DNA from: Salinimicrobium tongyeongense
GTDB lineage: Bacteria > Bacteroidota > Bacteroidia > Flavobacteriales > Flavobacteriaceae
DNA length: 64,000 nucleotides
Direction of reading: 5' to 3'
Assembly (NCBI RefSeq): GCF_026109735.1
Contig: NZ_CP069620.1
Coordinates: 1,860,001-1,924,000 of the forward strand
This document shows, piece after piece, positions 1 through 64,000 of the stretch (its first letter is position 1; every line of letters starts with the position of its first letter). The notes under the pieces are model-generated. The model was given only the letters and a program-made list of their open reading frames with translations, searched no databases and had not been told where the DNA came from. The position numbers and the translations under genes are program-made.

Positions 1-18
1 CTTGGGAGGCAATTTTTT

Positions 19-603
19 TTAACGGTAAAAGCCCATTTGGTCTATATACTTCCAGACGCTGGGAGGTAATAAAGGTCGAACATCTTTTCCTTCTTTGATG
101 GCTTTTCTTATAAAGGTGGAAGAAATCTCCACTCTTGGAGCATCGGTAAGTGTGATTCCAGGATGCTCCAGCAAGTCGGGGTGATTTTCTCCTTCAGAAT
201 ATCTCGGGTACACCAGGATATCGTGTCTTTCTAGAATGACCTCATAATTCTTCCACTTCGGAAAGCTCTTCAGGTTATCTTCGCCCATGATCAGCACGAA
301 ATCGTAATTTGGATATTTTTCTTCCAGGTGCGCCAGCGTGTACACCGTGTAATTGGGTTGCGGAAGGTTGAATTCTATATCGCTGGGCTTAATGTTAGAG
401 TATTCTTCACACAGCTGCCACACCATTTCAAAGCGGTGATGGTTATTTAAAAGGCTGCTTTTCTTTTTGAACGGGTTGTGCGGGGTCACTACCATCCAGA
501 CCTCGTCTAGCTTTGAATACTGCAGCAGGTGATTGGCCAGGATGAGGTGCCCTACGTGTACCGGGTTAAAAGTGCCAAAAAATAAACCTATTCTTTTTTT
601 CAC
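19..603 (-). CDS. nadD: Nicotinate-nucleotide adenylyltransferase
   Basis: Adenylates nicotinate mononucleotide to deamido-NAD in NAD biosynthesis; cytosolic. The 194-residue protein shows the nucleotidyltransferase signature GTFNPVHVGH at residues 10-19 and the second motif ISSTFIR at about 160-166, both diagnostic of the NadD/CoaD superfamily, and its length is normal for NadD. It is the last gene of a leftward operon: its ATG overlaps the gmk stop by 4 bp (ATGA), so translational coupling is likely. Family assignment is firm. Confidence 0.96.
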   Translation of the reverse strand: MKKRIGLFFGTFNPVHVGHLILANHLLQYSKLDEVWMVVTPHNPFKKKSSLLNNHHRFEMVWQLCEEYSNIKPSDIEFNLPQPNYTVYTLAHLEEKYPNYDFVLIMGEDNLKSFPKWKNYEVILERHDILVYPRYSEGENHPDLLEHPGITLTDAPRVEISSTFIRKAIKEGKDVRPLLPPSVWKYIDQMGFYR

Positions 604-1190
604 TTTTTTGGGGCTTTAGCAGCCCCCACAAAATCAGATACCAGAGTGTAGGCCTCTTCAAGGGCTGTATTGAGGTCATTGTTGATTATAATATGATCAA
701 ACTGGGGCGCAGTGGCCAGTTCAATAGAGGCTTTTGCCACCCTCATGCTAATCTTGTCGGCCGATTCGGTTTTGCGCTTCTTCAGGCGTATTTTTAGCTC
801 TTCAATACTGGGGGGTTTCACAAAAACGGCCAGGGTTTTTTCAGGGTAAATATTCTTAATATCCAGCCCGCCAACCACATCGATGTCAAAAATGACATTT
901 TTGCCATGCGACCAAATGCGTTCTACTTCGCTCTTAAGCGTTCCGTAGAAGTTATCGCGATAGACTTCTTCCCATTCAAGGAATTCTTCGTTCTTGATCT
1001 TATTTTTGAATTCTTTCAGGTCTAAAAAATAGTAATCTTTAGCGTGCACTTCTGTGCCCCTTGGTGCCCGCGAGGTTGCAGAAATAGAGAATTCCAGGTT
1101 TAGTTCTTCCTGGGCAAGCAGGTATTTTACGATAGTGGTCTTTCCCGATCCCGATGGTGCCGAAAAGACGATTAATTTCCCATCTGCCAT
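600..1190 (-). CDS. gmk: Guanylate kinase
   Basis: Phosphorylates GMP to GDP with ATP; essential purine metabolism enzyme. The P-loop SAPSGSGKTT is at residues 10-19, followed by the GMP-binding region with SATSRAPR and the YYF segment. At 196 residues it is slightly shorter than the E. coli enzyme but complete. It is wedged between yicC and nadD: its ATG shares one base with the yicC stop (TAATG) and its stop overlaps the nadD start. A copy of the dispersed palindrome lies inside the gene, encoding NVIFD. Confidence 0.96.
   Translation of the reverse strand: MADGKLIVFSAPSGSGKTTIVKYLLAQEELNLEFSISATSRAPRGTEVHAKDYYFLDLKEFKNKIKNEEFLEWEEVYRDNFYGTLKSEVERIWSHGKNVIFDIDVVGGLDIKNIYPEKTLAVFVKPPSIEELKIRLKKRKTESADKISMRVAKASIELATAPQFDHIIINNDLNTALEEAYTLVSDFVGAAKAPKK
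886..904. repeat. Dispersed 19-bp palindrome, copy in gmk
   Basis: Matches TCAAAAATGnCATTTTTGA at 18 of 19 positions (last A replaced by C; central base A). It lies in coding sequence and reads as K-N-V-I-F-D on the gmk strand. A palindrome retained inside a conserved gene argues that it is not only a transcription terminator. Confidence 0.75.
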
Positions 1191-2047
1191 TAGAGTACGT
1201 TTAAAAGTTGTTCTTTGATCTTTTCCAGTTCGTCTTTCATTTGCACCACCAGCTGCTGCATGGGAGCATAATTTGATTTACTGCCAATGGTATTGATCTC
1301 ACGGCCCATTTCCTGCGAGATGAACCCGAGTTTTTTTCCGTTGGAATCTAATGACCCAAGCGTTTTCTGAAAGTAGTCCATATGATTTTCAAGCCTTACT
1401 TTTTCTTCGGTAATGTCGAATTTTTCAATGTAGAAGATCAACTCCTGCTCAAAGCGGTTCTGGTCAACATTTTCTTTGAGTTCGGCTACTCCTTTTTGCA
1501 GGCGTTCTCTCACGCCGGCAATCCTTTCGGGATCCATGGCAATTACTTTTTGCAACAGCTGCTGAATGTTTCCGGCTCTTTGCTCAAGTTCGTCTTCGAG
1601 CACCTTCCCTTCAGCCGACCTAAAATCGTTGATCTCCCTAAGGGCTTGGTCAACAGCTTCTTCTATGGCTTTGAATTCATTCTCGTCAATTTCTTCTCTT
1701 TCAGTCTTAAAGGCATCGGGCATGCGCACTGCCATTTGGAGCAGGTCAACATCTGAGGCCGGGTAAATCTCCCGCAATTGATTCATGTATTTCTTCACTG
1801 CAGCCGTATTTACGGCCGAGCTGGTTTCTTCTCCCGTAACTTCAACATAAACCGAAAAATCAACTTTTCCGCGGGTGAGTTCGCGTGAAATTTTATTGCG
1901 CAGCTGCAACTCCTTTTCCCTGTACTGGGATGGGATGCGGGCATTTAAATCTAAATTCTTGCTGTTGAGGGATTTGATCTCTACGGTGATCTTTTTGGAA
2001 GGCAGCTGTAAAACGCTTTTCCCAAAACCGGTCATTGACTGAATCAT
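1190..2047 (-). CDS. yicC: YicC/YloC family endoribonuclease
   Basis: Member of the YicC family (N-terminal YicC domain plus C-terminal DUF1732), whose members are reported endoribonucleases in E. coli and Bacillus. The 285-residue protein begins with the family hallmark MIQSMTGFG and near the C-terminus has EMGREINTIGSKSN, the conserved DUF1732 motif. It is the first gene of the yicC-gmk-nadD operon; the yicC-gmk pairing is widely conserved. The central region is rich in charged heptads and probably helical. Confidence 0.93.
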   Translation of the reverse strand: MIQSMTGFGKSVLQLPSKKITVEIKSLNSKNLDLNARIPSQYREKELQLRNKISRELTRGKVDFSVYVEVTGEETSSAVNTAAVKKYMNQLREIYPASDVDLLQMAVRMPDAFKTEREEIDENEFKAIEEAVDQALREINDFRSAEGKVLEDELEQRAGNIQQLLQKVIAMDPERIAGVRERLQKGVAELKENVDQNRFEQELIFYIEKFDITEEKVRLENHMDYFQKTLGSLDSNGKKLGFISQEMGREINTIGSKSNYAPMQQLVVQMKDELEKIKEQLLNVL

Positions 2048-2106
2048 AGGGTGATTTTATTGATGCACAAAGATAAACAAATTCAAGGCGGCACAAAGAA
2101 AAGTGG

Positions 2107-3066
2107 CTAGAGACGGCAATTGATGAATTGATAGGCGCGTTCTTCATTATAGGTTTCGGGTTTGTTTTGCATAAAACCTACATGCCCGCCATACTCGGGG
2201 GTTTCCAGGTAGAGGTGATCGCTTTCTCTGGCAATTTCAAAAGGATAGCATTCAGGAGACAAAAAGCCGTCATTCTTAGCATTGATAAGCAGTGTGGGCA
2301 GCTTGATGTGTTGTAAAAACCGGCGGGAGCTGTTCTTGTGATAGTAATCTAGTGCATTTTCAAAATCGTGCGCCCGGCTGGTGTACAGGTCGTCAATGTC
2401 GAGCAGGCTGTCGCAGGCTTTGATCTCTTCTTTGGAAAGTTGATCGGGGAAGTTCTTTGCGCGCAGCAGTAAATGATTTTGCAGTTTGATCTTGAACCGC
2501 TGGGCATACACGAAATTTTCACGCTTTTGAAGTTGTTTTAAACTTCCGTGGAGATCACAGGGCACCGAGACCATGACAGCTGCTTTTAACTGCTTCGGAA
2601 TTTCCCTTTCTTCGCCAAGGTATTTCAGCATTAAATTCCCGCCCAGGCTAAAGCCGTTAAAGGCCATTGTTGCATACCTGTTCTTTTTCAGAATATGTTC
2701 CACAACTTCCTGAAGGTCATTGGTGGCCCCGGCGTGGTACGACCTAAAGTGGCGGTTAATCTCGCCGCTGCAGCCTCTAAGGTTCACTGCGGCCACATCC
2801 CAGCCTCTCTGAGTGAAATATTTGGCCAGGCCGGTCACATAAGGGCGCTTTGCACTGCCTTCAAGCCCGTGGATCACGATAAGCACCTTTCCTGAATTTT
2901 CTTCGGAAAAGCTCCAGTCCAGGTCTAGAAAATCCCCGTCCTGCAGTTCCATCCGCTCCCGCTCCTGTGCAACCGGTGCCCGTCTAATCATGGCCGAATA
3001 CACTGTAGAAACATGGTAATTCCTGAAGATCATGGGTGGGCGATATGTGCTTTCTACTATTGGCAT
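2107..3066 (-). CDS. YheT-type alpha/beta hydrolase
   Basis: Alpha/beta-hydrolase of the YheT (COG0429) family; the physiological substrate is unknown, esterase-like activity is expected. The 319 residues contain HGLEGS (about 66-71, oxyanion region), VNLRGCSGE, the nucleophile elbow GFSLGGN with Ser140, an acid region NAKNDGF, and a terminal histidine in GGHVGF. The start at MPIVESTYRPP fits homologues of this family. It reads leftward toward yicC with a 59-bp gap and is divergent from the thioesterase gene, with 92 bp between them for both promoters. Confidence 0.88.
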   Translation of the reverse strand: MPIVESTYRPPMIFRNYHVSTVYSAMIRRAPVAQERERMELQDGDFLDLDWSFSEENSGKVLIVIHGLEGSAKRPYVTGLAKYFTQRGWDVAAVNLRGCSGEINRHFRSYHAGATNDLQEVVEHILKKNRYATMAFNGFSLGGNLMLKYLGEEREIPKQLKAAVMVSVPCDLHGSLKQLQKRENFVYAQRFKIKLQNHLLLRAKNFPDQLSKEEIKACDSLLDIDDLYTSRAHDFENALDYYHKNSSRRFLQHIKLPTLLINAKNDGFLSPECYPFEIARESDHLYLETPEYGGHVGFMQNKPETYNEERAYQFINCRL

Positions 3067-3106
3067 CGGGCTGTGCAGGGTTTGAAGACTGTAAATGAAA
3101 GAAAAA

Positions 3107-3134
3107 TTTGTTATGCACGCATAGCATAAATTTG
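3107..3134 (+). promoter_or_regulatory. Candidate flavobacterial promoter of the thioesterase gene
   Basis: TTTG at 3107-3110 and TAAATTTG at 3127-3134, a full match to the Bacteroidota -7 box TAnnTTTG with a 16-nt spacer (slightly short). Transcription would begin near 3140, about 18 nt before the ATG at 3159. Confidence 0.5.
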
Positions 3135-3158
3135 TAATTTTATCTCAAAATTAGAAAA

Positions 3159-3653
3159 ATGTACAAGAAGAGTTTTGAAATAAGATGGAGTGATATTGAT
3201 GCCAACCGGCATTTGGCAAACACTGCCTATATAAATTTTATGAGCCACACCCGAATGGGTTTCCTTATGGAAAATGGTTTTGGGCAAAAAGAAATGGCAC
3301 AGCACAACCTGGGCCCGGTGGTTTTTTATGAGCATATCTCATACTTCAAAGAAGTTTTTGCAGGAAAGCCTGTAACTGTGACCTTACAGCTAAAAGGCCT
3401 GTCGGAAGACGGGATGTACTTTGAGTTCATCCATGATTTTTACGATCACAAAGGCAGGAACTTTGCCAGCTGTGAAATGATGGGCGGCTGGATAGATCTA
3501 AAAGAGCGCAAGTTAACAGGTCTCCCAAAAGAACTGTTTGACAATATTAACCACCTTTCCCATACCGAAGATTTCAAGATCCTTACCCGTGAAGACACCA
3601 GGAAGTACGGCAAGAAGCCAAAAGATATAGACCCGGCTATGCTGCAGGCTTAG
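3159..3653 (+). CDS. Hotdog-fold acyl-CoA thioesterase
   Basis: Predicted acyl-CoA thioesterase of the 4-hydroxybenzoyl-CoA thioesterase/YbgC type. The 164-residue protein has the hotdog signature RWSDIDANRHLANTAY near the N-terminus, with the Asp-x-Asp region and following helix typical of the catalytic motif. The substrate cannot be told from sequence. Its 3' end overlaps the convergent EamA gene by 17 bp, tail to tail. Confidence 0.87.
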   Translation: MYKKSFEIRWSDIDANRHLANTAYINFMSHTRMGFLMENGFGQKEMAQHNLGPVVFYEHISYFKEVFAGKPVTVTLQLKGLSEDGMYFEFIHDFYDHKGRNFASCEMMGGWIDLKERKLTGLPKELFDNINHLSHTEDFKILTREDTRKYGKKPKDIDPAMLQA

Positions 3654-4536
3654 GCCTGGGTTTTCGGGTAACCATATAGACCCCTGCAAAAACGAGAAGC
3701 GCCGCCACTATTTTGAGCAAATTCAGGGAATCGGCCCCGGTTGATACCGCATAGATAATCGCGATGAGGGGCTGTAAATACACAAATGCACTTATGGTGG
3801 AGGCGCTCAATTGCCTAAGCGCGTAAACATTGAGGAGGTAGGTGAGAAAAGTAGTTCCCACTACAACAAAACTCATCCCTAAAATGGCTTCGATGGGCAG
3901 GCTGCTCCATTCCACCTGAATGAATTCCTTCAGGGTGAATGGCAAATTGATGATCACCGCCATTGTAAAAAGCCATTTCATCAATGTGAAAGGGTGATAC
4001 CTGCCGGTAAGCGGCTTTACCAAAATGAGATAAAGTCCGTAAGAAGTGGCATTTACGAGCACCAGGAAATTCCCCAGCGGGATATTACTGGCGTTCCTTA
4101 CTTCGCTACTGCTAAACAGGATGAGGCCCAGCGCTCCCGCCAGTCCTGTTATGATCCCAATAGTCTTTAGCAGGGTTATCTTTTCTTTGATGAGAATGGC
4201 AGCCAAAACCAGCACAATAATTGGTGTGATGGTAGTGATCACCGAACTGTTGATGGGCGTGGTGAGGTTAAGGCCTTTGAAGAAGAACAGCATGTTTATG
4301 CACATCCCCAGAATAGAGCAACCCAGCAGGCGCGGCCAGTCACTGGTAGCAATTTTCTCTTTTGGCCCTAAGGGGCTAATTAACCAGAAAAGAATGGCGG
4401 CTCCCGTTACCCGCAGCAGGATGAACCCAAATGGCTGAATGTAAACCGGCATCAAAGCTTTGGCTACCGTATGGTTAATGCCATAAATAGTGCCTGCGCC
4501 AATGGCTGCGAGAATTGCCAGCAGCCTCTTATTCAC
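3637..4536 (-). CDS. EamA (DMT superfamily) transporter
   Basis: Inner-membrane permease of the drug/metabolite transporter superfamily. The 299 residues are almost entirely hydrophobic with about ten predicted transmembrane helices arranged as two EamA repeats (roughly residues 5-140 and 150-288); the first helix contains the typical GxxYG-type segment AGTIYGINHTVAK. Substrate unknown; many relatives export amino acids or metabolites. Its start overlaps the end of the upstream ArsC-like gene by 8 bp, so the two are probably co-transcribed. Confidence 0.9.
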   Translation of the reverse strand: MNKRLLAILAAIGAGTIYGINHTVAKALMPVYIQPFGFILLRVTGAAILFWLISPLGPKEKIATSDWPRLLGCSILGMCINMLFFFKGLNLTTPINSSVITTITPIIVLVLAAILIKEKITLLKTIGIITGLAGALGLILFSSSEVRNASNIPLGNFLVLVNATSYGLYLILVKPLTGRYHPFTLMKWLFTMAVIINLPFTLKEFIQVEWSSLPIEAILGMSFVVVGTTFLTYLLNVYALRQLSASTISAFVYLQPLIAIIYAVSTGADSLNLLKIVAALLVFAGVYMVTRKPRPKPAA

Positions 4537-4882
4537 TTAACGCTGCTTTTGCGGCAGAGACTTCTTTTTTAGAATTGCCAATAAAGATTTTTTGCCCGTT
4601 AATAACAACCGGCCGTTTAAGAAATGTATAATGCTCTAAAAGGAGGTTTTTGTAATCTTCTTCAGAGAGTTGTTTGTTCTTTAAATCCCGTTCTTTATAG
4701 AGTTTTGCCCGTTTGTTAAAAAGGGCTTCATAAGTGCCTGCCCTGTGTTTTAATTCCTGAAGCTGGTCTAAAGTAAGCGGTTCCTTCTTCACGTCCTGCA
4801 GTTCATAATCGGCAGGCGGGTCGAGTTCTTTTAGTATCCTTTTGCAGGTATCGCAGGTAGACAGGTAATAGATTTTCTTCAT
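4529..4882 (-). CDS. ArsC/Spx-family thioredoxin-fold protein
   Basis: Small (117 aa) protein of the ArsC/Spx/YffB superfamily. It starts MKKIYYLSTCDTCK with a CxxC pair (Cys10, Cys13), then the family's helical insertion (LYKERDLKNKQLSEED) and the KRPVVINGQKIFIG segment typical of the C-terminal part. True ArsC arsenate reductases also use this fold, but nothing here (no ars operon) supports arsenate as substrate, so a general redox or regulatory role is as likely. It sits between the DUF3298 lipoprotein gene and the EamA gene in one leftward run. Confidence 0.85.
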   Translation of the reverse strand: MKKIYYLSTCDTCKRILKELDPPADYELQDVKKEPLTLDQLQELKHRAGTYEALFNKRAKLYKERDLKNKQLSEEDYKNLLLEHYTFLKRPVVINGQKIFIGNSKKEVSAAKAALSE

Positions 4883-4891
4883 GGGGTAAAA

Positions 4892-5671
4892 TTATTCAAT
4901 CTTCATGAAAGGCACCACTTCTTTCAGCGGAATTTCCATCATGATATCCCCGGCAGCGTAGGGCGCAATCTCATAAGAGTTGTAGATCAGGATCACCTTT
5001 TCTTCGGAAAAGCCAATATTCTCGGGCAGGCTGAAGGTTTCATTTTCAAACCAGAAACCTGTACTGTTAATGTTTTCAGCTTCAGGGATCTCCTGTTCCT
5101 GCCTAAACCTTTGCTCTACGAATGAAGTAAAATCCTCTTCAAAAATGTCATTTTTGGAAAGTAATTTCCCGGTAGTGGGATCCATGTTCAAAAAGGTAAG
5201 GGTTTTATAGCCGTGGGCGCCGCCGCTAAAAATTTCAGTGACTATTCCAATAGAGATCAAACTGTCGGTGTGCAGATATACTTTTTGATCTACGTAAGCT
5301 TCCCATGGTGGTTCTTCGGAAAAATTCCTCGCAGCTTCGCGATAGTCGCTCAGGAATTTTTCGGCCAGTTCTTCGAGACTCGAAATATTCGGGTTTTTCT
5401 GGGTAGAGACCAGGCCAATGGTGTGTTCATCAAGCCTTCGGTTTATGCTTTCAGAAACTTCCGAAGCACCCCTTGCCCTCACCACGTCTAACGCGATGAC
5501 AGAACAATCGTAATCGGCCGTGTCGCAGTTTTTCCCCGCCTTTCTCACCAGGCTCTCCTTCTGAAAGCTTAAAGGAGCTAAATTTCCTGCCGATTTTTCT
5601 TCTTCTTTGTCTTGCTTACACCCTGTAAATACCAGTGCCAGGAATACCAGGGCAAATAATTTGCGGAACAT
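4892..5671 (-). CDS. DUF3298/DUF4163 lipoprotein
   Basis: A 259-residue lipoprotein: signal peptide with lipobox VFTGC (Cys18), followed by an acidic-lysine linker. The body fits the RsiV/PdaC-like layout: an N-terminal DUF4163-like part and a C-terminal DUF3298-like part with the conserved GGAHGYK segment and PLKEVVPFM near the end. Such proteins bind or sense cell-envelope components; exact function unknown. First gene of a leftward group with the ArsC-like and EamA genes; only 9 bp separate it from the next gene. Confidence 0.82.
   Translation of the reverse strand: MFRKLFALVFLALVFTGCKQDKEEEKSAGNLAPLSFQKESLVRKAGKNCDTADYDCSVIALDVVRARGASEVSESINRRLDEHTIGLVSTQKNPNISSLEELAEKFLSDYREAARNFSEEPPWEAYVDQKVYLHTDSLISIGIVTEIFSGGAHGYKTLTFLNMDPTTGKLLSKNDIFEEDFTSFVEQRFRQEQEIPEAENINSTGFWFENETFSLPENIGFSEEKVILIYNSYEIAPYAAGDIMMEIPLKEVVPFMKIE
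5139..5157. repeat. Dispersed 19-bp palindrome, copy in DUF3298 gene
   Basis: 18 of 19 match to TCAAAAATGnCATTTTTGA (last base G; centre T). In coding sequence, read as K-N-D-I-F-E on the gene strand. Confidence 0.75.
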
Positions 5672-5712
5672 AAATTCTTGATGTTAAACTGATCTGAAAG
5701 GTACGGGCTATT

Positions 5713-5743
5713 TTGGGAAAGCCCAAGGTCAATGCTACCTTTG
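5713..5743 (+). promoter_or_regulatory. Candidate promoter of the cystathionine gamma-synthase gene
   Basis: TTG at 5713-5715, a 20-nt spacer and TACCTTTG at 5736-5743, matching the flavobacterial -33/-7 pattern. The ATG follows 21 nt after the box. No riboswitch-like structure is visible in the short leader. Confidence 0.55.
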
Positions 5744-5764
5744 TGTCTTAAATAAAATGTAAAA

Positions 5765-6906
<1,142 letters not shown>

Positions 6907-6911
6907 GTACT

Positions 6912-6930
6912 CCAAAAATGCCATTTTTGA
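6912..6930. repeat. Dispersed 19-bp palindrome, intergenic
   Basis: 18 of 19 match (first base C; centre C), starting 6 bp after the metB stop. A second small inverted repeat, CGGAAG-AA-CTTCCG, follows at 6939-6952, so the two could together act as a terminator. The rest of the 6907-7045 gap holds no recognisable gene. Confidence 0.8.
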
Positions 6931-7045
6931 GGAGGCTTCGGAAGAACTTCCGGGACTTCTTAATTTTTAAACAAGATTAGGCGAAAGCAATCAAGGGAAA
7001 TAAAAGTAATTGAACTGGGTTAAAATAAGATAGCAAGAGATTTTT

Positions 7046-7101
7046 TCTCACATCTCACATCTCATGTCTAATGTCTCACGTCTAATATCTCAAGGCTCAT
7101 C
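7046..7101. repeat. Heptamer tandem repeat, TCTCAMG type
   Basis: Eight consecutive 7-bp units in perfect register: TCTCACA twice, TCTCATG, TCTAATG, TCTCACG, TCTAATA, TCTCAAG and a degenerate GCTCATC. The array is preceded by a T run and ends at the stop of the outer-membrane protein gene. A second array of the same type is at 61216-61257. Confidence 0.8.
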
Positions 7102-7876
7102 AAAAATTCAGATAATAAATATACCCGAAGTTTAACCAGAACATCATGTCGTTAAACTTGTTCTGTGGGTTGTCGTGGTCCAGCCCATCCAGCCAGTCGG
7201 TGTCGTAATACCGCCACTGCATGTTCATCACGAGGTCGCTGGACACTCCCAGCTTGTAACGAAATCCGCCGCCTGCCACCACGCTCCAGGTAGAGCCTGC
7301 TTCCTGGCTTACATAGCCGTCAAATGTAGGGAAGATGTGCTCTTCGAGCGGCCCTAAAGTAGAATAAGTATGAGGGTCAAAACCTACAAAGTTGAAGCCA
7401 AGGCTCACATAAGGGGCAATGGGATATGCAAAGGCCGTATAGTCTCTAATGCTCAGGGGATAGTATTCTAAATGTGCGCCTACCTCATAAACCTGTGCTT
7501 TTCCAATCATGGCGCGCAGCTGTTCACCGCCGGTGCTTTCCTTTTGAGCCAATGGCCCATAATGATTAAGCTCACCTTCGTGGTAATCTACTTCGGCCCT
7601 AACTCTAAAATGATCGTTAAAATAACTGTAGCGGGCATAGCAGTCACAATCGGCGCGGTAAGCAAAATTGAGGTAGTAAACCAGGCCTATCCCCAAGCCA
7701 ACGTTTGAGGAATTGGTCTCTAGATTCCACCGCAGGCCGTAATCGGTGAAGTAGGCTACCGGTCCCGCCACTATTCCTATCTCCTGGCCCACCAATCCAA
7801 CCTGTGCCGAAGCGGCCCCTTTTCCGAAGAAAAAAAAGAGCAACCCCAGCATTAAAGATTTGAAAATCTTGGCCAT
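7100..7876 (-). CDS. Outer-membrane beta-barrel-like exported protein
   Basis: A 258-residue exported protein with a clear signal peptide (about 1-24, ending ASAQ). The mature part alternates aromatic and polar residues (GIGLVYYLNFAYR, RVRAEVDYHEGEL, MNMQWRYYDTDW) and ends in an aromatic strand (FGYIYYLNF), as expected of a small outer-membrane beta-barrel. It resembles a flavobacterial family that I recall being labelled THC0290_0291, starting AQVG...EIGIVAGP; function unknown. It is convergent with metB and divergent from gdhA. Confidence 0.75.
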   Translation of the reverse strand: MAKIFKSLMLGLLFFFFGKGAASAQVGLVGQEIGIVAGPVAYFTDYGLRWNLETNSSNVGLGIGLVYYLNFAYRADCDCYARYSYFNDHFRVRAEVDYHEGELNHYGPLAQKESTGGEQLRAMIGKAQVYEVGAHLEYYPLSIRDYTAFAYPIAPYVSLGFNFVGFDPHTYSTLGPLEEHIFPTFDGYVSQEAGSTWSVVAGGGFRYKLGVSSDLVMNMQWRYYDTDWLDGLDHDNPQNKFNDMMFWLNFGYIYYLNF

Positions 7877-8003
7877 ATAGAAATTTCCGCTACGGGCAAA
7901 TATATAAAAACATCTTAAGGAAAATTGGAATTACGGGGCTTTCAGAAAATGATTAATTATAAAGGAATAACAAAAATTTCAAGGCTAAAATTTGCAGATA
8001 ATG

Positions 8004-9403
<1,400 letters not shown>

Positions 9404-9425
9404 ACTTTTGCTGAAATAAATTCTG

Positions 9426-9458
9426 AAAAGGCCGCTTTGTGCGGCTTTTTCTTTTTTT
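9426..9458 (+). terminator. Intrinsic terminator of gdhA
   Basis: GC-rich hairpin (GCCGC-TTTGT-GCGGC, with flanking A/T pairing) followed by TTTTTCTTTTTTT, starting about 22 bp after the gdhA stop. Confidence 0.85.
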
Positions 9459-9491
9459 AGCTTACATTTATTACTTCTGAAAAATTCTTTT

Positions 9492-9554
9492 TTGAAAATG
9501 TCTTTTTTGAGCCTTACAGGATGAAATAATTCCTCCCGAAAATGCCATTTTTGA
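9492..9554. repeat. Two copies of the dispersed palindrome before recO
   Basis: 9492-9510 (16 of 19) and 9536-9554 (17 of 19; CCGAAAATG-C-CATTTTTGA) lie 25 bp apart in the gap between the gdhA terminator and recO. A terminator role is unlikely for both because gdhA already has one. Confidence 0.65.
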
Positions 9555-9585
9555 AGAGCTTTTCAGCTGAAAGACCAGTTATTAC

Positions 9586-10305
9586 ATGTTGATCACCACC
9601 AAAGCAATTGTTTTTAGTGCCTTAAAGTACGGGGAAGCCGATCTTATTGTGAAATGCTTTACCCTGCAAAGCGGTTTAAAGACTTACCTGCTTCGGGGGG
9701 TGCTAAAGTCTAAAAAGGGCAAAATTAAAGCCTCGCTTTTTCAGCCGCTCACCCGGCTTGAGGTCGTGGCCAGCCACAAAGACAAAGGCACGCTGGAGTA
9801 CATGAAAGAAGCCAAATTGGCTAAAGCTTATCAAAGCCTGCATACCAATATGCTAAAGTCCAGCGTCGTGATGTTTCTTGCTGAAGTGCTCAAAAATGCC
9901 GTAAAAGAGGAAGAAGCAAATCCTGAGCTCTACAATTTTCTCGATACAAGCCTCGAATGGTTTGATACTCATGGCCCGGCAGTAAATTTCCACCTGCTCT
10001 TCCTGTTGAAGCTTAGCCGTTACCTGGGCTTTTACCCCGATGATTCTCAGTGCGATGCCCCGGTTTTTAATCTTGTAGACGGCACTTTCCAGGAGGTGGA
10101 GACCAACCCCGACTGTATCAACGATGAGAATGTGGGCCTTTTGCAGCGGCTCTTAGGCACAGACTTTGATGAACTTTCTGCCATTAAACTTAACCAAACC
10201 ACCCGTTCGGGATTTTTACTAATGCTCTTGAAATATTACGAAATTCACCTTCAGGGTTTTCATAAGCCAAAGTCTCTTGCGGTATTGAACGAAATCTATT
10301 CCTAA
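9586..10305 (+). CDS. recO: DNA repair protein RecO
   Basis: RecFOR-pathway mediator that helps load RecA onto SSB-coated DNA. The 239-residue protein begins with the RecO OB-fold (MLITTKAIVFSALKYGEADLIVKCFT) and has the KSKKGKIKASLFQPLTRLEVV segment typical of the N-terminal domain; the helical C-terminal domain follows. The stop codon overlaps the next gene's start (TAATG), so it is probably co-transcribed with the TonB receptor. Confidence 0.94.
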   Translation: MLITTKAIVFSALKYGEADLIVKCFTLQSGLKTYLLRGVLKSKKGKIKASLFQPLTRLEVVASHKDKGTLEYMKEAKLAKAYQSLHTNMLKSSVVMFLAEVLKNAVKEEEANPELYNFLDTSLEWFDTHGPAVNFHLLFLLKLSRYLGFYPDDSQCDAPVFNLVDGTFQEVETNPDCINDENVGLLQRLLGTDFDELSAIKLNQTTRSGFLLMLLKYYEIHLQGFHKPKSLAVLNEIYS

Positions 10306-12710
10306 TGAGATTTTACATCAGTTTAGCCCTGTTTTTTCTGCTTTTTACTGTTAGTTCGGCCCAGGAAATTCAGGTGCTTGATAAGGAGACCGGCGAGCCT
10401 GTTTTTAACGTGGCGGTCTTTAATAAAGATAAGTCAAAACACCTGCTTACCGGCTTTAATGGAGAAGCCAGTCTTTCAGGGTTTTCTTATAACGAGGTGA
10501 TTTTCTTCAGGCATGTTTCTCATTCAAATTTTCATGCTACCAAGCGGCAGATCCTTCAGCAGGAAGGAAAAGTGTATCTGGCATCTACTAAAAATGAGCT
10601 TTCAGAAGTAGTGCTTTCGGTATCAAGGTTTGAGCAGAACAAAGGAATGGTGCCGCAAAAGGTGGTCACCATTAATCAAAAAGATATACTTACATCGGCT
10701 CCGCAAACTTCGGCCGATTTGCTCGAGAGCACCGGGCAGGTGTACGTGCAGAAGAGTCAGTTAGGCGGCGGCAGCCCCATGATTAGAGGTTTTGCGACCA
10801 ACAGGTTATTGATTACTGTAGACGGCGTGCGTATGAATACCGCCATTTTTAGGGGTGGAAATGTACAGAATGTGATCTCTATAGATCCTCTCTCCATAGA
10901 AAGAGCCGAAGTGGTTCTTGGCCCCGGATCTTTGGTTTTTGGGAGCGACGCCATTGGAGGGGTAATTAATTTTCTAACACTTTCTCCTGCGTTTTCTGTG
11001 GCGAAGGGAGGGAATTTTTCGGGTCGTGCCTACACCCGCTATGCTACTGCCAATGAAGAAAAAACCGGGCACCTCAATTTGTCATACGGCACTAAAAAGT
11101 GGGCTTTTTTAAGCAGTGCTTCCTATTCAGATTTCGGGGATATGCGCATGGGAAGCCATGGCCCCGAAGAATACCTGCGGCCCGATTATGTGGTGAGGCG
11201 AAACGGACAGGATCTCATGGTAGAAAATGACAACCCGAAGGTGCAAAAACCCACGGGTTATAACCAGCTGAATTTGCTTCAGAAAATAAGGTTCAAACCT
11301 AACGAAGAATACAATTTTTCCCTCGGGATGATCTACTCCACAACTTCCGATTATCCGCGATACGACCGGCTTTACCGCAAACGAAACGGGGTTTTGAGGG
11401 CTGCCGATTGGTACTATGGCCCCCAGGAATGGCTGCAGACCAATTTTCAGCTAAACAAGGCCGGAAACGGCAAGATCTATAACGATGCCAAATTGACCGC
11501 GGCTTATCAGTACTTTGAAGAGAGCCGAAATGACCGTGCTTTTGGGGACGATATTTTTTACCACACCCAGGAAGAAGTCGATGCCTATTCTCTAAACCTT
11601 GATTTTGAGAAGGATTTTGCTTCTACCACCCTTTCTTACGGGGCAGAATATGTGTACAACAAAGTAGGGTCTAAAGGAAGTGAAAAGAACATCATCACCG
11701 GAGAGTGGGCTGCCGGTACTTCACGATATCCCGATGATGCCAGCTGGCAGTCTTTGGCGGCTTACGGGAATTTACAGTGGGAGCTGGCTCCTTCCCTTAA
11801 CCTGCAAACCGGCGCGAGGTATAATTACATTCTGCTTGATGCCGAATTTGATGAGGAGATTTACGACTTTCCCTTCTCAGATGCCAATTTGCGCACCGGT
11901 GCCTTAACCGGAAGTGCCGGATTAAACTGGCAGCAAAATGACATTTTTGGATGGCAATTCAACCTTTCTACCGGTTTTAGATCGCCCAACATTGATGACG
12001 TGGGGAAGATCTTTGATTCAGCCCCCGGGCTTGTGGTTGTTCCAAATCCCGATCTTGAACCCGAAAAAGCTTACAATGCCGAGCTAGGCTTAAGACTGAA
12101 TTTTGAGCATGTGGTAAAGCTGGAACTTGCCGGATATTACACCCTCTTGGAAGATGCCCTGGTGCGGCGGGATTTTGACCTGAATGGGGAGACCAGCATC
12201 GAATATCACGGAGAGCCCAGCCGGGTTCAGGCTATACAAAACGCTGCCCGTGCCCATGTTTACGGTTTTGAGGCCGGGGCAAAAATCAGGTTTAGCCAAC
12301 AGCTCAAAATAGAGAGTCAATTGAGCATTACCGAAGGAGAAGAAGAGCAGGATGACGGCACAACCGCGCCTTTGCGGCATGCGGCACCACTCTTTGGAAA
12401 TGCGCACCTTGTTTGGGAGAACGACAGGCTTAGGTTTGACCTTTTTGGCGAGTACAACGGCGAGATTAGTGCCTCTGAGCTGGCGCCTTTAGAAAAGGAC
12501 AAAGACTACCTTTACGCGATAAATGAAAATGGTGACCCCTACTCTCCTGAATGGTACACGCTTAACTTCAGCTCGCAATATCAGCTGGGCAAAATGTGGC
12601 TGGTCACTGCCAGCCTTGAAAATATTACCGATCAACGCTACCGCACGTACTCATCGGGAGTGGCGGCTGCCGGCCGCAACCTTATCCTCGCGCTGCAGTA
12701 CTCCTTCTAG
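10305..12710 (+). CDS. TonB-dependent receptor, heme/cobalamin-receptor-like
   Basis: Outer-membrane TonB-dependent transporter, 801 residues. Signal peptide about 1-19 (ending SSAQ), then a short carboxypeptidase-regulatory-like domain (about 20-95). The plug domain (about 112-225) contains GSPMIRGFATNRLLITVDGV and VLGPGSLVFGSDAIGGVINF, and the barrel ends in GRNLILALQYSF with a terminal Phe. The plug and C-terminus resemble heme/hemoglobin- or cobalamin-type receptors rather than SusC; no SusD partner is present. Ligand unproven. Translation is coupled to recO by TAATG. Confidence 0.88.
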   Translation: MRFYISLALFFLLFTVSSAQEIQVLDKETGEPVFNVAVFNKDKSKHLLTGFNGEASLSGFSYNEVIFFRHVSHSNFHATKRQILQQEGKVYLASTKNELSEVVLSVSRFEQNKGMVPQKVVTINQKDILTSAPQTSADLLESTGQVYVQKSQLGGGSPMIRGFATNRLLITVDGVRMNTAIFRGGNVQNVISIDPLSIERAEVVLGPGSLVFGSDAIGGVINFLTLSPAFSVAKGGNFSGRAYTRYATANEEKTGHLNLSYGTKKWAFLSSASYSDFGDMRMGSHGPEEYLRPDYVVRRNGQDLMVENDNPKVQKPTGYNQLNLLQKIRFKPNEEYNFSLGMIYSTTSDYPRYDRLYRKRNGVLRAADWYYGPQEWLQTNFQLNKAGNGKIYNDAKLTAAYQYFEESRNDRAFGDDIFYHTQEEVDAYSLNLDFEKDFASTTLSYGAEYVYNKVGSKGSEKNIITGEWAAGTSRYPDDASWQSLAAYGNLQWELAPSLNLQTGARYNYILLDAEFDEEIYDFPFSDANLRTGALTGSAGLNWQQNDIFGWQFNLSTGFRSPNIDDVGKIFDSAPGLVVVPNPDLEPEKAYNAELGLRLNFEHVVKLELAGYYTLLEDALVRRDFDLNGETSIEYHGEPSRVQAIQNAARAHVYGFEAGAKIRFSQQLKIESQLSITEGEEEQDDGTTAPLRHAAPLFGNAHLVWENDRLRFDLFGEYNGEISASELAPLEKDKDYLYAINENGDPYSPEWYTLNFSSQYQLGKMWLVTASLENITDQRYRTYSSGVAAAGRNLILALQYSF

Positions 12711-12835
12711 TGTAAACTTCAGATTATAAATATTTTATAGCTGATAAAAATCAGGGTGTTTTCAGGTTTTCCCATTTTAAACCATTCGATTTACTAAAAA
12801 TCATTATTTTCGCGCAACTATTTTGAAAGAACAAG

Positions 12836-15800
12836 ATGATGAGCGCAAAGTTCCCTGAATATAAAGGACTTGACCTGCCAAAAGTGACCGAAGAAATTCT
12901 GCAATTCTGGAAGGAAAATGACATTTTTGAGAAGAGTGTAACTTCGAGAGATGGAGAAGAGCCGTTTATCTTTTTTGAAGGGCCACCTTCAGCAAACGGC
13001 CTGCCCGGAATCCACCACGTTATGGCGCGTGCCATTAAAGATATTTTTTGCAGGTTCAAAACCCAGAAAGGTTACCAGGTAAAGCGAAAAGCCGGATGGG
13101 ATACCCACGGCCTGCCCATAGAACTTGGCGTTGAAAAGGAACTGGGCATCACTAAAGAAGATATTGGGAAGAAGATAAGCGTAGAGGAATACAACGAGGC
13201 GTGTAAAAATGCCGTGATGCGTTATACCGATGTCTGGAATGACCTTACCGAAAAAATGGGTTACTGGGTAGATATGGATGACCCGTATATCACCTACAAA
13301 TCCAAGTACATGGAGACTGTATGGTGGCTGCTTTCCCAGATCTACAAAAAAGGCCTAATTTATAAGGGCTATACCATACAACCCTATTCCCCAAAAGCAG
13401 GAACAGGCCTTAGTTCACACGAGCTCAACCAACCGGGTACTTATCAGGATGTGACCGATACTACCGTTACTGCCATGTTTAAGGCGAAAAAAGAAACTTT
13501 ACCCGCATTTCTTTCCGAAATTGAAGGGGAAGTGTTCTTTATCGCATGGACCACCACTCCGTGGACTCTGCCTTCCAACACGGCACTCACTGTGGGGCCT
13601 AAAATAGAATACGTAACGGTTAAAACATATAACCAGTACACTTTTGAGCCCATTACGGTGATAGTTGCCAAAGAGCTGGCCGAAAAGCAGTTTGATAAGA
13701 AGTTCCAGAAAGTGGATTCTGAAGAGGCTTTGCAGGCATACAAAGAAGGGGATAAAAAAATACCATTTTTGACAGGTAAGTCTTTCACCGGTAAGGAAAT
13801 TGCAGAAAGCAGGTATGAGCAGTTGATGCCGTATGCGCAGCCGGATGAACATCCCGAAAATGCTTTCCGGATTATTCTTGGGGATTTTGTTACCACCGAA
13901 GACGGTACCGGTATTGTTCATACTGCTCCAACTTTTGGGGCCGATGATGCCATGGTTGCAAAACAGGCCAGTCCTGAAGTGCCGCCAATGCTTGTAAAAG
14001 ACGAGAATGATAATCTTGTTCCGCTGGTAGACCTACAGGGGAAATTCAGGCCCGAGCTAAAGGAGTTTGGAGGCAAATATGTCAAGAACGAGTATTACAA
14101 TGACGGCGAAGCCCCCGAGAAATCGGTAGATGTAGAGATCGCCATCAAATTAAAAGAAGAGAACAGGGCTTTTAAAGTTGAAAAATACCTTCACAGTTAC
14201 CCTAACTGCTGGAGAACCGATAAGCCAGTTCTATATTATCCGCTTGATTCCTGGTTCATCAAGATCACAGAGGTCAAAGACCGGATGCATGAACTCAATA
14301 AAGAAATTAACTGGAAGCCAAAATCTACCGGTGAAGGCCGTTTTGGAAACTGGCTTGCCAACGCGAACGACTGGAACCTCTCAAGATCCAGATATTGGGG
14401 AATCCCGCTGCCTATCTGGAGGACTGAAGACGGGAAGGAAGAAAAGATCATAGGATCTATTGAAGAGCTGAAGCAGGAAATGAGCAGGGCCGTAGAAGCC
14501 GGCTTTATGGACGCCGATCTTTTTGCAGGTTTTGAACCCGGAAACTTTAGCGATGAGAATTATGACAAGGTAGACCTGCATAAAAATGTGGTTGACGGGA
14601 TTGTACTGGTATCAGATTCAGGAAAACCCATGAAGCGTGAAGCCGACCTCATAGATGTTTGGTTCGATTCGGGTTCTATGCCTTATTCACAGTGGCATTA
14701 TCCTTTTGAAAATGCCGAAAAAGTTGAAAAGACCTGGCGCAAGGCCGATTTCATAGCCGAGGGTGTTGACCAGACACGAGGCTGGTTCTATACGCTGCAC
14801 GCCATTGCAACCATGACCTTTGACGATGTGGCATATAAAAATGTGGTTTCTAACGGACTTGTACTCGACAAGAACGGGCAAAAAATGTCCAAACGTCTTG
14901 GAAATGCCGTAGATCCTTTTGAAACCCTGGCGGCTTTTGGTCCCGATGCCACCCGCTGGTACATGATCTCCAATGCCAACCCATGGGACAACTTAAAATT
15001 TGATATTGAGGGAATTTCAGAAGTAAGGCGTAAATTCTTCGGAACCCTTTACAATACGTACTCATTCTTTAGTTTGTACGCTAATATTGATAACTTCACT
15101 TATTCCGAAGCCGATGTACCATTGGAGGAAAGACCTGAAATAGACCGCTGGATACTTTCAGAATTGCACACGCTCATTGAGAATGTTGATAAATTCTATG
15201 CCGATTATGAGCCTACCAGGGCTACCAGGGCAATTTCAGAATTCGTGCAGGAGAATTTGAGCAACTGGTACGTGAGATTGTGCCGAAGAAGGTTCTGGAA
15301 AGGCGAATACGGCACCGATAAGATCTCGGCTTATCAAACGCTTTACACCTGCCTTGAGACCGTAGCCAAACTGGGAGCTCCCGTGGCGCCTTTCTTTATG
15401 GACAGGTTGTACAAAGATCTCGAAAAGGCCACTCAGAAGGAAAGTTTTGAGTCGGTACATTTATCGCGTTTCCCCGAGCCAGATCAAAGTTTTGTGAATA
15501 AGGAGCTGGAGCGTCAAATGCAAAAGGCGCAAACCATCTCTTCGCTTGTACTTTCCCTTAGGAAGAAGGAGATGATCAAAGTGCGCCAGCCTTTACAGCG
15601 AGTGATGATCCCGGTGCTCGATGAGCAGCAGGGAAAGGAGATTGCGGCAGTGGCTGAACTCATCAAATCTGAAGTGAATGTAAAGGAACTTGAACTTATA
15701 GATGATGCTTCGGGCATCCTGGTAAAGCAAATCAAGCCTAATTTTAAAGTTCTGGGCCCCCGCTTTGGAAAAGACATGAAGCTGGTAGCGGCTAAGATCA

Positions 15801-16243
15801 ACAGCTTTTCCGCAGAAGACATCAAGAAAATTGAACGCGACGGAAAAATTGAAGTTGATATTAACGGGAATTCGCTTACATTAGAAAGCGGAGATGTAGA
15901 AATAACCTCCCAGGATATTGAGGGCTGGTTAGTGGCGAACTCCGGAAATATTACTGTTGCTTTGGATATCACCATTTCTGATGAACTCAAGAAAGAGGGG
16001 ATTGCGAGAGAGCTGGTGAACCGCATTCAAAACATGCGTAAGGATTCTGGCTTTGAAGTGACAGATAAAATAGATGTGACCCTACAAAAGGACGGCACTG
16101 TCGAGGATGCTGTTCAACAAAATATTCAATATATTAAAACCGAAACCCTCACTGCAAATCTCGACTTAGCAGAAGAAGTGAACAACGGACTGGAAGTTTC
16201 TTTTGATGAAGTGACCACAAGGTTGTTAATTAAAAAACATTAA
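12836..16243 (+). CDS. ileS: Isoleucyl-tRNA synthetase
   Basis: Class I aminoacyl-tRNA synthetase charging tRNA-Ile. 1135 residues; the HIGH-type motif is PGIHHV at 57-62 (within GPPSANGLPGIHH) and KMSKR is at about 683-687. Catalytic (about 20-650 with the editing insert) and anticodon-binding domains are followed by a roughly 200-residue C-terminal extension, no Cys zinc cluster being evident. This layout fits the longer, eukaryote-like type of bacterial IleRS. The gene begins ATGATG; the second ATG (12839, MSAKFPEY) may be the true start. The dksA-like gene follows after 5 bp. Confidence 0.96.
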   Translation: MMSAKFPEYKGLDLPKVTEEILQFWKENDIFEKSVTSRDGEEPFIFFEGPPSANGLPGIHHVMARAIKDIFCRFKTQKGYQVKRKAGWDTHGLPIELGVEKELGITKEDIGKKISVEEYNEACKNAVMRYTDVWNDLTEKMGYWVDMDDPYITYKSKYMETVWWLLSQIYKKGLIYKGYTIQPYSPKAGTGLSSHELNQPGTYQDVTDTTVTAMFKAKKETLPAFLSEIEGEVFFIAWTTTPWTLPSNTALTVGPKIEYVTVKTYNQYTFEPITVIVAKELAEKQFDKKFQKVDSEEALQAYKEGDKKIPFLTGKSFTGKEIAESRYEQLMPYAQPDEHPENAFRIILGDFVTTEDGTGIVHTAPTFGADDAMVAKQASPEVPPMLVKDENDNLVPLVDLQGKFRPELKEFGGKYVKNEYYNDGEAPEKSVDVEIAIKLKEENRAFKVEKYLHSYPNCWRTDKPVLYYPLDSWFIKITEVKDRMHELNKEINWKPKSTGEGRFGNWLANANDWNLSRSRYWGIPLPIWRTEDGKEEKIIGSIEELKQEMSRAVEAGFMDADLFAGFEPGNFSDENYDKVDLHKNVVDGIVLVSDSGKPMKREADLIDVWFDSGSMPYSQWHYPFENAEKVEKTWRKADFIAEGVDQTRGWFYTLHAIATMTFDDVAYKNVVSNGLVLDKNGQKMSKRLGNAVDPFETLAAFGPDATRWYMISNANPWDNLKFDIEGISEVRRKFFGTLYNTYSFFSLYANIDNFTYSEADVPLEERPEIDRWILSELHTLIENVDKFYADYEPTRATRAISEFVQENLSNWYVRLCRRRFWKGEYGTDKISAYQTLYTCLETVAKLGAPVAPFFMDRLYKDLEKATQKESFESVHLSRFPEPDQSFVNKELERQMQKAQTISSLVLSLRKKEMIKVRQPLQRVMIPVLDEQQGKEIAAVAELIKSEVNVKELELIDDASGILVKQIKPNFKVLGPRFGKDMKLVAAKINSFSAEDIKKIERDGKIEVDINGNSLTLESGDVEITSQDIEGWLVANSGNITVALDITISDELKKEGIARELVNRIQNMRKDSGFEVTDKIDVTLQKDGTVEDAVQQNIQYIKTETLTANLDLAEEVNNGLEVSFDEVTTRLLIKKH

Positions 16244-16248
16244 GAACT

Positions 16249-16632
16249 ATGTCAACAGAAGTAAAAGAACGCTACAGCGACGCAGAGCTGGCGGAATTCA
16301 GGACATTGATCCTTGCCAAAATTGAGAAGGCAAAGGAGCAGCTGGAACTTTACAAGAGCGCCTACATGAATGACGGGAACAATGGTACAGATGACACGTC
16401 TCCCACGTTCAAGGCTTTTGAAGAAGGCAGTGAAACAATGAGTAAAGAGGCTAACTCGCAGCTGGCAATTCGCCAGGAAAAATTCATTCGTGACCTGAAA
16501 AATGCCCTTGTGCGCATTGAAAGCAAAACCTATGGAATTTGCAGAGTTACCGGGAAACTGATTGCCAAAGAGCGATTAAAACTGGTTCCTCATGCTACTT
16601 TGAGTATTGAGGCAAAGAACATGCAGCGATAA
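16249..16632 (+). CDS. DksA/TraR-family regulator lacking the zinc finger
   Basis: RNA polymerase secondary-channel regulator family. The 127-residue protein has a helical coiled N-terminal region with the ...DDTSPTFKAFEEGSET loop, and a C-terminal GICRVTGKLIAKERL that aligns with the DksA zinc-finger region. Only one cysteine remains there, so it cannot form the four-Cys zinc site. I recall such zinc-less versions being usual in Flavobacteria next to ileS. It follows ileS by 5 bp and probably shares its transcript; an intrinsic terminator lies just downstream. Confidence 0.87.
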   Translation: MSTEVKERYSDAELAEFRTLILAKIEKAKEQLELYKSAYMNDGNNGTDDTSPTFKAFEEGSETMSKEANSQLAIRQEKFIRDLKNALVRIESKTYGICRVTGKLIAKERLKLVPHATLSIEAKNMQR

Positions 16633-16648
16633 GCTGTGAATTCCTTAT

Positions 16649-16686
16649 AAAAACGCTCCTGCCTTTTAGGTTTGGAGCGTTTTTTG
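16649..16686 (+). terminator. Intrinsic terminator after the dksA-like gene
   Basis: Stem AAAACGCTCC pairing with GGAGCGTTTT across a 14-nt loop, followed by a T run; ends the ileS transcription unit. Confidence 0.85.
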
Positions 16687-16699
16687 TTTTCGTCCTAAA

Positions 16700-17320
16700 A
16701 TGAGAGTTCACCTACTAATTTTTTTCTTTCTTCTGGCTTTTTCAGCGAAGGCTCAAAAGCTTACACAGGATGTGATAGCGGCCGATAATATTGATAGAAT
16801 TGTACTGTCCAGCGATGAAATTTACAGGATCAATATTACCACAAGCCCCCGGAAAGAAATCAGGATCAAAACCAACGCCGAAGGTGAATACTTCAACCAG
16901 ATTAGTCTTGATACCCGGCTGGAACGGCGTTCTTTATTTATAAGTTCCCGCTACAGGGAAATACTGCAAAGCGGTTATGACAAGCTAAGTGCCCATAAGG
17001 TTTTTTCTATGGAAGTTGACCTGGAGGTTCCTCAAGGAATGCTGCTGGAGATCACTTCAAACCTGGCAAGTGTTTACCTTTCGGGAACATATGATTCTGT
17101 GCTTATGGAGCTCAGGAACGGTTCCTGTTACCTTACCAGCTTTAGCGGGGAGGCAGTGATCAATACTTATAACGGGAATATTCTGGGTACGGTAAACCGG
17201 GTGAATGTGCAAGCAAAGTCAAGGCATGGCAATGTGAATGTGCCACAAGTCCCCTCTGGAAATCACAATATGGTATTAACCAGTATTAACGGGGATATAA
17301 AGATTACCGAAACTAAATAA
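16700..17320 (+). CDS. Exported DUF4097-like adhesin-type protein
   Basis: A 206-residue exported protein; signal peptide about 1-18 (ending SAKAQ). The rest is short beta-rich repeats (LEVPQGMLLEITSNLASVYLSG, VLMELRNGSCYLTSFSGEAVINTYNGNILG, NVNVPQVPSG, TSINGDIKI) that suggest the single-stranded beta-helix of the DUF4097/DUF2807 group. It is 34 bp upstream of lspA on the same strand. Role unknown; relatives are found in the envelope. Confidence 0.7.
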   Translation: MRVHLLIFFFLLAFSAKAQKLTQDVIAADNIDRIVLSSDEIYRINITTSPRKEIRIKTNAEGEYFNQISLDTRLERRSLFISSRYREILQSGYDKLSAHKVFSMEVDLEVPQGMLLEITSNLASVYLSGTYDSVLMELRNGSCYLTSFSGEAVINTYNGNILGTVNRVNVQAKSRHGNVNVPQVPSGNHNMVLTSINGDIKITETK

Positions 17321-17354
17321 TATTAGTATTTTTACTCCGCTTAAAAAAAATTCA

Positions 17355-17990
17355 ATGTCCATAAAACAAGCCTCTGCCCTTATAGTTGTGATCCTTATTA
17401 TAGACCAGGTCTCAAAATTCTATATAAAAACCAACTTCATGTTGGGGGATGAGATAAGGGTTTTTGACTGGTTCAGGATTCTTTTTGTGGAGAACAAGGG
17501 CATGGCATGGGGAGCTCAGATTCCCGGTGAGTACGGCAAGCTGCTGCTTACCACCTTCAGGTTAATCGCAGTGCCGTTTATTGGCTACTGGTTATGGGAT
17601 TCGGTAAGAAAAAATGGCTCTAGGATTCTTATCACTGCCATAGCTTTAATATTTGCCGGGGCAGTGGGGAATATCATTGATTCGGTCTTTTACGGGGTGA
17701 TCTTTGAGCACAGCTACAACCAGGTAGCCGATTTTATGCCAGAAGCCGGTGGCTATGCGCCCTTGTTGTACGGACATGTTGTAGATATGCTGTATTTCCC
17801 GCTGTGGTCTGGTTACCTTCCGGAGTGGCTTCCTATATGGGGAGGGGAATATTTTACCTTTTTTGAGCCTGTATTCAACATTGCCGATTCTGCCATTACT
17901 TTAGGGTTCTTCCTTTTGATCATCTTTAATAAGAAGGTATTTCCGCAGGAGAAAAAAGAGCAGGAACAGCCTAAAGAAACTGTTGGTTAG
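17355..17990 (+). CDS. lspA: Lipoprotein signal peptidase II
   Basis: Inner-membrane aspartyl protease that removes signal peptides from prolipoproteins, needed by the many lipoproteins in this window. The 211 residues contain the family motifs DQVSKFYIK, AGAVGNIIDS and FNIADSAI; the catalytic aspartates are expected in NIID and NIAD. Four hydrophobic helices are visible. It is longer than E. coli LspA because of an insert between helices 3 and 4 (about 130-170), common in Bacteroidota. It is convergent with the receiver gene and overlaps it by 4 bp. Confidence 0.94.
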   Translation: MSIKQASALIVVILIIDQVSKFYIKTNFMLGDEIRVFDWFRILFVENKGMAWGAQIPGEYGKLLLTTFRLIAVPFIGYWLWDSVRKNGSRILITAIALIFAGAVGNIIDSVFYGVIFEHSYNQVADFMPEAGGYAPLLYGHVVDMLYFPLWSGYLPEWLPIWGGEYFTFFEPVFNIADSAITLGFFLLIIFNKKVFPQEKKEQEQPKETVG

Positions 17991-18400
17991 GCTACATCCT
18001 GGTCAAAGATCTTTTCAAATTTCTTGAGCTCGATGGGCTTGATGAGGTAATCTGTCACCAGGTTAAAGGATTTCGCCCTTTCGAGGTCCCTGGGATCTAT
18101 TGAAGAACTTACCACATACAGCGTGATCTTTTTGTTGAAGTTATTCTTGATTTTTACAAATTCACTAAGAAATTCCCAGCCGTCCATCACCGGCATATTG
18201 AGGTCCAGGAAAATTATATCGGGCAGACTGTTTTCACTGATGTTTTCAAGAATAGCTTTAAAATAATCTAGTGCTTCTTTGCCATTTTTGAAGATGATGA
18301 GGTTTTGGGAAAGCTTCTTGATCTCGATGATCTTCTTTACCAGGTTAACGTAGATCCTGTCATCGTCGATAATACAGGCAAGTTCTATTGGATGATCCAT
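17987..18400 (-). CDS. Stand-alone response-regulator receiver
   Basis: CheY-like receiver domain without an output domain (137 aa from the chosen start). From MDHPIELACIIDDD it shows the acidic pocket IDDD (11-14), phospho-acceptor Asp66 in FLDLNMPVMDGW, a Ser in VVSSS, and the conserved Lys in YLIKP. An upstream in-frame ATG (18433) would add 11 residues, but the internal ATG gives the normal receiver N-terminus and sits 4 nt after the kinase stop. Probably phosphorylated by the adjacent kinase. Confidence 0.88.
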   Translation of the reverse strand: MDHPIELACIIDDDRIYVNLVKKIIEIKKLSQNLIIFKNGKEALDYFKAILENISENSLPDIIFLDLNMPVMDGWEFLSEFVKIKNNFNKKITLYVVSSSIDPRDLERAKSFNLVTDYLIKPIELKKFEKIFDQDVA

Positions 18401-18404
18401 AGAA

Positions 18405-19856
18405 TTAGAGGGTAATTTTAAACGTGGTGCCAATGTTCACTGTACTGGTAACCGAGATTTTTCCACCCATGGTCTCTACCTGATTTTTGGTGATGAACAG
18501 GCCTATTCCGTTTGCTTCGGGGTGCCGGTGGAAGGTTTTGTACATTCCGAACATCTTATCCCCGTGCTCATCAAGATCAATCCCCATCCCGTTGTCGCTT
18601 ATCTCAAGAATGTTTTCTCCATTCTCTTTGTAGGTCTGGATAAAGATCACTGGTTTCCTGCCCTCGAACCTGTACTTAATTGCATTGGTGATCAAATTTA
18701 GCAAAATACTTTCCAGATATTCCGAAATGTAATTTATTTCGTTCAACTGACTAAATTCGGCGACGATCTCCGCATTTTCCCTTTTGATAAGGGATGAGGC
18801 AGAAGCAATGACCATATCGAGAGCATCCTTAAACCTCACCACCTGGCGTTCTTTTTTAAGGTTGTTCTGTTTTGTGACTATGGCATTGAGTTCAACTATG
18901 GCCTGTTCTAGGTTCTTGGAGATATCGCTCACGTTGATAAGCAGGTCCAGCTTGTCTTCGGGCGTTTTCGCTTCGCCAAGAAGTTGGGAGATGAGGCTCA
19001 GGTTACTGCTGTGGCAACGCAGCTGGTGCGATACTATATGTGCAAAATTGAAAAGTCGGGAATTTTGTGAGGCAATGATGTCGAGCGAATTCTGAAGGTT
19101 TAATTCGTTGGTCTTCTGCTCATCTATGTCCTGGTAAACGCCCCTAATCCCAATAATTTCCTGATCGTTGTTGTACACCGGCTTACCAGTTGCCCTCACC
19201 CAAAACTCCCTGTTGTGGAGGGTGCGCATCTTAATTTCCACCTTAAAGGGAATGCCGTAGTTTGAACATTTATTGAACATGTTCGTCACTTTTTCATGAT
19301 GCTCTTCGGCGTAGAACCTCATTTTGTCTTCGGGTTTTGGCTCATGGTTCAAGGGGCAGTTCAGGATCTTTTTGGTGACGTTGTCCCAGTAAACAGCCCC
19401 CGAAGTTACATCGTAATACCAGCCTCCCGTAGAGGTCATTTCGGCGGTTTCGCGGTAATAGAAAAAATTCTCTTCAATGGTGTACTCGTCTCTTTTGGCC
19501 TGGTGAATGTTCACAAACAAAAGTACGGCGGTGTCGTTCGAAGATTTGTCCCTGCTCTTCAGGTTTCGACATTCAAACCAGCGGTATTTCCCGTTTTCGA
19601 GCTTAATCCGGATTTCCGAAGTAAAAGACCTGGAATGATTGGTGAGTTCTTCAAAATGCTCCCTGAAGTCATAACGGTAATCGTTGTGGAGAATATTGTT
19701 CAGAAAATACTCCAGTTTGTCCCCCGCAGTGTCTGGATCTCCCACGAGATTATTAAAATGTGAAGACCAGGAAATCTCTTTGGTAAGAAGATTGATTTTC
19801 CAGTATGCAACATCAAAGTCTTCTAAAATACTGTTTAACTGGAGGTCGCTGAGCAT
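18405..19856 (-). CDS. PAS-domain sensor histidine kinase
   Basis: 483 residues with no transmembrane segment, so a cytosolic sensor. Two PAS/PAC domains (about 8-118 and 130-248; the second ends in GIRGVYQDIDEQK), then a HisKA-like region with HIVSHQLR (phospho-His about 277). The HATPase domain has NLITNAIKYR (N box), EISDNGMGID (G1) and NGIGLFITKNQVETMGGKI (G2). The receiver gene follows after 4 nt, so the two form a PAS-kinase/receiver pair. Signal unknown. Confidence 0.9.
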   Translation of the reverse strand: MLSDLQLNSILEDFDVAYWKINLLTKEISWSSHFNNLVGDPDTAGDKLEYFLNNILHNDYRYDFREHFEELTNHSRSFTSEIRIKLENGKYRWFECRNLKSRDKSSNDTAVLLFVNIHQAKRDEYTIEENFFYYRETAEMTSTGGWYYDVTSGAVYWDNVTKKILNCPLNHEPKPEDKMRFYAEEHHEKVTNMFNKCSNYGIPFKVEIKMRTLHNREFWVRATGKPVYNNDQEIIGIRGVYQDIDEQKTNELNLQNSLDIIASQNSRLFNFAHIVSHQLRCHSSNLSLISQLLGEAKTPEDKLDLLINVSDISKNLEQAIVELNAIVTKQNNLKKERQVVRFKDALDMVIASASSLIKRENAEIVAEFSQLNEINYISEYLESILLNLITNAIKYRFEGRKPVIFIQTYKENGENILEISDNGMGIDLDEHGDKMFGMYKTFHRHPEANGIGLFITKNQVETMGGKISVTSTVNIGTTFKITL

Positions 19857-19912
19857 TAAAATTACCTATTGGATCTAATAAATGTAACTGAAAACCTGAA
19901 AGTTTACAAATT

Positions 19913-20476
19913 TTAAAATTTATAAATTTTTTCGGGAGTCACGCAGTAATCCAAGGGCACGTCGTGTTCATTGATGTCTTTGATGCTTTCTTCGGACGGG
20001 AAGAGCGACAAACCTACCTTAAGCACCTCTTTTGTGCACAGGGAAAGAAACCTGTCGTAAAAGCCTTTTCCGTAGCCTGTCCTGTTCCCTTTTTTGTCGA
20101 AGGCCAGTAGCGGAATAAACACCACGTCAATTTTGGAGGCAGGGACCTCAATACCGTCAACCGGCTCGGGGATGCCCCATTCGTTCACCTTGATCACCGT
20201 AGAATCTGTAAGCAAATAGTTGGTAAGTGAAGCCTTTTTAAAATTGGATTTTGACAACACCACATGCTTGTCTTTTCCCTGAAGGATGTGTAAAACGCCC
20301 TGCGTATCAACTTCTTTTTTTTCTGAAATGCTTAAAAAAAGGTGATAATACGAGTAGTTCCAGATGGGCAGCTCTAAAAGACGGTTGGCAATCTCCAGGC
20401 TGCCTTCTTCTACCTGCTCTGGTGTGAGGGCTTCCCGTAGCTCTTTGTATTTAAGCCGAAGCTGCTTCTTGTTCAT
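19913..20476 (-). CDS. 5-formyltetrahydrofolate cyclo-ligase
   Basis: Converts 5-formyl-THF to 5,10-methenyl-THF with ATP. The 187-residue protein starts MNKKQLRLKYKELR; an upstream ATG (20527) would add 17 residues of non-family sequence that overlap the preceding gene, so the internal ATG is preferred. Diagnostic motifs are FIPLLAFDKKGNRTGYGKGFYDRFL (ATP/phosphate-binding GYGKGFYDR) and the C-terminal PLDYCVTPEKI. It overlaps the upstream M14-type gene by 26 bp. Confidence 0.92.
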   Translation of the reverse strand: MNKKQLRLKYKELREALTPEQVEEGSLEIANRLLELPIWNYSYYHLFLSISEKKEVDTQGVLHILQGKDKHVVLSKSNFKKASLTNYLLTDSTVIKVNEWGIPEPVDGIEVPASKIDVVFIPLLAFDKKGNRTGYGKGFYDRFLSLCTKEVLKVGLSLFPSEESIKDINEHDVPLDYCVTPEKIYKF

Positions 20477-21452
20477 AAGATTCTTTTGAAAGGGAAATAT
20501 GGAAAATTGCGTCTCCCTGATAAACAATGGGAGATTCGTTCACGTTGATGATGTACCCGGCATTTGGGGCTTTCACCTTGTGCCGAAGTTTTCCGTAAGG
20601 ATCGGTGATCGTGGCAATATATTCGCCTTTTTCAACATGTTTGCCACAGGGGATCTTCACATGCAGCAGGCCACTGTATTTTGCCCTCATCCAGCTGCTG
20701 TATTCTATTAATATCGTTTCTCCCGTAGGGTCGGGCACGTCAAATTTAGGCTTGAGCATTTCAAAATGGTCTAGAATGCGCATGACGCCTTCCACGCCCT
20801 GTTTGGCAATGCTCTTATTGCTGTCCTGCGATTTTCCGCCTTCAAAAAGCAGCACCGGTTTCCCCTGTTTTGCGCAGGTTTCGCGGTAAGATTTGGTGAT
20901 GGTCTTTGAGATGATCGTAAAAGGCGCATTAAAGATTTTGGCGTAATGCATGGCCATTTCCTCGCCTTTTTTGATCCTAATTTGAGGAGCGTTAAAACGG
21001 CTTGCCCCGCCGGTGTGGAAGTCCATGCAGAAATCGGCTACCGGGAGGATCTTCTGTACAAACTGGTAGGCAAAACGGCTGGCCAAAGAGCCATTTTTGG
21101 AACCCGGGAAAACCCTGTTGAGGTCGCGCCCATCAGGGAATTCGCGGGTCATATTCAAAAATCCGAAAACATTGAGAATGGGAATGCAAATAACCGTGCC
21201 CCTGGCGGGTTTGTTAATTTCCTTTACAATAAGCTGGCGCACCACCTCTACGCCATTGATCTCATCGCCGTGAATCCCCGCAGTGATAAGTACCACCGGG
21301 CCGGTTTTTTTTGACCTTTCAATAATAATGGGCACTTCTACATGGGTGGTGGTGTAGAGTTTGGCCATGTTGAAATTGATCGTTGCACTTTTGCCGGGAG
21401 GCACTCTTTTCCCTAAGATCTCAAGAACATTGTTCTCATCTATAGATGCCAT
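20451..21452 (-). CDS. Succinylglutamate desuccinylase/aspartoacylase-like M14 protein
   Basis: Zinc hydrolase of the AstE/AspA branch of the M14 carboxypeptidase superfamily (COG3608). 333 residues; zinc ligands are in AGIHGDEINGVE (His61, Glu64) and MDFHTGG (His145), and a beta-rich C-terminal domain (GLLHVKIPCGKHVEKGEYIATITDPYG) resembles a biotinyl-lipoyl fold. It starts 3 bp after rimK ends, in the same leftward cluster as rimK and the retropepsin-like gene. That context suggests it removes or trims RimK-added amino acids rather than acting in arginine catabolism. Confidence 0.85.
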   Translation of the reverse strand: MASIDENNVLEILGKRVPPGKSATINFNMAKLYTTTHVEVPIIIERSKKTGPVVLITAGIHGDEINGVEVVRQLIVKEINKPARGTVICIPILNVFGFLNMTREFPDGRDLNRVFPGSKNGSLASRFAYQFVQKILPVADFCMDFHTGGASRFNAPQIRIKKGEEMAMHYAKIFNAPFTIISKTITKSYRETCAKQGKPVLLFEGGKSQDSNKSIAKQGVEGVMRILDHFEMLKPKFDVPDPTGETILIEYSSWMRAKYSGLLHVKIPCGKHVEKGEYIATITDPYGKLRHKVKAPNAGYIINVNESPIVYQGDAIFHISLSKESYEQEAASA

Positions 21453-21455
21453 ATA

Positions 21456-22328
21456 CTAAACGTTTCGCTCAATATAACGAATAATGGTTTTAGCGATATC
21501 TTTTCCCGTGGCTTCTTCGATGCCTTCGAGCCCGGGGGAAGAATTTACTTCCAGGATAAGGGGCCCGCGGGAGCTTTGTAGCATGTCTACCCCGGCCACT
21601 CCCAGTCCCATGGCTTTGGCTGCTTTGATGGCTGCGTTCTCTTCATCATCGGTAAGCTGAATGATACTTGCGGTCCCACCACGGTGGAGGTTAGAACGGA
21701 ATTCCCCTTCTTTCCCCTGTCTCTTCATAGCGCCAACTACATGGCCATCCACAACAAATGCCCGTATATCGGCACCACCGGCTTCCTTGATAAATTCCTG
21801 TACGATCACCCTTGCCTGCAGCCCGTTAAAAGCTTCAATGACCGATTCGGCTGCGTTCTTGGTTTCAGCAAGAACAACCCCAAGGCCCTGGGTCCCTTCA
21901 AGCAGTTTAATGATCAAAGGGGCGCCACCCACGTGGTCTATTACTTCCCCAACATCTTTGGAATAATTGGTGAACACCGTTTTTGGAAGGCCAAGCCTGG
22001 CGCGGGAGAGTACCTGCAGGCTCCTCAGTTTGTCACGGCTCCTTACCAGAGATTGTGACTCGGTGGTAGAGAATACCCCCATCATCTCAAACTGCCTTAC
22101 CACAGCCGTACCGTAAAAAGTGACCGAAGCCCCAATTCGAGGAATTACAGCATCGGCATCTTCAATATGCCGGCCTTTGTAGTAAATGCTCGGGTGTTTC
22201 TTTTCAATGATGAGGTCACACTTTAGAGGATCTATGATCTCAACGTCGTGATGTCTTTTTTTAGCTGCCTCTACAAGCCGTTGCGTGGAGTACAGGCTGC
22301 TGTTCCTGGAAAGGATCTTTATATTCAT
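21456..22328 (-). CDS. rimK: RimK-type ATP-grasp alpha-L-glutamate ligase
   Basis: ATP-grasp ligase; E. coli RimK adds glutamates to the C-terminus of ribosomal protein S6 and makes poly-glutamate. The 290 residues begin MNIKILSRN and show [11 protein letters not shown], the ATP-grasp core with [37 protein letters not shown], and the metal-binding [15 protein letters not shown]. Length and motifs are complete. Start overlaps the upstream protease gene by 4 bp (ATGA). Confidence 0.93.
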
Positions 22329-22750
22329 TCTTGCTTCTTCTTATAAGAGAGATCGTAATATTCGGTATCTACGATGTATTTTCTTGTTATAAATTTTCGG
22401 CCCAAAAGTACGGGAAATCTCATCTCCTGCCGTGCCGAAAGGGACAGGGAGATTTTTCGGGTTTTTCCAAAGAGCGTAATGGTGGTTTGTATCTGGTAGC
22501 GCTTTTGCACGATGCCATTGCTGCTTTTCACAAACACAATATCATAGTCTTTAAACCTGTAAGTGCGGCCATTGTACAGCGGGTGCTCTTCGTCCAGAAA
22601 GGTGCATTTTAGCACCCCTTTTTCTTCCACGATGTGATCGCAGTGAATGGATGAGGTGTAAGCTCCGGTATCTACCTTAACTGCTATGTCTTCGAGGTGC
22701 AGGTCGGGAAAATCTGCCTTGTCAAAACGGCCAATGGTAATTTTTTCCAT
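22325..22750 (-). CDS. RimB-like retropepsin-type protease
   Basis: A 141-residue protein of COG4067, often labelled ATP-dependent zinc protease, now viewed as retropepsin-like. The motif [13 protein letters not shown] (Asp27-Thr-Gly-Ala) matches the retroviral aspartyl-protease active-site loop. RimB in Pseudomonas acts with RimK on ribosomal protein S6. First gene of the rimB-rimK-M14 cluster. A promoter should lie in 22751-23001, but no clear -33/-7 pair is visible. Confidence 0.85.
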
Positions 22751-22762
22751 GATCGCAAGGTA

Positions 22763-22948
22763 CTAAAAGCAGATTTTTAAAATCTTAACTATTTCTGAAA
22801 ATATATTTTGCTGAAAATGAACTAACTCCCCGTTGGTTTTATACTTTGTAAGCTTCTTTAAAGCCCCATATTGATTCCGGTTTCTTCCGAAGTAATCCTT
22901 CTTTTTGGCATTTTTGACACCTGAAGCTTCAGAAAATTTTTTTAACAC
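22763..22948 (-). CDS. Possible small protein between rimB-like gene and uvrC
   Basis: A 61-codon open frame from a GTG start, rich in Lys/Asn with a plausible mixed amphipathic composition (KDYFGRNRNQYGALKKLTKYK, QQNIFSEIVKIL). Codon use resembles neighbouring genes, which is the only positive sign. No family is recognised, no ribosome-binding site is visible, and the frame ends 12 bp before the rimB-like start. It may be a small gene, a decayed remnant or chance. Confidence 0.25.
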   Translation of the reverse strand: MLKKFSEASGVKNAKKKDYFGRNRNQYGALKKLTKYKTNGELVHFQQNIFSEIVKILKICF

Positions 22949-22989
22949 TATACAGCCCGTGCTATTTAAAATGGCAAATTCTAATATTT

Positions 22990-22997
22990 TACCTTTG
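22990..22997 (+). promoter_or_regulatory. -7 box next to the uvrC start codon
   Basis: TACCTTTG, a perfect TAnnTTTG match, ends 4 nt before the uvrC ATG (23002). No convincing -33 element. If used, the transcript would start at or very near the ATG, i.e. be leaderless. Confidence 0.4.
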
Positions 22998-23001
22998 AAG
23001 C

Positions 23002-24801
23002 ATGGAGGAAAACAAGCTGGAAGTACAATTAAAAACCCTGCCCGAAAATCCGGGGGTATACCAGTATTTTGACAAAAACGGAAAGATCCTTTACGTGGGG
23101 AAGGCCAAAAACCTCAAAAAAAGGGTCACTTCCTATTTTACCAAGAACAATGACAGCCACCGCATACGCGTGATGGTAAAAAAAATACACGAGATAAGGC
23201 ATATTGTGGTCTCTTCGGAAACCGATGCCCTTCTCCTGGAAAATAACCTTATCAAAAAGCACCAGCCGCGTTTTAACGTGATGCTGAAGGATGATAAAAC
23301 CTACCCGTGGATATGTATCAAAAATGAGAGATTCCCAAGGGTTTTTGCCACCCGCAGGTTAGTGAAGGATGGCAGTGAATACTATGGCCCTTTTACCAGT
23401 TTTAAGACCATACACACGCTTATGGACCTTATTAAGGGGGTGTATCCCCTTCGCACCTGTAATTATGATCTTGCTGAAGACAAAATAAGGAACGGCAAGT
23501 ACAAAGTATGCCTGGAGTACCATCTTGGGAACTGTATGGGGCCTTGTGAAGCCTATGAAACTGAAGCCGAATACCACAAAAAGATCGATGCCATTCGCCA
23601 AATCGTAAAAGGGAATTTCAAGGACTCTTTACAGCAGTTCAGGCAGCAGATGAAAGCCCACGCCGAAAAAATGGAATTTGAGGAGGCGCAAAAAATCAAG
23701 ACGAAAATTGACATTTTAGAGAACTATCAGGCGAAATCTACCGTGGTGAACCCAAAGATCAACAATGTAGATGTGTTCTCTATTGTGAGTGACGAAGGTT
23801 ACGGTTATGTGAATTTTTTGCAGCTGTCTCATGGTGCCATTATACGCTCGCACACCATAGAAATGAAGAAAAAGCTCAACGAGACCGACAGGGAACTGCT
23901 GGAGCTGGGCATAACCGAAATAAGGCAAAGGTTCAATTCCCACACCCGCGAGATCTACGTTCCTTTTAAAGTTGATGTGGGCGAAGAAATTAAAGTTACA
24001 GTGCCTGTTTTGGGTGACAAGAAACAGATCGTCGATTTGTCTACAAGAAATGCAAAATACTTCAGGCAGGAGCGCTTCAAGCAAATGAAGATCGTGGACC
24101 CCGACAGGCATGTGAACCGTATCATGGCCCAGATGAAGCAGGATCTCAGGCTAAACGAAGAGCCAAGGCATATAGAGTGTTTTGACAACTCGAATATTCA
24201 GGGAACCAATCCGGTGGCGGCCTGTGTGGTGTTTAAAGATGGGAAACCCAGCAAGAAAGATTACCGAAAGTTCAATATTAAGACAGTTGAAGGCCCTAAC
24301 GACTTTGCTTCTATGGAAGAAGTGGTCTTCAGGCGGTACCGCAGGCTTTTGGAAGAAGGCGAACCCCTGCCGCAGCTGGTGATAGTAGACGGTGGGAAAG
24401 GCCAGTTGTCTTCAGGAGTAAAAGCTTTGGAAACTTTGGGCCTTAGAGGAAAGATCGCCATCATTGGAATTGCAAAAAGGCTGGAGGAGATTTTCTACCC
24501 TGGAGATTCAATTCCTTTATACCTCGATAAAAAGTCGGAAACCCTCAAGATCATTCAGCAGTTGAGGAATGAAGCCCACCGTTTTGGTATTACCTTTCAC
24601 CGGCAAAAGCGCAGCAGTGTTGCCCTCAATACCGAGCTTGAAGAAATTGCGGGAATTGGGGAGAAAACGGTGGTAGAGCTGTTAAAGCATTTCAGGTCTG
24701 TAAAAAGAGTGAAAGAAGCTACGCTGGAAAGTTTATCTTCGGTAATTGGAAAGTCTAAAGCTATGCTTATATATCAACATTACCATGCAGAAAAAGACTA
24801 A
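23002..24801 (+). CDS. uvrC: Excinuclease ABC subunit C
   Basis: Nucleotide-excision-repair endonuclease making both incisions with UvrB. The 599 residues carry the GIY-YIG domain (NPGVYQYF...ILYVGKAKNLKKRVTSYF, about 15-48), a UVR motif (about 200-235), the RNase H-like second nuclease with ECFDNSNIQGTNPVAACVVF, and a C-terminal helix-hairpin-helix region (IAGIGEKTVVELLKHF). Length is normal. The downstream patatin gene begins inside its 3' end (17-bp overlap). Confidence 0.96.
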   Translation: MEENKLEVQLKTLPENPGVYQYFDKNGKILYVGKAKNLKKRVTSYFTKNNDSHRIRVMVKKIHEIRHIVVSSETDALLLENNLIKKHQPRFNVMLKDDKTYPWICIKNERFPRVFATRRLVKDGSEYYGPFTSFKTIHTLMDLIKGVYPLRTCNYDLAEDKIRNGKYKVCLEYHLGNCMGPCEAYETEAEYHKKIDAIRQIVKGNFKDSLQQFRQQMKAHAEKMEFEEAQKIKTKIDILENYQAKSTVVNPKINNVDVFSIVSDEGYGYVNFLQLSHGAIIRSHTIEMKKKLNETDRELLELGITEIRQRFNSHTREIYVPFKVDVGEEIKVTVPVLGDKKQIVDLSTRNAKYFRQERFKQMKIVDPDRHVNRIMAQMKQDLRLNEEPRHIECFDNSNIQGTNPVAACVVFKDGKPSKKDYRKFNIKTVEGPNDFASMEEVVFRRYRRLLEEGEPLPQLVIVDGGKGQLSSGVKALETLGLRGKIAIIGIAKRLEEIFYPGDSIPLYLDKKSETLKIIQQLRNEAHRFGITFHRQKRSSVALNTELEEIAGIGEKTVVELLKHFRSVKRVKEATLESLSSVIGKSKAMLIYQHYHAEKD

Positions 24802-27016
24802 AAAACTCTTTGTGCTTTTACTCTTTTTGGGACTCCTGCCGGGGCTGGCCCAGGAAAAGGAAGATCCCAAAGTGGGGCTGGTATTGAGTGGGGGCGGGGC
24901 AAAGGGCCTGGCGCACATTGGGGTGCTCAAGGTGCTTGAAGAAGCCGGGGTAAGGGTAGACCTCATTGGTGGTACCAGCATGGGAGCCATTGTGGGTGCG
25001 CTTTACTCGGCGGGTTATTCTGCCCATCAGCTCGACAGTATTTTTCAAACCACCAATTTTAATATCCTGCTTCAGGATGAGCTGCCCAGAAGTGCCAAAA
25101 CCTTTTATGAAAAGAGGGATTCAGAAAGATATGCGCTCACGCTGCCGTTCGATAATTTTAATATTAGTTTTCCCACGGCCCTTTCAAGAGGCCAGAACGT
25201 GTATAACCTCATGTCAAAGCTCACCCTGCATTTAGAGGAAAATCAGGATTTTGAAGCTTTGCCCATTCCTTTCTTTGCTGTTGCTGCCAATATTGAGAAC
25301 GGGGAAGAAGTCCTGCTTGATGAGGGGCACCTTCCGCAGGCAATTTCGGCGAGTGCGGCTATCCCGAGTTTGTTTAGCCCGGTGATTATTGACGGGCAGC
25401 TGTTGGTTGATGGTGGTATTGTGAACAACTACCCCGTAGAGGAAGTGAGGCGAAGGGGAGCCGATATAATTATTGGTGTAGATGTGCAGGATACGCTTCT
25501 GGAACGGGATGAATTAAAATCGGTTTTTGATATCCTTGCCCAGGTGAGTAACTTCAGAACCATTACCGATATGCGCGAGAAAATCGAAAAGACCGATGTT
25601 TATATTGATCCTGACATTAAACCCTTTTCTGTAGTCTCTTTTGAAAAAGGCCGGGAGATCATTGATGAAGGCGAGGCCGCTGCACGGGCAATGTTGCCGG
25701 CCCTGCAGCAAATTGCGGCAAAGCAGCAGGAAGAGCCGCAACAAAGAAAATATATCTCGCCGGTAGAATCCCTGTTCATCACGGGGGTGCAGATTGAGGG
25801 GAACACATCGTATCCCCGAGCCTATGTGCTCGGGAAACTGAAAATTCAGTCTCCCGATACCATTACTTACAAAGATTTGAACCTGGGCATTAATAACCTT
25901 TCGGCCACCAGGAATTTTAACCGCATCAATTACCGGCTGGTACCATCAAATGATGGTCACCTGCTTGTGCTGCAATTAGAGGAAAATCCCAGCAAGACCC
26001 TTTTAAGAATGGGATTGCATTACGACAATGTTTATCACAGCGGAGTGCTTTTAAACATCACCCATAAGAGTTTACTGGTGACCAACGATGTGAGTTCGCT
26101 CGATGTGGTTTTGGGGGATAATTTCAGGTATAATTTCAATTACTATATAGACAAAGGTTACTACTGGAGCGTGGGCTTCAGGTCGAGGTACAACAGCTTT
26201 AGCAAAGGAGTTTCGTTCGACCTTGCTAATGAAAATTCTGGTTTCGAAATTGACGGGATCAATCGGCTGGAGATAGATTACCAGGATTTTACCAATCAGG
26301 TTTATGTAGAAACGCTTTTTCAGCAGGTATTTTCGTTTGGAATTGGGCTGGAGCACAAGCACCTGAACATAACTTCAGAGACTATAGACACTCCCAATCC
26401 TGCCATGCCTGAAACAGGGGAATTTGACGACAGCTCTTATTATGCTCCTTTTGGGTACCTGCTTTACGACAGCAGGGATTCAAAATATTTTCCAACCCGC
26501 GGCGTCTTCTTTGAAAGCGATTTTCACTGGCAGCTGTTATCGTCAAGAGATGATTTTTCAGCCTTTTCGACTGCAAAGGGTACTTTGGGAGCTACTTTTT
26601 CTCCTGCAGAGCAGTTATCGGTAAGGATTTCTTCGGAAGCCGGGTTTAGGATTGGCAGCCGCGAAAACAACATTTTTGACTTCTTTCTGGGCGGTTATGG
26701 CAATGACTTTATCAACAACTTCACTTCTTTCTACGGCTATGAATTCATCAATCTTTCGGGTGATAGTTTTATCAAAGGCCTGCTGGAGCTAGATTACAGG
26801 TTCCTGGCAAACAGCCACCTCATTTTAAGCGCAAACTTTGCCAATGTTGAAAACGAACTTTTTGAAGGCGGAAACTGGTTGAATTGGCCCGAGTATTCGG
26901 GTTACGCCCTGGGATACGGCCTGGAGACTTTTTTGGGGCCTGTTGAGGTGAAGTATTCTATTTCCCCCGAAAAAAAGGAAAGTCAGTGGTATTTTAGCCT
27001 GGGCTTCTGGTTTTAG
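24785..27016 (+). CDS. Patatin-like phospholipase fused to BamA-type barrel
   Basis: Exported 743-residue lipase of the PlpD/type Vd architecture. From MQKKTKKLFVLL it has a signal peptide (about 1-23), then a patatin domain with GLVLSGGGAKGLAHIGVL (oxyanion GGGAKG), nucleophile Ser65 in GTSMG, and the dyad Asp (about 207) in VDGGIVNNYPV. A POTRA-like segment (about 325-400) and an Omp85-family barrel ending in WYFSLGFWF follow. An earlier in-frame ATG (24746) would add 13 residues before the signal peptide and is less likely. Overlaps uvrC by 17 bp. Substrate unknown. Confidence 0.9.
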   Translation: MQKKTKKLFVLLLFLGLLPGLAQEKEDPKVGLVLSGGGAKGLAHIGVLKVLEEAGVRVDLIGGTSMGAIVGALYSAGYSAHQLDSIFQTTNFNILLQDELPRSAKTFYEKRDSERYALTLPFDNFNISFPTALSRGQNVYNLMSKLTLHLEENQDFEALPIPFFAVAANIENGEEVLLDEGHLPQAISASAAIPSLFSPVIIDGQLLVDGGIVNNYPVEEVRRRGADIIIGVDVQDTLLERDELKSVFDILAQVSNFRTITDMREKIEKTDVYIDPDIKPFSVVSFEKGREIIDEGEAAARAMLPALQQIAAKQQEEPQQRKYISPVESLFITGVQIEGNTSYPRAYVLGKLKIQSPDTITYKDLNLGINNLSATRNFNRINYRLVPSNDGHLLVLQLEENPSKTLLRMGLHYDNVYHSGVLLNITHKSLLVTNDVSSLDVVLGDNFRYNFNYYIDKGYYWSVGFRSRYNSFSKGVSFDLANENSGFEIDGINRLEIDYQDFTNQVYVETLFQQVFSFGIGLEHKHLNITSETIDTPNPAMPETGEFDDSSYYAPFGYLLYDSRDSKYFPTRGVFFESDFHWQLLSSRDDFSAFSTAKGTLGATFSPAEQLSVRISSEAGFRIGSRENNIFDFFLGGYGNDFINNFTSFYGYEFINLSGDSFIKGLLELDYRFLANSHLILSANFANVENELFEGGNWLNWPEYSGYALGYGLETFLGPVEVKYSISPEKKESQWYFSLGFWF

Positions 27017-27101
27017 AGGTCCTTTAACGGAGAATTCAGTAAAATTTGTTCATATTTGTAACCGTTCCTTCAGGAGTTTGAGGCTCAAAAGAGGAACTTA
27101 C

Positions 27102-27118
27102 GAAAACGTTTTCATTAA
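27102..27118 (+). promoter_or_regulatory. Operator-like palindrome in front of hmgA
   Basis: GAAAACGTTTTC (27102-27113) is a perfect 12-bp palindrome, and AAAACGTTTTCATTAA (27103-27118) repeats the element in front of gdhA with one change. It ends 11 nt before the hmgA ATG. A -7-like CATATTTG lies at 27051-27058. The form resembles LacI-family operators; the factor is unknown. Confidence 0.45.
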
Positions 27119-27129
27119 AATACGCTAAT

Positions 27130-28290
27130 ATGCCTTTTTATCATACCCTCGGAAAAATTCCGCATAAAAGACATACCGTTTTTAGAAAGCCCGATGGAAG
27201 TCTTTACTACGAGCAGCTTTTTGGGACTATTGGTTTCGACGGAATGTACTCGAATATGTATCACGAGCAGCGGCCCACGCAGGTAAAGGAGATCAAAGGG
27301 AGTTATGACGTGCAGCCGAAGGTGGCCACTGTGAAGAATATACAGTCTTACAGGTTTAAAGGATTCCAGGTAAAGCCAGATCCAGATTACCTGAAGAGCC
27401 GAAAAGTAGTGCTTACCAACAGCGATGTGGATATCGCCCTGGCTGCGCCGCAAAAATCTACGAAAGATTATTTCTATAAAAATGCCGATTCAGATGAGTT
27501 GCTTTTCATCCACAAGGGCAGCGGTAAACTGAGGACCCACCTGGGAAACCTCGATTTTAAATACGGAGATTACCTGCTAATTCCCCGCGGAACCATTTAT
27601 AAGCTCGACTTTGATGATGAGGTGAACAGGTTATTCATTGTGGAATCGCGCAGGCCCATTTATACGCCAAAACGCTACCGTAACCATTTTGGGCAGCTGC
27701 TGGAGCATTCGCCGTTTTGTGAAAGGGATATCAGAAGGCCATATGAGCTGGAAACGAATGATGAAAAAGGGGATTTTTTGATCAAGATCAAGAAGCAGGG
27801 AAAAATTTTTGATATGGTCTATGCCTCACATCCTTTTGATGTGGTGGGCTATGACGGTTACAATTATCCTTATGCCTTTTCAATTCACGATTTTGAGCCC
27901 ATAACGGGCCGAATTCATCAGCCGCCACCGGTGCACCAGACGTTTGAGACCGATGCCTTTGTGGTGTGTTCTTTTTGCCCGCGGCTTTACGATTACCATC
28001 CCGAAAGCATACCGGCGCCTTACAGTCACAGCAATATAGACAGCGATGAGGTTCTTTATTACGTAGATGGCGATTTTATGAGCCGGAACGATATTGAAGC
28101 CGGGCATATTTCTTTGCACCCGGCGGGTATTCCTCACGGGCCACACCCGGGAGCGGTAGAGCGCAGCATTGGCCAGACCCAAACCGAAGAGCTGGCAGTG
28201 ATGGTAGATACTTTTAAGCCCTTAATGGTGACTGAAGATGCCATGGAGATCGCAGATGACTCTTACCATAAATCATGGCTTGACCATTGA
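27130..28290 (+). CDS. hmgA: Homogentisate 1,2-dioxygenase
   Basis: Iron(II) dioxygenase that opens the homogentisate ring in tyrosine/phenylalanine breakdown. The 386-residue protein is a cupin; the C-terminal half has HPAGIPHGPHPGAVE with the conserved His cluster, preceded by NIDSDEVLYYVDGDF. The N-terminus MPFYHTLGKIPHKRHTVFRKPDG is characteristic of the family. It is followed by hppD, which acts one step earlier in the pathway, so the pair forms a tyrosine-degradation unit. Confidence 0.94.
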   Translation: MPFYHTLGKIPHKRHTVFRKPDGSLYYEQLFGTIGFDGMYSNMYHEQRPTQVKEIKGSYDVQPKVATVKNIQSYRFKGFQVKPDPDYLKSRKVVLTNSDVDIALAAPQKSTKDYFYKNADSDELLFIHKGSGKLRTHLGNLDFKYGDYLLIPRGTIYKLDFDDEVNRLFIVESRRPIYTPKRYRNHFGQLLEHSPFCERDIRRPYELETNDEKGDFLIKIKKQGKIFDMVYASHPFDVVGYDGYNYPYAFSIHDFEPITGRIHQPPPVHQTFETDAFVVCSFCPRLYDYHPESIPAPYSHSNIDSDEVLYYVDGDFMSRNDIEAGHISLHPAGIPHGPHPGAVERSIGQTQTEELAVMVDTFKPLMVTEDAMEIADDSYHKSWLDH

Positions 28291-28302
28291 AAATAAATGC
28301 TT

Positions 28303-28321
28303 TAAAAAATGCCATTTTTGA
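28303..28321. repeat. Dispersed 19-bp palindrome, between hmgA and hppD
   Basis: 18 of 19 match (second base A; centre C), 12 bp after the hmgA stop and within the presumed hmgA-hppD unit. Confidence 0.8.
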
Positions 28322-28382
28322 GGCTTTATGAAATTGAACTTTAAAGAAAAATGTCGCAGTGCGGCCTAAAATATAATTATTT

Positions 28383-29519
28383 ATGTCTACAGAAAACACA
28401 ACAGAAATAAAGAAGACAGTGCCACAGGCCGAAGATTTCCTGCCTATTATGGGTACAGATTTCGTTGAACTCTATGTGGGAAATGCCAAGCAGGCGGCCT
28501 ACTACTACCAGCAGGCCTGGGGCTTTCAGCCTGTAGCTTATTCGGGGCTTGAATCGGGCAGTAAAGACAGGGTTTCCTATGTGCTTCAGCAGGGCAAGAT
28601 AAGGCTTGTGCTTACCAGCCCGTTACAGCCGGGAGGAGAGATAAATGCTCATATTGATAAGCATGGAGACGGGGTGAAGGTAGTAGCTCTTTGGGTAGAC
28701 GATGCCCGCAAGAGTTATGAAGAAACCACAAAACGAGGTGCAAAATCATATTTTGAACCTAAAGAGGTGAGTGATGAACACGGGCATGTGGTACTTTCGG
28801 GCATTCACACCTATGGGGAGACGGTTCACGTGTTTGTGGAAAGAAAAAATTATTCGGGCCCCTTTATGCCCGGCTACAAAGAATACAAGCCAAATTTCAG
28901 GGTAGAGGAAGTGGGGCTTAAATACATAGACCACATGGTAGGGAATGTGGGCTGGAATGAAATGAACAAATGGTGCGAGTTTTACGCCAAGGTAATGGGC
29001 TTTGCGCAAATGGTATCTTTTGATGACAAAGATATTTCTACGGAATATACAGCCCTGATGAGTAAGGTGATGAGTAACGGAAACGGAAGGATCAAATTTC
29101 CTATTAATGAGCCGGCTGAAGGAAAGAAGAAATCCCAGATAGAAGAATATATAGATTTCTACAACGGGGCAGGAGTGCAACACATCGCTGTGGCCACAGA
29201 TAATATTATTGAAACCGTTAGTTCTTTGCGCGACCGCGGAGTGGAATTTCTTCACGTACCCGAAACCTATTATGACGATGTGCTGGACAGGGTGGGGGAA
29301 ATAGATGAAGAACTTGAGCCTTTAAAGGAGCTTGGCGTATTGATAGACAGGGATGATGAAGGTTACCTTTTGCAAATATTTACCAAGCCGGTTCTTGACA
29401 GGCCCACCATGTTCTTTGAGATCATTCAGAGAAAAGGAGCACAATCTTTCGGAAAAGGTAATTTTAAAGCCCTTTTTGAAGCAATAGAAAGAGAACAAAA
29501 TTTACGGGGAACGCTATAA
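28383..29519 (+). CDS. hppD: 4-Hydroxyphenylpyruvate dioxygenase
   Basis: Converts 4-hydroxyphenylpyruvate to homogentisate. 378 residues with two VOC (glyoxalase-like) halves; only the second keeps the iron site: His about 183 in YIDHMVGNV, His about 266 in VQHIAVATDNI, and Glu about 346 in MFFEIIQRKG, the three ligands of HPPD. The C-terminal GKGNFKALFEAIEREQ is also typical. Together with hmgA it completes the first two ring-processing steps of tyrosine degradation. Confidence 0.95.
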   Translation: MSTENTTEIKKTVPQAEDFLPIMGTDFVELYVGNAKQAAYYYQQAWGFQPVAYSGLESGSKDRVSYVLQQGKIRLVLTSPLQPGGEINAHIDKHGDGVKVVALWVDDARKSYEETTKRGAKSYFEPKEVSDEHGHVVLSGIHTYGETVHVFVERKNYSGPFMPGYKEYKPNFRVEEVGLKYIDHMVGNVGWNEMNKWCEFYAKVMGFAQMVSFDDKDISTEYTALMSKVMSNGNGRIKFPINEPAEGKKKSQIEEYIDFYNGAGVQHIAVATDNIIETVSSLRDRGVEFLHVPETYYDDVLDRVGEIDEELEPLKELGVLIDRDDEGYLLQIFTKPVLDRPTMFFEIIQRKGAQSFGKGNFKALFEAIEREQNLRGTL

Positions 29520-29720
29520 ATTAATATATTAACTCATTTCTAATTCAGCTTAAAGCTTAAAAATGTAGGTATTTCAAATAAGTTGCGTTAAAGTCCAAAT
29601 TTTAGTTGTGAGTTATCTACTTATATAAGACTTTTGCACCGCAATTTTGGAGTGGTTACCAGGATTGGGAAAAAAATTACTTTTTTTTCATAATTTAAGT
29701 TTTAGTTGGTTAATAAGATT

Positions 29721-29756
29721 AAAAGCCCCGTCATTGATTTGACGGGGCTTTTTCTT
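29721..29756 (+). terminator. Intrinsic terminator between hppD and the DUF3108 gene
   Basis: Strong 12-bp stem AAAAGCCCCGTC with GACGGGGCTTTT across an 8-nt loop and a T tail. It lies 200 nt after the hppD stop. The gap 29520-29720 holds no open frame I can support; it may be a long 3' UTR or encode a small RNA. Confidence 0.85.
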
Positions 29757-29815
29757 TTAATACATTTGGAATAGAAATTGTAATTGTCATACCGGAAAAA
29801 ACCTACTTGTATAAA

Positions 29816-30589
29816 ATGAAGAAGATTACAGCGATTATAATTTCACTTATTGCCCTCAATATGTCGGCTCAGTCTCACCAGGCTTTTGATGCCGGGGAGT
29901 GGTTCAGGTTTCGAATTCACTACGGTATGTTCAATGCAAGTTTTGCGACCCTCGAGGTAAAGGAGACCACACTTCGAAATAAGCCTGTGTACCATGTGGT
30001 GGGGAAGGGAAAATCTACAGGTTTACTGCATTTGTTCTTTAAAGTTGATGACAACTACGAGACATTTATGGACAAGAAGAGCGGCGAACCCCTCAGGTTT
30101 ATCCGGCAGATAGATGAAGGTGGCCACACCCGTGATCTGCTTATAGATTTTGATCACGACAGCAATACGGCTCACGTTTTTAACCGTAAATACAACACCA
30201 GGAATACGTATTCCATTCCCGAGAATGTACACGATATGCTTTCTTCTTTTTACTACCTGCGCAATAATCTGGACGTGAGTTCACTTGAGCATGGGGAAAT
30301 GTTTAGCATTAAAATGTTCATAGATGACGAGAACCACGATTTTAAGTTAAAATTCCTGGGGAGGGAGGTCGTGAAAACAAAAATGGGTAATATTGCGGCA
30401 TTAAAATTTCAGCCCTACGTGCTGGCTGGCCGGGTTTTTGAAAAGAAAGAAAGCCTTACAATTTGGGTTAGCGATGACAAAAACCGCATGCCCTTAAAGA
30501 TCAAAGCCGATCTTGCTGTAGGTTCCCTGAATGCTGATATTGATGCTTTTAAAGGATTGAAATATCCATTGAACATAATAATGAAGTAA
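29816..30589 (+). CDS. DUF3108 domain exported protein
   Basis: A 257-residue exported protein with a signal peptide (MKKITAIIISLIALNMSAQ). The body is beta-rich and fits DUF3108: GEWFRFRIHYGMFNASFATLEV, the VVGKGKSTGLLHLFFKVDDNYETFMD segment and the closing WVSDDKNRMPLKIKADLAVGSLNADI. An upstream TTG (29807) could add three residues, but the ATG at 29816 is preferred. Function unknown; likely periplasmic or outer-membrane associated. kynA starts 2 nt after its stop. Confidence 0.8.
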   Translation: MKKITAIIISLIALNMSAQSHQAFDAGEWFRFRIHYGMFNASFATLEVKETTLRNKPVYHVVGKGKSTGLLHLFFKVDDNYETFMDKKSGEPLRFIRQIDEGGHTRDLLIDFDHDSNTAHVFNRKYNTRNTYSIPENVHDMLSSFYYLRNNLDVSSLEHGEMFSIKMFIDDENHDFKLKFLGREVVKTKMGNIAALKFQPYVLAGRVFEKKESLTIWVSDDKNRMPLKIKADLAVGSLNADIDAFKGLKYPLNIIMK

Positions 30590-30591
30590 AT

Positions 30592-31548
30592 ATGAGTGGC
30601 ATACAGCCCGAGATAGCCGAAAAGCTAAGGCAGCTGGAGGAGAAATTCCGGAATTCCGGCCAGGATCTTGGTTCGTATCTCGACGGTCTGCTTTACGATA
30701 AATATCTTACTTATTGGGATTATATCGAGCTGGATACGCTCTTGAGCCTGCAAAAACCAAAGACCCATTTCCCCGATGAGGAAATTTTTATAGGCTATCA
30801 CCAAATTACCGAATTGTATTTTAAGCTGGTTCTCCACGAGATGAAACAGCTGGTTGAGGCCAGAGATCTCAAGGCCGATTTTTTTACTGAAAGGCTCAAC
30901 CGTATTGTAAGGTACTTCAAGATACAGACCCATTCTTTTGATGTGATGATCAAAGGGTTGGACAGGGAGCAATTTCTGAAGTTCAGGATGGCCTTGTTGC
31001 CCGCCAGCGGATTCCAGTCGGGCCAGTTCAGGATGATAGAGATTTACTCCACACCGCTCCACAACCTCGTGTTGCAGGAGAACCGGGAGGCTTATCGCGC
31101 TAACACCAACCTTCAGGAGGTATATCAGAATATCTACTGGAAGCGGGGAGGAATAAGTTCAGATACCGGCGAAAAAACCCTTACCCTCAGGCAGTTTGAA
31201 GAGAAATATGACGAGACTTTCTTAAGGCTTGCAAACAACCTTCAGGGTAAAACTCTTTTAGAGCTTTATCATAAACTTCCGCAGGAAGAAAAAGACAATA
31301 AAAATTTAATTTCGGCGTTGCGTAATCTGGATGTTGCAGTCAATGTAAACTGGCTCCTGGTGCATATTGGTGCAGCGCAACGTTACCTTGTAGTGAAGAA
31401 ACATGCCGTAAAAGCAACGGGAGGTACAAACTGGAAAGAGTTTTTGCCACCCAGTTTTCAAAGGATCTTCTTTTTTCCGGAACTTTGGAGTGAAGATGAG
31501 AAAAAAGAATGGGGTAGACAATGGGTAGAAGAAATGATAACACAATAA
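30592..31548 (+). CDS. kynA: Tryptophan 2,3-dioxygenase
   Basis: Heme enzyme opening the tryptophan indole ring to N-formylkynurenine. The 318 residues contain IGYHQITELYFKLVLHEMKQL, RLNRIVRYFKIQTHSFDVM and the signature SGFQSGQFRMIEI. All are diagnostic for the TDO family. It is the third aromatic amino-acid catabolism gene within about 4.5 kb, but no other kynurenine-pathway gene is in the window. Likely co-transcribed with the DUF3108 and M23 genes (2-bp and 4-bp gaps). Confidence 0.94.
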   Translation: MSGIQPEIAEKLRQLEEKFRNSGQDLGSYLDGLLYDKYLTYWDYIELDTLLSLQKPKTHFPDEEIFIGYHQITELYFKLVLHEMKQLVEARDLKADFFTERLNRIVRYFKIQTHSFDVMIKGLDREQFLKFRMALLPASGFQSGQFRMIEIYSTPLHNLVLQENREAYRANTNLQEVYQNIYWKRGGISSDTGEKTLTLRQFEEKYDETFLRLANNLQGKTLLELYHKLPQEEKDNKNLISALRNLDVAVNVNWLLVHIGAAQRYLVVKKHAVKATGGTNWKEFLPPSFQRIFFFPELWSEDEKKEWGRQWVEEMITQ

Positions 31549-31552
31549 AATA

Positions 31553-32797
31553 TTGAAAGTGAGAAGACTTGGTTACCTGCTAATGTTGATGATGGTTATG
31601 GTTGGCTGTAATAACCACAATGAAAAACCTGAAATAGCCGATAACACTGTTAAAGTAAAGGCACCGGCTTTGGTAAAGGAGTTTGGTTTTGTCTTAAATG
31701 ACTATGAAGTGGTGCGCGACACCATCAGGTCGGGCGATAGTTTTGGCCTTATCCTGGGTACACATGGCGTTGATCCAAACAAGATCTTTGAGATAGTGAA
31801 CAAAGTGCGTGACACTTTTAATCCGCGTAGAATTGTTCTTGGAAAGCCTTATGTGATCCTTAAAGACCGCGATTCGGCTGCAACCCCGCATGTTTTTATT
31901 TACGAGAATGACCTGGTAAATTACACCGTGGTAGACCTTAGGGACAGTGTTTCGGTGTATACTGCAAAAAAACCGGTGACTATTGCCAAAAGAACAGTTT
32001 CGGGAGTGATAAACTCCAGTTTGACCGAGGCAATTCAGGATGAAGGTTTGAGCTATCTTATAGCGCACGAGATGAGCAACATATACCAATGGAGTATAGA
32101 TTTTTTTAGGTTGCAAAAAGGAGACAGGTTTAAGCTGGTCTACAACGAGCGCTACATCAATGACAGTATTTATGCAGGAATTGAGAATATTGAAGCTTCG
32201 GTGTTTTACCATGGAGACAAGCCGTATTACGCGTTTAATTTCATGGTAGATTCTACTTCGGGGGAGCGCGATTATTACGATGAAAAAGCCCGGCCGCTAC
32301 AGAGTTTTTTCCTGAAGGCACCGCTTAATTTCACCCGAATTTCATCCCGTTTCAGCCCAAGAAGGTTCCACCCTGTACAGCAACGCTGGAAAGCCCATAA
32401 AGGCACAGATTATGCTGCACCTCACGGGACGCCCATCTGGAGTACGGCAAACGGCGTGGTGATAGCATCTTCTTATACTGCCGGCAACGGTAATTACGTT
32501 AAGATAAAACACAACGGCACCTATACCACCCAGTACCTGCACATGTCAAAACGTGCGGTAAAGCAGGGGCAGCGTGTAAAGCAGGGAGATATTATTGGCT
32601 ATGTAGGTAGTACAGGACTGGCCACCGGGCCGCATGTTTGCTATCGCTTCTGGAAGAATGGCGTGCAGGTAGATCCATTCCGTCAAAACCTTCCGGCAGC
32701 CGAGCCTATTGAAGATAAATACATCCCGTCTTACTTTGCGGCTATTGAGCCTTTGAAGACGGAGCTGGGAAAAATTGAATTTAAAGAACCTATTTAA
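31553..32797 (+). CDS. M23-family peptidase lipoprotein
   Basis: Predicted cell-wall endopeptidase lipoprotein, 414 aa; lipobox MVGC near residue 19. The C-terminal M23 (LytM) domain has the zinc motif HKGTDY (about 282-287) and the region normally HxH, which here reads GPHVCYRF, so the second His is replaced by Cys. I recall this variant as common in flavobacterial members, but activity should not be assumed. The N-terminal half resembles an OapA/LysM-like module. The start is TTG at 31553; a GTG two codons on is an alternative. No ATG fits before the lipobox helix. Confidence 0.85.
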   Translation: MKVRRLGYLLMLMMVMVGCNNHNEKPEIADNTVKVKAPALVKEFGFVLNDYEVVRDTIRSGDSFGLILGTHGVDPNKIFEIVNKVRDTFNPRRIVLGKPYVILKDRDSAATPHVFIYENDLVNYTVVDLRDSVSVYTAKKPVTIAKRTVSGVINSSLTEAIQDEGLSYLIAHEMSNIYQWSIDFFRLQKGDRFKLVYNERYINDSIYAGIENIEASVFYHGDKPYYAFNFMVDSTSGERDYYDEKARPLQSFFLKAPLNFTRISSRFSPRRFHPVQQRWKAHKGTDYAAPHGTPIWSTANGVVIASSYTAGNGNYVKIKHNGTYTTQYLHMSKRAVKQGQRVKQGDIIGYVGSTGLATGPHVCYRFWKNGVQVDPFRQNLPAAEPIEDKYIPSYFAAIEPLKTELGKIEFKEPI

Positions 32798-32798
32798 A

Positions 32799-34433
32799 AT
32801 GACTAAAACTAATCCAACCCATACCAAAGCCTGGGAAAAACTTCAGGCTCACTTTTCTGAAATAAAAGATTTTAACCTAAAGGAAGCTTTTCAAAAAAAT
32901 CCTAATCGGGCTGATGCCTTTACTCTTAAGTGGGAAGATTTTTATGTAGACTACAGCAAAAATTTAATTACTGAAGAAACTCGTGACCTCCTTACTGCTC
33001 TTGCTGAAGAAGCCGGATTAAAGGAGGCTATAAATGCCCTTTTTGAAGGGGAAGAAATCAACAGGACCGAGGGGCGTTCGGTTTTGCATACCGCTTTGAG
33101 GAGTAAGGCCGATGCCAGTATTAAAGTTGAAGGTGAGAACGTGATTCCTGAAGTTTTCGAAGTTAAAGAAAATATCAGGGAATTTTCTTATTCTGTGATT
33201 ACTGGTGCCAAAAAAGGCTTTACAGGTAAGGCTTTCACCGATGTGGTGAACATTGGGATTGGGGGGTCAGATCTCGGTCCGGTGATGGTTACCGAGGCCC
33301 TGGAGTACTACAAAAACCACCTGAAGGTACATTTTGTTTCAAACGTAGACGGAGACCACGTGCAGGAGGTGATTAAAGACCTCAATCCAGAGACTACTTT
33401 GTTCATTATCGTGTCCAAATCGTTCTCTACCCAGGAGACTTTGGCCAATTCCACTACGATACGAAAATGGTTCACCAAAAAAGCGCCGGCCGATGCTGTG
33501 GCTAAACATTTTGTGGCCGTTTCGAGCAATGTGAAGGCAGTAGAGGAATTTGGCATTGAAACCCAGAATATTTTCCCAATGTGGGATTGGGTTGGAGGCC
33601 GCTTTTCTCTCTGGAGTGCGGTAGGTCTTTCTATCAGCCTTTCCATAGGCTACGACAACTTTAACGCCCTGCTCGAAGGTGCCCGAAAAATGGATGAGCA
33701 TTTTAAAGAGACCGACTTTAAAGAAAATATTCCCGTTCAACTGGCACTTTTGACCCTTTGGTACAACAATTTCTTTAAAGCTGAAACCCAGGCCATCATC
33801 CCTTATACCCAGTACCTGCACCGTTTTCCTGCCTATTTGCAGCAGGCAATTATGGAAAGTAACGGGAAAGGTGTAGACCGCAACGGCAATGAAGTAAGCT
33901 ATCAAACCGGAAATATAGTTTGGGGGGAACCCGGAACAAATTCTCAACATGCTTTCTTCCAGCTAATCCACCAGGGAACAAAACTCATTCCTGCAGATTT
34001 TATCGGATTTAAAAAATCCCTGCACAACGAGCAGGAGCACCATAACAAGTTGATGGCCAATTTCTTTGCCCAGACAGAAGCCTTGTTGCAGGGAAAATCT
34101 TCAGATGAAGTTAGAAAAGAGCTGGAAGCTAAAAATACTTCCGAAGAAAAGATTGAAAAATTATTGCCATTCAAAGTATTTAAAGGGAATAATCCTACAA
34201 CCACTATTTTGATAGACAAGCTTTCTCCTGAAAGCCTTGGCAAGTTAATCGCTTTGTACGAACATCAGATTTTCGTGCAGGGTATCATCTGGAACATATA
34301 CAGTTATGATCAATGGGGGGTAGAATTGGGCAAGCAGCTTGCAACAACCATTCTCGACGAAATTGAGAAAAATGACGTGGGAACGCACGATTCTTCTACA
34401 GGAAATTTGTTAAAATTTTATCTGCAAGAGTAA
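32799..34433 (+). CDS. pgi: Glucose-6-phosphate isomerase
   Basis: Interconverts glucose-6-phosphate and fructose-6-phosphate. From MTKTNPTHTKAW the protein has 544 residues with VNIGIGGSDLGPVMVTEAL, VSKSFSTQETLAN, the GNIVWGEPGTNSQHAFFQL signature (catalytic Glu and neighbouring His) and the GVELGKQLA C-terminal motif. An earlier ATG (32775) would overlap the M23 gene and adds unrelated residues. The start is 1 nt after the M23 stop. Confidence 0.96.
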   Translation: MTKTNPTHTKAWEKLQAHFSEIKDFNLKEAFQKNPNRADAFTLKWEDFYVDYSKNLITEETRDLLTALAEEAGLKEAINALFEGEEINRTEGRSVLHTALRSKADASIKVEGENVIPEVFEVKENIREFSYSVITGAKKGFTGKAFTDVVNIGIGGSDLGPVMVTEALEYYKNHLKVHFVSNVDGDHVQEVIKDLNPETTLFIIVSKSFSTQETLANSTTIRKWFTKKAPADAVAKHFVAVSSNVKAVEEFGIETQNIFPMWDWVGGRFSLWSAVGLSISLSIGYDNFNALLEGARKMDEHFKETDFKENIPVQLALLTLWYNNFFKAETQAIIPYTQYLHRFPAYLQQAIMESNGKGVDRNGNEVSYQTGNIVWGEPGTNSQHAFFQLIHQGTKLIPADFIGFKKSLHNEQEHHNKLMANFFAQTEALLQGKSSDEVRKELEAKNTSEEKIEKLLPFKVFKGNNPTTTILIDKLSPESLGKLIALYEHQIFVQGIIWNIYSYDQWGVELGKQLATTILDEIEKNDVGTHDSSTGNLLKFYLQE

Positions 34434-34461
34434 CAGATAGTTAGCTTTTTATGTTATGTAC

Positions 34462-34496
34462 AAACAACCTCCTGATAAACAGGAGGTTGTTTTGTT
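34462..34496 (+). terminator. Intrinsic terminator after pgi
   Basis: Stem AAACAACCTCCTG with CAGGAGGTTGTTT across a 5-nt loop, then T-rich sequence. The following 34497-34618 leader of the TonB receptor contains the inverted repeat TTAAC-n5-GTTAA (34538-34552). Confidence 0.85.
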
Positions 34497-34618
34497 ATTA
34501 GGGCTGTTGAAAACCTTGTGTTTTTTGTGAAAAATTCTTAACCTTAAGTTAAAGGATATTTTTAAAGAAAGTTGTTCTTTTGCAGCAACTTTTTAAACAC
34601 AAACTAACAAATTACACA

Positions 34619-37126
34619 ATGAGAAAATTTTTAGCGTTAGCGTTATTTTTAACGTCAGCTACAATTTTTGCACAAGGAACAATTACCGGTACGGTAATCG
34701 ATTCTGACATGGATGCGCCGCTGCCGGGGGCAAATGTACTGGTAGTGGGCACCAACGCAGGTGGCATGACCGATTTTGGCGGTAAATTCAGTATTCAGAC
34801 CGATCGTTCTTCGGGAGTTGTAGAAATTACTTACGTAGGATTTGAAGCAATTCGCGTGCCATTTACAGTTCAAAATGGACAAACTGTTGATCTTGGTAGG
34901 ATTTTAATTTCTCCAGATGCAGATGCTTTGGAAGAAGTGATCATAACTTCTTATTCTATTGCGATTGACCGTAAAACGCCGGTGGCTGTTTCCACGATCA
35001 AAGCTGAAGCCATTGAGCAAAGACTGGGAAACCAGGAGTTTCCTGAAATTTTAAAATCCACTCCGGGTGTCTACGCAACAAAAGGTGGTGGTGGATTTGG
35101 TGATGCTGAAATCAGGCTTAGAGGTTTTGATTCTGAAAACATTGCCGTAATGATCAATGGTATCCCGGTGAACGACATGGAAAATGGTCGTGTTTACTGG
35201 AGTAACTGGGCTGGTCTTTCAGATGTTACAAGATTTATGCAGGTTCAGCGCGGGCTTGGTGCTTCAAAAGTTGCTGTGCCTTCTATTGGTGGAACAATTA
35301 ACATTGTTACCAAAACTACCGATGCAGAAGAAGGGGGTAGCGTTCTTTACTCTTTAGGAAATGACGGGTATAACAAAGTGGCTGCAACAGTTTCTACAGG
35401 AAAAATGGAGAACGGCTGGGCTGCAACTGTATCTGGTTCCAGAACTGAGGGAGATGGTTATGTTGATGGAACTCAATTCTCTGGGTTTTCATACTTCGTG
35501 AATGTGGCTAAAGAACTTGGTGAAGACCATGAGCTTTCTTTTACCGCCTTTGGGGCGCAACAGGAGCATGGGCAACGTCAAAATGCAGAGCAGTTAATTA
35601 CATATAGACAAAGTGAGAGTGGTACCCGTTTTAACAGAGACTGGGGTTATCGCGATGGCCAGGTGGTGAGTATTGAAGACAACTTCTTCCATAAACCACA
35701 AATATCCCTAAACCATTATTGGGATATTTCAGATGAAACACAACTATCTACAGTTGTTTATGCTTCCTTCGGTTCCGGTGGAGGTGGAGGTTTTGGAGGT
35801 GTCAATAAATTTGGCCTTGACTCCAAATACAGAGACGGCTTTCTTCAGCCTGTAAATCTTGATCTTATCGTAGAAGAGAATGTGGCTCTTGGAGCCTTAG
35901 GTTCAGAAACTTATTTAAGGGCTTCAAGAAACAACCATGAGTGGTACGGACTTTTATCTACAATTTCTTCCGAAGTAGTAGAAAACCTTGAATTGACCGG
36001 AGGTATAGATGTTAGATACTACGAAGGTGAGCACTATACTGAACTCACAGATCTATTAGGAGGCCAATATGTTTTTGATGATTCCAATGTAAACAATCCT
36101 TTAAATACTGCACAGGTTGGAGATAAGATTGATTACTATAATGACGGTCTTGTAGGATGGCTAGGTGCTTTTGCACAGGCAGAGTATTCAAAAGATGCAC
36201 TTTCTGCTTTTATTAATGTTGCCGCTTCAAACACTTCGTACAAAAGAATCGATTATTTTAGATATGAAGTAGGAAATCAGGAAACCGAATGGGTAGACTT
36301 CTTTGGATACAGTGCAAAAGGTGGTGCTAACTACAACCTTACTGATACTCATAATGTTTTTGCCAATATTGGCTATTTTGAAAAAGCGCCTTTTATGAAC
36401 GCTGTTTTCCTTAACAACACCAATGATATCAACGAAGATGCTGAAAATCAGAAAATCTTTAGTGCAGAGTTGGGATACGGTTACAGAAGCCGTAACTTTA
36501 GAGTAGACCTTAACGCATACTACACTAAGTGGGATGACAAGACTTTAACCGAGACTTTCCGTCAGGAAGATGGAACTTTTGGTTCTGCAAACATTCTTGG
36601 TCTTAATGCGCTTCACCAGGGTATCGAGTTAGAAGTTAACTACCGCCCATTTGAGAACCTTACTCTTAATGGTATGGCCTCTATTGGAGACTGGACCTGG
36701 GAAAATGACGTAACAGGAGTTGCTGTTATTGATGAAACCGGAGAATTTTTACGTGAAGTAAACCTTTACATAGGTGGTCTAAAGGTTGGTGGTTCTGCTC
36801 AAAACAGTTTTGCTGCCGGTGCCGATTTCGAACCAATGGAAGGTACTCATATTCGTTTAAACTGGAATTACTTTGACAGTCTGTATGCCGACTTTGATCC
36901 TGCAAGACGTGATGATCCAACCCTAGGACAGTCTTATGAAGTACCTGCTTACGGTTTGGTGGATTTTGGTTTAACCTACAATTTCGACTTTGGCGGATTT
37001 GATGCTACATTAATTGGAAATGTAAACAACGTATTGGATACAGAATATATTTCTGTTGCCAGAGACAGTGGTTTCTTCTATGGTTTTGGAAGAACCTTCA
37101 ACATCGGAACAAAGCTTAATTTCTAA
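34619..37126 (+). CDS. TonB-dependent receptor with carboxypeptidase-regulatory domain
   Basis: Outer-membrane transporter, 835 aa from MRKFLALALFL. Signal peptide about 1-19 (TIFAQ), a CarboxypepD_reg-like domain (about 20-100: GTITGTVIDSDMDAPLPGANV), the plug (about 115-235: STPGVYATKGGGGFGDAEIRLRGFD) and a beta-barrel ending KLNF. An earlier in-frame start (34580) would add 13 residues upstream of the signal peptide and is rejected. A repeat lipoprotein and a nuclease lipoprotein follow on the same strand, so it may import products of that nuclease. Codons are more AT-rich than in the flanking housekeeping genes. Confidence 0.9.
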   Translation: MRKFLALALFLTSATIFAQGTITGTVIDSDMDAPLPGANVLVVGTNAGGMTDFGGKFSIQTDRSSGVVEITYVGFEAIRVPFTVQNGQTVDLGRILISPDADALEEVIITSYSIAIDRKTPVAVSTIKAEAIEQRLGNQEFPEILKSTPGVYATKGGGGFGDAEIRLRGFDSENIAVMINGIPVNDMENGRVYWSNWAGLSDVTRFMQVQRGLGASKVAVPSIGGTINIVTKTTDAEEGGSVLYSLGNDGYNKVAATVSTGKMENGWAATVSGSRTEGDGYVDGTQFSGFSYFVNVAKELGEDHELSFTAFGAQQEHGQRQNAEQLITYRQSESGTRFNRDWGYRDGQVVSIEDNFFHKPQISLNHYWDISDETQLSTVVYASFGSGGGGGFGGVNKFGLDSKYRDGFLQPVNLDLIVEENVALGALGSETYLRASRNNHEWYGLLSTISSEVVENLELTGGIDVRYYEGEHYTELTDLLGGQYVFDDSNVNNPLNTAQVGDKIDYYNDGLVGWLGAFAQAEYSKDALSAFINVAASNTSYKRIDYFRYEVGNQETEWVDFFGYSAKGGANYNLTDTHNVFANIGYFEKAPFMNAVFLNNTNDINEDAENQKIFSAELGYGYRSRNFRVDLNAYYTKWDDKTLTETFRQEDGTFGSANILGLNALHQGIELEVNYRPFENLTLNGMASIGDWTWENDVTGVAVIDETGEFLREVNLYIGGLKVGGSAQNSFAAGADFEPMEGTHIRLNWNYFDSLYADFDPARRDDPTLGQSYEVPAYGLVDFGLTYNFDFGGFDATLIGNVNNVLDTEYISVARDSGFFYGFGRTFNIGTKLNF

Positions 37127-37137
37127 AAAAAGGAAAA

Positions 37138-38211
37138 ATGAAAAAATTAGTTTATTTATTAATGATGGTCATAGGTGCGACTTTTATAAGTTGTGACCCT
37201 ATGGATGACATTCATGCAGAGATCGATGAAATCATCGCGACCGATCCTTTGGTGGGTACTCTTGAGTACACACTTACAGAAGAGGATTACACTGCTATGG
37301 GCCTTGATAATGAGTATTTTGCGTCAATAGACAGCGCAAATGTTGAAATCCCTGCTTACCTTGATGAAACCTATCCACTATGGGGCAACCAGTCATTGGC
37401 TTCTATAACGGCTAATATTGCAAACCCGTTAATTGAGGTTAGTGAAGCCGTAGCATATACTGTTACTGAAGAAGATTATCTGGAGTTGAATTTCAAATAC
37501 AAAAATTTTGACAGCTCCGATGATATGGTGAGGTTCCTAAATTATAAATTTCCACAGGCAGAAGGTGGTGATGCCGTTGAGCTTACATATAAGTACTACT
37601 CTTCGGGAAATACCAGTGATGAAACAAAGCTTTATGTAAAAGCTGATAATACCTGGGTGGCACCTTACACTTTAACCGATGAGGATTATGACGAAATGGG
37701 ACAGGGCCGTTATAAAAACTTCTCTAACCGTGAAGATGCAGAAGAGATTATTCCTAACTTTTTAAGATTGAAATATCCTTATGCTCTTAAAGGAGACACT
37801 GAGACTATTCTTTATAATCTTCATATAGGTAATGGTAATACCATTGAAGTAATTCAGATCTTTAACTATAATGGTCAACAATGGAATACTACCACTGGTG
37901 TTGTAGAAATGGTATTGCAGTACGGCCACAATGGTACAGCATGGGAGCCAGACAATACTATTATCTATACCTTGACTCCTGCCGACTATGCACTTACAGG
38001 AAATGAACAATATGGTAACTTCAATTATTGGGATCAGGACGATTATGATGCTGCATTTGAAAATATTGTTACCATACTTGAAACCCGGTTCCCTGAAGCT
38101 GAAACAGGACAGAAGTTCCTCGTTTACTTTATAGGTTATGCAGGATCACCTGCTACTTATAGCGTTAACGTCATTGTAAATGAAGAAGGGGAATTCGTTC
38201 TCAACGAATAA
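37138..38211 (+). CDS. Lipoprotein with four YTLTEEDY-type repeats
   Basis: A 357-aa lipoprotein (lipobox FISC, Cys19) that I do not recognise. It holds four related segments, each beginning with a Y-T-(L/V)-T-x-x-D-Y motif at about residues 44, 107, 177 and 277. Each is followed by a Y-x-N-F stretch, a helix with a conserved (F/Y)P, and a beta-rich tail ending in W or G-x-F. Repeats 2 and 3 are complete (about 70 residues); 1 is divergent, 4 carries an insertion before it. It lies 11 bp after the TonB receptor and before the nuclease gene, suggesting a surface ligand-binding partner. This role is inferred. Confidence 0.75.
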   Translation: MKKLVYLLMMVIGATFISCDPMDDIHAEIDEIIATDPLVGTLEYTLTEEDYTAMGLDNEYFASIDSANVEIPAYLDETYPLWGNQSLASITANIANPLIEVSEAVAYTVTEEDYLELNFKYKNFDSSDDMVRFLNYKFPQAEGGDAVELTYKYYSSGNTSDETKLYVKADNTWVAPYTLTDEDYDEMGQGRYKNFSNREDAEEIIPNFLRLKYPYALKGDTETILYNLHIGNGNTIEVIQIFNYNGQQWNTTTGVVEMVLQYGHNGTAWEPDNTIIYTLTPADYALTGNEQYGNFNYWDQDDYDAAFENIVTILETRFPEAETGQKFLVYFIGYAGSPATYSVNVIVNEEGEFVLNE

Positions 38212-38224
38212 CAGCTAAACACTT

Positions 38225-38256
38225 AAAACCGTCACTTTTAGTGGCGGTTTTTTTTA
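38225..38256 (+). terminator. Intrinsic terminator after the repeat lipoprotein gene
   Basis: Stem AAAACCGTCAC with GTGGCGGTTTT (one G-T pair), 5-nt loop, T8 tail. It may only partly reduce read-through into the nuclease gene 15 bp on. Confidence 0.8.
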
Positions 38257-38271
38257 TCCATATTTACAAGA

Positions 38272-40122
38272 ATGAAAAAATATATCTTTTTACCAATAGT
38301 CTGTTTTTTATTCCTGTTTGCCTGTAGTACAGATGATAATAACAATACTGTTCCTAATCAGCCGGTAGACCCTGAGGTTCCTGAGGAAGAGAGCATTTAT
38401 GTAATTCCCGATGCCCTGGTTGGATATTATGGCGGCGTCGATTTTACACTTTCTGCTGAAGAGCTTTATGATGAGCTTGCAGTTCTTACCATAGAGAAAC
38501 ATAAAAATATTCTGGGGTATACAGATCGTCATGATTATCTCTATGATGCCGATGAAGATCCTTCTAATCCTGCTAATGTCATTTTGTTGTATTCAGGAGA
38601 AAGCAGAAGTAAAGATGAATACCAGTCTTCGGGTAATCCTAATGATGTTCAAACATTCAATACAGAGCATGTTTATCCAAAATCCCTCCTTGAAGGTGAC
38701 GCTATTGCCGACCTTCATATTCTGCGCGTAGCCGATATCGCGATAAATGAATCAAGGTTAAACTTTCCTTATGTTGATGGAGATGGTCAGTACAAATTAG
38801 TAAACGGTACTGCTTTCTATCCGGGTGATGAATGGCGTGGTGATGTTGCCAGAATGATCATGTACATGAACCTTAGGTATAATGAACCTTTTGACGAAGT
38901 TGGAGGACTGGCTCTGTTCCTTGAGTGGAACGCCGAAGATCCTGTTTCTAATTTTGAGATCCAGAGAAACGAAGTTATATACGGTGCACAGGGCAACAGG
39001 AATCCATTTATTGATAACCCACATTTAGCAACGAGCCTTTGGGGTGGAGATGATGCTGAAAACCGCTGGGATGGAGAAGTAGATTTTTCTGATGAAGAGG
39101 CTCCATCAGTTCCGGAGGGGTTAACTTTAAATGAAAAAGGATTCGAAAATATCAAGATCTCCTGGAATGCTTCAACAGATAATGTTGCGGTAACAAAATA
39201 TTACATTGAAGTGAATGGAGAGTACTATACAACTGTTACTTCAACAACTGTTAATATTATTGATCTGGCACCCGGAACAACTTACTCCATCACAGTAGCT
39301 GCTGGAGATTCTGCTGGAAATTATTCGGCCATGAGTACGGCTTTGGAGGTTACTACAATTGCCGATGCTGAAGCACCTTCAGTGCCACAAGATCTTGCTG
39401 TGACGGGAGCTACTTCTTCAAGCATTTCCCTTTCATGGACAGCATCTTCAGATAATGCAGCTGTTCAGGGATATGATATCTACATTGATGGCGAATTCTA
39501 TAAAAATGTAGAATCTTTAGATTATACCATTGCCGGTCTTGATGCCGATCACACATATTCATTTACCGTTGCAGCTGTAGATATTTACGACAATGCTTCA
39601 GCTCAAAGTACAGCAGTTGAAGGTAAAACAGATGCTGATACAGGTGATTCAGAAGGAGCTTCTTCAATAATTATTTCCGAATATATTGAAGGTTCTTTTG
39701 GACACAATAAAGCGCTTGAAATTGCTAATTTTTCAGAAGAAACTGTAGATCTCGAGTCTTATTCGCTTATGAAGATCACAAATGCAAGTGAAACCTGGGA
39801 TAATGAATTCAGCCTTGCCGGGTATACGTTAGAGGCAGGAGAAGTTCTCGTTATTGTGAATAGTGAAGCCGACAGGCAGGCTCTTCTTAATGCTGCCGAT
39901 ATCAAAACAGAGCATCAGGTTGTAAACTTCAACGGGAATGATCCAATCGGACTTTTCCTTGACGGTGTTCTGGTTGATATGCTGGGAGAAAAAGGAGGTG
40001 CCGATTTTGCAAAAGATGTAAACCTTAGAAGAAAACCTGGTTCTACCCCCAATACTACCTTTGTGCCCGATGAGTGGGAAACCTTCAGCGATGAGAATAC
40101 CGAAGGTCTTGGAACTTTTTAA
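38272..40122 (+). CDS. Endonuclease I-family lipoprotein with Fn3 and lamin-tail domains
   Basis: Predicted secreted or surface nuclease, 616 aa, lipobox LFACS (Cys18). Domains in order: endonuclease I/EndA-like (about 55-270) with NTEHVYPKSLLEGD (catalytic His about 133) and DLHILRVADIAINESR; two fibronectin type III domains (about 280-365 and 370-455); a lamin-tail-like domain (about 465-616: IIISEYIEGSFGHNKALEIAN) that probably binds DNA or helps surface display. Expected to cut extracellular DNA/RNA. It is the third gene after the TonB receptor. Confidence 0.88.
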   Translation: MKKYIFLPIVCFLFLFACSTDDNNNTVPNQPVDPEVPEEESIYVIPDALVGYYGGVDFTLSAEELYDELAVLTIEKHKNILGYTDRHDYLYDADEDPSNPANVILLYSGESRSKDEYQSSGNPNDVQTFNTEHVYPKSLLEGDAIADLHILRVADIAINESRLNFPYVDGDGQYKLVNGTAFYPGDEWRGDVARMIMYMNLRYNEPFDEVGGLALFLEWNAEDPVSNFEIQRNEVIYGAQGNRNPFIDNPHLATSLWGGDDAENRWDGEVDFSDEEAPSVPEGLTLNEKGFENIKISWNASTDNVAVTKYYIEVNGEYYTTVTSTTVNIIDLAPGTTYSITVAAGDSAGNYSAMSTALEVTTIADAEAPSVPQDLAVTGATSSSISLSWTASSDNAAVQGYDIYIDGEFYKNVESLDYTIAGLDADHTYSFTVAAVDIYDNASAQSTAVEGKTDADTGDSEGASSIIISEYIEGSFGHNKALEIANFSEETVDLESYSLMKITNASETWDNEFSLAGYTLEAGEVLVIVNSEADRQALLNAADIKTEHQVVNFNGNDPIGLFLDGVLVDMLGEKGGADFAKDVNLRRKPGSTPNTTFVPDEWETFSDENTEGLGTF

Positions 40123-40142
40123 ATTGTGAATTCCACCATACA

Positions 40143-40171
40143 AGCCGCTCCCATAAGGAGCGGTTTTTTTA
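40143..40171 (+). terminator. Intrinsic terminator after the nuclease gene
   Basis: Stem AGCCGCTCC with GGAGCGGTT across CATAA, followed by T7. Confidence 0.85.
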
Positions 40172-40210
40172 TTTAAAAAACTTATCTTTACCCCTAATAA
40201 ATCTACTATT

Positions 40211-40648
40211 ATGTACGAAACAGTACTCTTTATCCACTCCTGGTGGGCATACCTGGTCTTACTGGTGCTTATAATTGCAACCGTTAATTTCATAATTGGG
40301 ATCTCCTCAAAGAAAGAATATGCTGCAACAGATTTTCGATTGGCTTTATTTTCGCTAATTGTGTCGCATATCCAGCTTCTTATTGGGATTGTTCTCTACT
40401 TTGTTTCCCCCTATTTTAAAGCCTTTGGCGAACTGGGAATGGGGCAAGTAATGAAAGATTCCACCTTGCGACTTTACCTTGTGGAGCACCCGCTTATTAT
40501 GGTTATTGCTGTGGCATTGATCACTATTGGATATTCAAAACACAAAAATAAGCGCCTGTCTAACCAAAAGTTTAAAACACTCGGTATATTCTACGGTCTT
40601 GCCCTGGTTTTTGTGCTTTCTCGAATTCCATGGTCTGCCTGGTTCTAG
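40211..40648 (+). CDS. Cytochrome b-like membrane protein
   Basis: Small integral membrane protein (145 aa) with four predicted helices and conserved-looking histidines (IHSWWAY, VSHIQLLIG, VEHPLIMV), a pattern like di-heme four-helix cytochromes. Flavobacterial homologues are often annotated cytochrome B. Heme binding is inferred from the His spacing only. Candidate -7 box TATCTTTA at 40183-40190. Its 3' end overlaps the convergent nuclease-like gene by 4 bp. Confidence 0.72.
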   Translation: MYETVLFIHSWWAYLVLLVLIIATVNFIIGISSKKEYAATDFRLALFSLIVSHIQLLIGIVLYFVSPYFKAFGELGMGQVMKDSTLRLYLVEHPLIMVIAVALITIGYSKHKNKRLSNQKFKTLGIFYGLALVFVLSRIPWSAWF

Positions 40649-41706
40649 TTCAGTTGTTTGGTTAAGATGATGTACACCGGAAAGTGATCACTAAAACCAC
40701 CCGTAAATCCTGACTGTCCAAAACTTCTAAAAGGATAATTTTTATAAGCCCCTTTAGAGGTAATAAGAAACGGCGGATTGAAAATATAAGCCCTGAAAAA
40801 TGTGAATTTTTTGGGGCTTTTTTCTATTAAAGATTTTGAAACCAAAATCTGGTCAAACAAATTCCACTGGTCGCGATATGCCGAAGTTCCTCTGCCTTCC
40901 GAAGCAATTGCAGCAAAAGGATTGTATAATCCTCCAAATCCTACCTGCTCCTTCTTTGCCCTGGCTCCCAAAATTCTGTTCAGGCTGGCATTGGCAGGAT
41001 CATCATTAAAATCTCCCATATTTACAATCCCGGTATAAGGATCCTGCTTTTGTAGCGAATCTATGATCCGTTTGTTAAGCCTGGCAGCCTCTGCTCTCTT
41101 ATAGCTGCTAAGTTTTTCCCCGCCACTGCGAGAAGGCCAGTGGTTTACAATCAAGTGAATATCCTCGCCGTCTATAGAACCGCTCACTACCAGTTGATCC
41201 CGGGTAAAATCCCTTTTTGAAGTGTTCCTGGCTTCGTAGATCAAGAGCTCATGGTTCTTCCAGTCCTTCAATTTAAAGGCATTGGCCCGGTATAAGAGGG
41301 CGACATCAATACCTCTTTCATCGGGGGAATCGCTGTGTATGATCTGGTAATTATAGGGTGCCAAAAGTGGCATTTTTACGAGGTCTTCCAGCACCTGAAG
41401 GTTCTCGATCTCACACAGCCCCACAATTGCTGGGGGTGAGGCTAGCTCCTCCCTTCCCATGCTGCTTATCACCCGCGCCAGGTTCTCCAGCTTCTTTTGG
41501 TATAGCCCGGCGGTCCATCTGTACTTGCCCGAAGGCGTGAAATCTTCATCATAAGTATTTGGGGAGTCATAAATATCAAATAGGTTCTCAACATTATAAA
41601 AACCTATACTATAGGCTTTATAATCCTTTTTTTCCTGTGCTTCTGCCAGTTGAAAAGCAAGAACAAAGATGCTGAGGATCAGTAAATTAAAGGCTTTTTG
41701 AAACAC
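40645..41706 (-). CDS. Exported endonuclease/exonuclease/phosphatase-family protein
   Basis: A 353-aa exported member of the DNase I-like EEP superfamily. Signal peptide about 1-23 (ending LAEAQ). Catalytic motifs are all present: GFYNVENLFD, VGLCEIEN (metal Glu), VNHWPSRSGG, MGDFNDDP and the closing GFSDHFPVY. Substrate may be nucleic acid or a phosphoester. It lies leftward between two TonB-receptor units and could work with the endonuclease I protein in degrading extracellular nucleic acid. Confidence 0.88.
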   Translation of the reverse strand: MFQKAFNLLILSIFVLAFQLAEAQEKKDYKAYSIGFYNVENLFDIYDSPNTYDEDFTPSGKYRWTAGLYQKKLENLARVISSMGREELASPPAIVGLCEIENLQVLEDLVKMPLLAPYNYQIIHSDSPDERGIDVALLYRANAFKLKDWKNHELLIYEARNTSKRDFTRDQLVVSGSIDGEDIHLIVNHWPSRSGGEKLSSYKRAEAARLNKRIIDSLQKQDPYTGIVNMGDFNDDPANASLNRILGARAKKEQVGFGGLYNPFAAIASEGRGTSAYRDQWNLFDQILVSKSLIEKSPKKFTFFRAYIFNPPFLITSKGAYKNYPFRSFGQSGFTGGFSDHFPVYIILTKQLN

Positions 41707-41799
41707 CGGATTTTCTTTTGTTAAAAATGATGGGAATCAGATTAAAGATAGAATAAAAAATGTATTATTGTGCCATAAATGCCTCCCCTCTAGTGTTTT

Positions 41800-44598
41800 A
41801 TGGAAATATTTTCTTTTGGGAGGATCCTGTTTTCTTTCCTGTTTTTGTCTGCAGCTGCGTTTGGGCAGCAGGTTAGCGGTCTTGTTATAGATGAGGTTTC
41901 GGGAGAGCCTCTCAGTAGCGTTACAGTAACCATATCTAATGCTGTCGTTGAGAAATCTACAGACGTTGACGGAACTTTTGTTTTTTCTGAAGGGCTTCCG
42001 CAGGGTGAACAAATTCTTACACTCTCCAAAAATGGCTTTTTCAGCAAACATTTTCCGCTTAAAATTACTTCTGAAGATATCAAGCTCGGCCAGATCCCTT
42101 TAGTGCCCAACCTGCCCGAAATGCAGCGGCAAACCGAAATTATATCCCTGGGCGATCACGAGCTGGACGAAGAGCAAAGTGTCTCAAATATTTCGGGGCT
42201 CCTGCAGGCTTCCAAAGATGTTTTTCTGAATGCGGCTGCTTTCGATTTTAGTCCCACCTTTTTTCGGCCGCGTGGTTACGACAGTGAATATGGGAAAGTA
42301 CTCATCAACGGCATAGAAATGAATAAAATCTTCTCCGGAAGGCCTTTGTGGAGCAATTGGGGCGGATTAAACGATGTGCAACGCCACCAGGAATTCTCTG
42401 CCGGTACAAGCCCTTCGGCAGTATCATTTGGAGGCCCGGCCGGTACCACGAACATCATTATGCGTGCTTCTCAATATACCCATGGCGGTAAATTTTCTTA
42501 TGCGGTGGCCAACAGGTCCTACTCCGGGAGGGCTATGGGCAGCTATCACAGTGGCTTGCTCGCATCAGGCTGGGCATATTCTTTTTCAGTGGCAAGGCGT
42601 TTTGCTGAAGAAAGTTTTGTGGAAGGGACTATCTATGACGCCAATTCAATTTTTGCTTCCGTAGAAAAGAAATTTAGTGAGGCTCACAGCCTGAATTTCA
42701 CCGGGTTCTACACCCCGAACAAACGCGGCCGAAATTCGCCAAACACCCGGGAAGTTTTTGATCTGAAGGGGAACACTTACAATTCTTACTGGGGTTGGCA
42801 GGAGGGGGAGATCAGGAATTCACGGGTGCAGCTTGTCGAGGAGCCCGTGTTTATGCTCAACCACGCCTGGAATGTGAACAAAGCTCTTGAAATTAATACC
42901 GCTGTGGCATACCAGTTTGGGAAGATGGGGAACAGCAGGATTGAATATGGCGGTAGCCGGTTATATCGCGAGGGCGCCGAAGATATCTTTCTGGGCGGGG
43001 GCAGCAACCCCGATCCTGCCTATTATCAAAAGCTGCCTTCTTATTTTCTGAGGTTTTCAGATGCTCCCCATTTCCGGGAGGCTTACCTGGCAGAGCAGGA
43101 ATTCCGGAGCTTTGGGCAAATCAATTGGGACGAGTTCTACCTGGCAAATGAGTCGGCTACTGCGGCGGGAGGCAATGCAATCTATGCTCTTTATGAAGAC
43201 AGGACCGATGACCGGCAATTTTCCGCAGCCTCCAATTTCAGGTTCGAGCTCAACGCTCAATTCGCTTTAACGGGTGGTGTGGATTTCAGGCAATTAGAGA
43301 GTGAAAATTTTGCATTGGTACTCGATCTTTTCGGGGCCACTTCTTTTCTTGATGTAGATGCCTTTTCAACAGGATCAAAGGCGCAGAATGACCTGCAAAA
43401 CCCCAACAAATTAGTTTCCGAAAATGACATTTTTAAATACCATTACAGCTTTAATGCCACAAAAGGCGGCGGATTCCTTCAGGCAGAATTCAAGCTTTCA
43501 AAAACAGAGACTTACCTGGCTGTCGAAACTTCTGCTACAACTTACCGGCGCACCGGGCATTTTCAGAATGGCAATTTCCCCGAGAATTCCCTGGGAGAAA
43601 GCCAAGAGATCAACTTCGGGAATTACGGTGCGAAGGCCGGGCTCACCTATAAATTGAATGGCAGGAATTATCTGAGCACCAATCTTTCCTGGTTCACCAA
43701 ACCACCGGCCTTGCGAAACAGCTTCTCCAATGCACGGCAAAACAATGACCTTGTTCTAGGCCTCACGAGTGAAAAAATAATGACTGCCGATGCCGGTTAC
43801 CAGGTCCGTACCCCATGGCTTACCGGAAGAATCACCGGATTTTATGGCCTTTTTGAAGATGCTGCCGAAGTCTCATTTTATTATGCCGACGGGCTTGCAG
43901 GTTCAGGAAGGGACGTTACCAATGCCTTTGTTCAGGAAATCATGACAGGTATAGATAAGCGGCATGTAGGGGTTGAGTTTGGACTGGAAATTCCGCTTAC
44001 GCCTACGCTTAAAATACGTTCTGCAGGTTCGATTGGTGAATACATCTACCACAGTAACCCCAACATCTACCTCACTTCAGATGATTTTACTGAAGCCAGG
44101 CACATGGGGCAGACTATCCTGGAGGGATACAGTCTTCCGGGTGGTCCGCAGCGAGCAGTACAGGGCGGATTTGAATATCGGGATCCTGCGTATTGGTGGA
44201 TCTCGGCTTCGGCCAACTTCTTTTCGCAGTCCTTTATCGATGTGGCCCCTCTCACGAGGACCCGTAATTTTCAAACCGATCTTGATGGCCTGCCGCTGCT
44301 GAATTTTGACGAAAATATTGCAAAAGAACTGCTGCGGCAGGAAGAATTTGACAGCTACATGCTGGTCAATGTGGCCGGAGGTAAATCCTGGAAAATTAAG
44401 AACAGGTTTTTGGGCGTTTTTGCCAGCCTCAACAACATCCTCGACACCACCTACACAACCGGAGGTTATGAACAATCCCGCAATGTGAATTACACCCTGC
44501 TAAAGGCCGATATGGAGAGGGACAAGCCCCTTTTTGGCCCTAAATACTGGTTTGGCCCCGGCACTACTTATTACGCTCACGTTTACTTAAGATTTTAA
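41800..44598 (+). CDS. TonB-dependent receptor upstream of DUF5689 gene
   Basis: Outer-membrane transporter of 932 aa: signal peptide about 1-23 (AAAFGQ), carboxypeptidase-regulatory-like domain (about 24-105: VSGLVIDEVSGEPLSSVTV), plug (about 115-225: FFRPRGYDSEYGKVLINGIEM and SFGGPAGTTNIIMR), barrel ending AHVYLRF. The gene is separated by 3 bp from a DUF5689 lipoprotein and is divergent from the exported EEP protein. This TonB-receptor/DUF5689/EEP arrangement points to nuclease-linked uptake. Confidence 0.88.
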   Translation: MEIFSFGRILFSFLFLSAAAFGQQVSGLVIDEVSGEPLSSVTVTISNAVVEKSTDVDGTFVFSEGLPQGEQILTLSKNGFFSKHFPLKITSEDIKLGQIPLVPNLPEMQRQTEIISLGDHELDEEQSVSNISGLLQASKDVFLNAAAFDFSPTFFRPRGYDSEYGKVLINGIEMNKIFSGRPLWSNWGGLNDVQRHQEFSAGTSPSAVSFGGPAGTTNIIMRASQYTHGGKFSYAVANRSYSGRAMGSYHSGLLASGWAYSFSVARRFAEESFVEGTIYDANSIFASVEKKFSEAHSLNFTGFYTPNKRGRNSPNTREVFDLKGNTYNSYWGWQEGEIRNSRVQLVEEPVFMLNHAWNVNKALEINTAVAYQFGKMGNSRIEYGGSRLYREGAEDIFLGGGSNPDPAYYQKLPSYFLRFSDAPHFREAYLAEQEFRSFGQINWDEFYLANESATAAGGNAIYALYEDRTDDRQFSAASNFRFELNAQFALTGGVDFRQLESENFALVLDLFGATSFLDVDAFSTGSKAQNDLQNPNKLVSENDIFKYHYSFNATKGGGFLQAEFKLSKTETYLAVETSATTYRRTGHFQNGNFPENSLGESQEINFGNYGAKAGLTYKLNGRNYLSTNLSWFTKPPALRNSFSNARQNNDLVLGLTSEKIMTADAGYQVRTPWLTGRITGFYGLFEDAAEVSFYYADGLAGSGRDVTNAFVQEIMTGIDKRHVGVEFGLEIPLTPTLKIRSAGSIGEYIYHSNPNIYLTSDDFTEARHMGQTILEGYSLPGGPQRAVQGGFEYRDPAYWWISASANFFSQSFIDVAPLTRTRNFQTDLDGLPLLNFDENIAKELLRQEEFDSYMLVNVAGGKSWKIKNRFLGVFASLNNILDTTYTTGGYEQSRNVNYTLLKADMERDKPLFGPKYWFGPGTTYYAHVYLRF

Positions 44599-44601
44599 AA
44601 A

Positions 44602-45990
44602 ATGAAGAGAATTTTGCCATTTTTGAGCCTGTTGGTCTTATTTTCCTGTGCTCCTGAAGATGATTTTACAACACCCGGGGTGACGCTTAGCCCTGTAGCA
44701 ACCAATATAGATTTACAGGCCGTGGTGGGAATGTTTATGCAGGATCAGGAAAGGCTCTTGACTTTTGACAGAGACCTGGTGCTTGAGGCCTATGTGGTTT
44801 CCAGCGATGAAGCCGGAAATTTTTATAAGGAACTGGTGGTGCAGGACAAACCAGAGCAGCCAGTGGCCGGTATAAATATCAGGCTGAACATGGCTTCCTA
44901 TTACCAGTTTTATAACTTCGGAAGAAAAGTATACATCCACCTTAACGGCCTTAGCCTTGGCCAGGTGAATGGCGTAACCACTCTTGGTGTGGCCGAAGGA
45001 AACCAGATCATAAATATCCCCGAATCGCAGGTTGCTTTTCACATAAGCAGAAGTGCAGAGGTGGCCGCAATCACTCCCAGGCTCATAAAAGCTTCGGAAT
45101 TTAGTGATGCGCTAGAAAACCTGTACGTTAAAATTGAAGATGTGCAGTTCAATAAATTACTGGTACAAGCGCAAAACCCTGCAACTTATGCGGCAGAAGA
45201 AAATGATGAGTTTGACGGTGAGAGGCTGGTGGAAAGCTGCACGGGAGATTTCCCCTTTATAATTAGCACCAGTACCTATGCCGATTTTGCTGCTTTAAAG
45301 CTGCCCGCCGGTTCGGGTAACGTGCAGGGAATTTTGACCAGGGATTTCTATGATGAAATCTATACCCTTTATATGAACCTTCCCGAAGACATCAGCTTCA
45401 GCAATAGTTCGCGCTGTGACCCTGCAACTTCCAGCTGCGGCCTGGCTACTTCCAGGGGAGGTAAGATCCTTTTTGAAGATGATTTCAGCTTGCAAAAGAA
45501 TAATAAACCTGTTGATGGAAAAGGCTGGAAAAATATCGTTCAGGAAGGCTCTAGGCAATGGGAAGCCTTTACTGCCACGGGCGCAAACGCTTCCCTGGGC
45601 CGGTCGGCCAGGATGCGACCGGCAGGTTCGGGTGATTCCCGAAGCCTTAGCTGGCTTATCACCCCAAAGATCAATTTCGATGCAAATTCCGCAGAAGTAC
45701 TCAGCTTTAAAACTTCTACCAGCCTGGCAAACGGCAGTTTTATGGAAGTGCTAATTTCTACGGATTGGGATGGTTCCGAAGAAAACCTTTTGAAAGCAGA
45801 ATGGCAGATCCTGTCGGCGGCAAAAATAGCAGCAAAAAATGACTTTTTTGGCGATTGGATCTCTTCGGGGCTGGTAGATCTTTCATGCATTGCGGGGAAA
45901 GGCTATATAGCCTTCAGGTATACCGGCAGTGACCATTCCTATTACAATGGTGTTTATGAACTTGATGATGTTATGATTACTGCGGAATAA
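44602..45990 (+). CDS. DUF5689 lipoprotein with choice-of-anchor-like domain
   Basis: A 462-aa lipoprotein (lipobox LFSCA, Cys14). The N-terminal half fits DUF5689, an OB-fold-like domain (DLVLEAYVVSSDEAGNFYKELVVQD, RKVYIHLNGLSLG, and NLYVKIEDVQF); the C-terminal half (about 285-462: ILFEDDFSLQ, SWLITPKINFDA, DGSEENLLKAEW, FRYTGSDHSYYNGVYELDDVMI) resembles the choice-of-anchor J jelly roll. OB-folds can bind nucleic acid, so a capture role beside the receptor is plausible but unproven. Confidence 0.85.
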   Translation: MKRILPFLSLLVLFSCAPEDDFTTPGVTLSPVATNIDLQAVVGMFMQDQERLLTFDRDLVLEAYVVSSDEAGNFYKELVVQDKPEQPVAGINIRLNMASYYQFYNFGRKVYIHLNGLSLGQVNGVTTLGVAEGNQIINIPESQVAFHISRSAEVAAITPRLIKASEFSDALENLYVKIEDVQFNKLLVQAQNPATYAAEENDEFDGERLVESCTGDFPFIISTSTYADFAALKLPAGSGNVQGILTRDFYDEIYTLYMNLPEDISFSNSSRCDPATSSCGLATSRGGKILFEDDFSLQKNNKPVDGKGWKNIVQEGSRQWEAFTATGANASLGRSARMRPAGSGDSRSLSWLITPKINFDANSAEVLSFKTSTSLANGSFMEVLISTDWDGSEENLLKAEWQILSAAKIAAKNDFFGDWISSGLVDLSCIAGKGYIAFRYTGSDHSYYNGVYELDDVMITAE

Positions 45991-46007
45991 TTCAACTGCA
46001 GAAAACA

Positions 46008-46015
46008 TATCTTTG
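46008..46015 (+). promoter_or_regulatory. -7 box overlapping the proposed oxidoreductase start
   Basis: TATCTTTG, a full TAnnTTTG match, whose last G is the first base of the GTG proposed as start (46015). Either the box is chance or translation starts further in, for example at the GTG at 46033. No -33 element is clear. Confidence 0.35.
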
Positions 46016-47595
46016 TGTCAAAATTAAAACGGGTGCAACAAGAAATTAATCTGCAGGTTTCTCCTGAAACTGCCGCAAGTACCGATGCCTTAAAACATCA
46101 TCTCTCCCGGGAAAAGGGGATTCCTTTTTCTGAAATAAGGCACATCGAAGTTGTGAAAAGGAGCATTGATGCCAGGCAAAAGAAGATAAAGGTGAATTTA
46201 CGGGTTCAGCTCTACCTGCAGGAGGATTTTGAAGCAGAGAATATCAATAAACCGGAATATAAGGATGTTTCGGCCGCCCAACCCGTGATCATCGTGGGAG
46301 CCGGCCCCGCCGGTTTATTTGCTGCGCTGCGATGTATAGAGCTGGGTAAGAAACCCATTGTCATTGAACGCGGAAAAGATGTGCGTGCCCGCCGCCGTGA
46401 CCTCAAAAAGCTGAATATAGAACACCTTGTAAACGAAGACTCCAATTACTGTTTTGGAGAGGGAGGTGCCGGCACTTATTCTGACGGAAAACTCTACACC
46501 CGAAGTAAAAAACGAGGTGATGTTAACAGGATCCTGGAACTTTTTGTTGCTTTTGGAGCTACCCGCGAAATTATGGTGGAGGCGCATCCGCATATTGGCA
46601 CCAACAAATTACCTGCAATTATCCAGAATATTACCAGAACGATAATTGAGCATGGGGGGGAAGTGCTGTTCAATGCCAGGCTGGTAGATCTTGAGGTGAA
46701 AAATAACGAAATCGAGGGCGTGCAATTGCTCGACGGAAGAAAAATAGCCGCTAAAAAAGTCATTTTAGCCACCGGGCATTCAGCCAGGGATATTTTCACG
46801 CTGCTATACAACAAAAAGATCTATATAGAAGCAAAACCTTTTGCGCTGGGCGTGAGGGTGGAGCATCCACAAAGCCTTATTGACCAGATACAGTACCACA
46901 CCCCGCACCGGGGAGAATTTTTGCCACCATCATCCTACAGCATTGTAAAACAGGTGGAAGGCCGGGGAGTTTATTCCTTTTGTATGTGCCCGGGCGGGAT
47001 CATTGCCCCCTGTGCCACCTCTCCCGGTGAGATCGTGACCAATGGCTGGTCTCCCAGCAGGAGAGACCAGGCCACTGCAAACTCGGGAATCGTGGTAGAG
47101 ATAAGACCTTCAGATTTTGCCATTTTTGGAACCTCACCCCTGGCAGCCCTTAAATTTCAGCAGGAAGTAGAGAAAAAAGCCTGGCTCGCCGGCGGACAAA
47201 CCCAAACCGCCCCTGCACAAAGGCTGGTAGATTTCAGTAATGGAAAAACTTCGGGCAAGCTTCCGCAAACCTCCTATAAACCCGGAATTACTTCAGTAAA
47301 CCTGGGGGAAGTGCTTCCGCAATTTGTTCATAAAAGCCTTCAGAAGGGATTTGTGGAATTTGGGAAAAGCATGAAGGGCTATTTTACCAATGAAGCCGTT
47401 GTGCATGCTACCGAATCCCGAACTTCCTCTCCCGTGCGTATTCCGCGGGATCCTGCGACTCTTGAGCACGTGCAAATAAAAGGCCTTTACCCTTGTGGCG
47501 AAGGTGCAGGCTATGCCGGCGGAATAGTTTCGGCAGCCGTAGATGGAGAAAAATGTGCTGAAAAAGCGGTGTTGGCAATAAACAATAAACAATAA
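46015..47595 (+). CDS. NAD(P)/FAD-dependent oxidoreductase (COG2509-like)
   Basis: A 526-aa flavoprotein of the uncharacterised COG2509-type family. It shows the FAD-binding VIIVGAGPAGLFAALRCIELG (about 92-112), VIERGKDVRAR, the FGEGGAGTYSDGKLYTR motif, VILATGHSARD, and C-terminal GLYPCGEGAGYAGGIVSAAVDG. No specific substrate is known. The start is non-ATG: GTG at 46015 gives MSKLKRVQQEI, while GTG at 46033 (VQQEINLQVSP) is also possible and would better fit the promoter box at 46008-46015. The gene ends inside an AATAAAC heptamer array. Confidence 0.87.
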   Translation: MSKLKRVQQEINLQVSPETAASTDALKHHLSREKGIPFSEIRHIEVVKRSIDARQKKIKVNLRVQLYLQEDFEAENINKPEYKDVSAAQPVIIVGAGPAGLFAALRCIELGKKPIVIERGKDVRARRRDLKKLNIEHLVNEDSNYCFGEGGAGTYSDGKLYTRSKKRGDVNRILELFVAFGATREIMVEAHPHIGTNKLPAIIQNITRTIIEHGGEVLFNARLVDLEVKNNEIEGVQLLDGRKIAAKKVILATGHSARDIFTLLYNKKIYIEAKPFALGVRVEHPQSLIDQIQYHTPHRGEFLPPSSYSIVKQVEGRGVYSFCMCPGGIIAPCATSPGEIVTNGWSPSRRDQATANSGIVVEIRPSDFAIFGTSPLAALKFQQEVEKKAWLAGGQTQTAPAQRLVDFSNGKTSGKLPQTSYKPGITSVNLGEVLPQFVHKSLQKGFVEFGKSMKGYFTNEAVVHATESRTSSPVRIPRDPATLEHVQIKGLYPCGEGAGYAGGIVSAAVDGEKCAEKAVLAINNKQ

Positions 47596-47597
47596 AC
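47577..47597. repeat. Heptamer tandem repeat, AATAAAC type
   Basis: Three exact AATAAAC units, followed by AATATTC, overlapping the stop codon of the FAD oxidoreductase. A related array (AATnAAC) occurs at 57740-57767. Confidence 0.7.
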
Positions 47598-47622
47598 AAT
47601 ATTCAATGGTTAACCTCCGCTT

Positions 47623-48882
47623 TCAGGTTCTATTTTCGAGGTTTTCCCTTTCGTTTGTTCCTTCCGAAGTGCTGTGATACAGTTTTTCCAGGGGCACGCT
47701 GGTCAATCCGTGGACTACGGTTGAAGCTGCGACCACCAGGCTGGGAATGATCCAGGCATCTTCAAAATGGGCTTTTTCTTTCGCCAATACTGCGTAATAG
47801 AGTGCGGCAACTCCAATGGGCCCAAACCAGCCCATGATCAAGACGCTGTAAATTTTCTTCCTGAACTGGGGCATAAAAGGCATTAGGATGAGCAGTGCCG
47901 GCAAACGCCTTAAAAAGAGAATAAGAACGACGATCAAGACTGCTGTCCAGCCCAGGTTGTACCAGTCCTGCCACGGCAGCATGAGCCCCAGAATGAAAAA
48001 CACGGGCACGGTGGTTATCCTCTCCATGGTTTCCTGTATCCTCTCTTCTTTAAGGTCTTCAGCGGCCGTAATATCTTTTGCAAAAGCAAAGCCGCCGGCA
48101 AAAACTGCAATAATAGGGTTCATGTGAAGGAGTTCAAAACCGGTTAAAAGCAACAGGGCCACGGCTGTTGAAAATGACAAAAGTGTCTTGCGGTTCAGGT
48201 AGCCGGCCTTGTGGGTCTTTTTAAGGAGGTAACCGCAGGCGTAGCCCACGCCATAGGCCAAAATTGCACAAAGAATGCTCTCGTACAATAGAATTTTTAC
48301 GAACCATTGCCCCAGGTCGCCACTGCCTTCGGCGTTTAGCAGGTAAAGGGCCAGAAAGACAATGGGAAAGGCCAGCCCGTCATTTACACCGGCTTCAAAA
48401 GAGAGTGTATTTCTAAGTTTTGCAGGCAGGAATTTTTCAGCTTTCCTTCCGGTAACCAGCGTAGAAGCTACCACAGGATCGGTAGGGGCAATAATGGCGC
48501 CCAGCAGGAGGCATTGAAAAATGCCGGTATTTGGCATCAGCAGATAAAAGATTCCGCTGGCAAATATCCACATGAGCAGCATCCCAAAGATCAGCAGGAT
48601 AGAGAGCGTGGTGGCATTTTTTCTGAAAACATGCTTCGGAAGCCGCAAAGCTGTTGCCATCAAAGCCATGGCAATAGTGAATTGGCAGGCGATTTCAAGG
48701 ATGTGGAATTCAGTTTGAGCATTGGAGGTTTTTATCACATTGAGAAGATCGGGCCCCAGCAGCACGCCCAGGAACAGGGCAAGAAGAGGCTCGGTTACCG
48801 AAATATCCTGTATTTTTTTAAAAAATGCACCTGCCAGGATGATCAGTAAGCTGATAAAAAATATGAGCGTCATCGAATCCAT
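47623..48882 (-). CDS. CPA1-type cation:proton antiporter
   Basis: Inner-membrane sodium/potassium:proton exchanger, 419 aa with about 12 helices. Conserved motifs are GAIIAPTDPVVASTLV and FEAGVNDGLAFPIVFLAL, the Asn-Asp pair of CPA1/NhaP exchangers. The soluble C-terminal tail is very short (GTNERENLENRT). It is divergent from the DUF389 gene; the 228-bp gap (48883-49110) must hold both promoters, but no clear box was found. Confidence 0.9.
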   Translation of the reverse strand: MDSMTLIFFISLLIILAGAFFKKIQDISVTEPLLALFLGVLLGPDLLNVIKTSNAQTEFHILEIACQFTIAMALMATALRLPKHVFRKNATTLSILLIFGMLLMWIFASGIFYLLMPNTGIFQCLLLGAIIAPTDPVVASTLVTGRKAEKFLPAKLRNTLSFEAGVNDGLAFPIVFLALYLLNAEGSGDLGQWFVKILLYESILCAILAYGVGYACGYLLKKTHKAGYLNRKTLLSFSTAVALLLLTGFELLHMNPIIAVFAGGFAFAKDITAAEDLKEERIQETMERITTVPVFFILGLMLPWQDWYNLGWTAVLIVVLILFLRRLPALLILMPFMPQFRKKIYSVLIMGWFGPIGVAALYYAVLAKEKAHFEDAWIIPSLVVAASTVVHGLTSVPLEKLYHSTSEGTNERENLENRT

Positions 48883-49110
48883 AGGTTTCCTGATTTAGTG
48901 CTTGTTTTTAAAGGTAAACAGTTCCTGCTGCTATTTTCTTAAGAATTTTTTAAAATCTGAAGATAACAGGCTCCCTTTATTGCTGAGTTTCCTGCTGAAC
49001 CCTTAAAGTTCCCTTAATGGCATGGCACAGTTAGTTGCTTTCAATTATCTTGTATATCAGGCCTTTGATTTTTGGCTTTGTTCCCCCACCAAAACCCGAA
49101 CTGTTACACG

Positions 49111-50370
49111 ATGAGACAACTTATTCTTAAAATTTCCAAGGGGCATAAAGATGAAGTTCTTGAAATAGTTGAAGAATTTGAAGGGAAAAACTCCATTTTT
49201 CTGCCCAATGAAGAAAATGACGTATTTATCATTTACCTGCCTAACAGGAAAGTGAACAACTTCCTGAAACGTATAGACGAATTTGAGGAGCCCGAAATAA
49301 GTCTCATTCCCCGGGGTGTCATCACCCTTTACCCTCCCGCATCTGAATCTCCCGACCAGGTGGCCGATGTGCAACCCAAAAGTTCGCTGGAAATTTACCT
49401 GGGTGGTATACAAAGTGTAGGCTCTGTAAAAGGGCTAATTGGCTACTCTTTTGCCGCCGGGCTGCTCGTTTGGATTGGCCTTTACACCACCACCGTCTAC
49501 CTGCTGGTGGCGGCCATGCTGGTGGCACCATTTGCCGGGCCGGCCATGAACGCTGCCCTGGCCACAGCTGCCGGGAAGAAACCCCTGCTTAAAAGCAGCC
49601 TGCAACGCTACGGGATTGCCATTGGCACAGGCGTAATTGCCAGTTTGTTGATGACCCTTATCTTCCCGCTAAACACCTTGACACCGCTTATGGTAGAAAT
49701 TAGCCATGTGTCAAAAGTGGCAATTTTTCTTCCGCTTATCTCTGGGTTTGCGGGGGCAATCAACATCATCCAGTCAGAAAGGGACAGCCTGGTGTCGGGC
49801 GCGGCAGTGGGAATCCTGGTAGCAGCTTCCCTGGCGCCGCCGGTTGGGCTAATTGGTGCGGGCATCTATTTGTTAGATTGGGAAGTGGTTTCGAGCAGCG
49901 TGTTCAGGATTATTTTACAGCTGCTGGGCATACATCTTTCGGCTACCCTGGTGTTTTATTTCTTCGGAAAAATCACCCCCAGCGGAGTGCGGTTCTTAAA
50001 AGGAAATAAAATGCTTACCTACATCACATCGGGCATTGTAGCCCTGGCTATTGGGGGAATGATGTTCTGGCAATACAGCCAGCCACCATTTCTTCGGAAG
50101 GCCAGCATGAATACCGAACTCACCGAAGAGCTCGACAAAAAACTCAACAAGCTCGACTTCATTGAAGTGATCAATAAAGATGTGAGCTTCACCAACACCA
50201 AGATCAATGGAAATCCTACAGTGAGTTATACCATTAGCGTTCTTCCCAGGGATACCACTATTTCTGAAGCAGTGCTCAAAAAAAGGATCATTGAGTATCT
50301 CAAGGAGAACCTGCAATACCAGGATGACAATATTTATGAAGTCTACCAGGTCAATGTAGCTGAAGATTAG
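49111..50370 (+). CDS. DUF389 (TIGR00341-like) membrane protein
   Basis: A 419-aa protein of the DUF389 family. From MRQLILKISKGHKDEVLEIVEEF it has an N-terminal soluble ferredoxin-like domain (about 1-85), then five to six membrane helices (about 105-325) with VAAMLVAPFAGPAMNAALATA, GFAGAINIIQSERDSLVSGAAVGI and AASLAPPVGLIGAGI. A C-terminal soluble domain (about 330-419) follows. The TTG at 49072 would add 13 non-family residues; the ATG fits homologues. Function unknown. The DUF421 gene follows after 23 bp. Confidence 0.85.
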   Translation: MRQLILKISKGHKDEVLEIVEEFEGKNSIFLPNEENDVFIIYLPNRKVNNFLKRIDEFEEPEISLIPRGVITLYPPASESPDQVADVQPKSSLEIYLGGIQSVGSVKGLIGYSFAAGLLVWIGLYTTTVYLLVAAMLVAPFAGPAMNAALATAAGKKPLLKSSLQRYGIAIGTGVIASLLMTLIFPLNTLTPLMVEISHVSKVAIFLPLISGFAGAINIIQSERDSLVSGAAVGILVAASLAPPVGLIGAGIYLLDWEVVSSSVFRIILQLLGIHLSATLVFYFFGKITPSGVRFLKGNKMLTYITSGIVALAIGGMMFWQYSQPPFLRKASMNTELTEELDKKLNKLDFIEVINKDVSFTNTKINGNPTVSYTISVLPRDTTISEAVLKKRIIEYLKENLQYQDDNIYEVYQVNVAED

Positions 50371-50393
50371 AAAATATTCTAACACCAAGAAGT

Positions 50394-50927
50394 ATGGACG
50401 ACACTACATTTCTATGGAACGGCATCCAGCCACTGGTAAGGATCGTGCTGGTAGGGGTTACAGCCTATCTGGCAATTGTTCTTATTCTGAAAATCTCCGG
50501 CAAGAGGACCCTGGCCAGTATGAGTGCTTTCGATTTTGTGATAGCGGTAACCATTGGGGCGGTCTTTGGCCGCACACTTACTGCCAAAGATCTTTCAATC
50601 TCTGAAGCTGTAACTGCCTTTGCCCTGCTGGCGCTGCTACAGTTCATTTTTGCATATTTAGAGAACAAATCAGGTACTTTTAAGCGCATTTTTAATTCTA
50701 CCCCTACGCTTTTGTATTACAACGGGGAATTTATTCAGAAGAATTTGCACAAGGAAAGGCTCGATAAAAGTAAAATTATTGGGGCAGCCCGCAAAAAAGG
50801 CTTTGGCAGTATGGATGATGTTTCCGCAGTAATTCTTGAGATTGACGCCAGCCTGTCGGTCATCGGGAAATCAAAGGAAGGGGAAAATTCCACTTTTCAG
50901 GAGCTGGTGGAGCAAGCCGATCTTTAA
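50394..50927 (+). CDS. DUF421/YetF-like membrane protein
   Basis: A 177-aa protein with three N-terminal helices (about 13-90) and a cytosolic DUF421 domain. Typical features are RIVLVGVTAYLAIVLILKISGKRTLASMSAFDFVIAVTIGAVFGRTLT and the IFNSTPTLLYYNGEFIQKNLHKERL segment. Bacillus YetF-type proteins are envelope-associated, some linked to spore germination or stress. It probably forms an operon with the DUF389 gene and overlaps yraN by 4 bp, tail to tail. Confidence 0.88.
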   Translation: MDDTTFLWNGIQPLVRIVLVGVTAYLAIVLILKISGKRTLASMSAFDFVIAVTIGAVFGRTLTAKDLSISEAVTAFALLALLQFIFAYLENKSGTFKRIFNSTPTLLYYNGEFIQKNLHKERLDKSKIIGAARKKGFGSMDDVSAVILEIDASLSVIGKSKEGENSTFQELVEQADL

Positions 50928-51283
50928 AAGTGCAAAAAGGCGTCTTTGATGTGCTCCAACCTGGTGCCGGATTTGTTTTTTATAATAGCGACTATGTCGA
51001 ATCTCACTTCTACATCGAGATGGTGTTCGTTTACAAAGTAATCTATGGCTTTGACCAGTTGATTGATCTGTTTTTTCTTCACAAAATCCTGCGGATCCCC
51101 AAAATTTGGCGTACTGCGGGTCTTTACTTCCACAACCGCCAGAATATTGCCTTTTCGGGCAATGATATCAACTTCGGCTTTTTGGTAAATGAAGTTTCTG
51201 GCCACAATTTTATAGCCCGAAGCTAGAAGATGGGTTACGGCGAGTTCTTCGCCTCTTTTTCCCAGTTCATTGTGTTGTGCCAT
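50924..51283 (-). CDS. YraN-family (UPF0102) endonuclease-like protein
   Basis: A 119-aa restriction-endonuclease-fold protein of UPF0102. Starts MAQHNELGKRGEELAVTHLLASGYKIVARNF and contains the PD-(D/E)XK-like core EVDIIARKGNILAVVEVKTR with Asp, Glu and Lys correctly spaced. Cellular role is unclear; I recall association with recombination in some bacteria. Leftward, following an exported lipoprotein gene with an extended palindrome between them. Confidence 0.9.
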   Translation of the reverse strand: MAQHNELGKRGEELAVTHLLASGYKIVARNFIYQKAEVDIIARKGNILAVVEVKTRSTPNFGDPQDFVKKKQINQLVKAIDYFVNEHHLDVEVRFDIVAIIKNKSGTRLEHIKDAFLHF

Positions 51284-51300
51284 ATCCTTAAATACTACTT

Positions 51301-51341
51301 CTAAAGGAGTGTCAAAAATGCCATTTTTGAAACTCCTTTAG
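51301..51341. repeat. Extended 41-bp inverted repeat with perfect core palindrome
   Basis: The core 51312-51330 is a perfect 19 of 19 copy of TCAAAAATGnCATTTTTGA (centre C). It is flanked by CTAAAGGAGT (51301-51310) and ACTCCTTTAG (51332-51341), giving a nearly perfect 41-bp palindrome (only one unpaired base pair). It lies between two leftward genes and could form a long hairpin. Confidence 0.85.
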
Positions 51342-51356
51342 AGGGTGAATTCGTTA

Positions 51357-51944
51357 CTAAGACCTGCTGTCATTTTGAAAGACCATGGCCCTTACCTTAA
51401 GGTCAAGGTTGATGATGTCCTGGGGGTTGGCTTCTATGATGTGGTCTCCATAAAAACCTTTGGGAGGTGCTTCTACGGGGGTTAAAAATACTCTCACGTT
51501 AGAATCTTCCATTTTTCCGCCTTTCCAGTCTACTGCACCGCTGTAATCCCAGCCAAATCCGTAGAAATCTATGGGGCCCTTGTTAACCTCCACCAGGTCT
51601 TCATAGCGGGTGCCAACTTTAATTCCGTTGCGGGTTTGCCAGCGGCCGTTTTTTTCCACATAAATCTGGTGCGGCCGGTTTTGGGTCCTGTCTTCCCAGA
51701 TGATAAGCAGCTCATCTTTAGTTTCGGGGTATAAAATGCTGTAGGCACGCTCTACGGTACCTTCGTCAAAAAGATCAACCCCTTCAGAAATTTGTGCTTC
51801 AGGATAAATGGCTTCCAGCCTGTTTTGGCTTATTACTTCAGCTAAATTTTCAAGCTGAAACTTTTCCGCAGAATTAGCCTGGAGTTTTCGGCTTTTACAC
51901 CCTGCAATTGAAATTATAAGTGCCAGTATAAGAAGTTTCTTCAT
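51357..51944 (-). CDS. Lipoprotein of unknown function
   Basis: A 195-aa lipoprotein: signal peptide with lipobox SIAGC (Cys16). The mature part contains ERAYSILYPETKDELLIIWEDR, GRWQTRNGIKVGTRYEDLVEVNKGPIDFYGFGWDYSG and a predicted beta-rich fold ending DLKVRAMVFQ. I do not recognise a specific family. First gene of a leftward pair with yraN; divergent from metG. Confidence 0.8.
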   Translation of the reverse strand: MKKLLILALIISIAGCKSRKLQANSAEKFQLENLAEVISQNRLEAIYPEAQISEGVDLFDEGTVERAYSILYPETKDELLIIWEDRTQNRPHQIYVEKNGRWQTRNGIKVGTRYEDLVEVNKGPIDFYGFGWDYSGAVDWKGGKMEDSNVRVFLTPVEAPPKGFYGDHIIEANPQDIINLDLKVRAMVFQNDSRS

Positions 51945-52025
51945 TTCTACTTTTTTACTAAAATGCAGAAGATTTGTCGCACCGGCACTGCCTTTTACTA
52001 AAATTTAACGTGTAATCCCCTGCAC

Positions 52026-52053
52026 TTGCTTAACTTTACAGCCTTTAATTTTG
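52026..52053 (+). promoter_or_regulatory. metG promoter with near-leaderless layout
   Basis: TTG at 52026-52028, 17-nt spacer, TAATTTTG at 52046-52053. The box ends 3 nt before the ATG at 52057, so the transcript would begin at or beyond the start codon. An alternative TAACTTTA box at 52030-52037 would leave a normal short leader. Confidence 0.4.
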
Positions 52054-52056
52054 AGA

Positions 52057-54171
52057 ATGGAACTACCAAAAAGATATACAATTACGGCTGCCCTGCCGTA
52101 CACCAACGGCCCTATACATATTGGACATTTAGCAGGCGTTTATGTGCCTGCCGATATCTACGCCCGCTTTATGCGCATGCAGGGGCGCGAGGTGGCTTTT
52201 GTGTGCGGGAGCGATGAACACGGGGTGCCCATTACCATAAAGGCCAAAAAGGAAGGTGTTACTCCACAGGATGTGGTAGATAAATACCACAAGATCATTA
52301 AAAGGAGCTTTGAAGACTTCGGAATTTCTTTCGATAATTACTCGAGAACTTCAGCTATAGTACATCATAAAACAGCTTCAGAATTTTTTAAAAAGCTGTA
52401 CGACGCCGGAAAGTTTACTGAAGAAACCACACAGCAACTTTACGATCCTGAAGCCGAGCAATTCCTTGCTGACAGGTTTGTGGTGGGTACCTGCCCAAAA
52501 TGTGGTTTTGAAGAGAGCTATGGCGACCAGTGTGAAAAATGCGGGACCAGCCATAATGCCACCGATCTTATTAATCCAAAGTCGGCCATTACCGGCTCTA
52601 CTCCCGTGTTAAAGGAAACCCGGCACTGGTTTTTGCCGTTAGATCAATACGAAAGCTGGCTTAAGGAGTGGATCCTGGAAGGGCATAAGAAAGACTGGAA
52701 ACCCAATGTTTACGGGCAGGTAAAATCCTGGATAGACGACGGGCTAAGGCCACGTGCGGTAACCCGCGATCTTGACTGGGGAATCCCCGTGCCCGTGGAA
52801 GGCGGCGAGGGCAAGGTGCTGTATGTGTGGTTTGATGCGCCTATCGGCTACATTTCGTCTACCAAAGAATGGGCAGAGAAAACCGGAAGGGACTGGGAGC
52901 CGTTCTGGAGAGATGAAGATACCAAGCTGGTGCACTTTATCGGGAAAGACAATATTGTTTTCCATTGCGTAATTTTCCCGGCAATGCTCAAGGCCGAAGG
53001 CAGCTATATACTTCCTGAAAATGTGCCTGCAAACGAATTTTTGAACCTGGAGGGCAACAAGCTTTCCACGTCAAAGAACTGGGCCGTGTGGCTGCATGAA
53101 TATCTCGAAGAATTTCCGGGTCAGCAGGACGTGTTGAGGTATGCTTTAACAGCAAACGCACCGGAGACCAAAGACAACGATTTTACCTGGAAAGATTTTC
53201 AGGCAAGAAATAACAACGAGCTGGTTGCCATTTTTGGGAACTTTATTAACCGGGTGGTAGTGCTTACCAACAAATATTACGACGGAATAGTGCCAAAACC
53301 CGGAGCATTCTCTGAAGTTGATGAACAAACATTAGCCGAATTAAAGGCTTATCCAGCCGTGATTGCCAGTTCTATTGAGCGCTACAGGTTTAGGGAAGCC
53401 CAGGGCGAGCTCATGAACGTAGCCCGCCTCGGAAACAAATACCTGGCCGATGAAGAGCCATGGAAGCTTATCAAGACCGATGAGGAGAGGGTAAAAACCA
53501 TCATGTATGTAGCCTTGCAAATAGCTTCGGCTTTGGCAAGCCTTAGCGAACCTTTTCTTCCATTCAGCTCACAAAAGCTGAAAAGCATGTTAGATTATGG
53601 CCGCTCAACTTCGGAGGCTGTAATTAACACCAGCGGAGTGGTATTTGGAGAAGGGCAGGAGGAAAGTGAGTGGGACAATATCAGCTCGGGGAAGGAACTT
53701 CTGGAACCCGGTCATGCTATTGGAAAAGCCGAACTCCTTTTTTCAAAAATAGAAGACGAACAAATTCAGAAGCAATTGGAAAAACTTGAAGCCACAAAAG
53801 CCGCAAATATAGCCGATAACAAAAAAGCCGAACCCCAGAAGGAAACTGCCACTTTTGAAGATTTTTCAAAAATGGACCTGCGGGTGGGAACCATAGTGGA
53901 GGCTGAAAAAATGCCAAAAGCAAACAAGCTTTTAGTGTTGAAAGTAGATACCGGCCTTGATGTGCGCACCATAGTTTCGGGTATTGCCGAAAGTTTTAAA
54001 CCTGAAGATATTGTAGGGAAGAAAGTCACCGTACTGGTTAACCTTGCACCGCGTAAACTGCGTGGCGTGGAGAGTGAAGGTATGATCTTAATGACCCAGA
54101 ACAAAGAAGGGAAACTCGTCTTCGTCAATCCCGATGAAGACGGAGTGAAAGAGGGTACTGTGATTTCTTAA
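52057..54171 (+). CDS. metG: Methionyl-tRNA synthetase
   Basis: Charges tRNA-Met. About 704 aa from [25 protein letters not shown]; the HIGH motif is HIGH (HIGHLAG), the zinc knuckle is [18 protein letters not shown] (about 146-163), and the KMSKS loop reads KLSTSKNW. The last 110 residues (from about 595, [20 protein letters not shown]) form the EMAP/Arc1p-type tRNA-binding OB domain that mediates dimerisation. An upstream TTG (52051) is possible but the ATG fits homologues. A long palindromic terminator follows. Confidence 0.96.
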
Positions 54172-54182
54172 TGGACGACAAC

Positions 54183-54214
54183 AAACCTAACAGGTTTTAA
54201 AACCTGTTAGGTTT
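54183..54214. terminator. 32-bp perfect palindrome, probable metG terminator
   Basis: AAACCTAACAGGTTTT at 54183-54198 immediately followed by its exact reverse complement (54199-54214). It could form a stem with a tiny loop and a T tail, and being symmetric could act in both directions. I recall very similar palindromes recurring downstream of genes in flavobacterial genomes. Confidence 0.75.
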
Positions 54215-54227
54215 TAAATTTTCTCTC

Positions 54228-55130
54228 TTGCTCAAAATCGCTTTCCATCCCATTTATGTTTTGCCTTTGCCCAAAGGTCACCGGTTCCCAATGGAAAAGT
54301 ATGAGCTGGTGCCGCAGCAACTTCTTCACGAAGGCACTTGTACTGAAGAAAATTTTTTTGAACCTGTATTTCCCAATGAGGCAGATATACTTGCAGTTCA
54401 CGATAAAGATTACGTAGACTCGCTGAAGAATGAGACTTTAAGCTACCGCGAAGCCAGGAAAATAGGTCTGCCGCTTTCTAAAAAGCTGGTAGAGCGGGAA
54501 TTTTTGATTAGCTCGGGCACCATGATGGCTGCTGAATACGCTCTGAAAAATGGCATTGCTATGAACATTGCCGGTGGCACACACCATGCTTATACAAATC
54601 AGGGAGAAGGCTTTTGTATGTTCAACGACCAGGCGGTGGCGGCAAAGTGGCTGCAAAAGAAAAAGCTTGCACAAAAGATCCTCATCGTTGATCTTGATGT
54701 ACACCAGGGGAACGGAACGGCAGAAATCTTCCAAAACGATGCTTCGGTTTTCACCTTTTCCATGCATGGTAAAAATAATTACCCCTTCAAAAAGGAAAAA
54801 TCTGATCTCGATATTGAGCTGGAGAACAATACCGGCGATGAAGAATATCTAAAGATCCTGAAAGAAACACTGCCTCGCTTAATTGAACAACAAGAACCTG
54901 ATTTCATCTTCTACCTGAGCGGAGTTGATATTCTTGCCACCGACAAACTGGGCAAACTTGGCTGCACCCAGGCCGGTTGTAAAGAACGGGACAGATATGT
55001 GCTGCAAACCTGCTATGATCTGAATATTCCCGTAGAGGTGAGCATGGGTGGCGGTTACTCTCCTCACATTAAAAATATAGTTGAAGCCCACGCCAACACT
55101 TTTCGCCTGGCACAGGAAATCTATTTTTAA
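54228..55130 (+). CDS. Histone deacetylase-like amidohydrolase
   Basis: Zinc-dependent deacetylase of the HDAC/AcuC superfamily, 300 aa. Motifs are GGTHHAYTNQGEGFCMFNDQAV (catalytic His pair), ILIVDLDVHQGNGTAEIF (Asp and His zinc ligands), TFSMHGKNNYPF, and YLSGVDILATDKLGKLG. The last carries the second Asp but its usual DxH... pattern is replaced by VDIL, so check this ligand. The start is TTG (54228), giving MLKIAFHPIY as in homologues; no upstream ATG exists before the palindrome. Substrate unknown (polyamine or acetyl-protein). Confidence 0.88.
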   Translation: MLKIAFHPIYVLPLPKGHRFPMEKYELVPQQLLHEGTCTEENFFEPVFPNEADILAVHDKDYVDSLKNETLSYREARKIGLPLSKKLVEREFLISSGTMMAAEYALKNGIAMNIAGGTHHAYTNQGEGFCMFNDQAVAAKWLQKKKLAQKILIVDLDVHQGNGTAEIFQNDASVFTFSMHGKNNYPFKKEKSDLDIELENNTGDEEYLKILKETLPRLIEQQEPDFIFYLSGVDILATDKLGKLGCTQAGCKERDRYVLQTCYDLNIPVEVSMGGGYSPHIKNIVEAHANTFRLAQEIYF

Positions 55131-55260
55131 AAATACCGGAGCTGCGAAATTATTCCTGAAATATACTTTCTTCTCTTCCAGTGAATACACCATCAGGAGA
55201 GAATTATGTTGAGAGAATTATTTCAGCCTAATCCCGTGTTTTTTCAGCAGCCCCCGGTAT

Positions 55261-55279
55261 TCAAAAATGTCATTTTTGA
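55261..55279. repeat. Dispersed 19-bp palindrome, perfect copy at an ssb stop
   Basis: Perfect 19 of 19 match (centre T). The stop codon TGA of the first ssb gene lies inside it, so the palindrome provides the last codons and the stop. Confidence 0.8.
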
Positions 55280-55614
55280 CTGGTAATTTGCGGCAGGAAC
55301 AATTCCCTGCATACAACTTCGGTGATGTACTTTTTGTTGCCGTTCCTGTCTTCATAGCTTCGGCTGTTGAGTTTTCCTTCAATTTCAATTTGCCTGCCTT
55401 TGGGAACTTGCTGTGCCACCATTTCGGCCATTTTACCCCAGGCGACAATATTGTGCCATTGGGTATCGGTCACTTTTTCACCTTTCTGGTTGGTGTAAGT
55501 TTCCCGGGTGGCAAGTGAGAATTTTGCCAGCTTTTTACCGGTGCTTAAGGTGATGATCTCGGGTGCTTTTCCCACGTTGCCCGACAGCTGTACGTTATTT
55601 TTAAGGGTGTTCAT
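55270..55614 (-). CDS. ssb: Single-stranded DNA-binding protein, short form (copy 1)
   Basis: OB-fold SSB of 114 aa, starting MNTLKNNVQLSGNVGKAPEI; an in-frame ATG 34 codons upstream is not family-like. It contains KKLAKFSLATRETYTNQKGEKVTDTQWHNIVAWGKMAE and GKLNSRSYEDRNGNKKYITEV, standard SSB core. The acidic C-terminal tip (DDDIPF type) used for partner binding is missing. It is a tandem duplicate of the next gene (about two thirds identical by eye), suggesting an accessory SSB rather than the replicative one. Confidence 0.9.
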   Translation of the reverse strand: MNTLKNNVQLSGNVGKAPEIITLSTGKKLAKFSLATRETYTNQKGEKVTDTQWHNIVAWGKMAEMVAQQVPKGRQIEIEGKLNSRSYEDRNGNKKYITEVVCRELFLPQITSQK

Positions 55615-55642
55615 AATACTGTGAATTATCGTTGTTAAATCC

Positions 55643-55975
55643 TTATTTTCCGAAAAGCAGTACTTCATTGCAAACCACTTCAGTAATATACCTTTTATTG
55701 CCTTCCTTATCTTCATAGCTGCGGCTGGTAAGCTTACCTTCCACGCCTATTTCCTTTCCTTTTGGTACGTAATTCTCAATAAGCTCGGCGGTTTTGCCCC
55801 AGGCAACCACGTTGTGCCATTGGGTGTCGGTCACTTTCTCGCCTTTGTTGTTCTTATAGGTTTCATTGGTGGCGATAGAAAATTTGGCAAGCTTCTTACC
55901 CGATTCCATGTTTAAAATCTCTGGTGCGTTCCCAACGTGTCCAATAAGCTGTACTTTGTTTCTTAGTGTGTTCAT
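55643..55975 (-). CDS. ssb: Single-stranded DNA-binding protein, short form (copy 2)
   Basis: OB-fold SSB of 110 aa: MNTLRNKVQLIGHVGNAPEILNM, then TDTQWHNVVAWGKTAEL and GKLTSRSYEDKEGNKRYITEV. Like copy 1 it stops right after the OB domain, with no acidic tail. It lies 28 bp upstream of copy 1 on the same strand, so both are likely one transcript. The larger upstream gap carries an inverted repeat that may regulate the pair. Confidence 0.9.
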   Translation of the reverse strand: MNTLRNKVQLIGHVGNAPEILNMESGKKLAKFSIATNETYKNNKGEKVTDTQWHNVVAWGKTAELIENYVPKGKEIGVEGKLTSRSYEDKEGNKRYITEVVCNEVLLFGK

Positions 55976-56024
55976 GATGCTATAATTTGTTTTAGCTGAA
56001 AATCATTTGTTCATTTCAACGAGA

Positions 56025-56108
56025 CAAACCTACTGCCGGTCTTACATGTTATTCGGTTGATACTGATTTGTTTTCGTTTACATTCGTTTGTAAGTGTTTG
56101 TAAACGAA
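56025..56108. promoter_or_regulatory. Candidate ssb promoter and inverted repeat in the divergent gap
   Basis: On the minus strand TAGGTTTG (56032 to 56025) matches the -7 box and would start ssb copy 2 about 45 nt upstream of its ATG. Further out, TTCGTTTACA (56073-56082) and TGTAAACGAA (56099-56108) form a perfect 10-bp inverted repeat with a third related half-site TTCGTTTGTAA between them: a possible operator. Confidence 0.4.
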
Positions 56109-56180
56109 TAATTTTTGCAGAATAAATTTTTGTATTATTACAAAAGTGCAGTGTTGCCAGGCCTTATAGATAAAATCAGG

Positions 56181-56499
56181 ATGAATCAAAGAGCCTTTTG
56201 GAAATATTACCGGGATTTTATTTTTTCAACCTCATTTTTTCTGTGATCTCGGGGATGTGCTTTGGAGTGCTAAGCGACAGGTTTATTTTCTTAGCTTCGG
56301 AATGTTGATTGGGTATCAGGGTTTTGAAACCTTCAGGAAAAAAGAATATGAGCTGTACTACAACCTCAGATTTTCCAAAAGATTCCTTCTGAAGAAAGTC
56401 TGGGTGTGTAACCTTTTCTGTATGCCAGCGTTTTTCCTCCTGCTTTTCCTTTTTCTATTGCCTGTAAAAAACGAACAGGGCCTGGCCCCACACGAATAA
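56181..56499 (+). pseudogene. Small membrane protein gene with two frameshifts
   Basis: Three overlapping frames together read as one protein of roughly 105 aa. The first frame starts MNQRAFWKYYRDFIF (56181), the second gives SVISGMCFGVLSDRFIF, the third gives LSFGMLIGYQGFETFRKKEYELYYNLRFSKRFLLKKVWVCN plus a hydrophobic C-terminus. The breaks are in T runs (56221-56226 or 56235-56240, and 56286-56289), each needing one more T. At least two membrane helices are evident. I do not recognise a family. Lesions may be real or sequencing error. Confidence 0.6.
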
Positions 56500-56516
56500 T
56501 TAAAATTGAGAAAGCA

Positions 56517-56990
56517 ATGAAACCAGCTTCGGCTAAAGAAATAAGAGACGAATTAAAGCACCAGGACCGGGAAGAGCTGTTGCAAATTGTGCTGCGGCTG
56601 TCACGATTCAAGAAAGAGAACAAGGAGCTGCTCACCTATCTGCTTTTTGAAGCTCAGGATGAAGAAGAATATAAACTGAAGGTAAAAACTGAAATGGATT
56701 CAGAATTTGCCGCAATTAATCGCAGCAATGCTTATTACACCAAGAAAGGTATTCGTAAGATCCTCAAAAATGTCAAAAAATACAGTCGATATTCGGGGGA
56801 AAAGGAAACCGAAGTAGAATTGCTGATCTATTTTCTTCAGAAGATGAATGATTTCAAACCTGCTATCCGTCGTAATAAGATCCTGAAAAGTCTTTATGAA
56901 CGGCAGCTGGACCTGGCGAAAAAGAATATGGAGAAGCTGCACGAAGACCTGCAGTACGACCTGAATCTTGAACTGGATAAACTTAAGTAG
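56517..56990 (+). CDS. Conserved hypothetical helical protein
   Basis: A 157-aa soluble protein, strongly charged and almost all helical by eye: MKPASAKEIRDELKHQDREELLQIVLRLSRFKKENKELLTYLLFEAQDEEEY at the start, KKYSRYSGEKETEVELLIYFLQKMNDFKP in the middle. It looks like a flavobacterial conserved protein I have no function for. It starts 17 bp after the frameshifted membrane gene and may be co-transcribed with it. Confidence 0.75.
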   Translation: MKPASAKEIRDELKHQDREELLQIVLRLSRFKKENKELLTYLLFEAQDEEEYKLKVKTEMDSEFAAINRSNAYYTKKGIRKILKNVKKYSRYSGEKETEVELLIYFLQKMNDFKPAIRRNKILKSLYERQLDLAKKNMEKLHEDLQYDLNLELDKLK

Positions 56991-57055
56991 TATTAAGTAC
57001 TGAGAAATCAGGAATGAAAAATAATAAACTAGTAACTGATTTTGCTAATTGAACT

Positions 57056-57586
57056 ATGGATTTTCCGAATTTAAAAACAGAACGGCTGAAGTTACGGCAA
57101 ATCACAGAAGAAGATCTGGGAAATATTTATTCGGGGCTTTCACATCCCGAGGTGATTAAATACTACAGAGTCAATTACAGCAGTCTCGATGCCATCCGAG
57201 AACAGCTGGCGTGGTATGCGGAACTGGAAAGGACCCGCAGCGGGATTTGGTGGGCAATAATTTCTGATGAAGATGACATTTTCTGTGGGGCCATTGGGTA
57301 TCACAACATAAGCCCGATACACAAAAAAGCCGAACTGGGATTCTGGCTGCTTCCGGAGTTTTGGGGAAAGGGATTTATACAGGAAGCGATGGCGCCGGTG
57401 CTCGATTACGCTTTTCAGGATTTAAGGCTTCATCGCGTTGAAGCTTTTGTGGAAACTGAAAACATCAGTAGCCAAAATACCCTCAAAAAATGCCATTTTC
57501 AGCAGGAAGGGATTTTGAGGGATTCAGAATTTAAGAACGGCAGGTTTATAAGTGTTGCTGTTTTTTCACTAATCGATGAGCAGTAA
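57056..57586 (+). CDS. GNAT N-acetyltransferase, RimJ/RimL-like
   Basis: A 176-aa acetyl-CoA-dependent N-acetyltransferase. It shows the RimJ/RimL start LKTERLKLRQITEEDL, the AELGFWLLPEFWGKGFIQEAMAPVLDYAF region (acetyl-CoA-binding motif A, here WGKGFIQEA), and RVEAFVETENISSQNTLKKCHF (motif B). Substrate unknown; relatives modify ribosomal proteins or small amines. Confidence 0.88.
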   Translation: MDFPNLKTERLKLRQITEEDLGNIYSGLSHPEVIKYYRVNYSSLDAIREQLAWYAELERTRSGIWWAIISDEDDIFCGAIGYHNISPIHKKAELGFWLLPEFWGKGFIQEAMAPVLDYAFQDLRLHRVEAFVETENISSQNTLKKCHFQQEGILRDSEFKNGRFISVAVFSLIDEQ

Positions 57587-57739
57587 ACAAAAACTGAAAT
57601 TTCTCTGTGAGCTTGACTTTAGCTTTGTGTTCTTCGTGAAAAGTCACACATGAGTGAGGGTTCTGAGTAAGAACACAAAGAAAAAATTACATATTATTTT
57701 TCAATTGCTAACCTAAAGGAATTTGTGGCCATTTATTTC

Positions 57740-57767
57740 AATGAACAATTATCAATAAACAATCAAC
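57740..57767. repeat. Heptamer tandem repeat, AATnAAC type
   Basis: Four 7-bp units in register: AATGAAC, AATTATC, AATAAAC, AATCAAC. They sit in the 292-bp gap 57587-57878, which otherwise shows only AT-rich sequence and no supported gene. Confidence 0.65.
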
Positions 57768-57878
57768 AGGAGAAAGGAGGTCTGAATGAAAAGTTCACTA
57801 CAATAGAAATTATCTGTGTATTTATTTCCAAAAATCCTCGCCCTAAAATTTTATTAAAAAATTGCTATTTTTAATAAT

Positions 57879-58226
57879 ATGGAAAAAAGCTGTCTTGAAT
57901 GCGGGGAAAAAATTGTGGGGAGAACCGATAAAAAGTTCTGCAGCGATTACTGCCGCAATTCTTACAATAATAACCTCAACAAAGACAGCAAAAATATGGT
58001 GCGCAACGTAAATAACCAGTTGCGCAAAAATTACCGTATTCTAGAGGAATTAAACCCCGATGGCAAGATCAAGCTATCCAAATCAAAACTTCTTGCCAAA
58101 GGCTTCAACTTTGATTATTTCACAAGCATTTACACCACCAAGACCGGGAATATCTACTATTTTGTGTATGATCAGGGATACCTGCCGCTGGAAGGAGATT
58201 TTTTCGCCCTTGTAAAACGAATTTAA
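57879..58226 (+). CDS. Small zinc-ribbon hypothetical protein
   Basis: A 115-aa protein with an N-terminal four-Cys zinc site, CLECGEKIVGRTDKKFCSDYC (about 5-25), like the DUF2116-type zinc ribbons, followed by a helical NNLNKDSKNMVRNVNNQLRKNYRIL and a beta-rich C-terminal part (GNIYYFVYDQGYLPL). Function unknown; nucleic-acid binding is possible. Its end overlaps the convergent CBS gene by 4 bp. Confidence 0.78.
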   Translation: MEKSCLECGEKIVGRTDKKFCSDYCRNSYNNNLNKDSKNMVRNVNNQLRKNYRILEELNPDGKIKLSKSKLLAKGFNFDYFTSIYTTKTGNIYYFVYDQGYLPLEGDFFALVKRI

Positions 58227-58690
58227 TAGCCCCAGTTTTGACCTTTAAGGGCAAGAGCGGCCCGCAGAACATCACTCTGGCTTAGCTGACCCACAAGTTT
58301 GCCGTTGCTCACTATGGGAAACCGGCGAAACCGGTGTTCAATGAATTTTTTTGCTGCATCAAGCACATTCATATCGGCATCAATTGTAATGGCGTCGCAG
58401 GTCATCCGCTTTTCCACAAGATTGTCGTCCATGGGCAGGTTGTAGTATCTACTGTCTGAAATATGTTTTATGCAATCCCCTTCAGAGATCACTCCCTGCA
58501 GGTTATTATCTTCATCAACCACGCAACCGCCCGAAATTTTGTGTTGCATAAGCTGCTCCATAACTTCTATCACGGTCTGGTTTTTCCTGAAGGTAATGAG
58601 GTCGGTAGACATATAATCTTTCACGCAAATAGGTGTACTTGCAGCTTTTTCCGGCTCGGCCCTTCTTCCCTGAAAACTCTTGATTCCCAT
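58223..58690 (-). CDS. CBS-domain protein
   Basis: A 155-aa protein made of two CBS domains: first (about 24-80) YMSTDLITFRKNQTVIEVMEQLMQHKISGGCVVDEDNNLQGVISEGDC, second (about 92-150) CDAITIDADMNVLDAAKKFIEHRFRRFPIVSNGKLVGQLSQSDVLRA. Such stand-alone modules sense adenine nucleotides and regulate partner proteins; partner unknown. Confidence 0.88.
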   Translation of the reverse strand: MGIKSFQGRRAEPEKAASTPICVKDYMSTDLITFRKNQTVIEVMEQLMQHKISGGCVVDEDNNLQGVISEGDCIKHISDSRYYNLPMDDNLVEKRMTCDAITIDADMNVLDAAKKFIEHRFRRFPIVSNGKLVGQLSQSDVLRAALALKGQNWGY

Positions 58691-58807
58691 AGCGTAAATG
58701 TTTGATTGTTAGCTCTTAAAATATAAAATTCTTACAATATTCCGAAGAGAGTTGGCAATAATTTAAGATTTTTAGGGAGGCAGTTTAGTTGTTGAACTGC
58801 TTTTGGA

Positions 58808-58815
58808 TATATTTG
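58808..58815 (+). promoter_or_regulatory. -7 box next to the M28 peptidase start
   Basis: TATATTTG, a perfect TAnnTTTG, ends 3 nt before the ATG at 58819. TTG trinucleotides lie at 58789 and 58792, giving short 16- and 13-nt spacers. Another near-leaderless arrangement. Confidence 0.4.
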
Positions 58816-58818
58816 AAG

Positions 58819-61131
58819 ATGGCAAAAAATATTCAGGTGCTTATTGCTATCCTTATTCTGTTCTCGGGTGTTATTTGGAGTATCATTGGCACCCGTCCTT
58901 ATGTAGACCTTGACAAAGAAGTACCGGCCAATGAATTTTCGACTGCCCGGGCCTTTGAGCATGTGCAGGCCCTGGCGCAGGAGCCTCATTACGTGGGCAG
59001 TGCTGCGCATTCACGTGCCCGAAATTACATTGTAGATCAACTGGAGGCCCTGGGCCTTCTGGTAGAAATGCAGGAAGGTTTTTCACTCAATAAAGGCGGC
59101 ACTCTCGTGCGCTCCCAAAACATCCTTGCACGCATTAAAGGGACTGGAGAGGGCGCGGCTTTGCTGCTCATGTCGCATTATGACAGTGCCATGCATTCTT
59201 CACCCGGGGCCAGCGATGCAGCCAGCGGCGTGGCCACTATTCTCGAAGCTGTTAGGGCTTACAGGGCTTCAGAAGAAATTCCTCAAAATGATATCATCCT
59301 GCTTTTTACAGATGCCGAAGAGCTGGGCCTTAACGGTGCCGAATTGTTTGTAAAAGAACATCCGTGGTCTGCAGATGTTGGCCTGGCGCTCAACTTCGAA
59401 TCTCGCGGCAGTGGAGGAAATTCCTTTATGCTGCTGGAAACCAACGGGGGGAATAAAGCGCTTATTGATCTCTTTTCTGAAGCCAGAGTGCCTTATCCGG
59501 TTACCAATTCGCTGGCCTACAGCGTTTATAAAATGCTGCCAAATGACACCGATCTCACTGTGCTGCGAGAGCAGGGAAATATTAACGGGCTCAATTTTGC
59601 TTTCATAGACGATCATTTTGACTATCACACAGCTACCGACATCCCCAAGAACCTGGATGCCCGAACGCTCGCACACCAGGGCAGTTACTTGATGCCCCTG
59701 CTCAGGTATTCGGCTAAAGCCCCACTCAGTAGCCTTGATTCTTCTGAAGATGTACTGTTTTTTGATGTTCCGGGCTTAAGCCTTATCAATTATCCGTACT
59801 CATGGATTTTCCCGCTGCTGCTGGTATCACTCCTCATGCTGCTTGCCCTAATTATCTTTGGAATGCTGAAGAAAAAGCTGAAAGTGAAACCAATGCTAAA
59901 AGGCTTTTTGCCATTGCTGCTATCGCTTTTCCTGGCCGGCCTGGCGAGTTATTTATTCTGGGAATTTGCCCTTTGGTTTTACCCGCAGTACAGGGAAATG
60001 GAACACGGTTTTACCTACAACGGCTACTGGTACCTGGCTGCAGTGATCTTCCTGGCCCTGGCCATTTGTTTTTACGTCTATCACAGGTTTAGAAAACCGC
60101 AAAATTGCCACCAGCTTCTCATGGCACCGCTTGTTTTATGGTGGCTCATAAGTGCCCTGGCCGCAGTGTACTTAAAAGGGGCAGCATACTTTGTAATTCC
60201 ATTAATTTTTGGAATTCTGCAGTTATTCCTTTTAATCGTCGATCTAAAGTGGAAGTTGCCTTTGCTGGCCCTTCTCAGCCTTCCGGCGATCTTTATTCTA
60301 ATGCCTTTCATCCTTTCATTTCCGGTGGCCCTGGGCCTCAAAATGCTCTTTTTTGCGGCTGTTCTTGTCGTGTTGTTGTTCGTGCTGCTTTGGCCCGTGT
60401 TTGCAACTTTTAGAAATAACCAGCTTTTAGGGTTTCTCAGTTTTGTCATTTTTATAATGCTCTTTGTCGTTGCTCATTTTAAATCTGAATTCACCGAAGC
60501 TCATCCCCGGCCCAACAGCCTGGTCTATGTGGCCGATAAAGATCAAAATATTGCCACCTGGAACACTTACGATTATGCGCTCGATTCTTATACCGAAGCT
60601 TATTTTGAAGATGCCGTGCCTGCGCAGCAAAAGTATTGGTTTGGCAGTAAGAATGGCAGCAGCTTCAGCAAAACTGCGCCGGCGCCACAAATCATGCTTC
60701 CGGAGCCGTATATTTCTGTGGAAAAAGCTGAGGTTGAAGCTGAAGGCGAAGATGTTTACCACGTGAAAATTGCCCCCAATAGGGAGATCAATCGTATGGC
60801 TCTTTTTGCCGATAAAACGGTGAATTTTAAATCTTTTAGAGCTAATAACCTCGAAGCGGGATATCTTCAGCCCGGCGAAAGTGAGCTTCACGTGCACAAA
60901 AACAGGTGGTGGGACAGGTTGTTGTCTTATTATGCCGTGAGTAAAGATACCCTGCGCCTGCAAATGACCGTTGAAGAGGGAGTGCAGCCCGAAATTACCC
61001 TTTTAGAGGCCTCATATAATCTGCACGAGCATCCGCAGTTGCAGGTGCCAGCGCGAGAAAAAGAGATGATCCCCCGACCTTTTGTGCTAAATGATGCTGT
61101 TGTGGTGAAGAAAACGTTTATTTTAAAGTAA
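58819..61131 (+). CDS. M28-family membrane metallopeptidase
   Basis: A 770-aa aminopeptidase of family M28 joined to a polytopic membrane region. N-terminal anchor helix (about 7-27); peptidase domain (about 35-315) with the zinc motifs SHYDSAMHSSPGASDAASG (His-x-Asp and second Asp), FTDAEELGLNGA (Glu-Glu) and DHFDYHTATD (last His). About eight helices follow (about 330-555), then a C-terminal exported beta-rich domain. The layout resembles eukaryotic ERMP1/Fxna-like proteases. An earlier in-frame ATG (58789) would add ten residues. Confidence 0.87.
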   Translation: MAKNIQVLIAILILFSGVIWSIIGTRPYVDLDKEVPANEFSTARAFEHVQALAQEPHYVGSAAHSRARNYIVDQLEALGLLVEMQEGFSLNKGGTLVRSQNILARIKGTGEGAALLLMSHYDSAMHSSPGASDAASGVATILEAVRAYRASEEIPQNDIILLFTDAEELGLNGAELFVKEHPWSADVGLALNFESRGSGGNSFMLLETNGGNKALIDLFSEARVPYPVTNSLAYSVYKMLPNDTDLTVLREQGNINGLNFAFIDDHFDYHTATDIPKNLDARTLAHQGSYLMPLLRYSAKAPLSSLDSSEDVLFFDVPGLSLINYPYSWIFPLLLVSLLMLLALIIFGMLKKKLKVKPMLKGFLPLLLSLFLAGLASYLFWEFALWFYPQYREMEHGFTYNGYWYLAAVIFLALAICFYVYHRFRKPQNCHQLLMAPLVLWWLISALAAVYLKGAAYFVIPLIFGILQLFLLIVDLKWKLPLLALLSLPAIFILMPFILSFPVALGLKMLFFAAVLVVLLFVLLWPVFATFRNNQLLGFLSFVIFIMLFVVAHFKSEFTEAHPRPNSLVYVADKDQNIATWNTYDYALDSYTEAYFEDAVPAQQKYWFGSKNGSSFSKTAPAPQIMLPEPYISVEKAEVEAEGEDVYHVKIAPNREINRMALFADKTVNFKSFRANNLEAGYLQPGESELHVHKNRWWDRLLSYYAVSKDTLRLQMTVEEGVQPEITLLEASYNLHEHPQLQVPAREKEMIPRPFVLNDAVVVKKTFILK

Positions 61132-61215
61132 AGCACCAAATTTCAAGCACCAAAATCCAAAATAGATTAAAACAAATTATAGATAATAATGTCATCGATC
61201 GTAAAATATTTTTTT

Positions 61216-61257
61216 TCTCAAGTCTCAAGTCTCAAGTCTCACGTCTCACGTCTCACC
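61216..61257. repeat. Heptamer tandem repeat, TCTCAMG type (second array)
   Basis: Six units in register: TCTCAAG three times, TCTCACG twice, TCTCACC, preceded by a T run exactly as in the 7046 array. It lies in the 61132-61299 gap together with a shorter direct repeat, AAGCACCAAA (about 61131 and 61145). Confidence 0.8.
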
Positions 61258-61299
61258 TCTGTTCCAACTTCGTACTTCTAAAATCTAACTTTTCATAAT

Positions 61300-62106
61300 T
61301 TGGAAAATATTACAATACTCGGAACGGGCTGGCTGGGACTGCCGCTTGCAAAAATGCTACTTGCTGAAGGCTTTTCAGTGAAAGGCTCCACCACTTCGGC
61401 CCATAAAATGCCATTTTTGAAGACTGAAGGTATAGATGCCTTTCAAATAAAAGTTACTTCGGAAGGAATTGAGGGGAAGATTGAAGAATTTCTTTCAGAA
61501 ACAGATATTCTCATTATCGATTTTCCGCCGGGACTTCGAAAAAACCCGGAAATACATTATTCTGAAGCCATAAAAAAACTGGCTGAAGCAATTGAAGCTT
61601 CAGGTGTCAAAAAGCTGATTTTTGTGTCCTCAATTTCGGTTTATGAAGAGACTGAAAGCTTTCCGATGTATACAGAAGACACTCTGCCAAACGCCACTTC
61701 AGCTTCGGGGAAGGAGATTATTTCCGCAGAAAAAATCCTGCGTGAAAATGCCATTTTTGACACCACGGTGATTCGCTTTGGCGGACTTATGGGCGCGGGG
61801 CGGCACCCGGTCAAATATCTTGCCGGCCGAAAGGCCATTGCGAACCCGATGGGGCCGGTGAACCTTATTCATCTGGAAGATTGCCTGCTGGTGATTAAAA
61901 AACTGCTTGAAAATGCCATTTTTGGAGAGGTGTACAATGCCGTGTTTCCGCTTAACCCGCCAAAAGAGCGCTATTACCAGCAAAAAGCCCGGGAGATGGG
62001 ATTGGAGCTTCCGCAGTTTGATCATTACCTGCCTTCTGTAGGGAAAGTGATCTCGGCTTCCAAAGTAATGCGCGAGCTGGGAGTGGAATTTGGCGCCGGA
62101 ATTTAA
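61300..62106 (+). CDS. NAD(P)-binding Rossmann (extended SDR-like) protein
   Basis: A 268-aa dinucleotide-binding protein with the glycine-rich ITILGTGWLGLPLAKMLL (about 4-21) and FVSSISVYEET, typical of the COG0451/YeeZ type of NAD-dependent epimerase-like proteins. The start is TTG (61300); an upstream in-frame stop at 61279 and absence of any ATG before the first beta strand leave no better start. Three degenerate copies of the dispersed palindrome lie in the coding sequence (61402-61420, 61742-61760, 61907-61925). Confidence 0.82.
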   Translation: MENITILGTGWLGLPLAKMLLAEGFSVKGSTTSAHKMPFLKTEGIDAFQIKVTSEGIEGKIEEFLSETDILIIDFPPGLRKNPEIHYSEAIKKLAEAIEASGVKKLIFVSSISVYEETESFPMYTEDTLPNATSASGKEIISAEKILRENAIFDTTVIRFGGLMGAGRHPVKYLAGRKAIANPMGPVNLIHLEDCLLVIKKLLENAIFGEVYNAVFPLNPPKERYYQQKAREMGLELPQFDHYLPSVGKVISASKVMRELGVEFGAGI

Positions 62107-62176
62107 AAGCTTCGGCAATAATTATAAACCCGGGCCATAGAGTTTGGCAAACCTTTAAATTTTAAAAATTGGGGTG

Positions 62177-62740
62177 CTACACCTTCAACATGCCTCTAAA
62201 GCCCCGTGCGGCATAGTAAGATTGGGCGCCGTTGTGATATATGAACACTCTGCCAAACCTGAAATCGCCAAAAATAGCTCCTCCTAAATCTCTTATTCCC
62301 TGAGGGGTTTTTAACCAGCTGGAGGTTTTGGTGTCAAATTCGCCAAACTGTTGCAGGTGGTGGTAGTCTTCTTCAGTTAGAAGTTCAATTCCCATCTCGG
62401 AAGCAAGATCCACTACGTTGTGCTTGGGTTTGTTTGCCTTTCTGGAATTTAGTGCCTCGCGGTCATAACAGAGGCTTCTGCGGCCTTCAGGGCTTTCCTT
62501 TGAACAATCCATAAAAACATATTCACTCGATTGTTCATTAAGACTTACCACATCTGGCTCCCCACCAGTGTCTTCCATTTGCTTTAGCGACCATAGTTTT
62601 TTTGGGTTAGCACTGAGTTTTTTCTCCACCTTCTCCCATTTTATCTTCTGGTGGCGGGAAGTATGCTCCTCAAACCTTGATTTAAGTTTCTGCAGAAGGT
62701 GCGCAGTTTCTTCTGCATTTAATTTGCTGTTCGTTGCCAT
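62177..62740 (-). CDS. DUF4256 domain protein
   Basis: A 187-aa protein fitting DUF4256: LNAEETAHLLQKLKSRFEEH at the start, LWSLKQMEDTGGEPDVVSL, EYVFMDCSKESPEGRRSLCYDREAL, and the C-terminal GGAIFGDFRFGRVFIYHNGAQSYYAARGFRG. No function is known. Leftward single gene, convergent with the SDR-like gene. Confidence 0.85.
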   Translation of the reverse strand: MATNSKLNAEETAHLLQKLKSRFEEHTSRHQKIKWEKVEKKLSANPKKLWSLKQMEDTGGEPDVVSLNEQSSEYVFMDCSKESPEGRRSLCYDREALNSRKANKPKHNVVDLASEMGIELLTEEDYHHLQQFGEFDTKTSSWLKTPQGIRDLGGAIFGDFRFGRVFIYHNGAQSYYAARGFRGMLKV

Positions 62741-62820
62741 TGGTGAGCTTAAAAGTTATATTCAAACAAGTTAGGAAGATAATAAATTTATTTCACCGGA
62801 CTTACCTGTAAAAAGAGCTC

Positions 62821-62839
62821 TTAAAAATGTCATTTTTGA
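62821..62839. repeat. Dispersed 19-bp palindrome, in the 62741-63092 gap
   Basis: 18 of 19 match (second base T; centre T). The 352-bp gap also contains an inverted repeat AGGCTTTTAAT ... ATTAAAAGCCT (62895-62921) without a T tail. I see no gene in the gap. The DUF1508 gene begins at 63093. Confidence 0.8.
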
Positions 62840-63092
62840 CACCCTGTAGTTAGTTTTCACGAATTTTTGCTGCTGAAGGTTTGATTGATCAAAAAGGCTT
62901 TTAATTTAAATATTAAAAGCCTGGCATGTACTGCAAACATGTACCCTCAGTTTTGTTGCTCATTTGAAATATGGTGCCAGTTTTTGGGTTTATGAACTGG
63001 TATTTTAATCTTGATAACTTTTTGAGATTATGGGGTGGCTTCATACTTCGGTTTTTTTAGATTTGAGGTTTTGAAAAATTTGAGGACAGCCT

Positions 63093-63455
63093 ATGAGTGC
63101 ATTTGTGATAAGTAAAAGAGACAATGGAAATTATAAATTCACTTTTGCCTCCCGCAAGGGAAAAACTATCTTCACCAGCATTGCCTGCAGGGAAAAATCT
63201 GATTGCGAAAAGATCATAGAGGCCATCCAGGCCGAACTGGATGCGTTCACCTTTAGGAAGGCCAGAACGGGATCGGGAAAGTATTTTTTCAGGCTTACCC
63301 GCGGCGGATTTGTGCTGGCCACCAGCCGAAAATTCTCAACGGAATTGATGCTCCAAAAAGGTATTGATCAATTCATGAAATATGTTCCGGAAGCTGAGAC
63401 GCTGGATTTTTCTTTGAATGAAGATGTTTTTGCTGAAGTTGAAGCAGAAGAATGA
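63093..63455 (+). CDS. DUF1508 (YegP-type) protein
   Basis: A 120-aa protein with two DUF1508-like halves: residues 5-50 (FVISKRDNGNYKFTFASRKGKTIFTSIACREKSDCEK) and 56-100 (FRKARTGSGKYFFRLTRGGFVLATSRKFSTELML). Each is a beta-beta-beta-alpha unit. YegP-type proteins have no firm function. Complete gene, acidic C-terminus. Confidence 0.88.
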   Translation: MSAFVISKRDNGNYKFTFASRKGKTIFTSIACREKSDCEKIIEAIQAELDAFTFRKARTGSGKYFFRLTRGGFVLATSRKFSTELMLQKGIDQFMKYVPEAETLDFSLNEDVFAEVEAEE

Positions 63456-63466
63456 TGTTTTCTTTC

Positions 63467-64000
63467 TTATAAATGAAATTTATCTTCTTTCCAGTTCATC
63501 GGATTGTTTTTAATGTAGTTTGAAATATTCCTGAAGGCCCTATCATCCCTAATGATAATGTCGTAGAAGCGGGTTTGCCATTCAAATTCAAATCCCAGTC
63601 GGTGGGCATGTTTTGTGGTAGCCGATTTATATGATCTAATGATGGTGGAGATTGAATTTGGTTTGGGGGAAATGTTTGCCATTTGGAGATTTTTGGGGAT
63701 TGGGGATGGTTGCTGAGGGGATGGTTGCTGTGGAGATGGTTGCTGTGGGGATGGTTGCTGTGGAGACGTTGCATGCAACGTCTGTACTTCTTGAATTTTA
63801 TCTTCATTTTCTCTTCTTTCTTCTCCCTTTTCTTTTATATTATCTTCCTCTTTTTCTTCTTTTGGGAGGTAAGGATTGTTGAGGATTAGGATTCCGTGGA
63901 TGTGATTGGGCATCACGATGAAATTTCCTAATTGCAAGGTTGGTGCATGCTGGGGGAGGTCATGCCATAAAATATCTGCAATCGCCCCTGTGGGGGAGAG
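63467..64000 (-). CDS. REP-associated tyrosine transposase, partial
   Basis: Y1 (IS200-like) HUH transposase of the RAYT type; its N-terminus lies beyond the right edge of the window. The HUH pair is in VMPNHIHGILIL, and SYKSATTKHAHRLGFEFEWQTRFYD includes the catalytic Tyr region; the C-terminus NYIKNNPMNWKEDKF is typical. Between them lies a proline-glutamine stretch of PSPQQ units encoded by 15-bp tandem repeats, and a REP-like palindrome that reads as QTLHATS. The open frame continues to base 64000, so the true start is outside. RAYTs mobilise or maintain REP palindromes. Confidence 0.88.
   Translation of the reverse strand, partial: LSPTGAIADILWHDLPQHAPTLQLGNFIVMPNHIHGILILNNPYLPKEEKEEDNIKEKGEERRENEDKIQEVQTLHATSPQQPSPQQPSPQQPSPQQPSPIPKNLQMANISPKPNSISTIIRSYKSATTKHAHRLGFEFEWQTRFYDIIIRDDRAFRNISNYIKNNPMNWKEDKFHL
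63702..63761. repeat. 15-bp tandem repeats in the transposase gene
   Basis: Four units of GGRGATGGTTGCTGW in exact register (63702, 63717, 63732, 63747), continuing as a broken fifth unit into the palindrome. In frame they encode PSPQQ repeats, so copy number could change without frameshift. Confidence 0.8.
63764..63783. repeat. REP-like palindrome inside the transposase gene
   Basis: AGACGTTGCATGCAACGTCT, a perfect 20-bp palindrome. I recall near-identical TTGCATGCAA-centred palindromes as typical bacterial REP elements. Here it is part of the RAYT coding sequence. Confidence 0.8.

Follow-up and report, generated by a model that had tools for sequence, protein, structure and literature searches.

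A 19-bp palindrome, TCAAAAATGNCATTTTTGA, recurs both between and inside genes in a 64,000-nucleotide stretch of the Salinimicrobium tongyeongense genome (NZ_CP069620.1, positions 1,860,001 to 1,924,000; hereafter the window), which raises the question of what kind of element is so abundant in both settings. An earlier note, made from the letters of the window, had listed seven near-exact and eight weaker copies and had considered chance to be excluded. All fifteen match the palindrome at three mismatches or fewer, two without mismatch (51312 and 55261), five with one (886, 5139, 6912, 28303 and 62821), one with two (9536) and the remaining seven with three, against a mean of 0.11 in 100 dinucleotide shuffles, of which the largest count was 1. 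Across the 3.51-Mb genome there are 66 exact copies and none of the reversed control, so that chance can indeed be set aside. Together with copies found by a position matrix, the window holds the following sites, none of which is assigned a strand:

886–904: one mismatch, in the guanylate kinase gene (600–1190, minus strand), score 22.6
5139–5157: one mismatch, in gene 4892–5671 (minus strand), score 35.8
6912–6930: one mismatch, convergent intergenic region right behind a gene end (6906), score 28.4
9492–9510: weaker copy, three mismatches, intergenic, upstream of recO, score 17.8
9536–9554: two mismatches, intergenic, upstream of recO, score 36.4
11932–11950: by matrix, in gene 10305–12710 (plus strand), score 20.1
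12912–12930: weak copy, three mismatches, in ileS, under the matrix threshold
13754–13772: three mismatches, in ileS, score 26.9
21082–21100: by matrix, in gene 20451–21452 (minus strand), score 19.9
28303–28321: one mismatch, intergenic, score 31.8
33028–33046: by matrix, in gene 32799–34433 (plus strand), score 20.6
40794–40812: by matrix, in the nuclease gene, site also in the congener G003, score 20.0
41361–41379: by matrix, in the nuclease gene, also in G003, score 29.6
42026–42044: by matrix, in the barrel gene, also in G003, score 21.7
43418–43436: three mismatches, in the barrel gene, also in G003, score 30.5
45833–45851: by matrix, in the DUF5689 gene, score 24.1
46751–46769: by matrix, in gene 46015–47595 (plus strand), also in G003, score 23.7
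51312–51330: exact, intergenic, also in G003, score 36.8
55261–55279: exact, at the edge of a short predicted ORF (55270–55614, minus strand), probably intergenic, score 25.2
57484–57502: by matrix, in gene 57056–57586 (plus strand), also in G003, score 26.3
61402–61420: three mismatches, in gene 61300–62106 (plus strand), score 19.8
61742–61760: three mismatches, in gene 61300–62106 (plus strand), also in G003, score 26.2
61907–61925: three mismatches, in gene 61300–62106 (plus strand), also in G003, score 28.3
62821–62839: one mismatch, intergenic, upstream of a DUF4256 gene, score 36.4

With the matrix threshold chosen so that 2 sites pass in a Markov surrogate, a scan of 47% of the genome (1.66 Mb) returned 439 sites, 215 coding and 224 intergenic, which corresponds to about 930 genome-wide; a site thus occurs about every 3–4 kb. 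The core AAAATG-N1-CATTTT occurs 195 times in this sample where 2.0 are expected, and the mixture of genic and intergenic copies described in the earlier note is borne out by 76 and 119 of these cores, respectively, intergenic DNA making up just 14% of the sample. The motif reaches about ±20 bp, forming a ~40-bp dyad around the 19-bp core with degenerate A/T tracts at ±3 to 7 and ±16 to 20. Pairs of AAATG and CATTT at spacings of 0, 2 or 3 are rare, and this strict N1 spacing favours the dyad over the half-site as the unit, i.e. an asymmetric uptake word pairing into palindromes. Genic half-sites are themselves above synonymous shuffles (247 vs 69.5 and 295 vs 99), and their enrichment extends beyond the dyads, with 402 coding ones found away from the matrix sites; these may be degenerate dyads or may reflect some contribution of the half-site. 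Such a copy number, in the hundreds to thousands and well in excess of a null matched for composition and codons, is that of a DUS/USS-type sequence. Exact copies are present in 8 of the 11 Salinimicrobium congeners (9 of 12 with the genome itself, G000, included). Among the stretches listed, at least 15 of 80 had palindrome matches outside Salinimicrobium, with one site each, and were treated as chance, as were 2 single sites in viral contigs, so that carriage by phages was discarded.

Inside genes there are 73 copies where 20 synonymous shuffles give 5.4 (sd 2.7), well above a codon-preserving null, and their commonest reading frame (47 of 73) is the K/E-N-x-I-F that the earlier note had read from the window. 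Comparison of G003 with G000, in which 43 of 104 G003 sites could be mapped in full onto the G000 sample, revealed that 36 of these 43 are kept (coding 21/26, intergenic 15/17), the identity of the 19-bp core being 0.92 and 0.91 vs 0.87 and 0.78 in the adjacent 13 bp. Conservation is also evident at the codon level: where the amino acid is kept, 104 of 114 core codons are identical vs 83.0 expected (z 4.6), whereas amino-acid identity is lower at coding cores than elsewhere (0.841 vs 0.911). On the 43 of 104 G003 sites that were mappable, place and sequence are conserved at permissive positions of the core genome, in the manner of DUS/USS-type sequences. This codon and amino-acid pattern is similar to that of a permissive place with a conserved word in the Neisseria DUS (excerpt of PMC2397512).

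Along the chromosome the sites are evenly spread, with 5.99 per 20 kb at a variance of 4.74 over 61 stretches, and their density displays no origin-terminus trend (rho 0.06, p 0.66). Among 81 stretches, of which 6 intermediate ones were omitted, those of low GC carry 2.7 sites per 20 kb (n=14) vs 6.0 in the others (n=61; p 1.5e-5), i.e. the sites are rare in acquired DNA as DUS/USS-type sequences are, low GC being taken as a proxy for acquisition. An exception is L192, an attC-like array bearing 14 sites. In integron-like cassettes of the same genome the palindrome lies within the attC-like sites.

The window also contains an operon (41800–45990) comprising two genes with counterparts in the transformation machinery of Riemerella anatipestifer, flanked by a nuclease gene:

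40645–41706, minus strand: endonuclease/exonuclease/phosphatase family protein (PF19580), adjoining the barrel-DUF5689 operon
41800–44598, plus strand: barrel-type protein (outer membrane) with a CarboxypepD_reg domain, counterpart of RA0C_RS04915 by domain and gene order
44602–45990, plus strand: DUF5689 plus choice-of-anchor-J protein (lipoprotein), counterpart of RA0C_RS04920 by domains and gene order

The arrangement is that of the Riemerella type, a carboxypeptidase-regulatory barrel adjoining a DUF5689 plus choice-of-anchor-J protein, and a full-length match to NF052645 scored 198 bits, under its cut-off of 475. We infer that the DUF5689 protein (44602–45990) is a candidate surface DNA receptor; single-sequence structure prediction of it was unusable (mean pLDDT 31), and a search at E up to 1 returned no solved structural relative. 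ComEC and DprA are encoded in the same genome. ComEC, barrel and DUF5689 proteins are found in all ten motif-bearing Salinimicrobium genomes (motif strong in 9, weak in 1), one of which, G005, has a single TAG stop in its barrel match. In G002 the transformation genes are intact and the motif is weaker and altered. The motif is nearly absent from two genomes, G001 and G004. In G004, comEC is a fragment with 4 stops, the barrel orthologue is absent, the DUF5689 protein is reduced to 50 aa and just the last 78 aa of the PF19580 nuclease were found at the locus, while DprA is still present in a shorter frame; in G001 (74% complete) none of ComEC, barrel and DUF5689 protein was found, a weak ComEC match in an ORF that is holin-like by eye being probably spurious. 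Within the genus the motif hence co-occurs with an intact machine in 10/10 vs 0/2 genomes (1/66 = 0.015 for 10 vs 2, calculated by hand and uncorrected), although G001 and G004 are sisters in an ileS protein tree, so that the association may rest on one event. A faint motif-like residue in G004 (11 sites vs about 2 after refitting) could be relics or plain terminators. Beyond the genus, G012 has a barrel (43%) and a DUF5689 protein (34% over part), and G028 a barrel (34%) and a DUF5689 protein (27%), but both have 0 exact copies.

Could the copies be intrinsic transcription terminators that share a stem sequence by chance? Convergent intergenic regions are densest (1.62 sites per kb vs 0.60 in divergent ones), with sites concentrated directly behind gene ends; three sites chosen by sequence form long hairpins (−24.5 to −31.4 kcal/mol, z −8 to −9), the copy at 51312 sits in a hairpin of 51 nt interrupted by one 1x1 mismatch (−25.4 kcal/mol, z −6.3), and the dyad flanks covary in intergenic copies (z 3.7 and 3.9 at ±12 and 13). 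However, no hairpin covariation was detected in coding copies, which account for 215 of the 439 sites and are conserved at the DNA level all the same, two coding sites fold no differently from shuffles, and the fold of the 61742 copy as RNA is unremarkable (z −0.1). Stems of at least 12 are found at 50 of the 224 intergenic sites (11 of them with a T-run) and at 14 of the 215 coding ones (3 with a T-run), so that just 14 of 439 sites have the make-up of a terminator. The restriction to transcript ends contemplated in the earlier note is not seen, about half of the sites lying inside genes, and its judgement that termination alone does not suffice stands; we consider this explanation very improbable. 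A regulatory role was likewise dismissed, since divergent regions are poorest and about half of the sites are in genes, and inspection by eye of genes with upstream sites, as candidates for an auto-regulated binding protein, revealed none that was conspicuous. Spread of a REP-like or other mobile palindrome by a transposase would account for the dispersal, and a short ORF (63467–63937, minus strand) contains MPNHIHGI, which we take to be typical of REP-associated transposases. Against this, no Pfam family matches the ORF, GTAG shows no enrichment close to the sites (3.97 vs 5.77 per kb), 25 of 26 coding pairs between G003 and G000 align without a gap over 45 bp, and among the 26 coding orthologues from G002 and G004 that have no site, 17 are gapless and the others have gaps of at most 3 consecutive bases (by eye). 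No repeat-sized insertion was seen at empty orthologous sites in the G003, G002 and G004 alignments, and the sites are not the hairpin-armed, largely extragenic insertions of REP/BIME elements, which leaves this origin scarcely credible.

A further explanation is that an abundant nucleoid-associated protein specific to the genus binds the dyad, which would then be selected chromosome-wide, the near-absence of the dyad from G001 and G004 being coincidental. The odd-centred 19-bp core, the ~40-bp symmetric site and the A/T tracts would suit a dimeric DNA-bending protein, and the even spread, the DNA-level selection on sites and the coding copies that lack hairpin covariation agree with it. On the other hand, no candidate protein was found, the scarcity in low-GC DNA and the permissive protein positions suit uptake sequences at least equally well, and three transformation genes are broken or undetected in the very genomes that lack the motif, which makes a nucleoid protein unlikely. 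The sites of Noc, SlmA and MatP are dispersed, dimer-bound palindromes with an origin-terminus bias, which the Salinimicrobium palindrome does not have, and a search of each genome returned at most one ParB_N protein, so that there is no Noc-like paralogue. Of the roles that the earlier note had suggested, segregation therefore looks less likely, as does a REP element (no repeat-sized insertions and no hairpin covariation at coding copies), while DNA uptake is the one supported. Iteration by methyltransferase and repair bias, with no selected function, would have a parallel in the cyanobacterial HIP1, which is likewise a highly repeated palindrome confined to a lineage; yet HIP1 is an 8-bp GC-rich word containing methyltransferase sites (excerpt of PMC4390886), whereas here about 40 bp with degenerate A/T tracts are conserved, and such an origin is most improbable.

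Judged from sequence, the repeat is probably a DNA-uptake sequence of Salinimicrobium, symmetric in form, that labels DNA from within the group for natural transformation; this reading is favoured because the motif has the hallmarks of uptake sequences and is nearly absent from G001 and G004, whose transformation genes are broken or undetected. By analogy with Riemerella, a surface complex of the barrel and the DUF5689 protein, followed by ComEC and DprA, would bind the dyad and import fragments bearing it, and repeated uptake and recombination would maintain the word at its positions. Some intergenic copies may have been co-opted as terminator-like hairpins, and the motif of G002 would represent a dialect. 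The complete picture, in which a symmetric word is read at the surface by the barrel and its DUF5689 partner instead of a pilin, exists as a dialect in one congener, is lost together with the machine and, through the attC-like sites of integron-like cassettes that carry it, would direct individual cassettes to the uptake machinery, is offered tentatively. Preference for self-DNA in transformation is understood chiefly where type IV pili bear the receptor (Neisseria, Haemophilus), and a genus that offers both a putative signal and a putative receptor operon makes such a preference directly testable for machines of the Riemerella kind. An uptake sequence could also explain the movement of cassettes and core alleles among marine flavobacteria, and could allow transformable lineages to be spotted by sequence in a phylum in which competence is little explored.

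The uptake sequences described so far are, to our knowledge, asymmetric words recognised by type IV pilins, and literature searches returned no earlier description of a symmetric one in Bacteroidota. In the USS of Pasteurellaceae, A/T tracts follow a short core at a distance of roughly one helical turn; the Salinimicrobium word has a similar layout and is likewise spread over the genome. However, the USS is asymmetric, with a pilin as the predicted receptor (excerpt of PMC12616744), whereas the word described here is symmetric and unrelated in sequence. With the Neisseriaceae DUS it shares about a thousand or more copies in coding and intergenic DNA, conserved places and avoidance of acquired DNA, and it may also share the reuse in terminators and the dialects among relatives that the DUS displays (excerpts of PMC2397512, PMC1852404 and PMC3630211); the DUS, however, is a 10-12-mer without symmetry to which the pilin ComP binds, and the word here a symmetric ~40-bp dyad. 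Judged by the palindrome and by a T2SSE-type ATPase that is above cut-off in 1 of 12 genomes (G003), the word is not an asymmetric, pilin-read DUS or USS proper. In R. anatipestifer, transformation involves ComEC, DprA, ComF, RecA, RS04915, RS04920, RS02645 and RS09020, the genes for ComEC, the barrel RS04915 and the DUF5689-type RS04920 being needed, and depends on outer-membrane proteins unlike those of well-known machines (excerpt of PMC8459023). A system of the Riemerella type also includes an HHH periplasmic protein and a DUF1343 protein. R. columbina shows a preference for its own DNA through a signal given as unknown, and for Riemerella the excerpted source names no established uptake word and lists k-mers up to 10 bp as putative only (PMC7965970). 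It is this system whose RS04915-RS04920 pair has counterparts in the window, assigned by domains and gene order, without direct protein alignment.

All 15 copies of the palindrome that the earlier note had placed in the window are present: two are exact, five carry a single mismatch, one carries two and seven carry three. The window holds 15 copies at three or fewer mismatches, compared with a mean of 0.11 in shuffled sequences. Genome-wide (a single contig of 3.51 Mb, with the window at bases 1860001-1924000), the exact word occurs 66 times and its reversed control not at all. An iterated symmetric matrix, with its threshold set at two passes in a Markov surrogate, located 439 sites in a sample of 80 spaced stretches plus the window (1,661,250 bases, 47% of the genome), which extrapolates to ~930 sites per genome. 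As had been claimed, copies lie both inside genes and between them, with 215 coding and 224 intergenic sites when genes are predicted by a simple codon-bias ORF caller whose boundaries are approximate; the median score is higher for intergenic (29.2) than for coding sites (23.7). The excess also holds against a codon-matched null, with 73 coding cores observed and a mean of 5.4, at most 13, across 20 synonymous shuffles. Within the sample, the core AAAATG-N-CATTTT is found in 195 copies vs 2.0 expected, AAATG/CATTT pairs are rare at spacings of 0, 2 or 3, and CAAAAATG is the most over-represented 8-mer (z 14.8, with 5.7 for the runner-up). Conservation of the dyad reaches about ±20, each arm comprising an A/T tract at 3-7, G/C at 12-13 and a second A/T tract at 16-20, and is also seen, more weakly, in coding copies. 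A second gapped palindrome, AGGTTT-N3-AAACCT, shows mild enrichment, with 11 copies in this sample and six in that of the congener G002.

The palindrome appears to be mainly a double-stranded signal that is partly reused as hairpins, since arm complementarity and folding differ between coding and intergenic copies. Beyond the core, coding copies show no excess of arm complementarity, whereas intergenic copies do so at ±10, 12, 13 and 15. Similarly, two coding sites folded no differently from shuffles, while three intergenic sites, chosen on sequence, form long hairpins (-24.5 to -31.4 kcal/mol), and the window site at 51312 forms one of -25.4 kcal/mol. Stems of at least 12 are seen at 50 of the 224 intergenic sites (11 of these 50 with a T-run), compared with 14 of the 215 coding sites (three of these 14 with a T-run), and site density is highest in convergent (1.62 per kb) and lowest in divergent intergenic regions (0.60).

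The constraint on coding copies is at the DNA level. When 104 sites in 400 kb of the congener G003 were mapped to the genome containing the window, 59 matched its sample and 43 were fully covered; among these 43, which are biased to alignable places, the site was kept in 21 of 26 cases within genes and in 15 of 17 cases between genes. Identities were 0.92 and 0.91 in the 19-bp core and 0.87 and 0.78 in the adjacent 13 bp. Where the amino acid is retained in G003, 104 of 114 codons of coding cores are identical, compared with 83.0 expected from the rate for the same codons elsewhere, although amino-acid identity is lower in the cores (0.841) than elsewhere (0.911), and it is this combination that indicates constraint on DNA. 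The corresponding test with G002 gave 39 of 57 identical codons (expected 28.9). The sites evolve through small steps: 25 of the 26 coding G003 pairs contain no gap, and no word-sized insertion was found in coding alignments to G002 or to G004, a congener without the motif.

GC skew in the sample indicates an origin around 1.65 Mb and a terminus around 3.3 Mb. Site density shows no trend between the two in the 61 stretches with GC >0.42 (rho 0.06, p 0.66), which average 5.99 sites per 20 kb with a variance of 4.74; 78% of random 5-kb and 95% of random 10-kb fragments from these stretches contain a site. By contrast, the fourteen stretches with GC <0.41 have 2.7 sites per 20 kb (p 1.5e-5, six stretches of intermediate GC being left out), or 1.8 without stretch L192, which is opposite to expectation, as low GC should favour a word rich in A and T. 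The array in L192 is site-rich, whereas the remaining low-GC stretches are palindrome-poor; its features are as follows.

L192 (G000:C1, from 2939559), about 2040-7720: attC-like repeat array with integron-like cassettes; by eye, the palindrome lies inside the inner, variable part of 8 of ~10 attC-like sites
L192, about 6590-7590: unit of ~500 bp present twice, head-to-tail and apparently identical, each closed by an attC-like site

Among 39 relatives scanned, exact copies occur in 8 of 11 congeners and in none of 28 genomes from other genera. A scan of a genome collection returned at least 120 stretches; among the 80 matches listed, Salinimicrobium is named in the title of 65, and the other 15, with one site apiece, belong to different taxa. 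A model built from 70 sites and counted on both strands gave at least ~150 matches in each of nine strong genomes, including that of the window, compared with 143 weaker matches in G002; the counts for G004 and G001 were 47 and two. Weak matches were found in 193 of 197 family genomes from other genera (at most 21 each, best E 4.5e-5) and none in four, under stricter filters and a limit of 32 matches, which make these counts not directly comparable with those of the genus. G002 shares the architecture but is less strict about the CA beside the centre (in 400 kb, 44 sites vs about 2), and its motif is either a dialect or a decaying set. Several G002 matches lie on short contigs and may belong to arrays like that of L192. 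G004 has three above-threshold sites in 400 kb, and 11 vs about 2 after refitting. Of the mappable sites of the window's genome, G002 retains three of the 17 within genes and neither of the two between genes; in G004 the respective figures are 0 of 12 and 0 of 3. In an ileS DNA tree, the ten genomes with the motif form a group (support 91/93) that excludes G001 and G004, while the protein tree joins the latter two (95) and does not resolve its base.

According to a study on Riemerella anatipestifer, transformation requires ComEC, DprA, ComF and RecA together with four mainly Flavobacteriaceae proteins; these four include RS04915, with a carboxypeptidase-regulatory domain and described as a beta-barrel, and the adjoining RS04920, with DUF5689 and DUF5017 (choice-of-anchor J) (PMC8459023). 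The window encodes a pair of this type, listed here with other genes of the window.

34580-37126 (+): TonB-dependent receptor, part of which aligns with the barrel protein at 28% identity
37138-38211 (+): neighbour of the receptor gene, no Pfam match
38272-40122 (+): protein with Endonuclease I, FN3 and lamin-tail domains, adjoining the operon
41800-45990 (+): barrel and DUF5689 pair, candidate transformation operon
63467-63937 (-): ORF with a PQQPS repeat and MPNHIHGI, a motif of REP-associated transposases; no Pfam match

The first two genes are retained in G004, which lacks the operon; the third has no counterpart in the examined G004 stretches of the operon-locus contig. All ten motif genomes carry an intact DUF5689 gene (66-87% identity in the other nine), the barrel (62-90%, the G005 copy with one TAG) and a near-complete ComEC domain (PF03772, frames of 648-690 aa). 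At the G004 locus, the C-terminal 78 aa of the nuclease gene that adjoins the operon (40645-41706 (-) in the window) are followed directly by the C-terminal 50 aa of DUF5689; the barrel between them is missing and the flanking genes are retained on either side, so that the loss looks like one deletion. Its ComEC is a fragment (profile 104-171, 31.8 bits, cut-off 23) with four stops, in a locus where <1 kb separates NlpC/P60-like and thioredoxin-like ORFs (named by eye), and its DprA frame of 281 aa is shorter than the 369-393 aa of nine others, the G009 match lying at a contig edge. In G001 (74% complete), neither barrel, DUF5689 nor DprA was found, and ComEC gave a weak match of 19.2 bits inside a holin-like ORF. 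The association of motif and transformation genes may represent one event.

By analogy, we propose that the repeat is an uptake sequence, which would work like those of Neisseriaceae (DUS) and Pasteurellaceae (USS). The main rival explanation is that the palindrome is the binding site of a nucleoid protein. Counting against an uptake sequence, G012 and G028, from other genera, have the barrel-DUF5689 pair and lack the exact word, and the faint motif residue in G004 is among the weakest points of this interpretation. In searches of the open-licence literature on Salinimicrobium palindromes, flavobacterial competence and uptake sequences, palindromic ones included, no paper was found to describe the repeat or to report an established uptake sequence in Bacteroidota. 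According to one report, Riemerella columbina shows a preference for its own DNA, A-rich k-mers of up to 10 are listed as putative uptake words, and F. johnsoniae has some Pil homologues, therefore pili are not missing from every flavobacterium (PMC7965970). Neisseria uptake sequences are reported to be a conserved word of the core genome at permissive positions, absent from acquired genes, used in terminators and with dialects (PMC2397512; PMC1852404; PMC3630211), and the Salinimicrobium features match, with a possible use in terminators and a possible dialect in G002. Unlike DUS, the word is symmetric, and among 12 genus genomes a pilus-type (T2SSE-family) ATPase is above cut-off only in G003 (G003:C21:22380-23510, perhaps derived from a mobile element). 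A neisserial DUS or pasteurellacean USS proper was rejected on this symmetry and the scarcity of the ATPase, and the repeat is probably a flavobacterial kind of its own.
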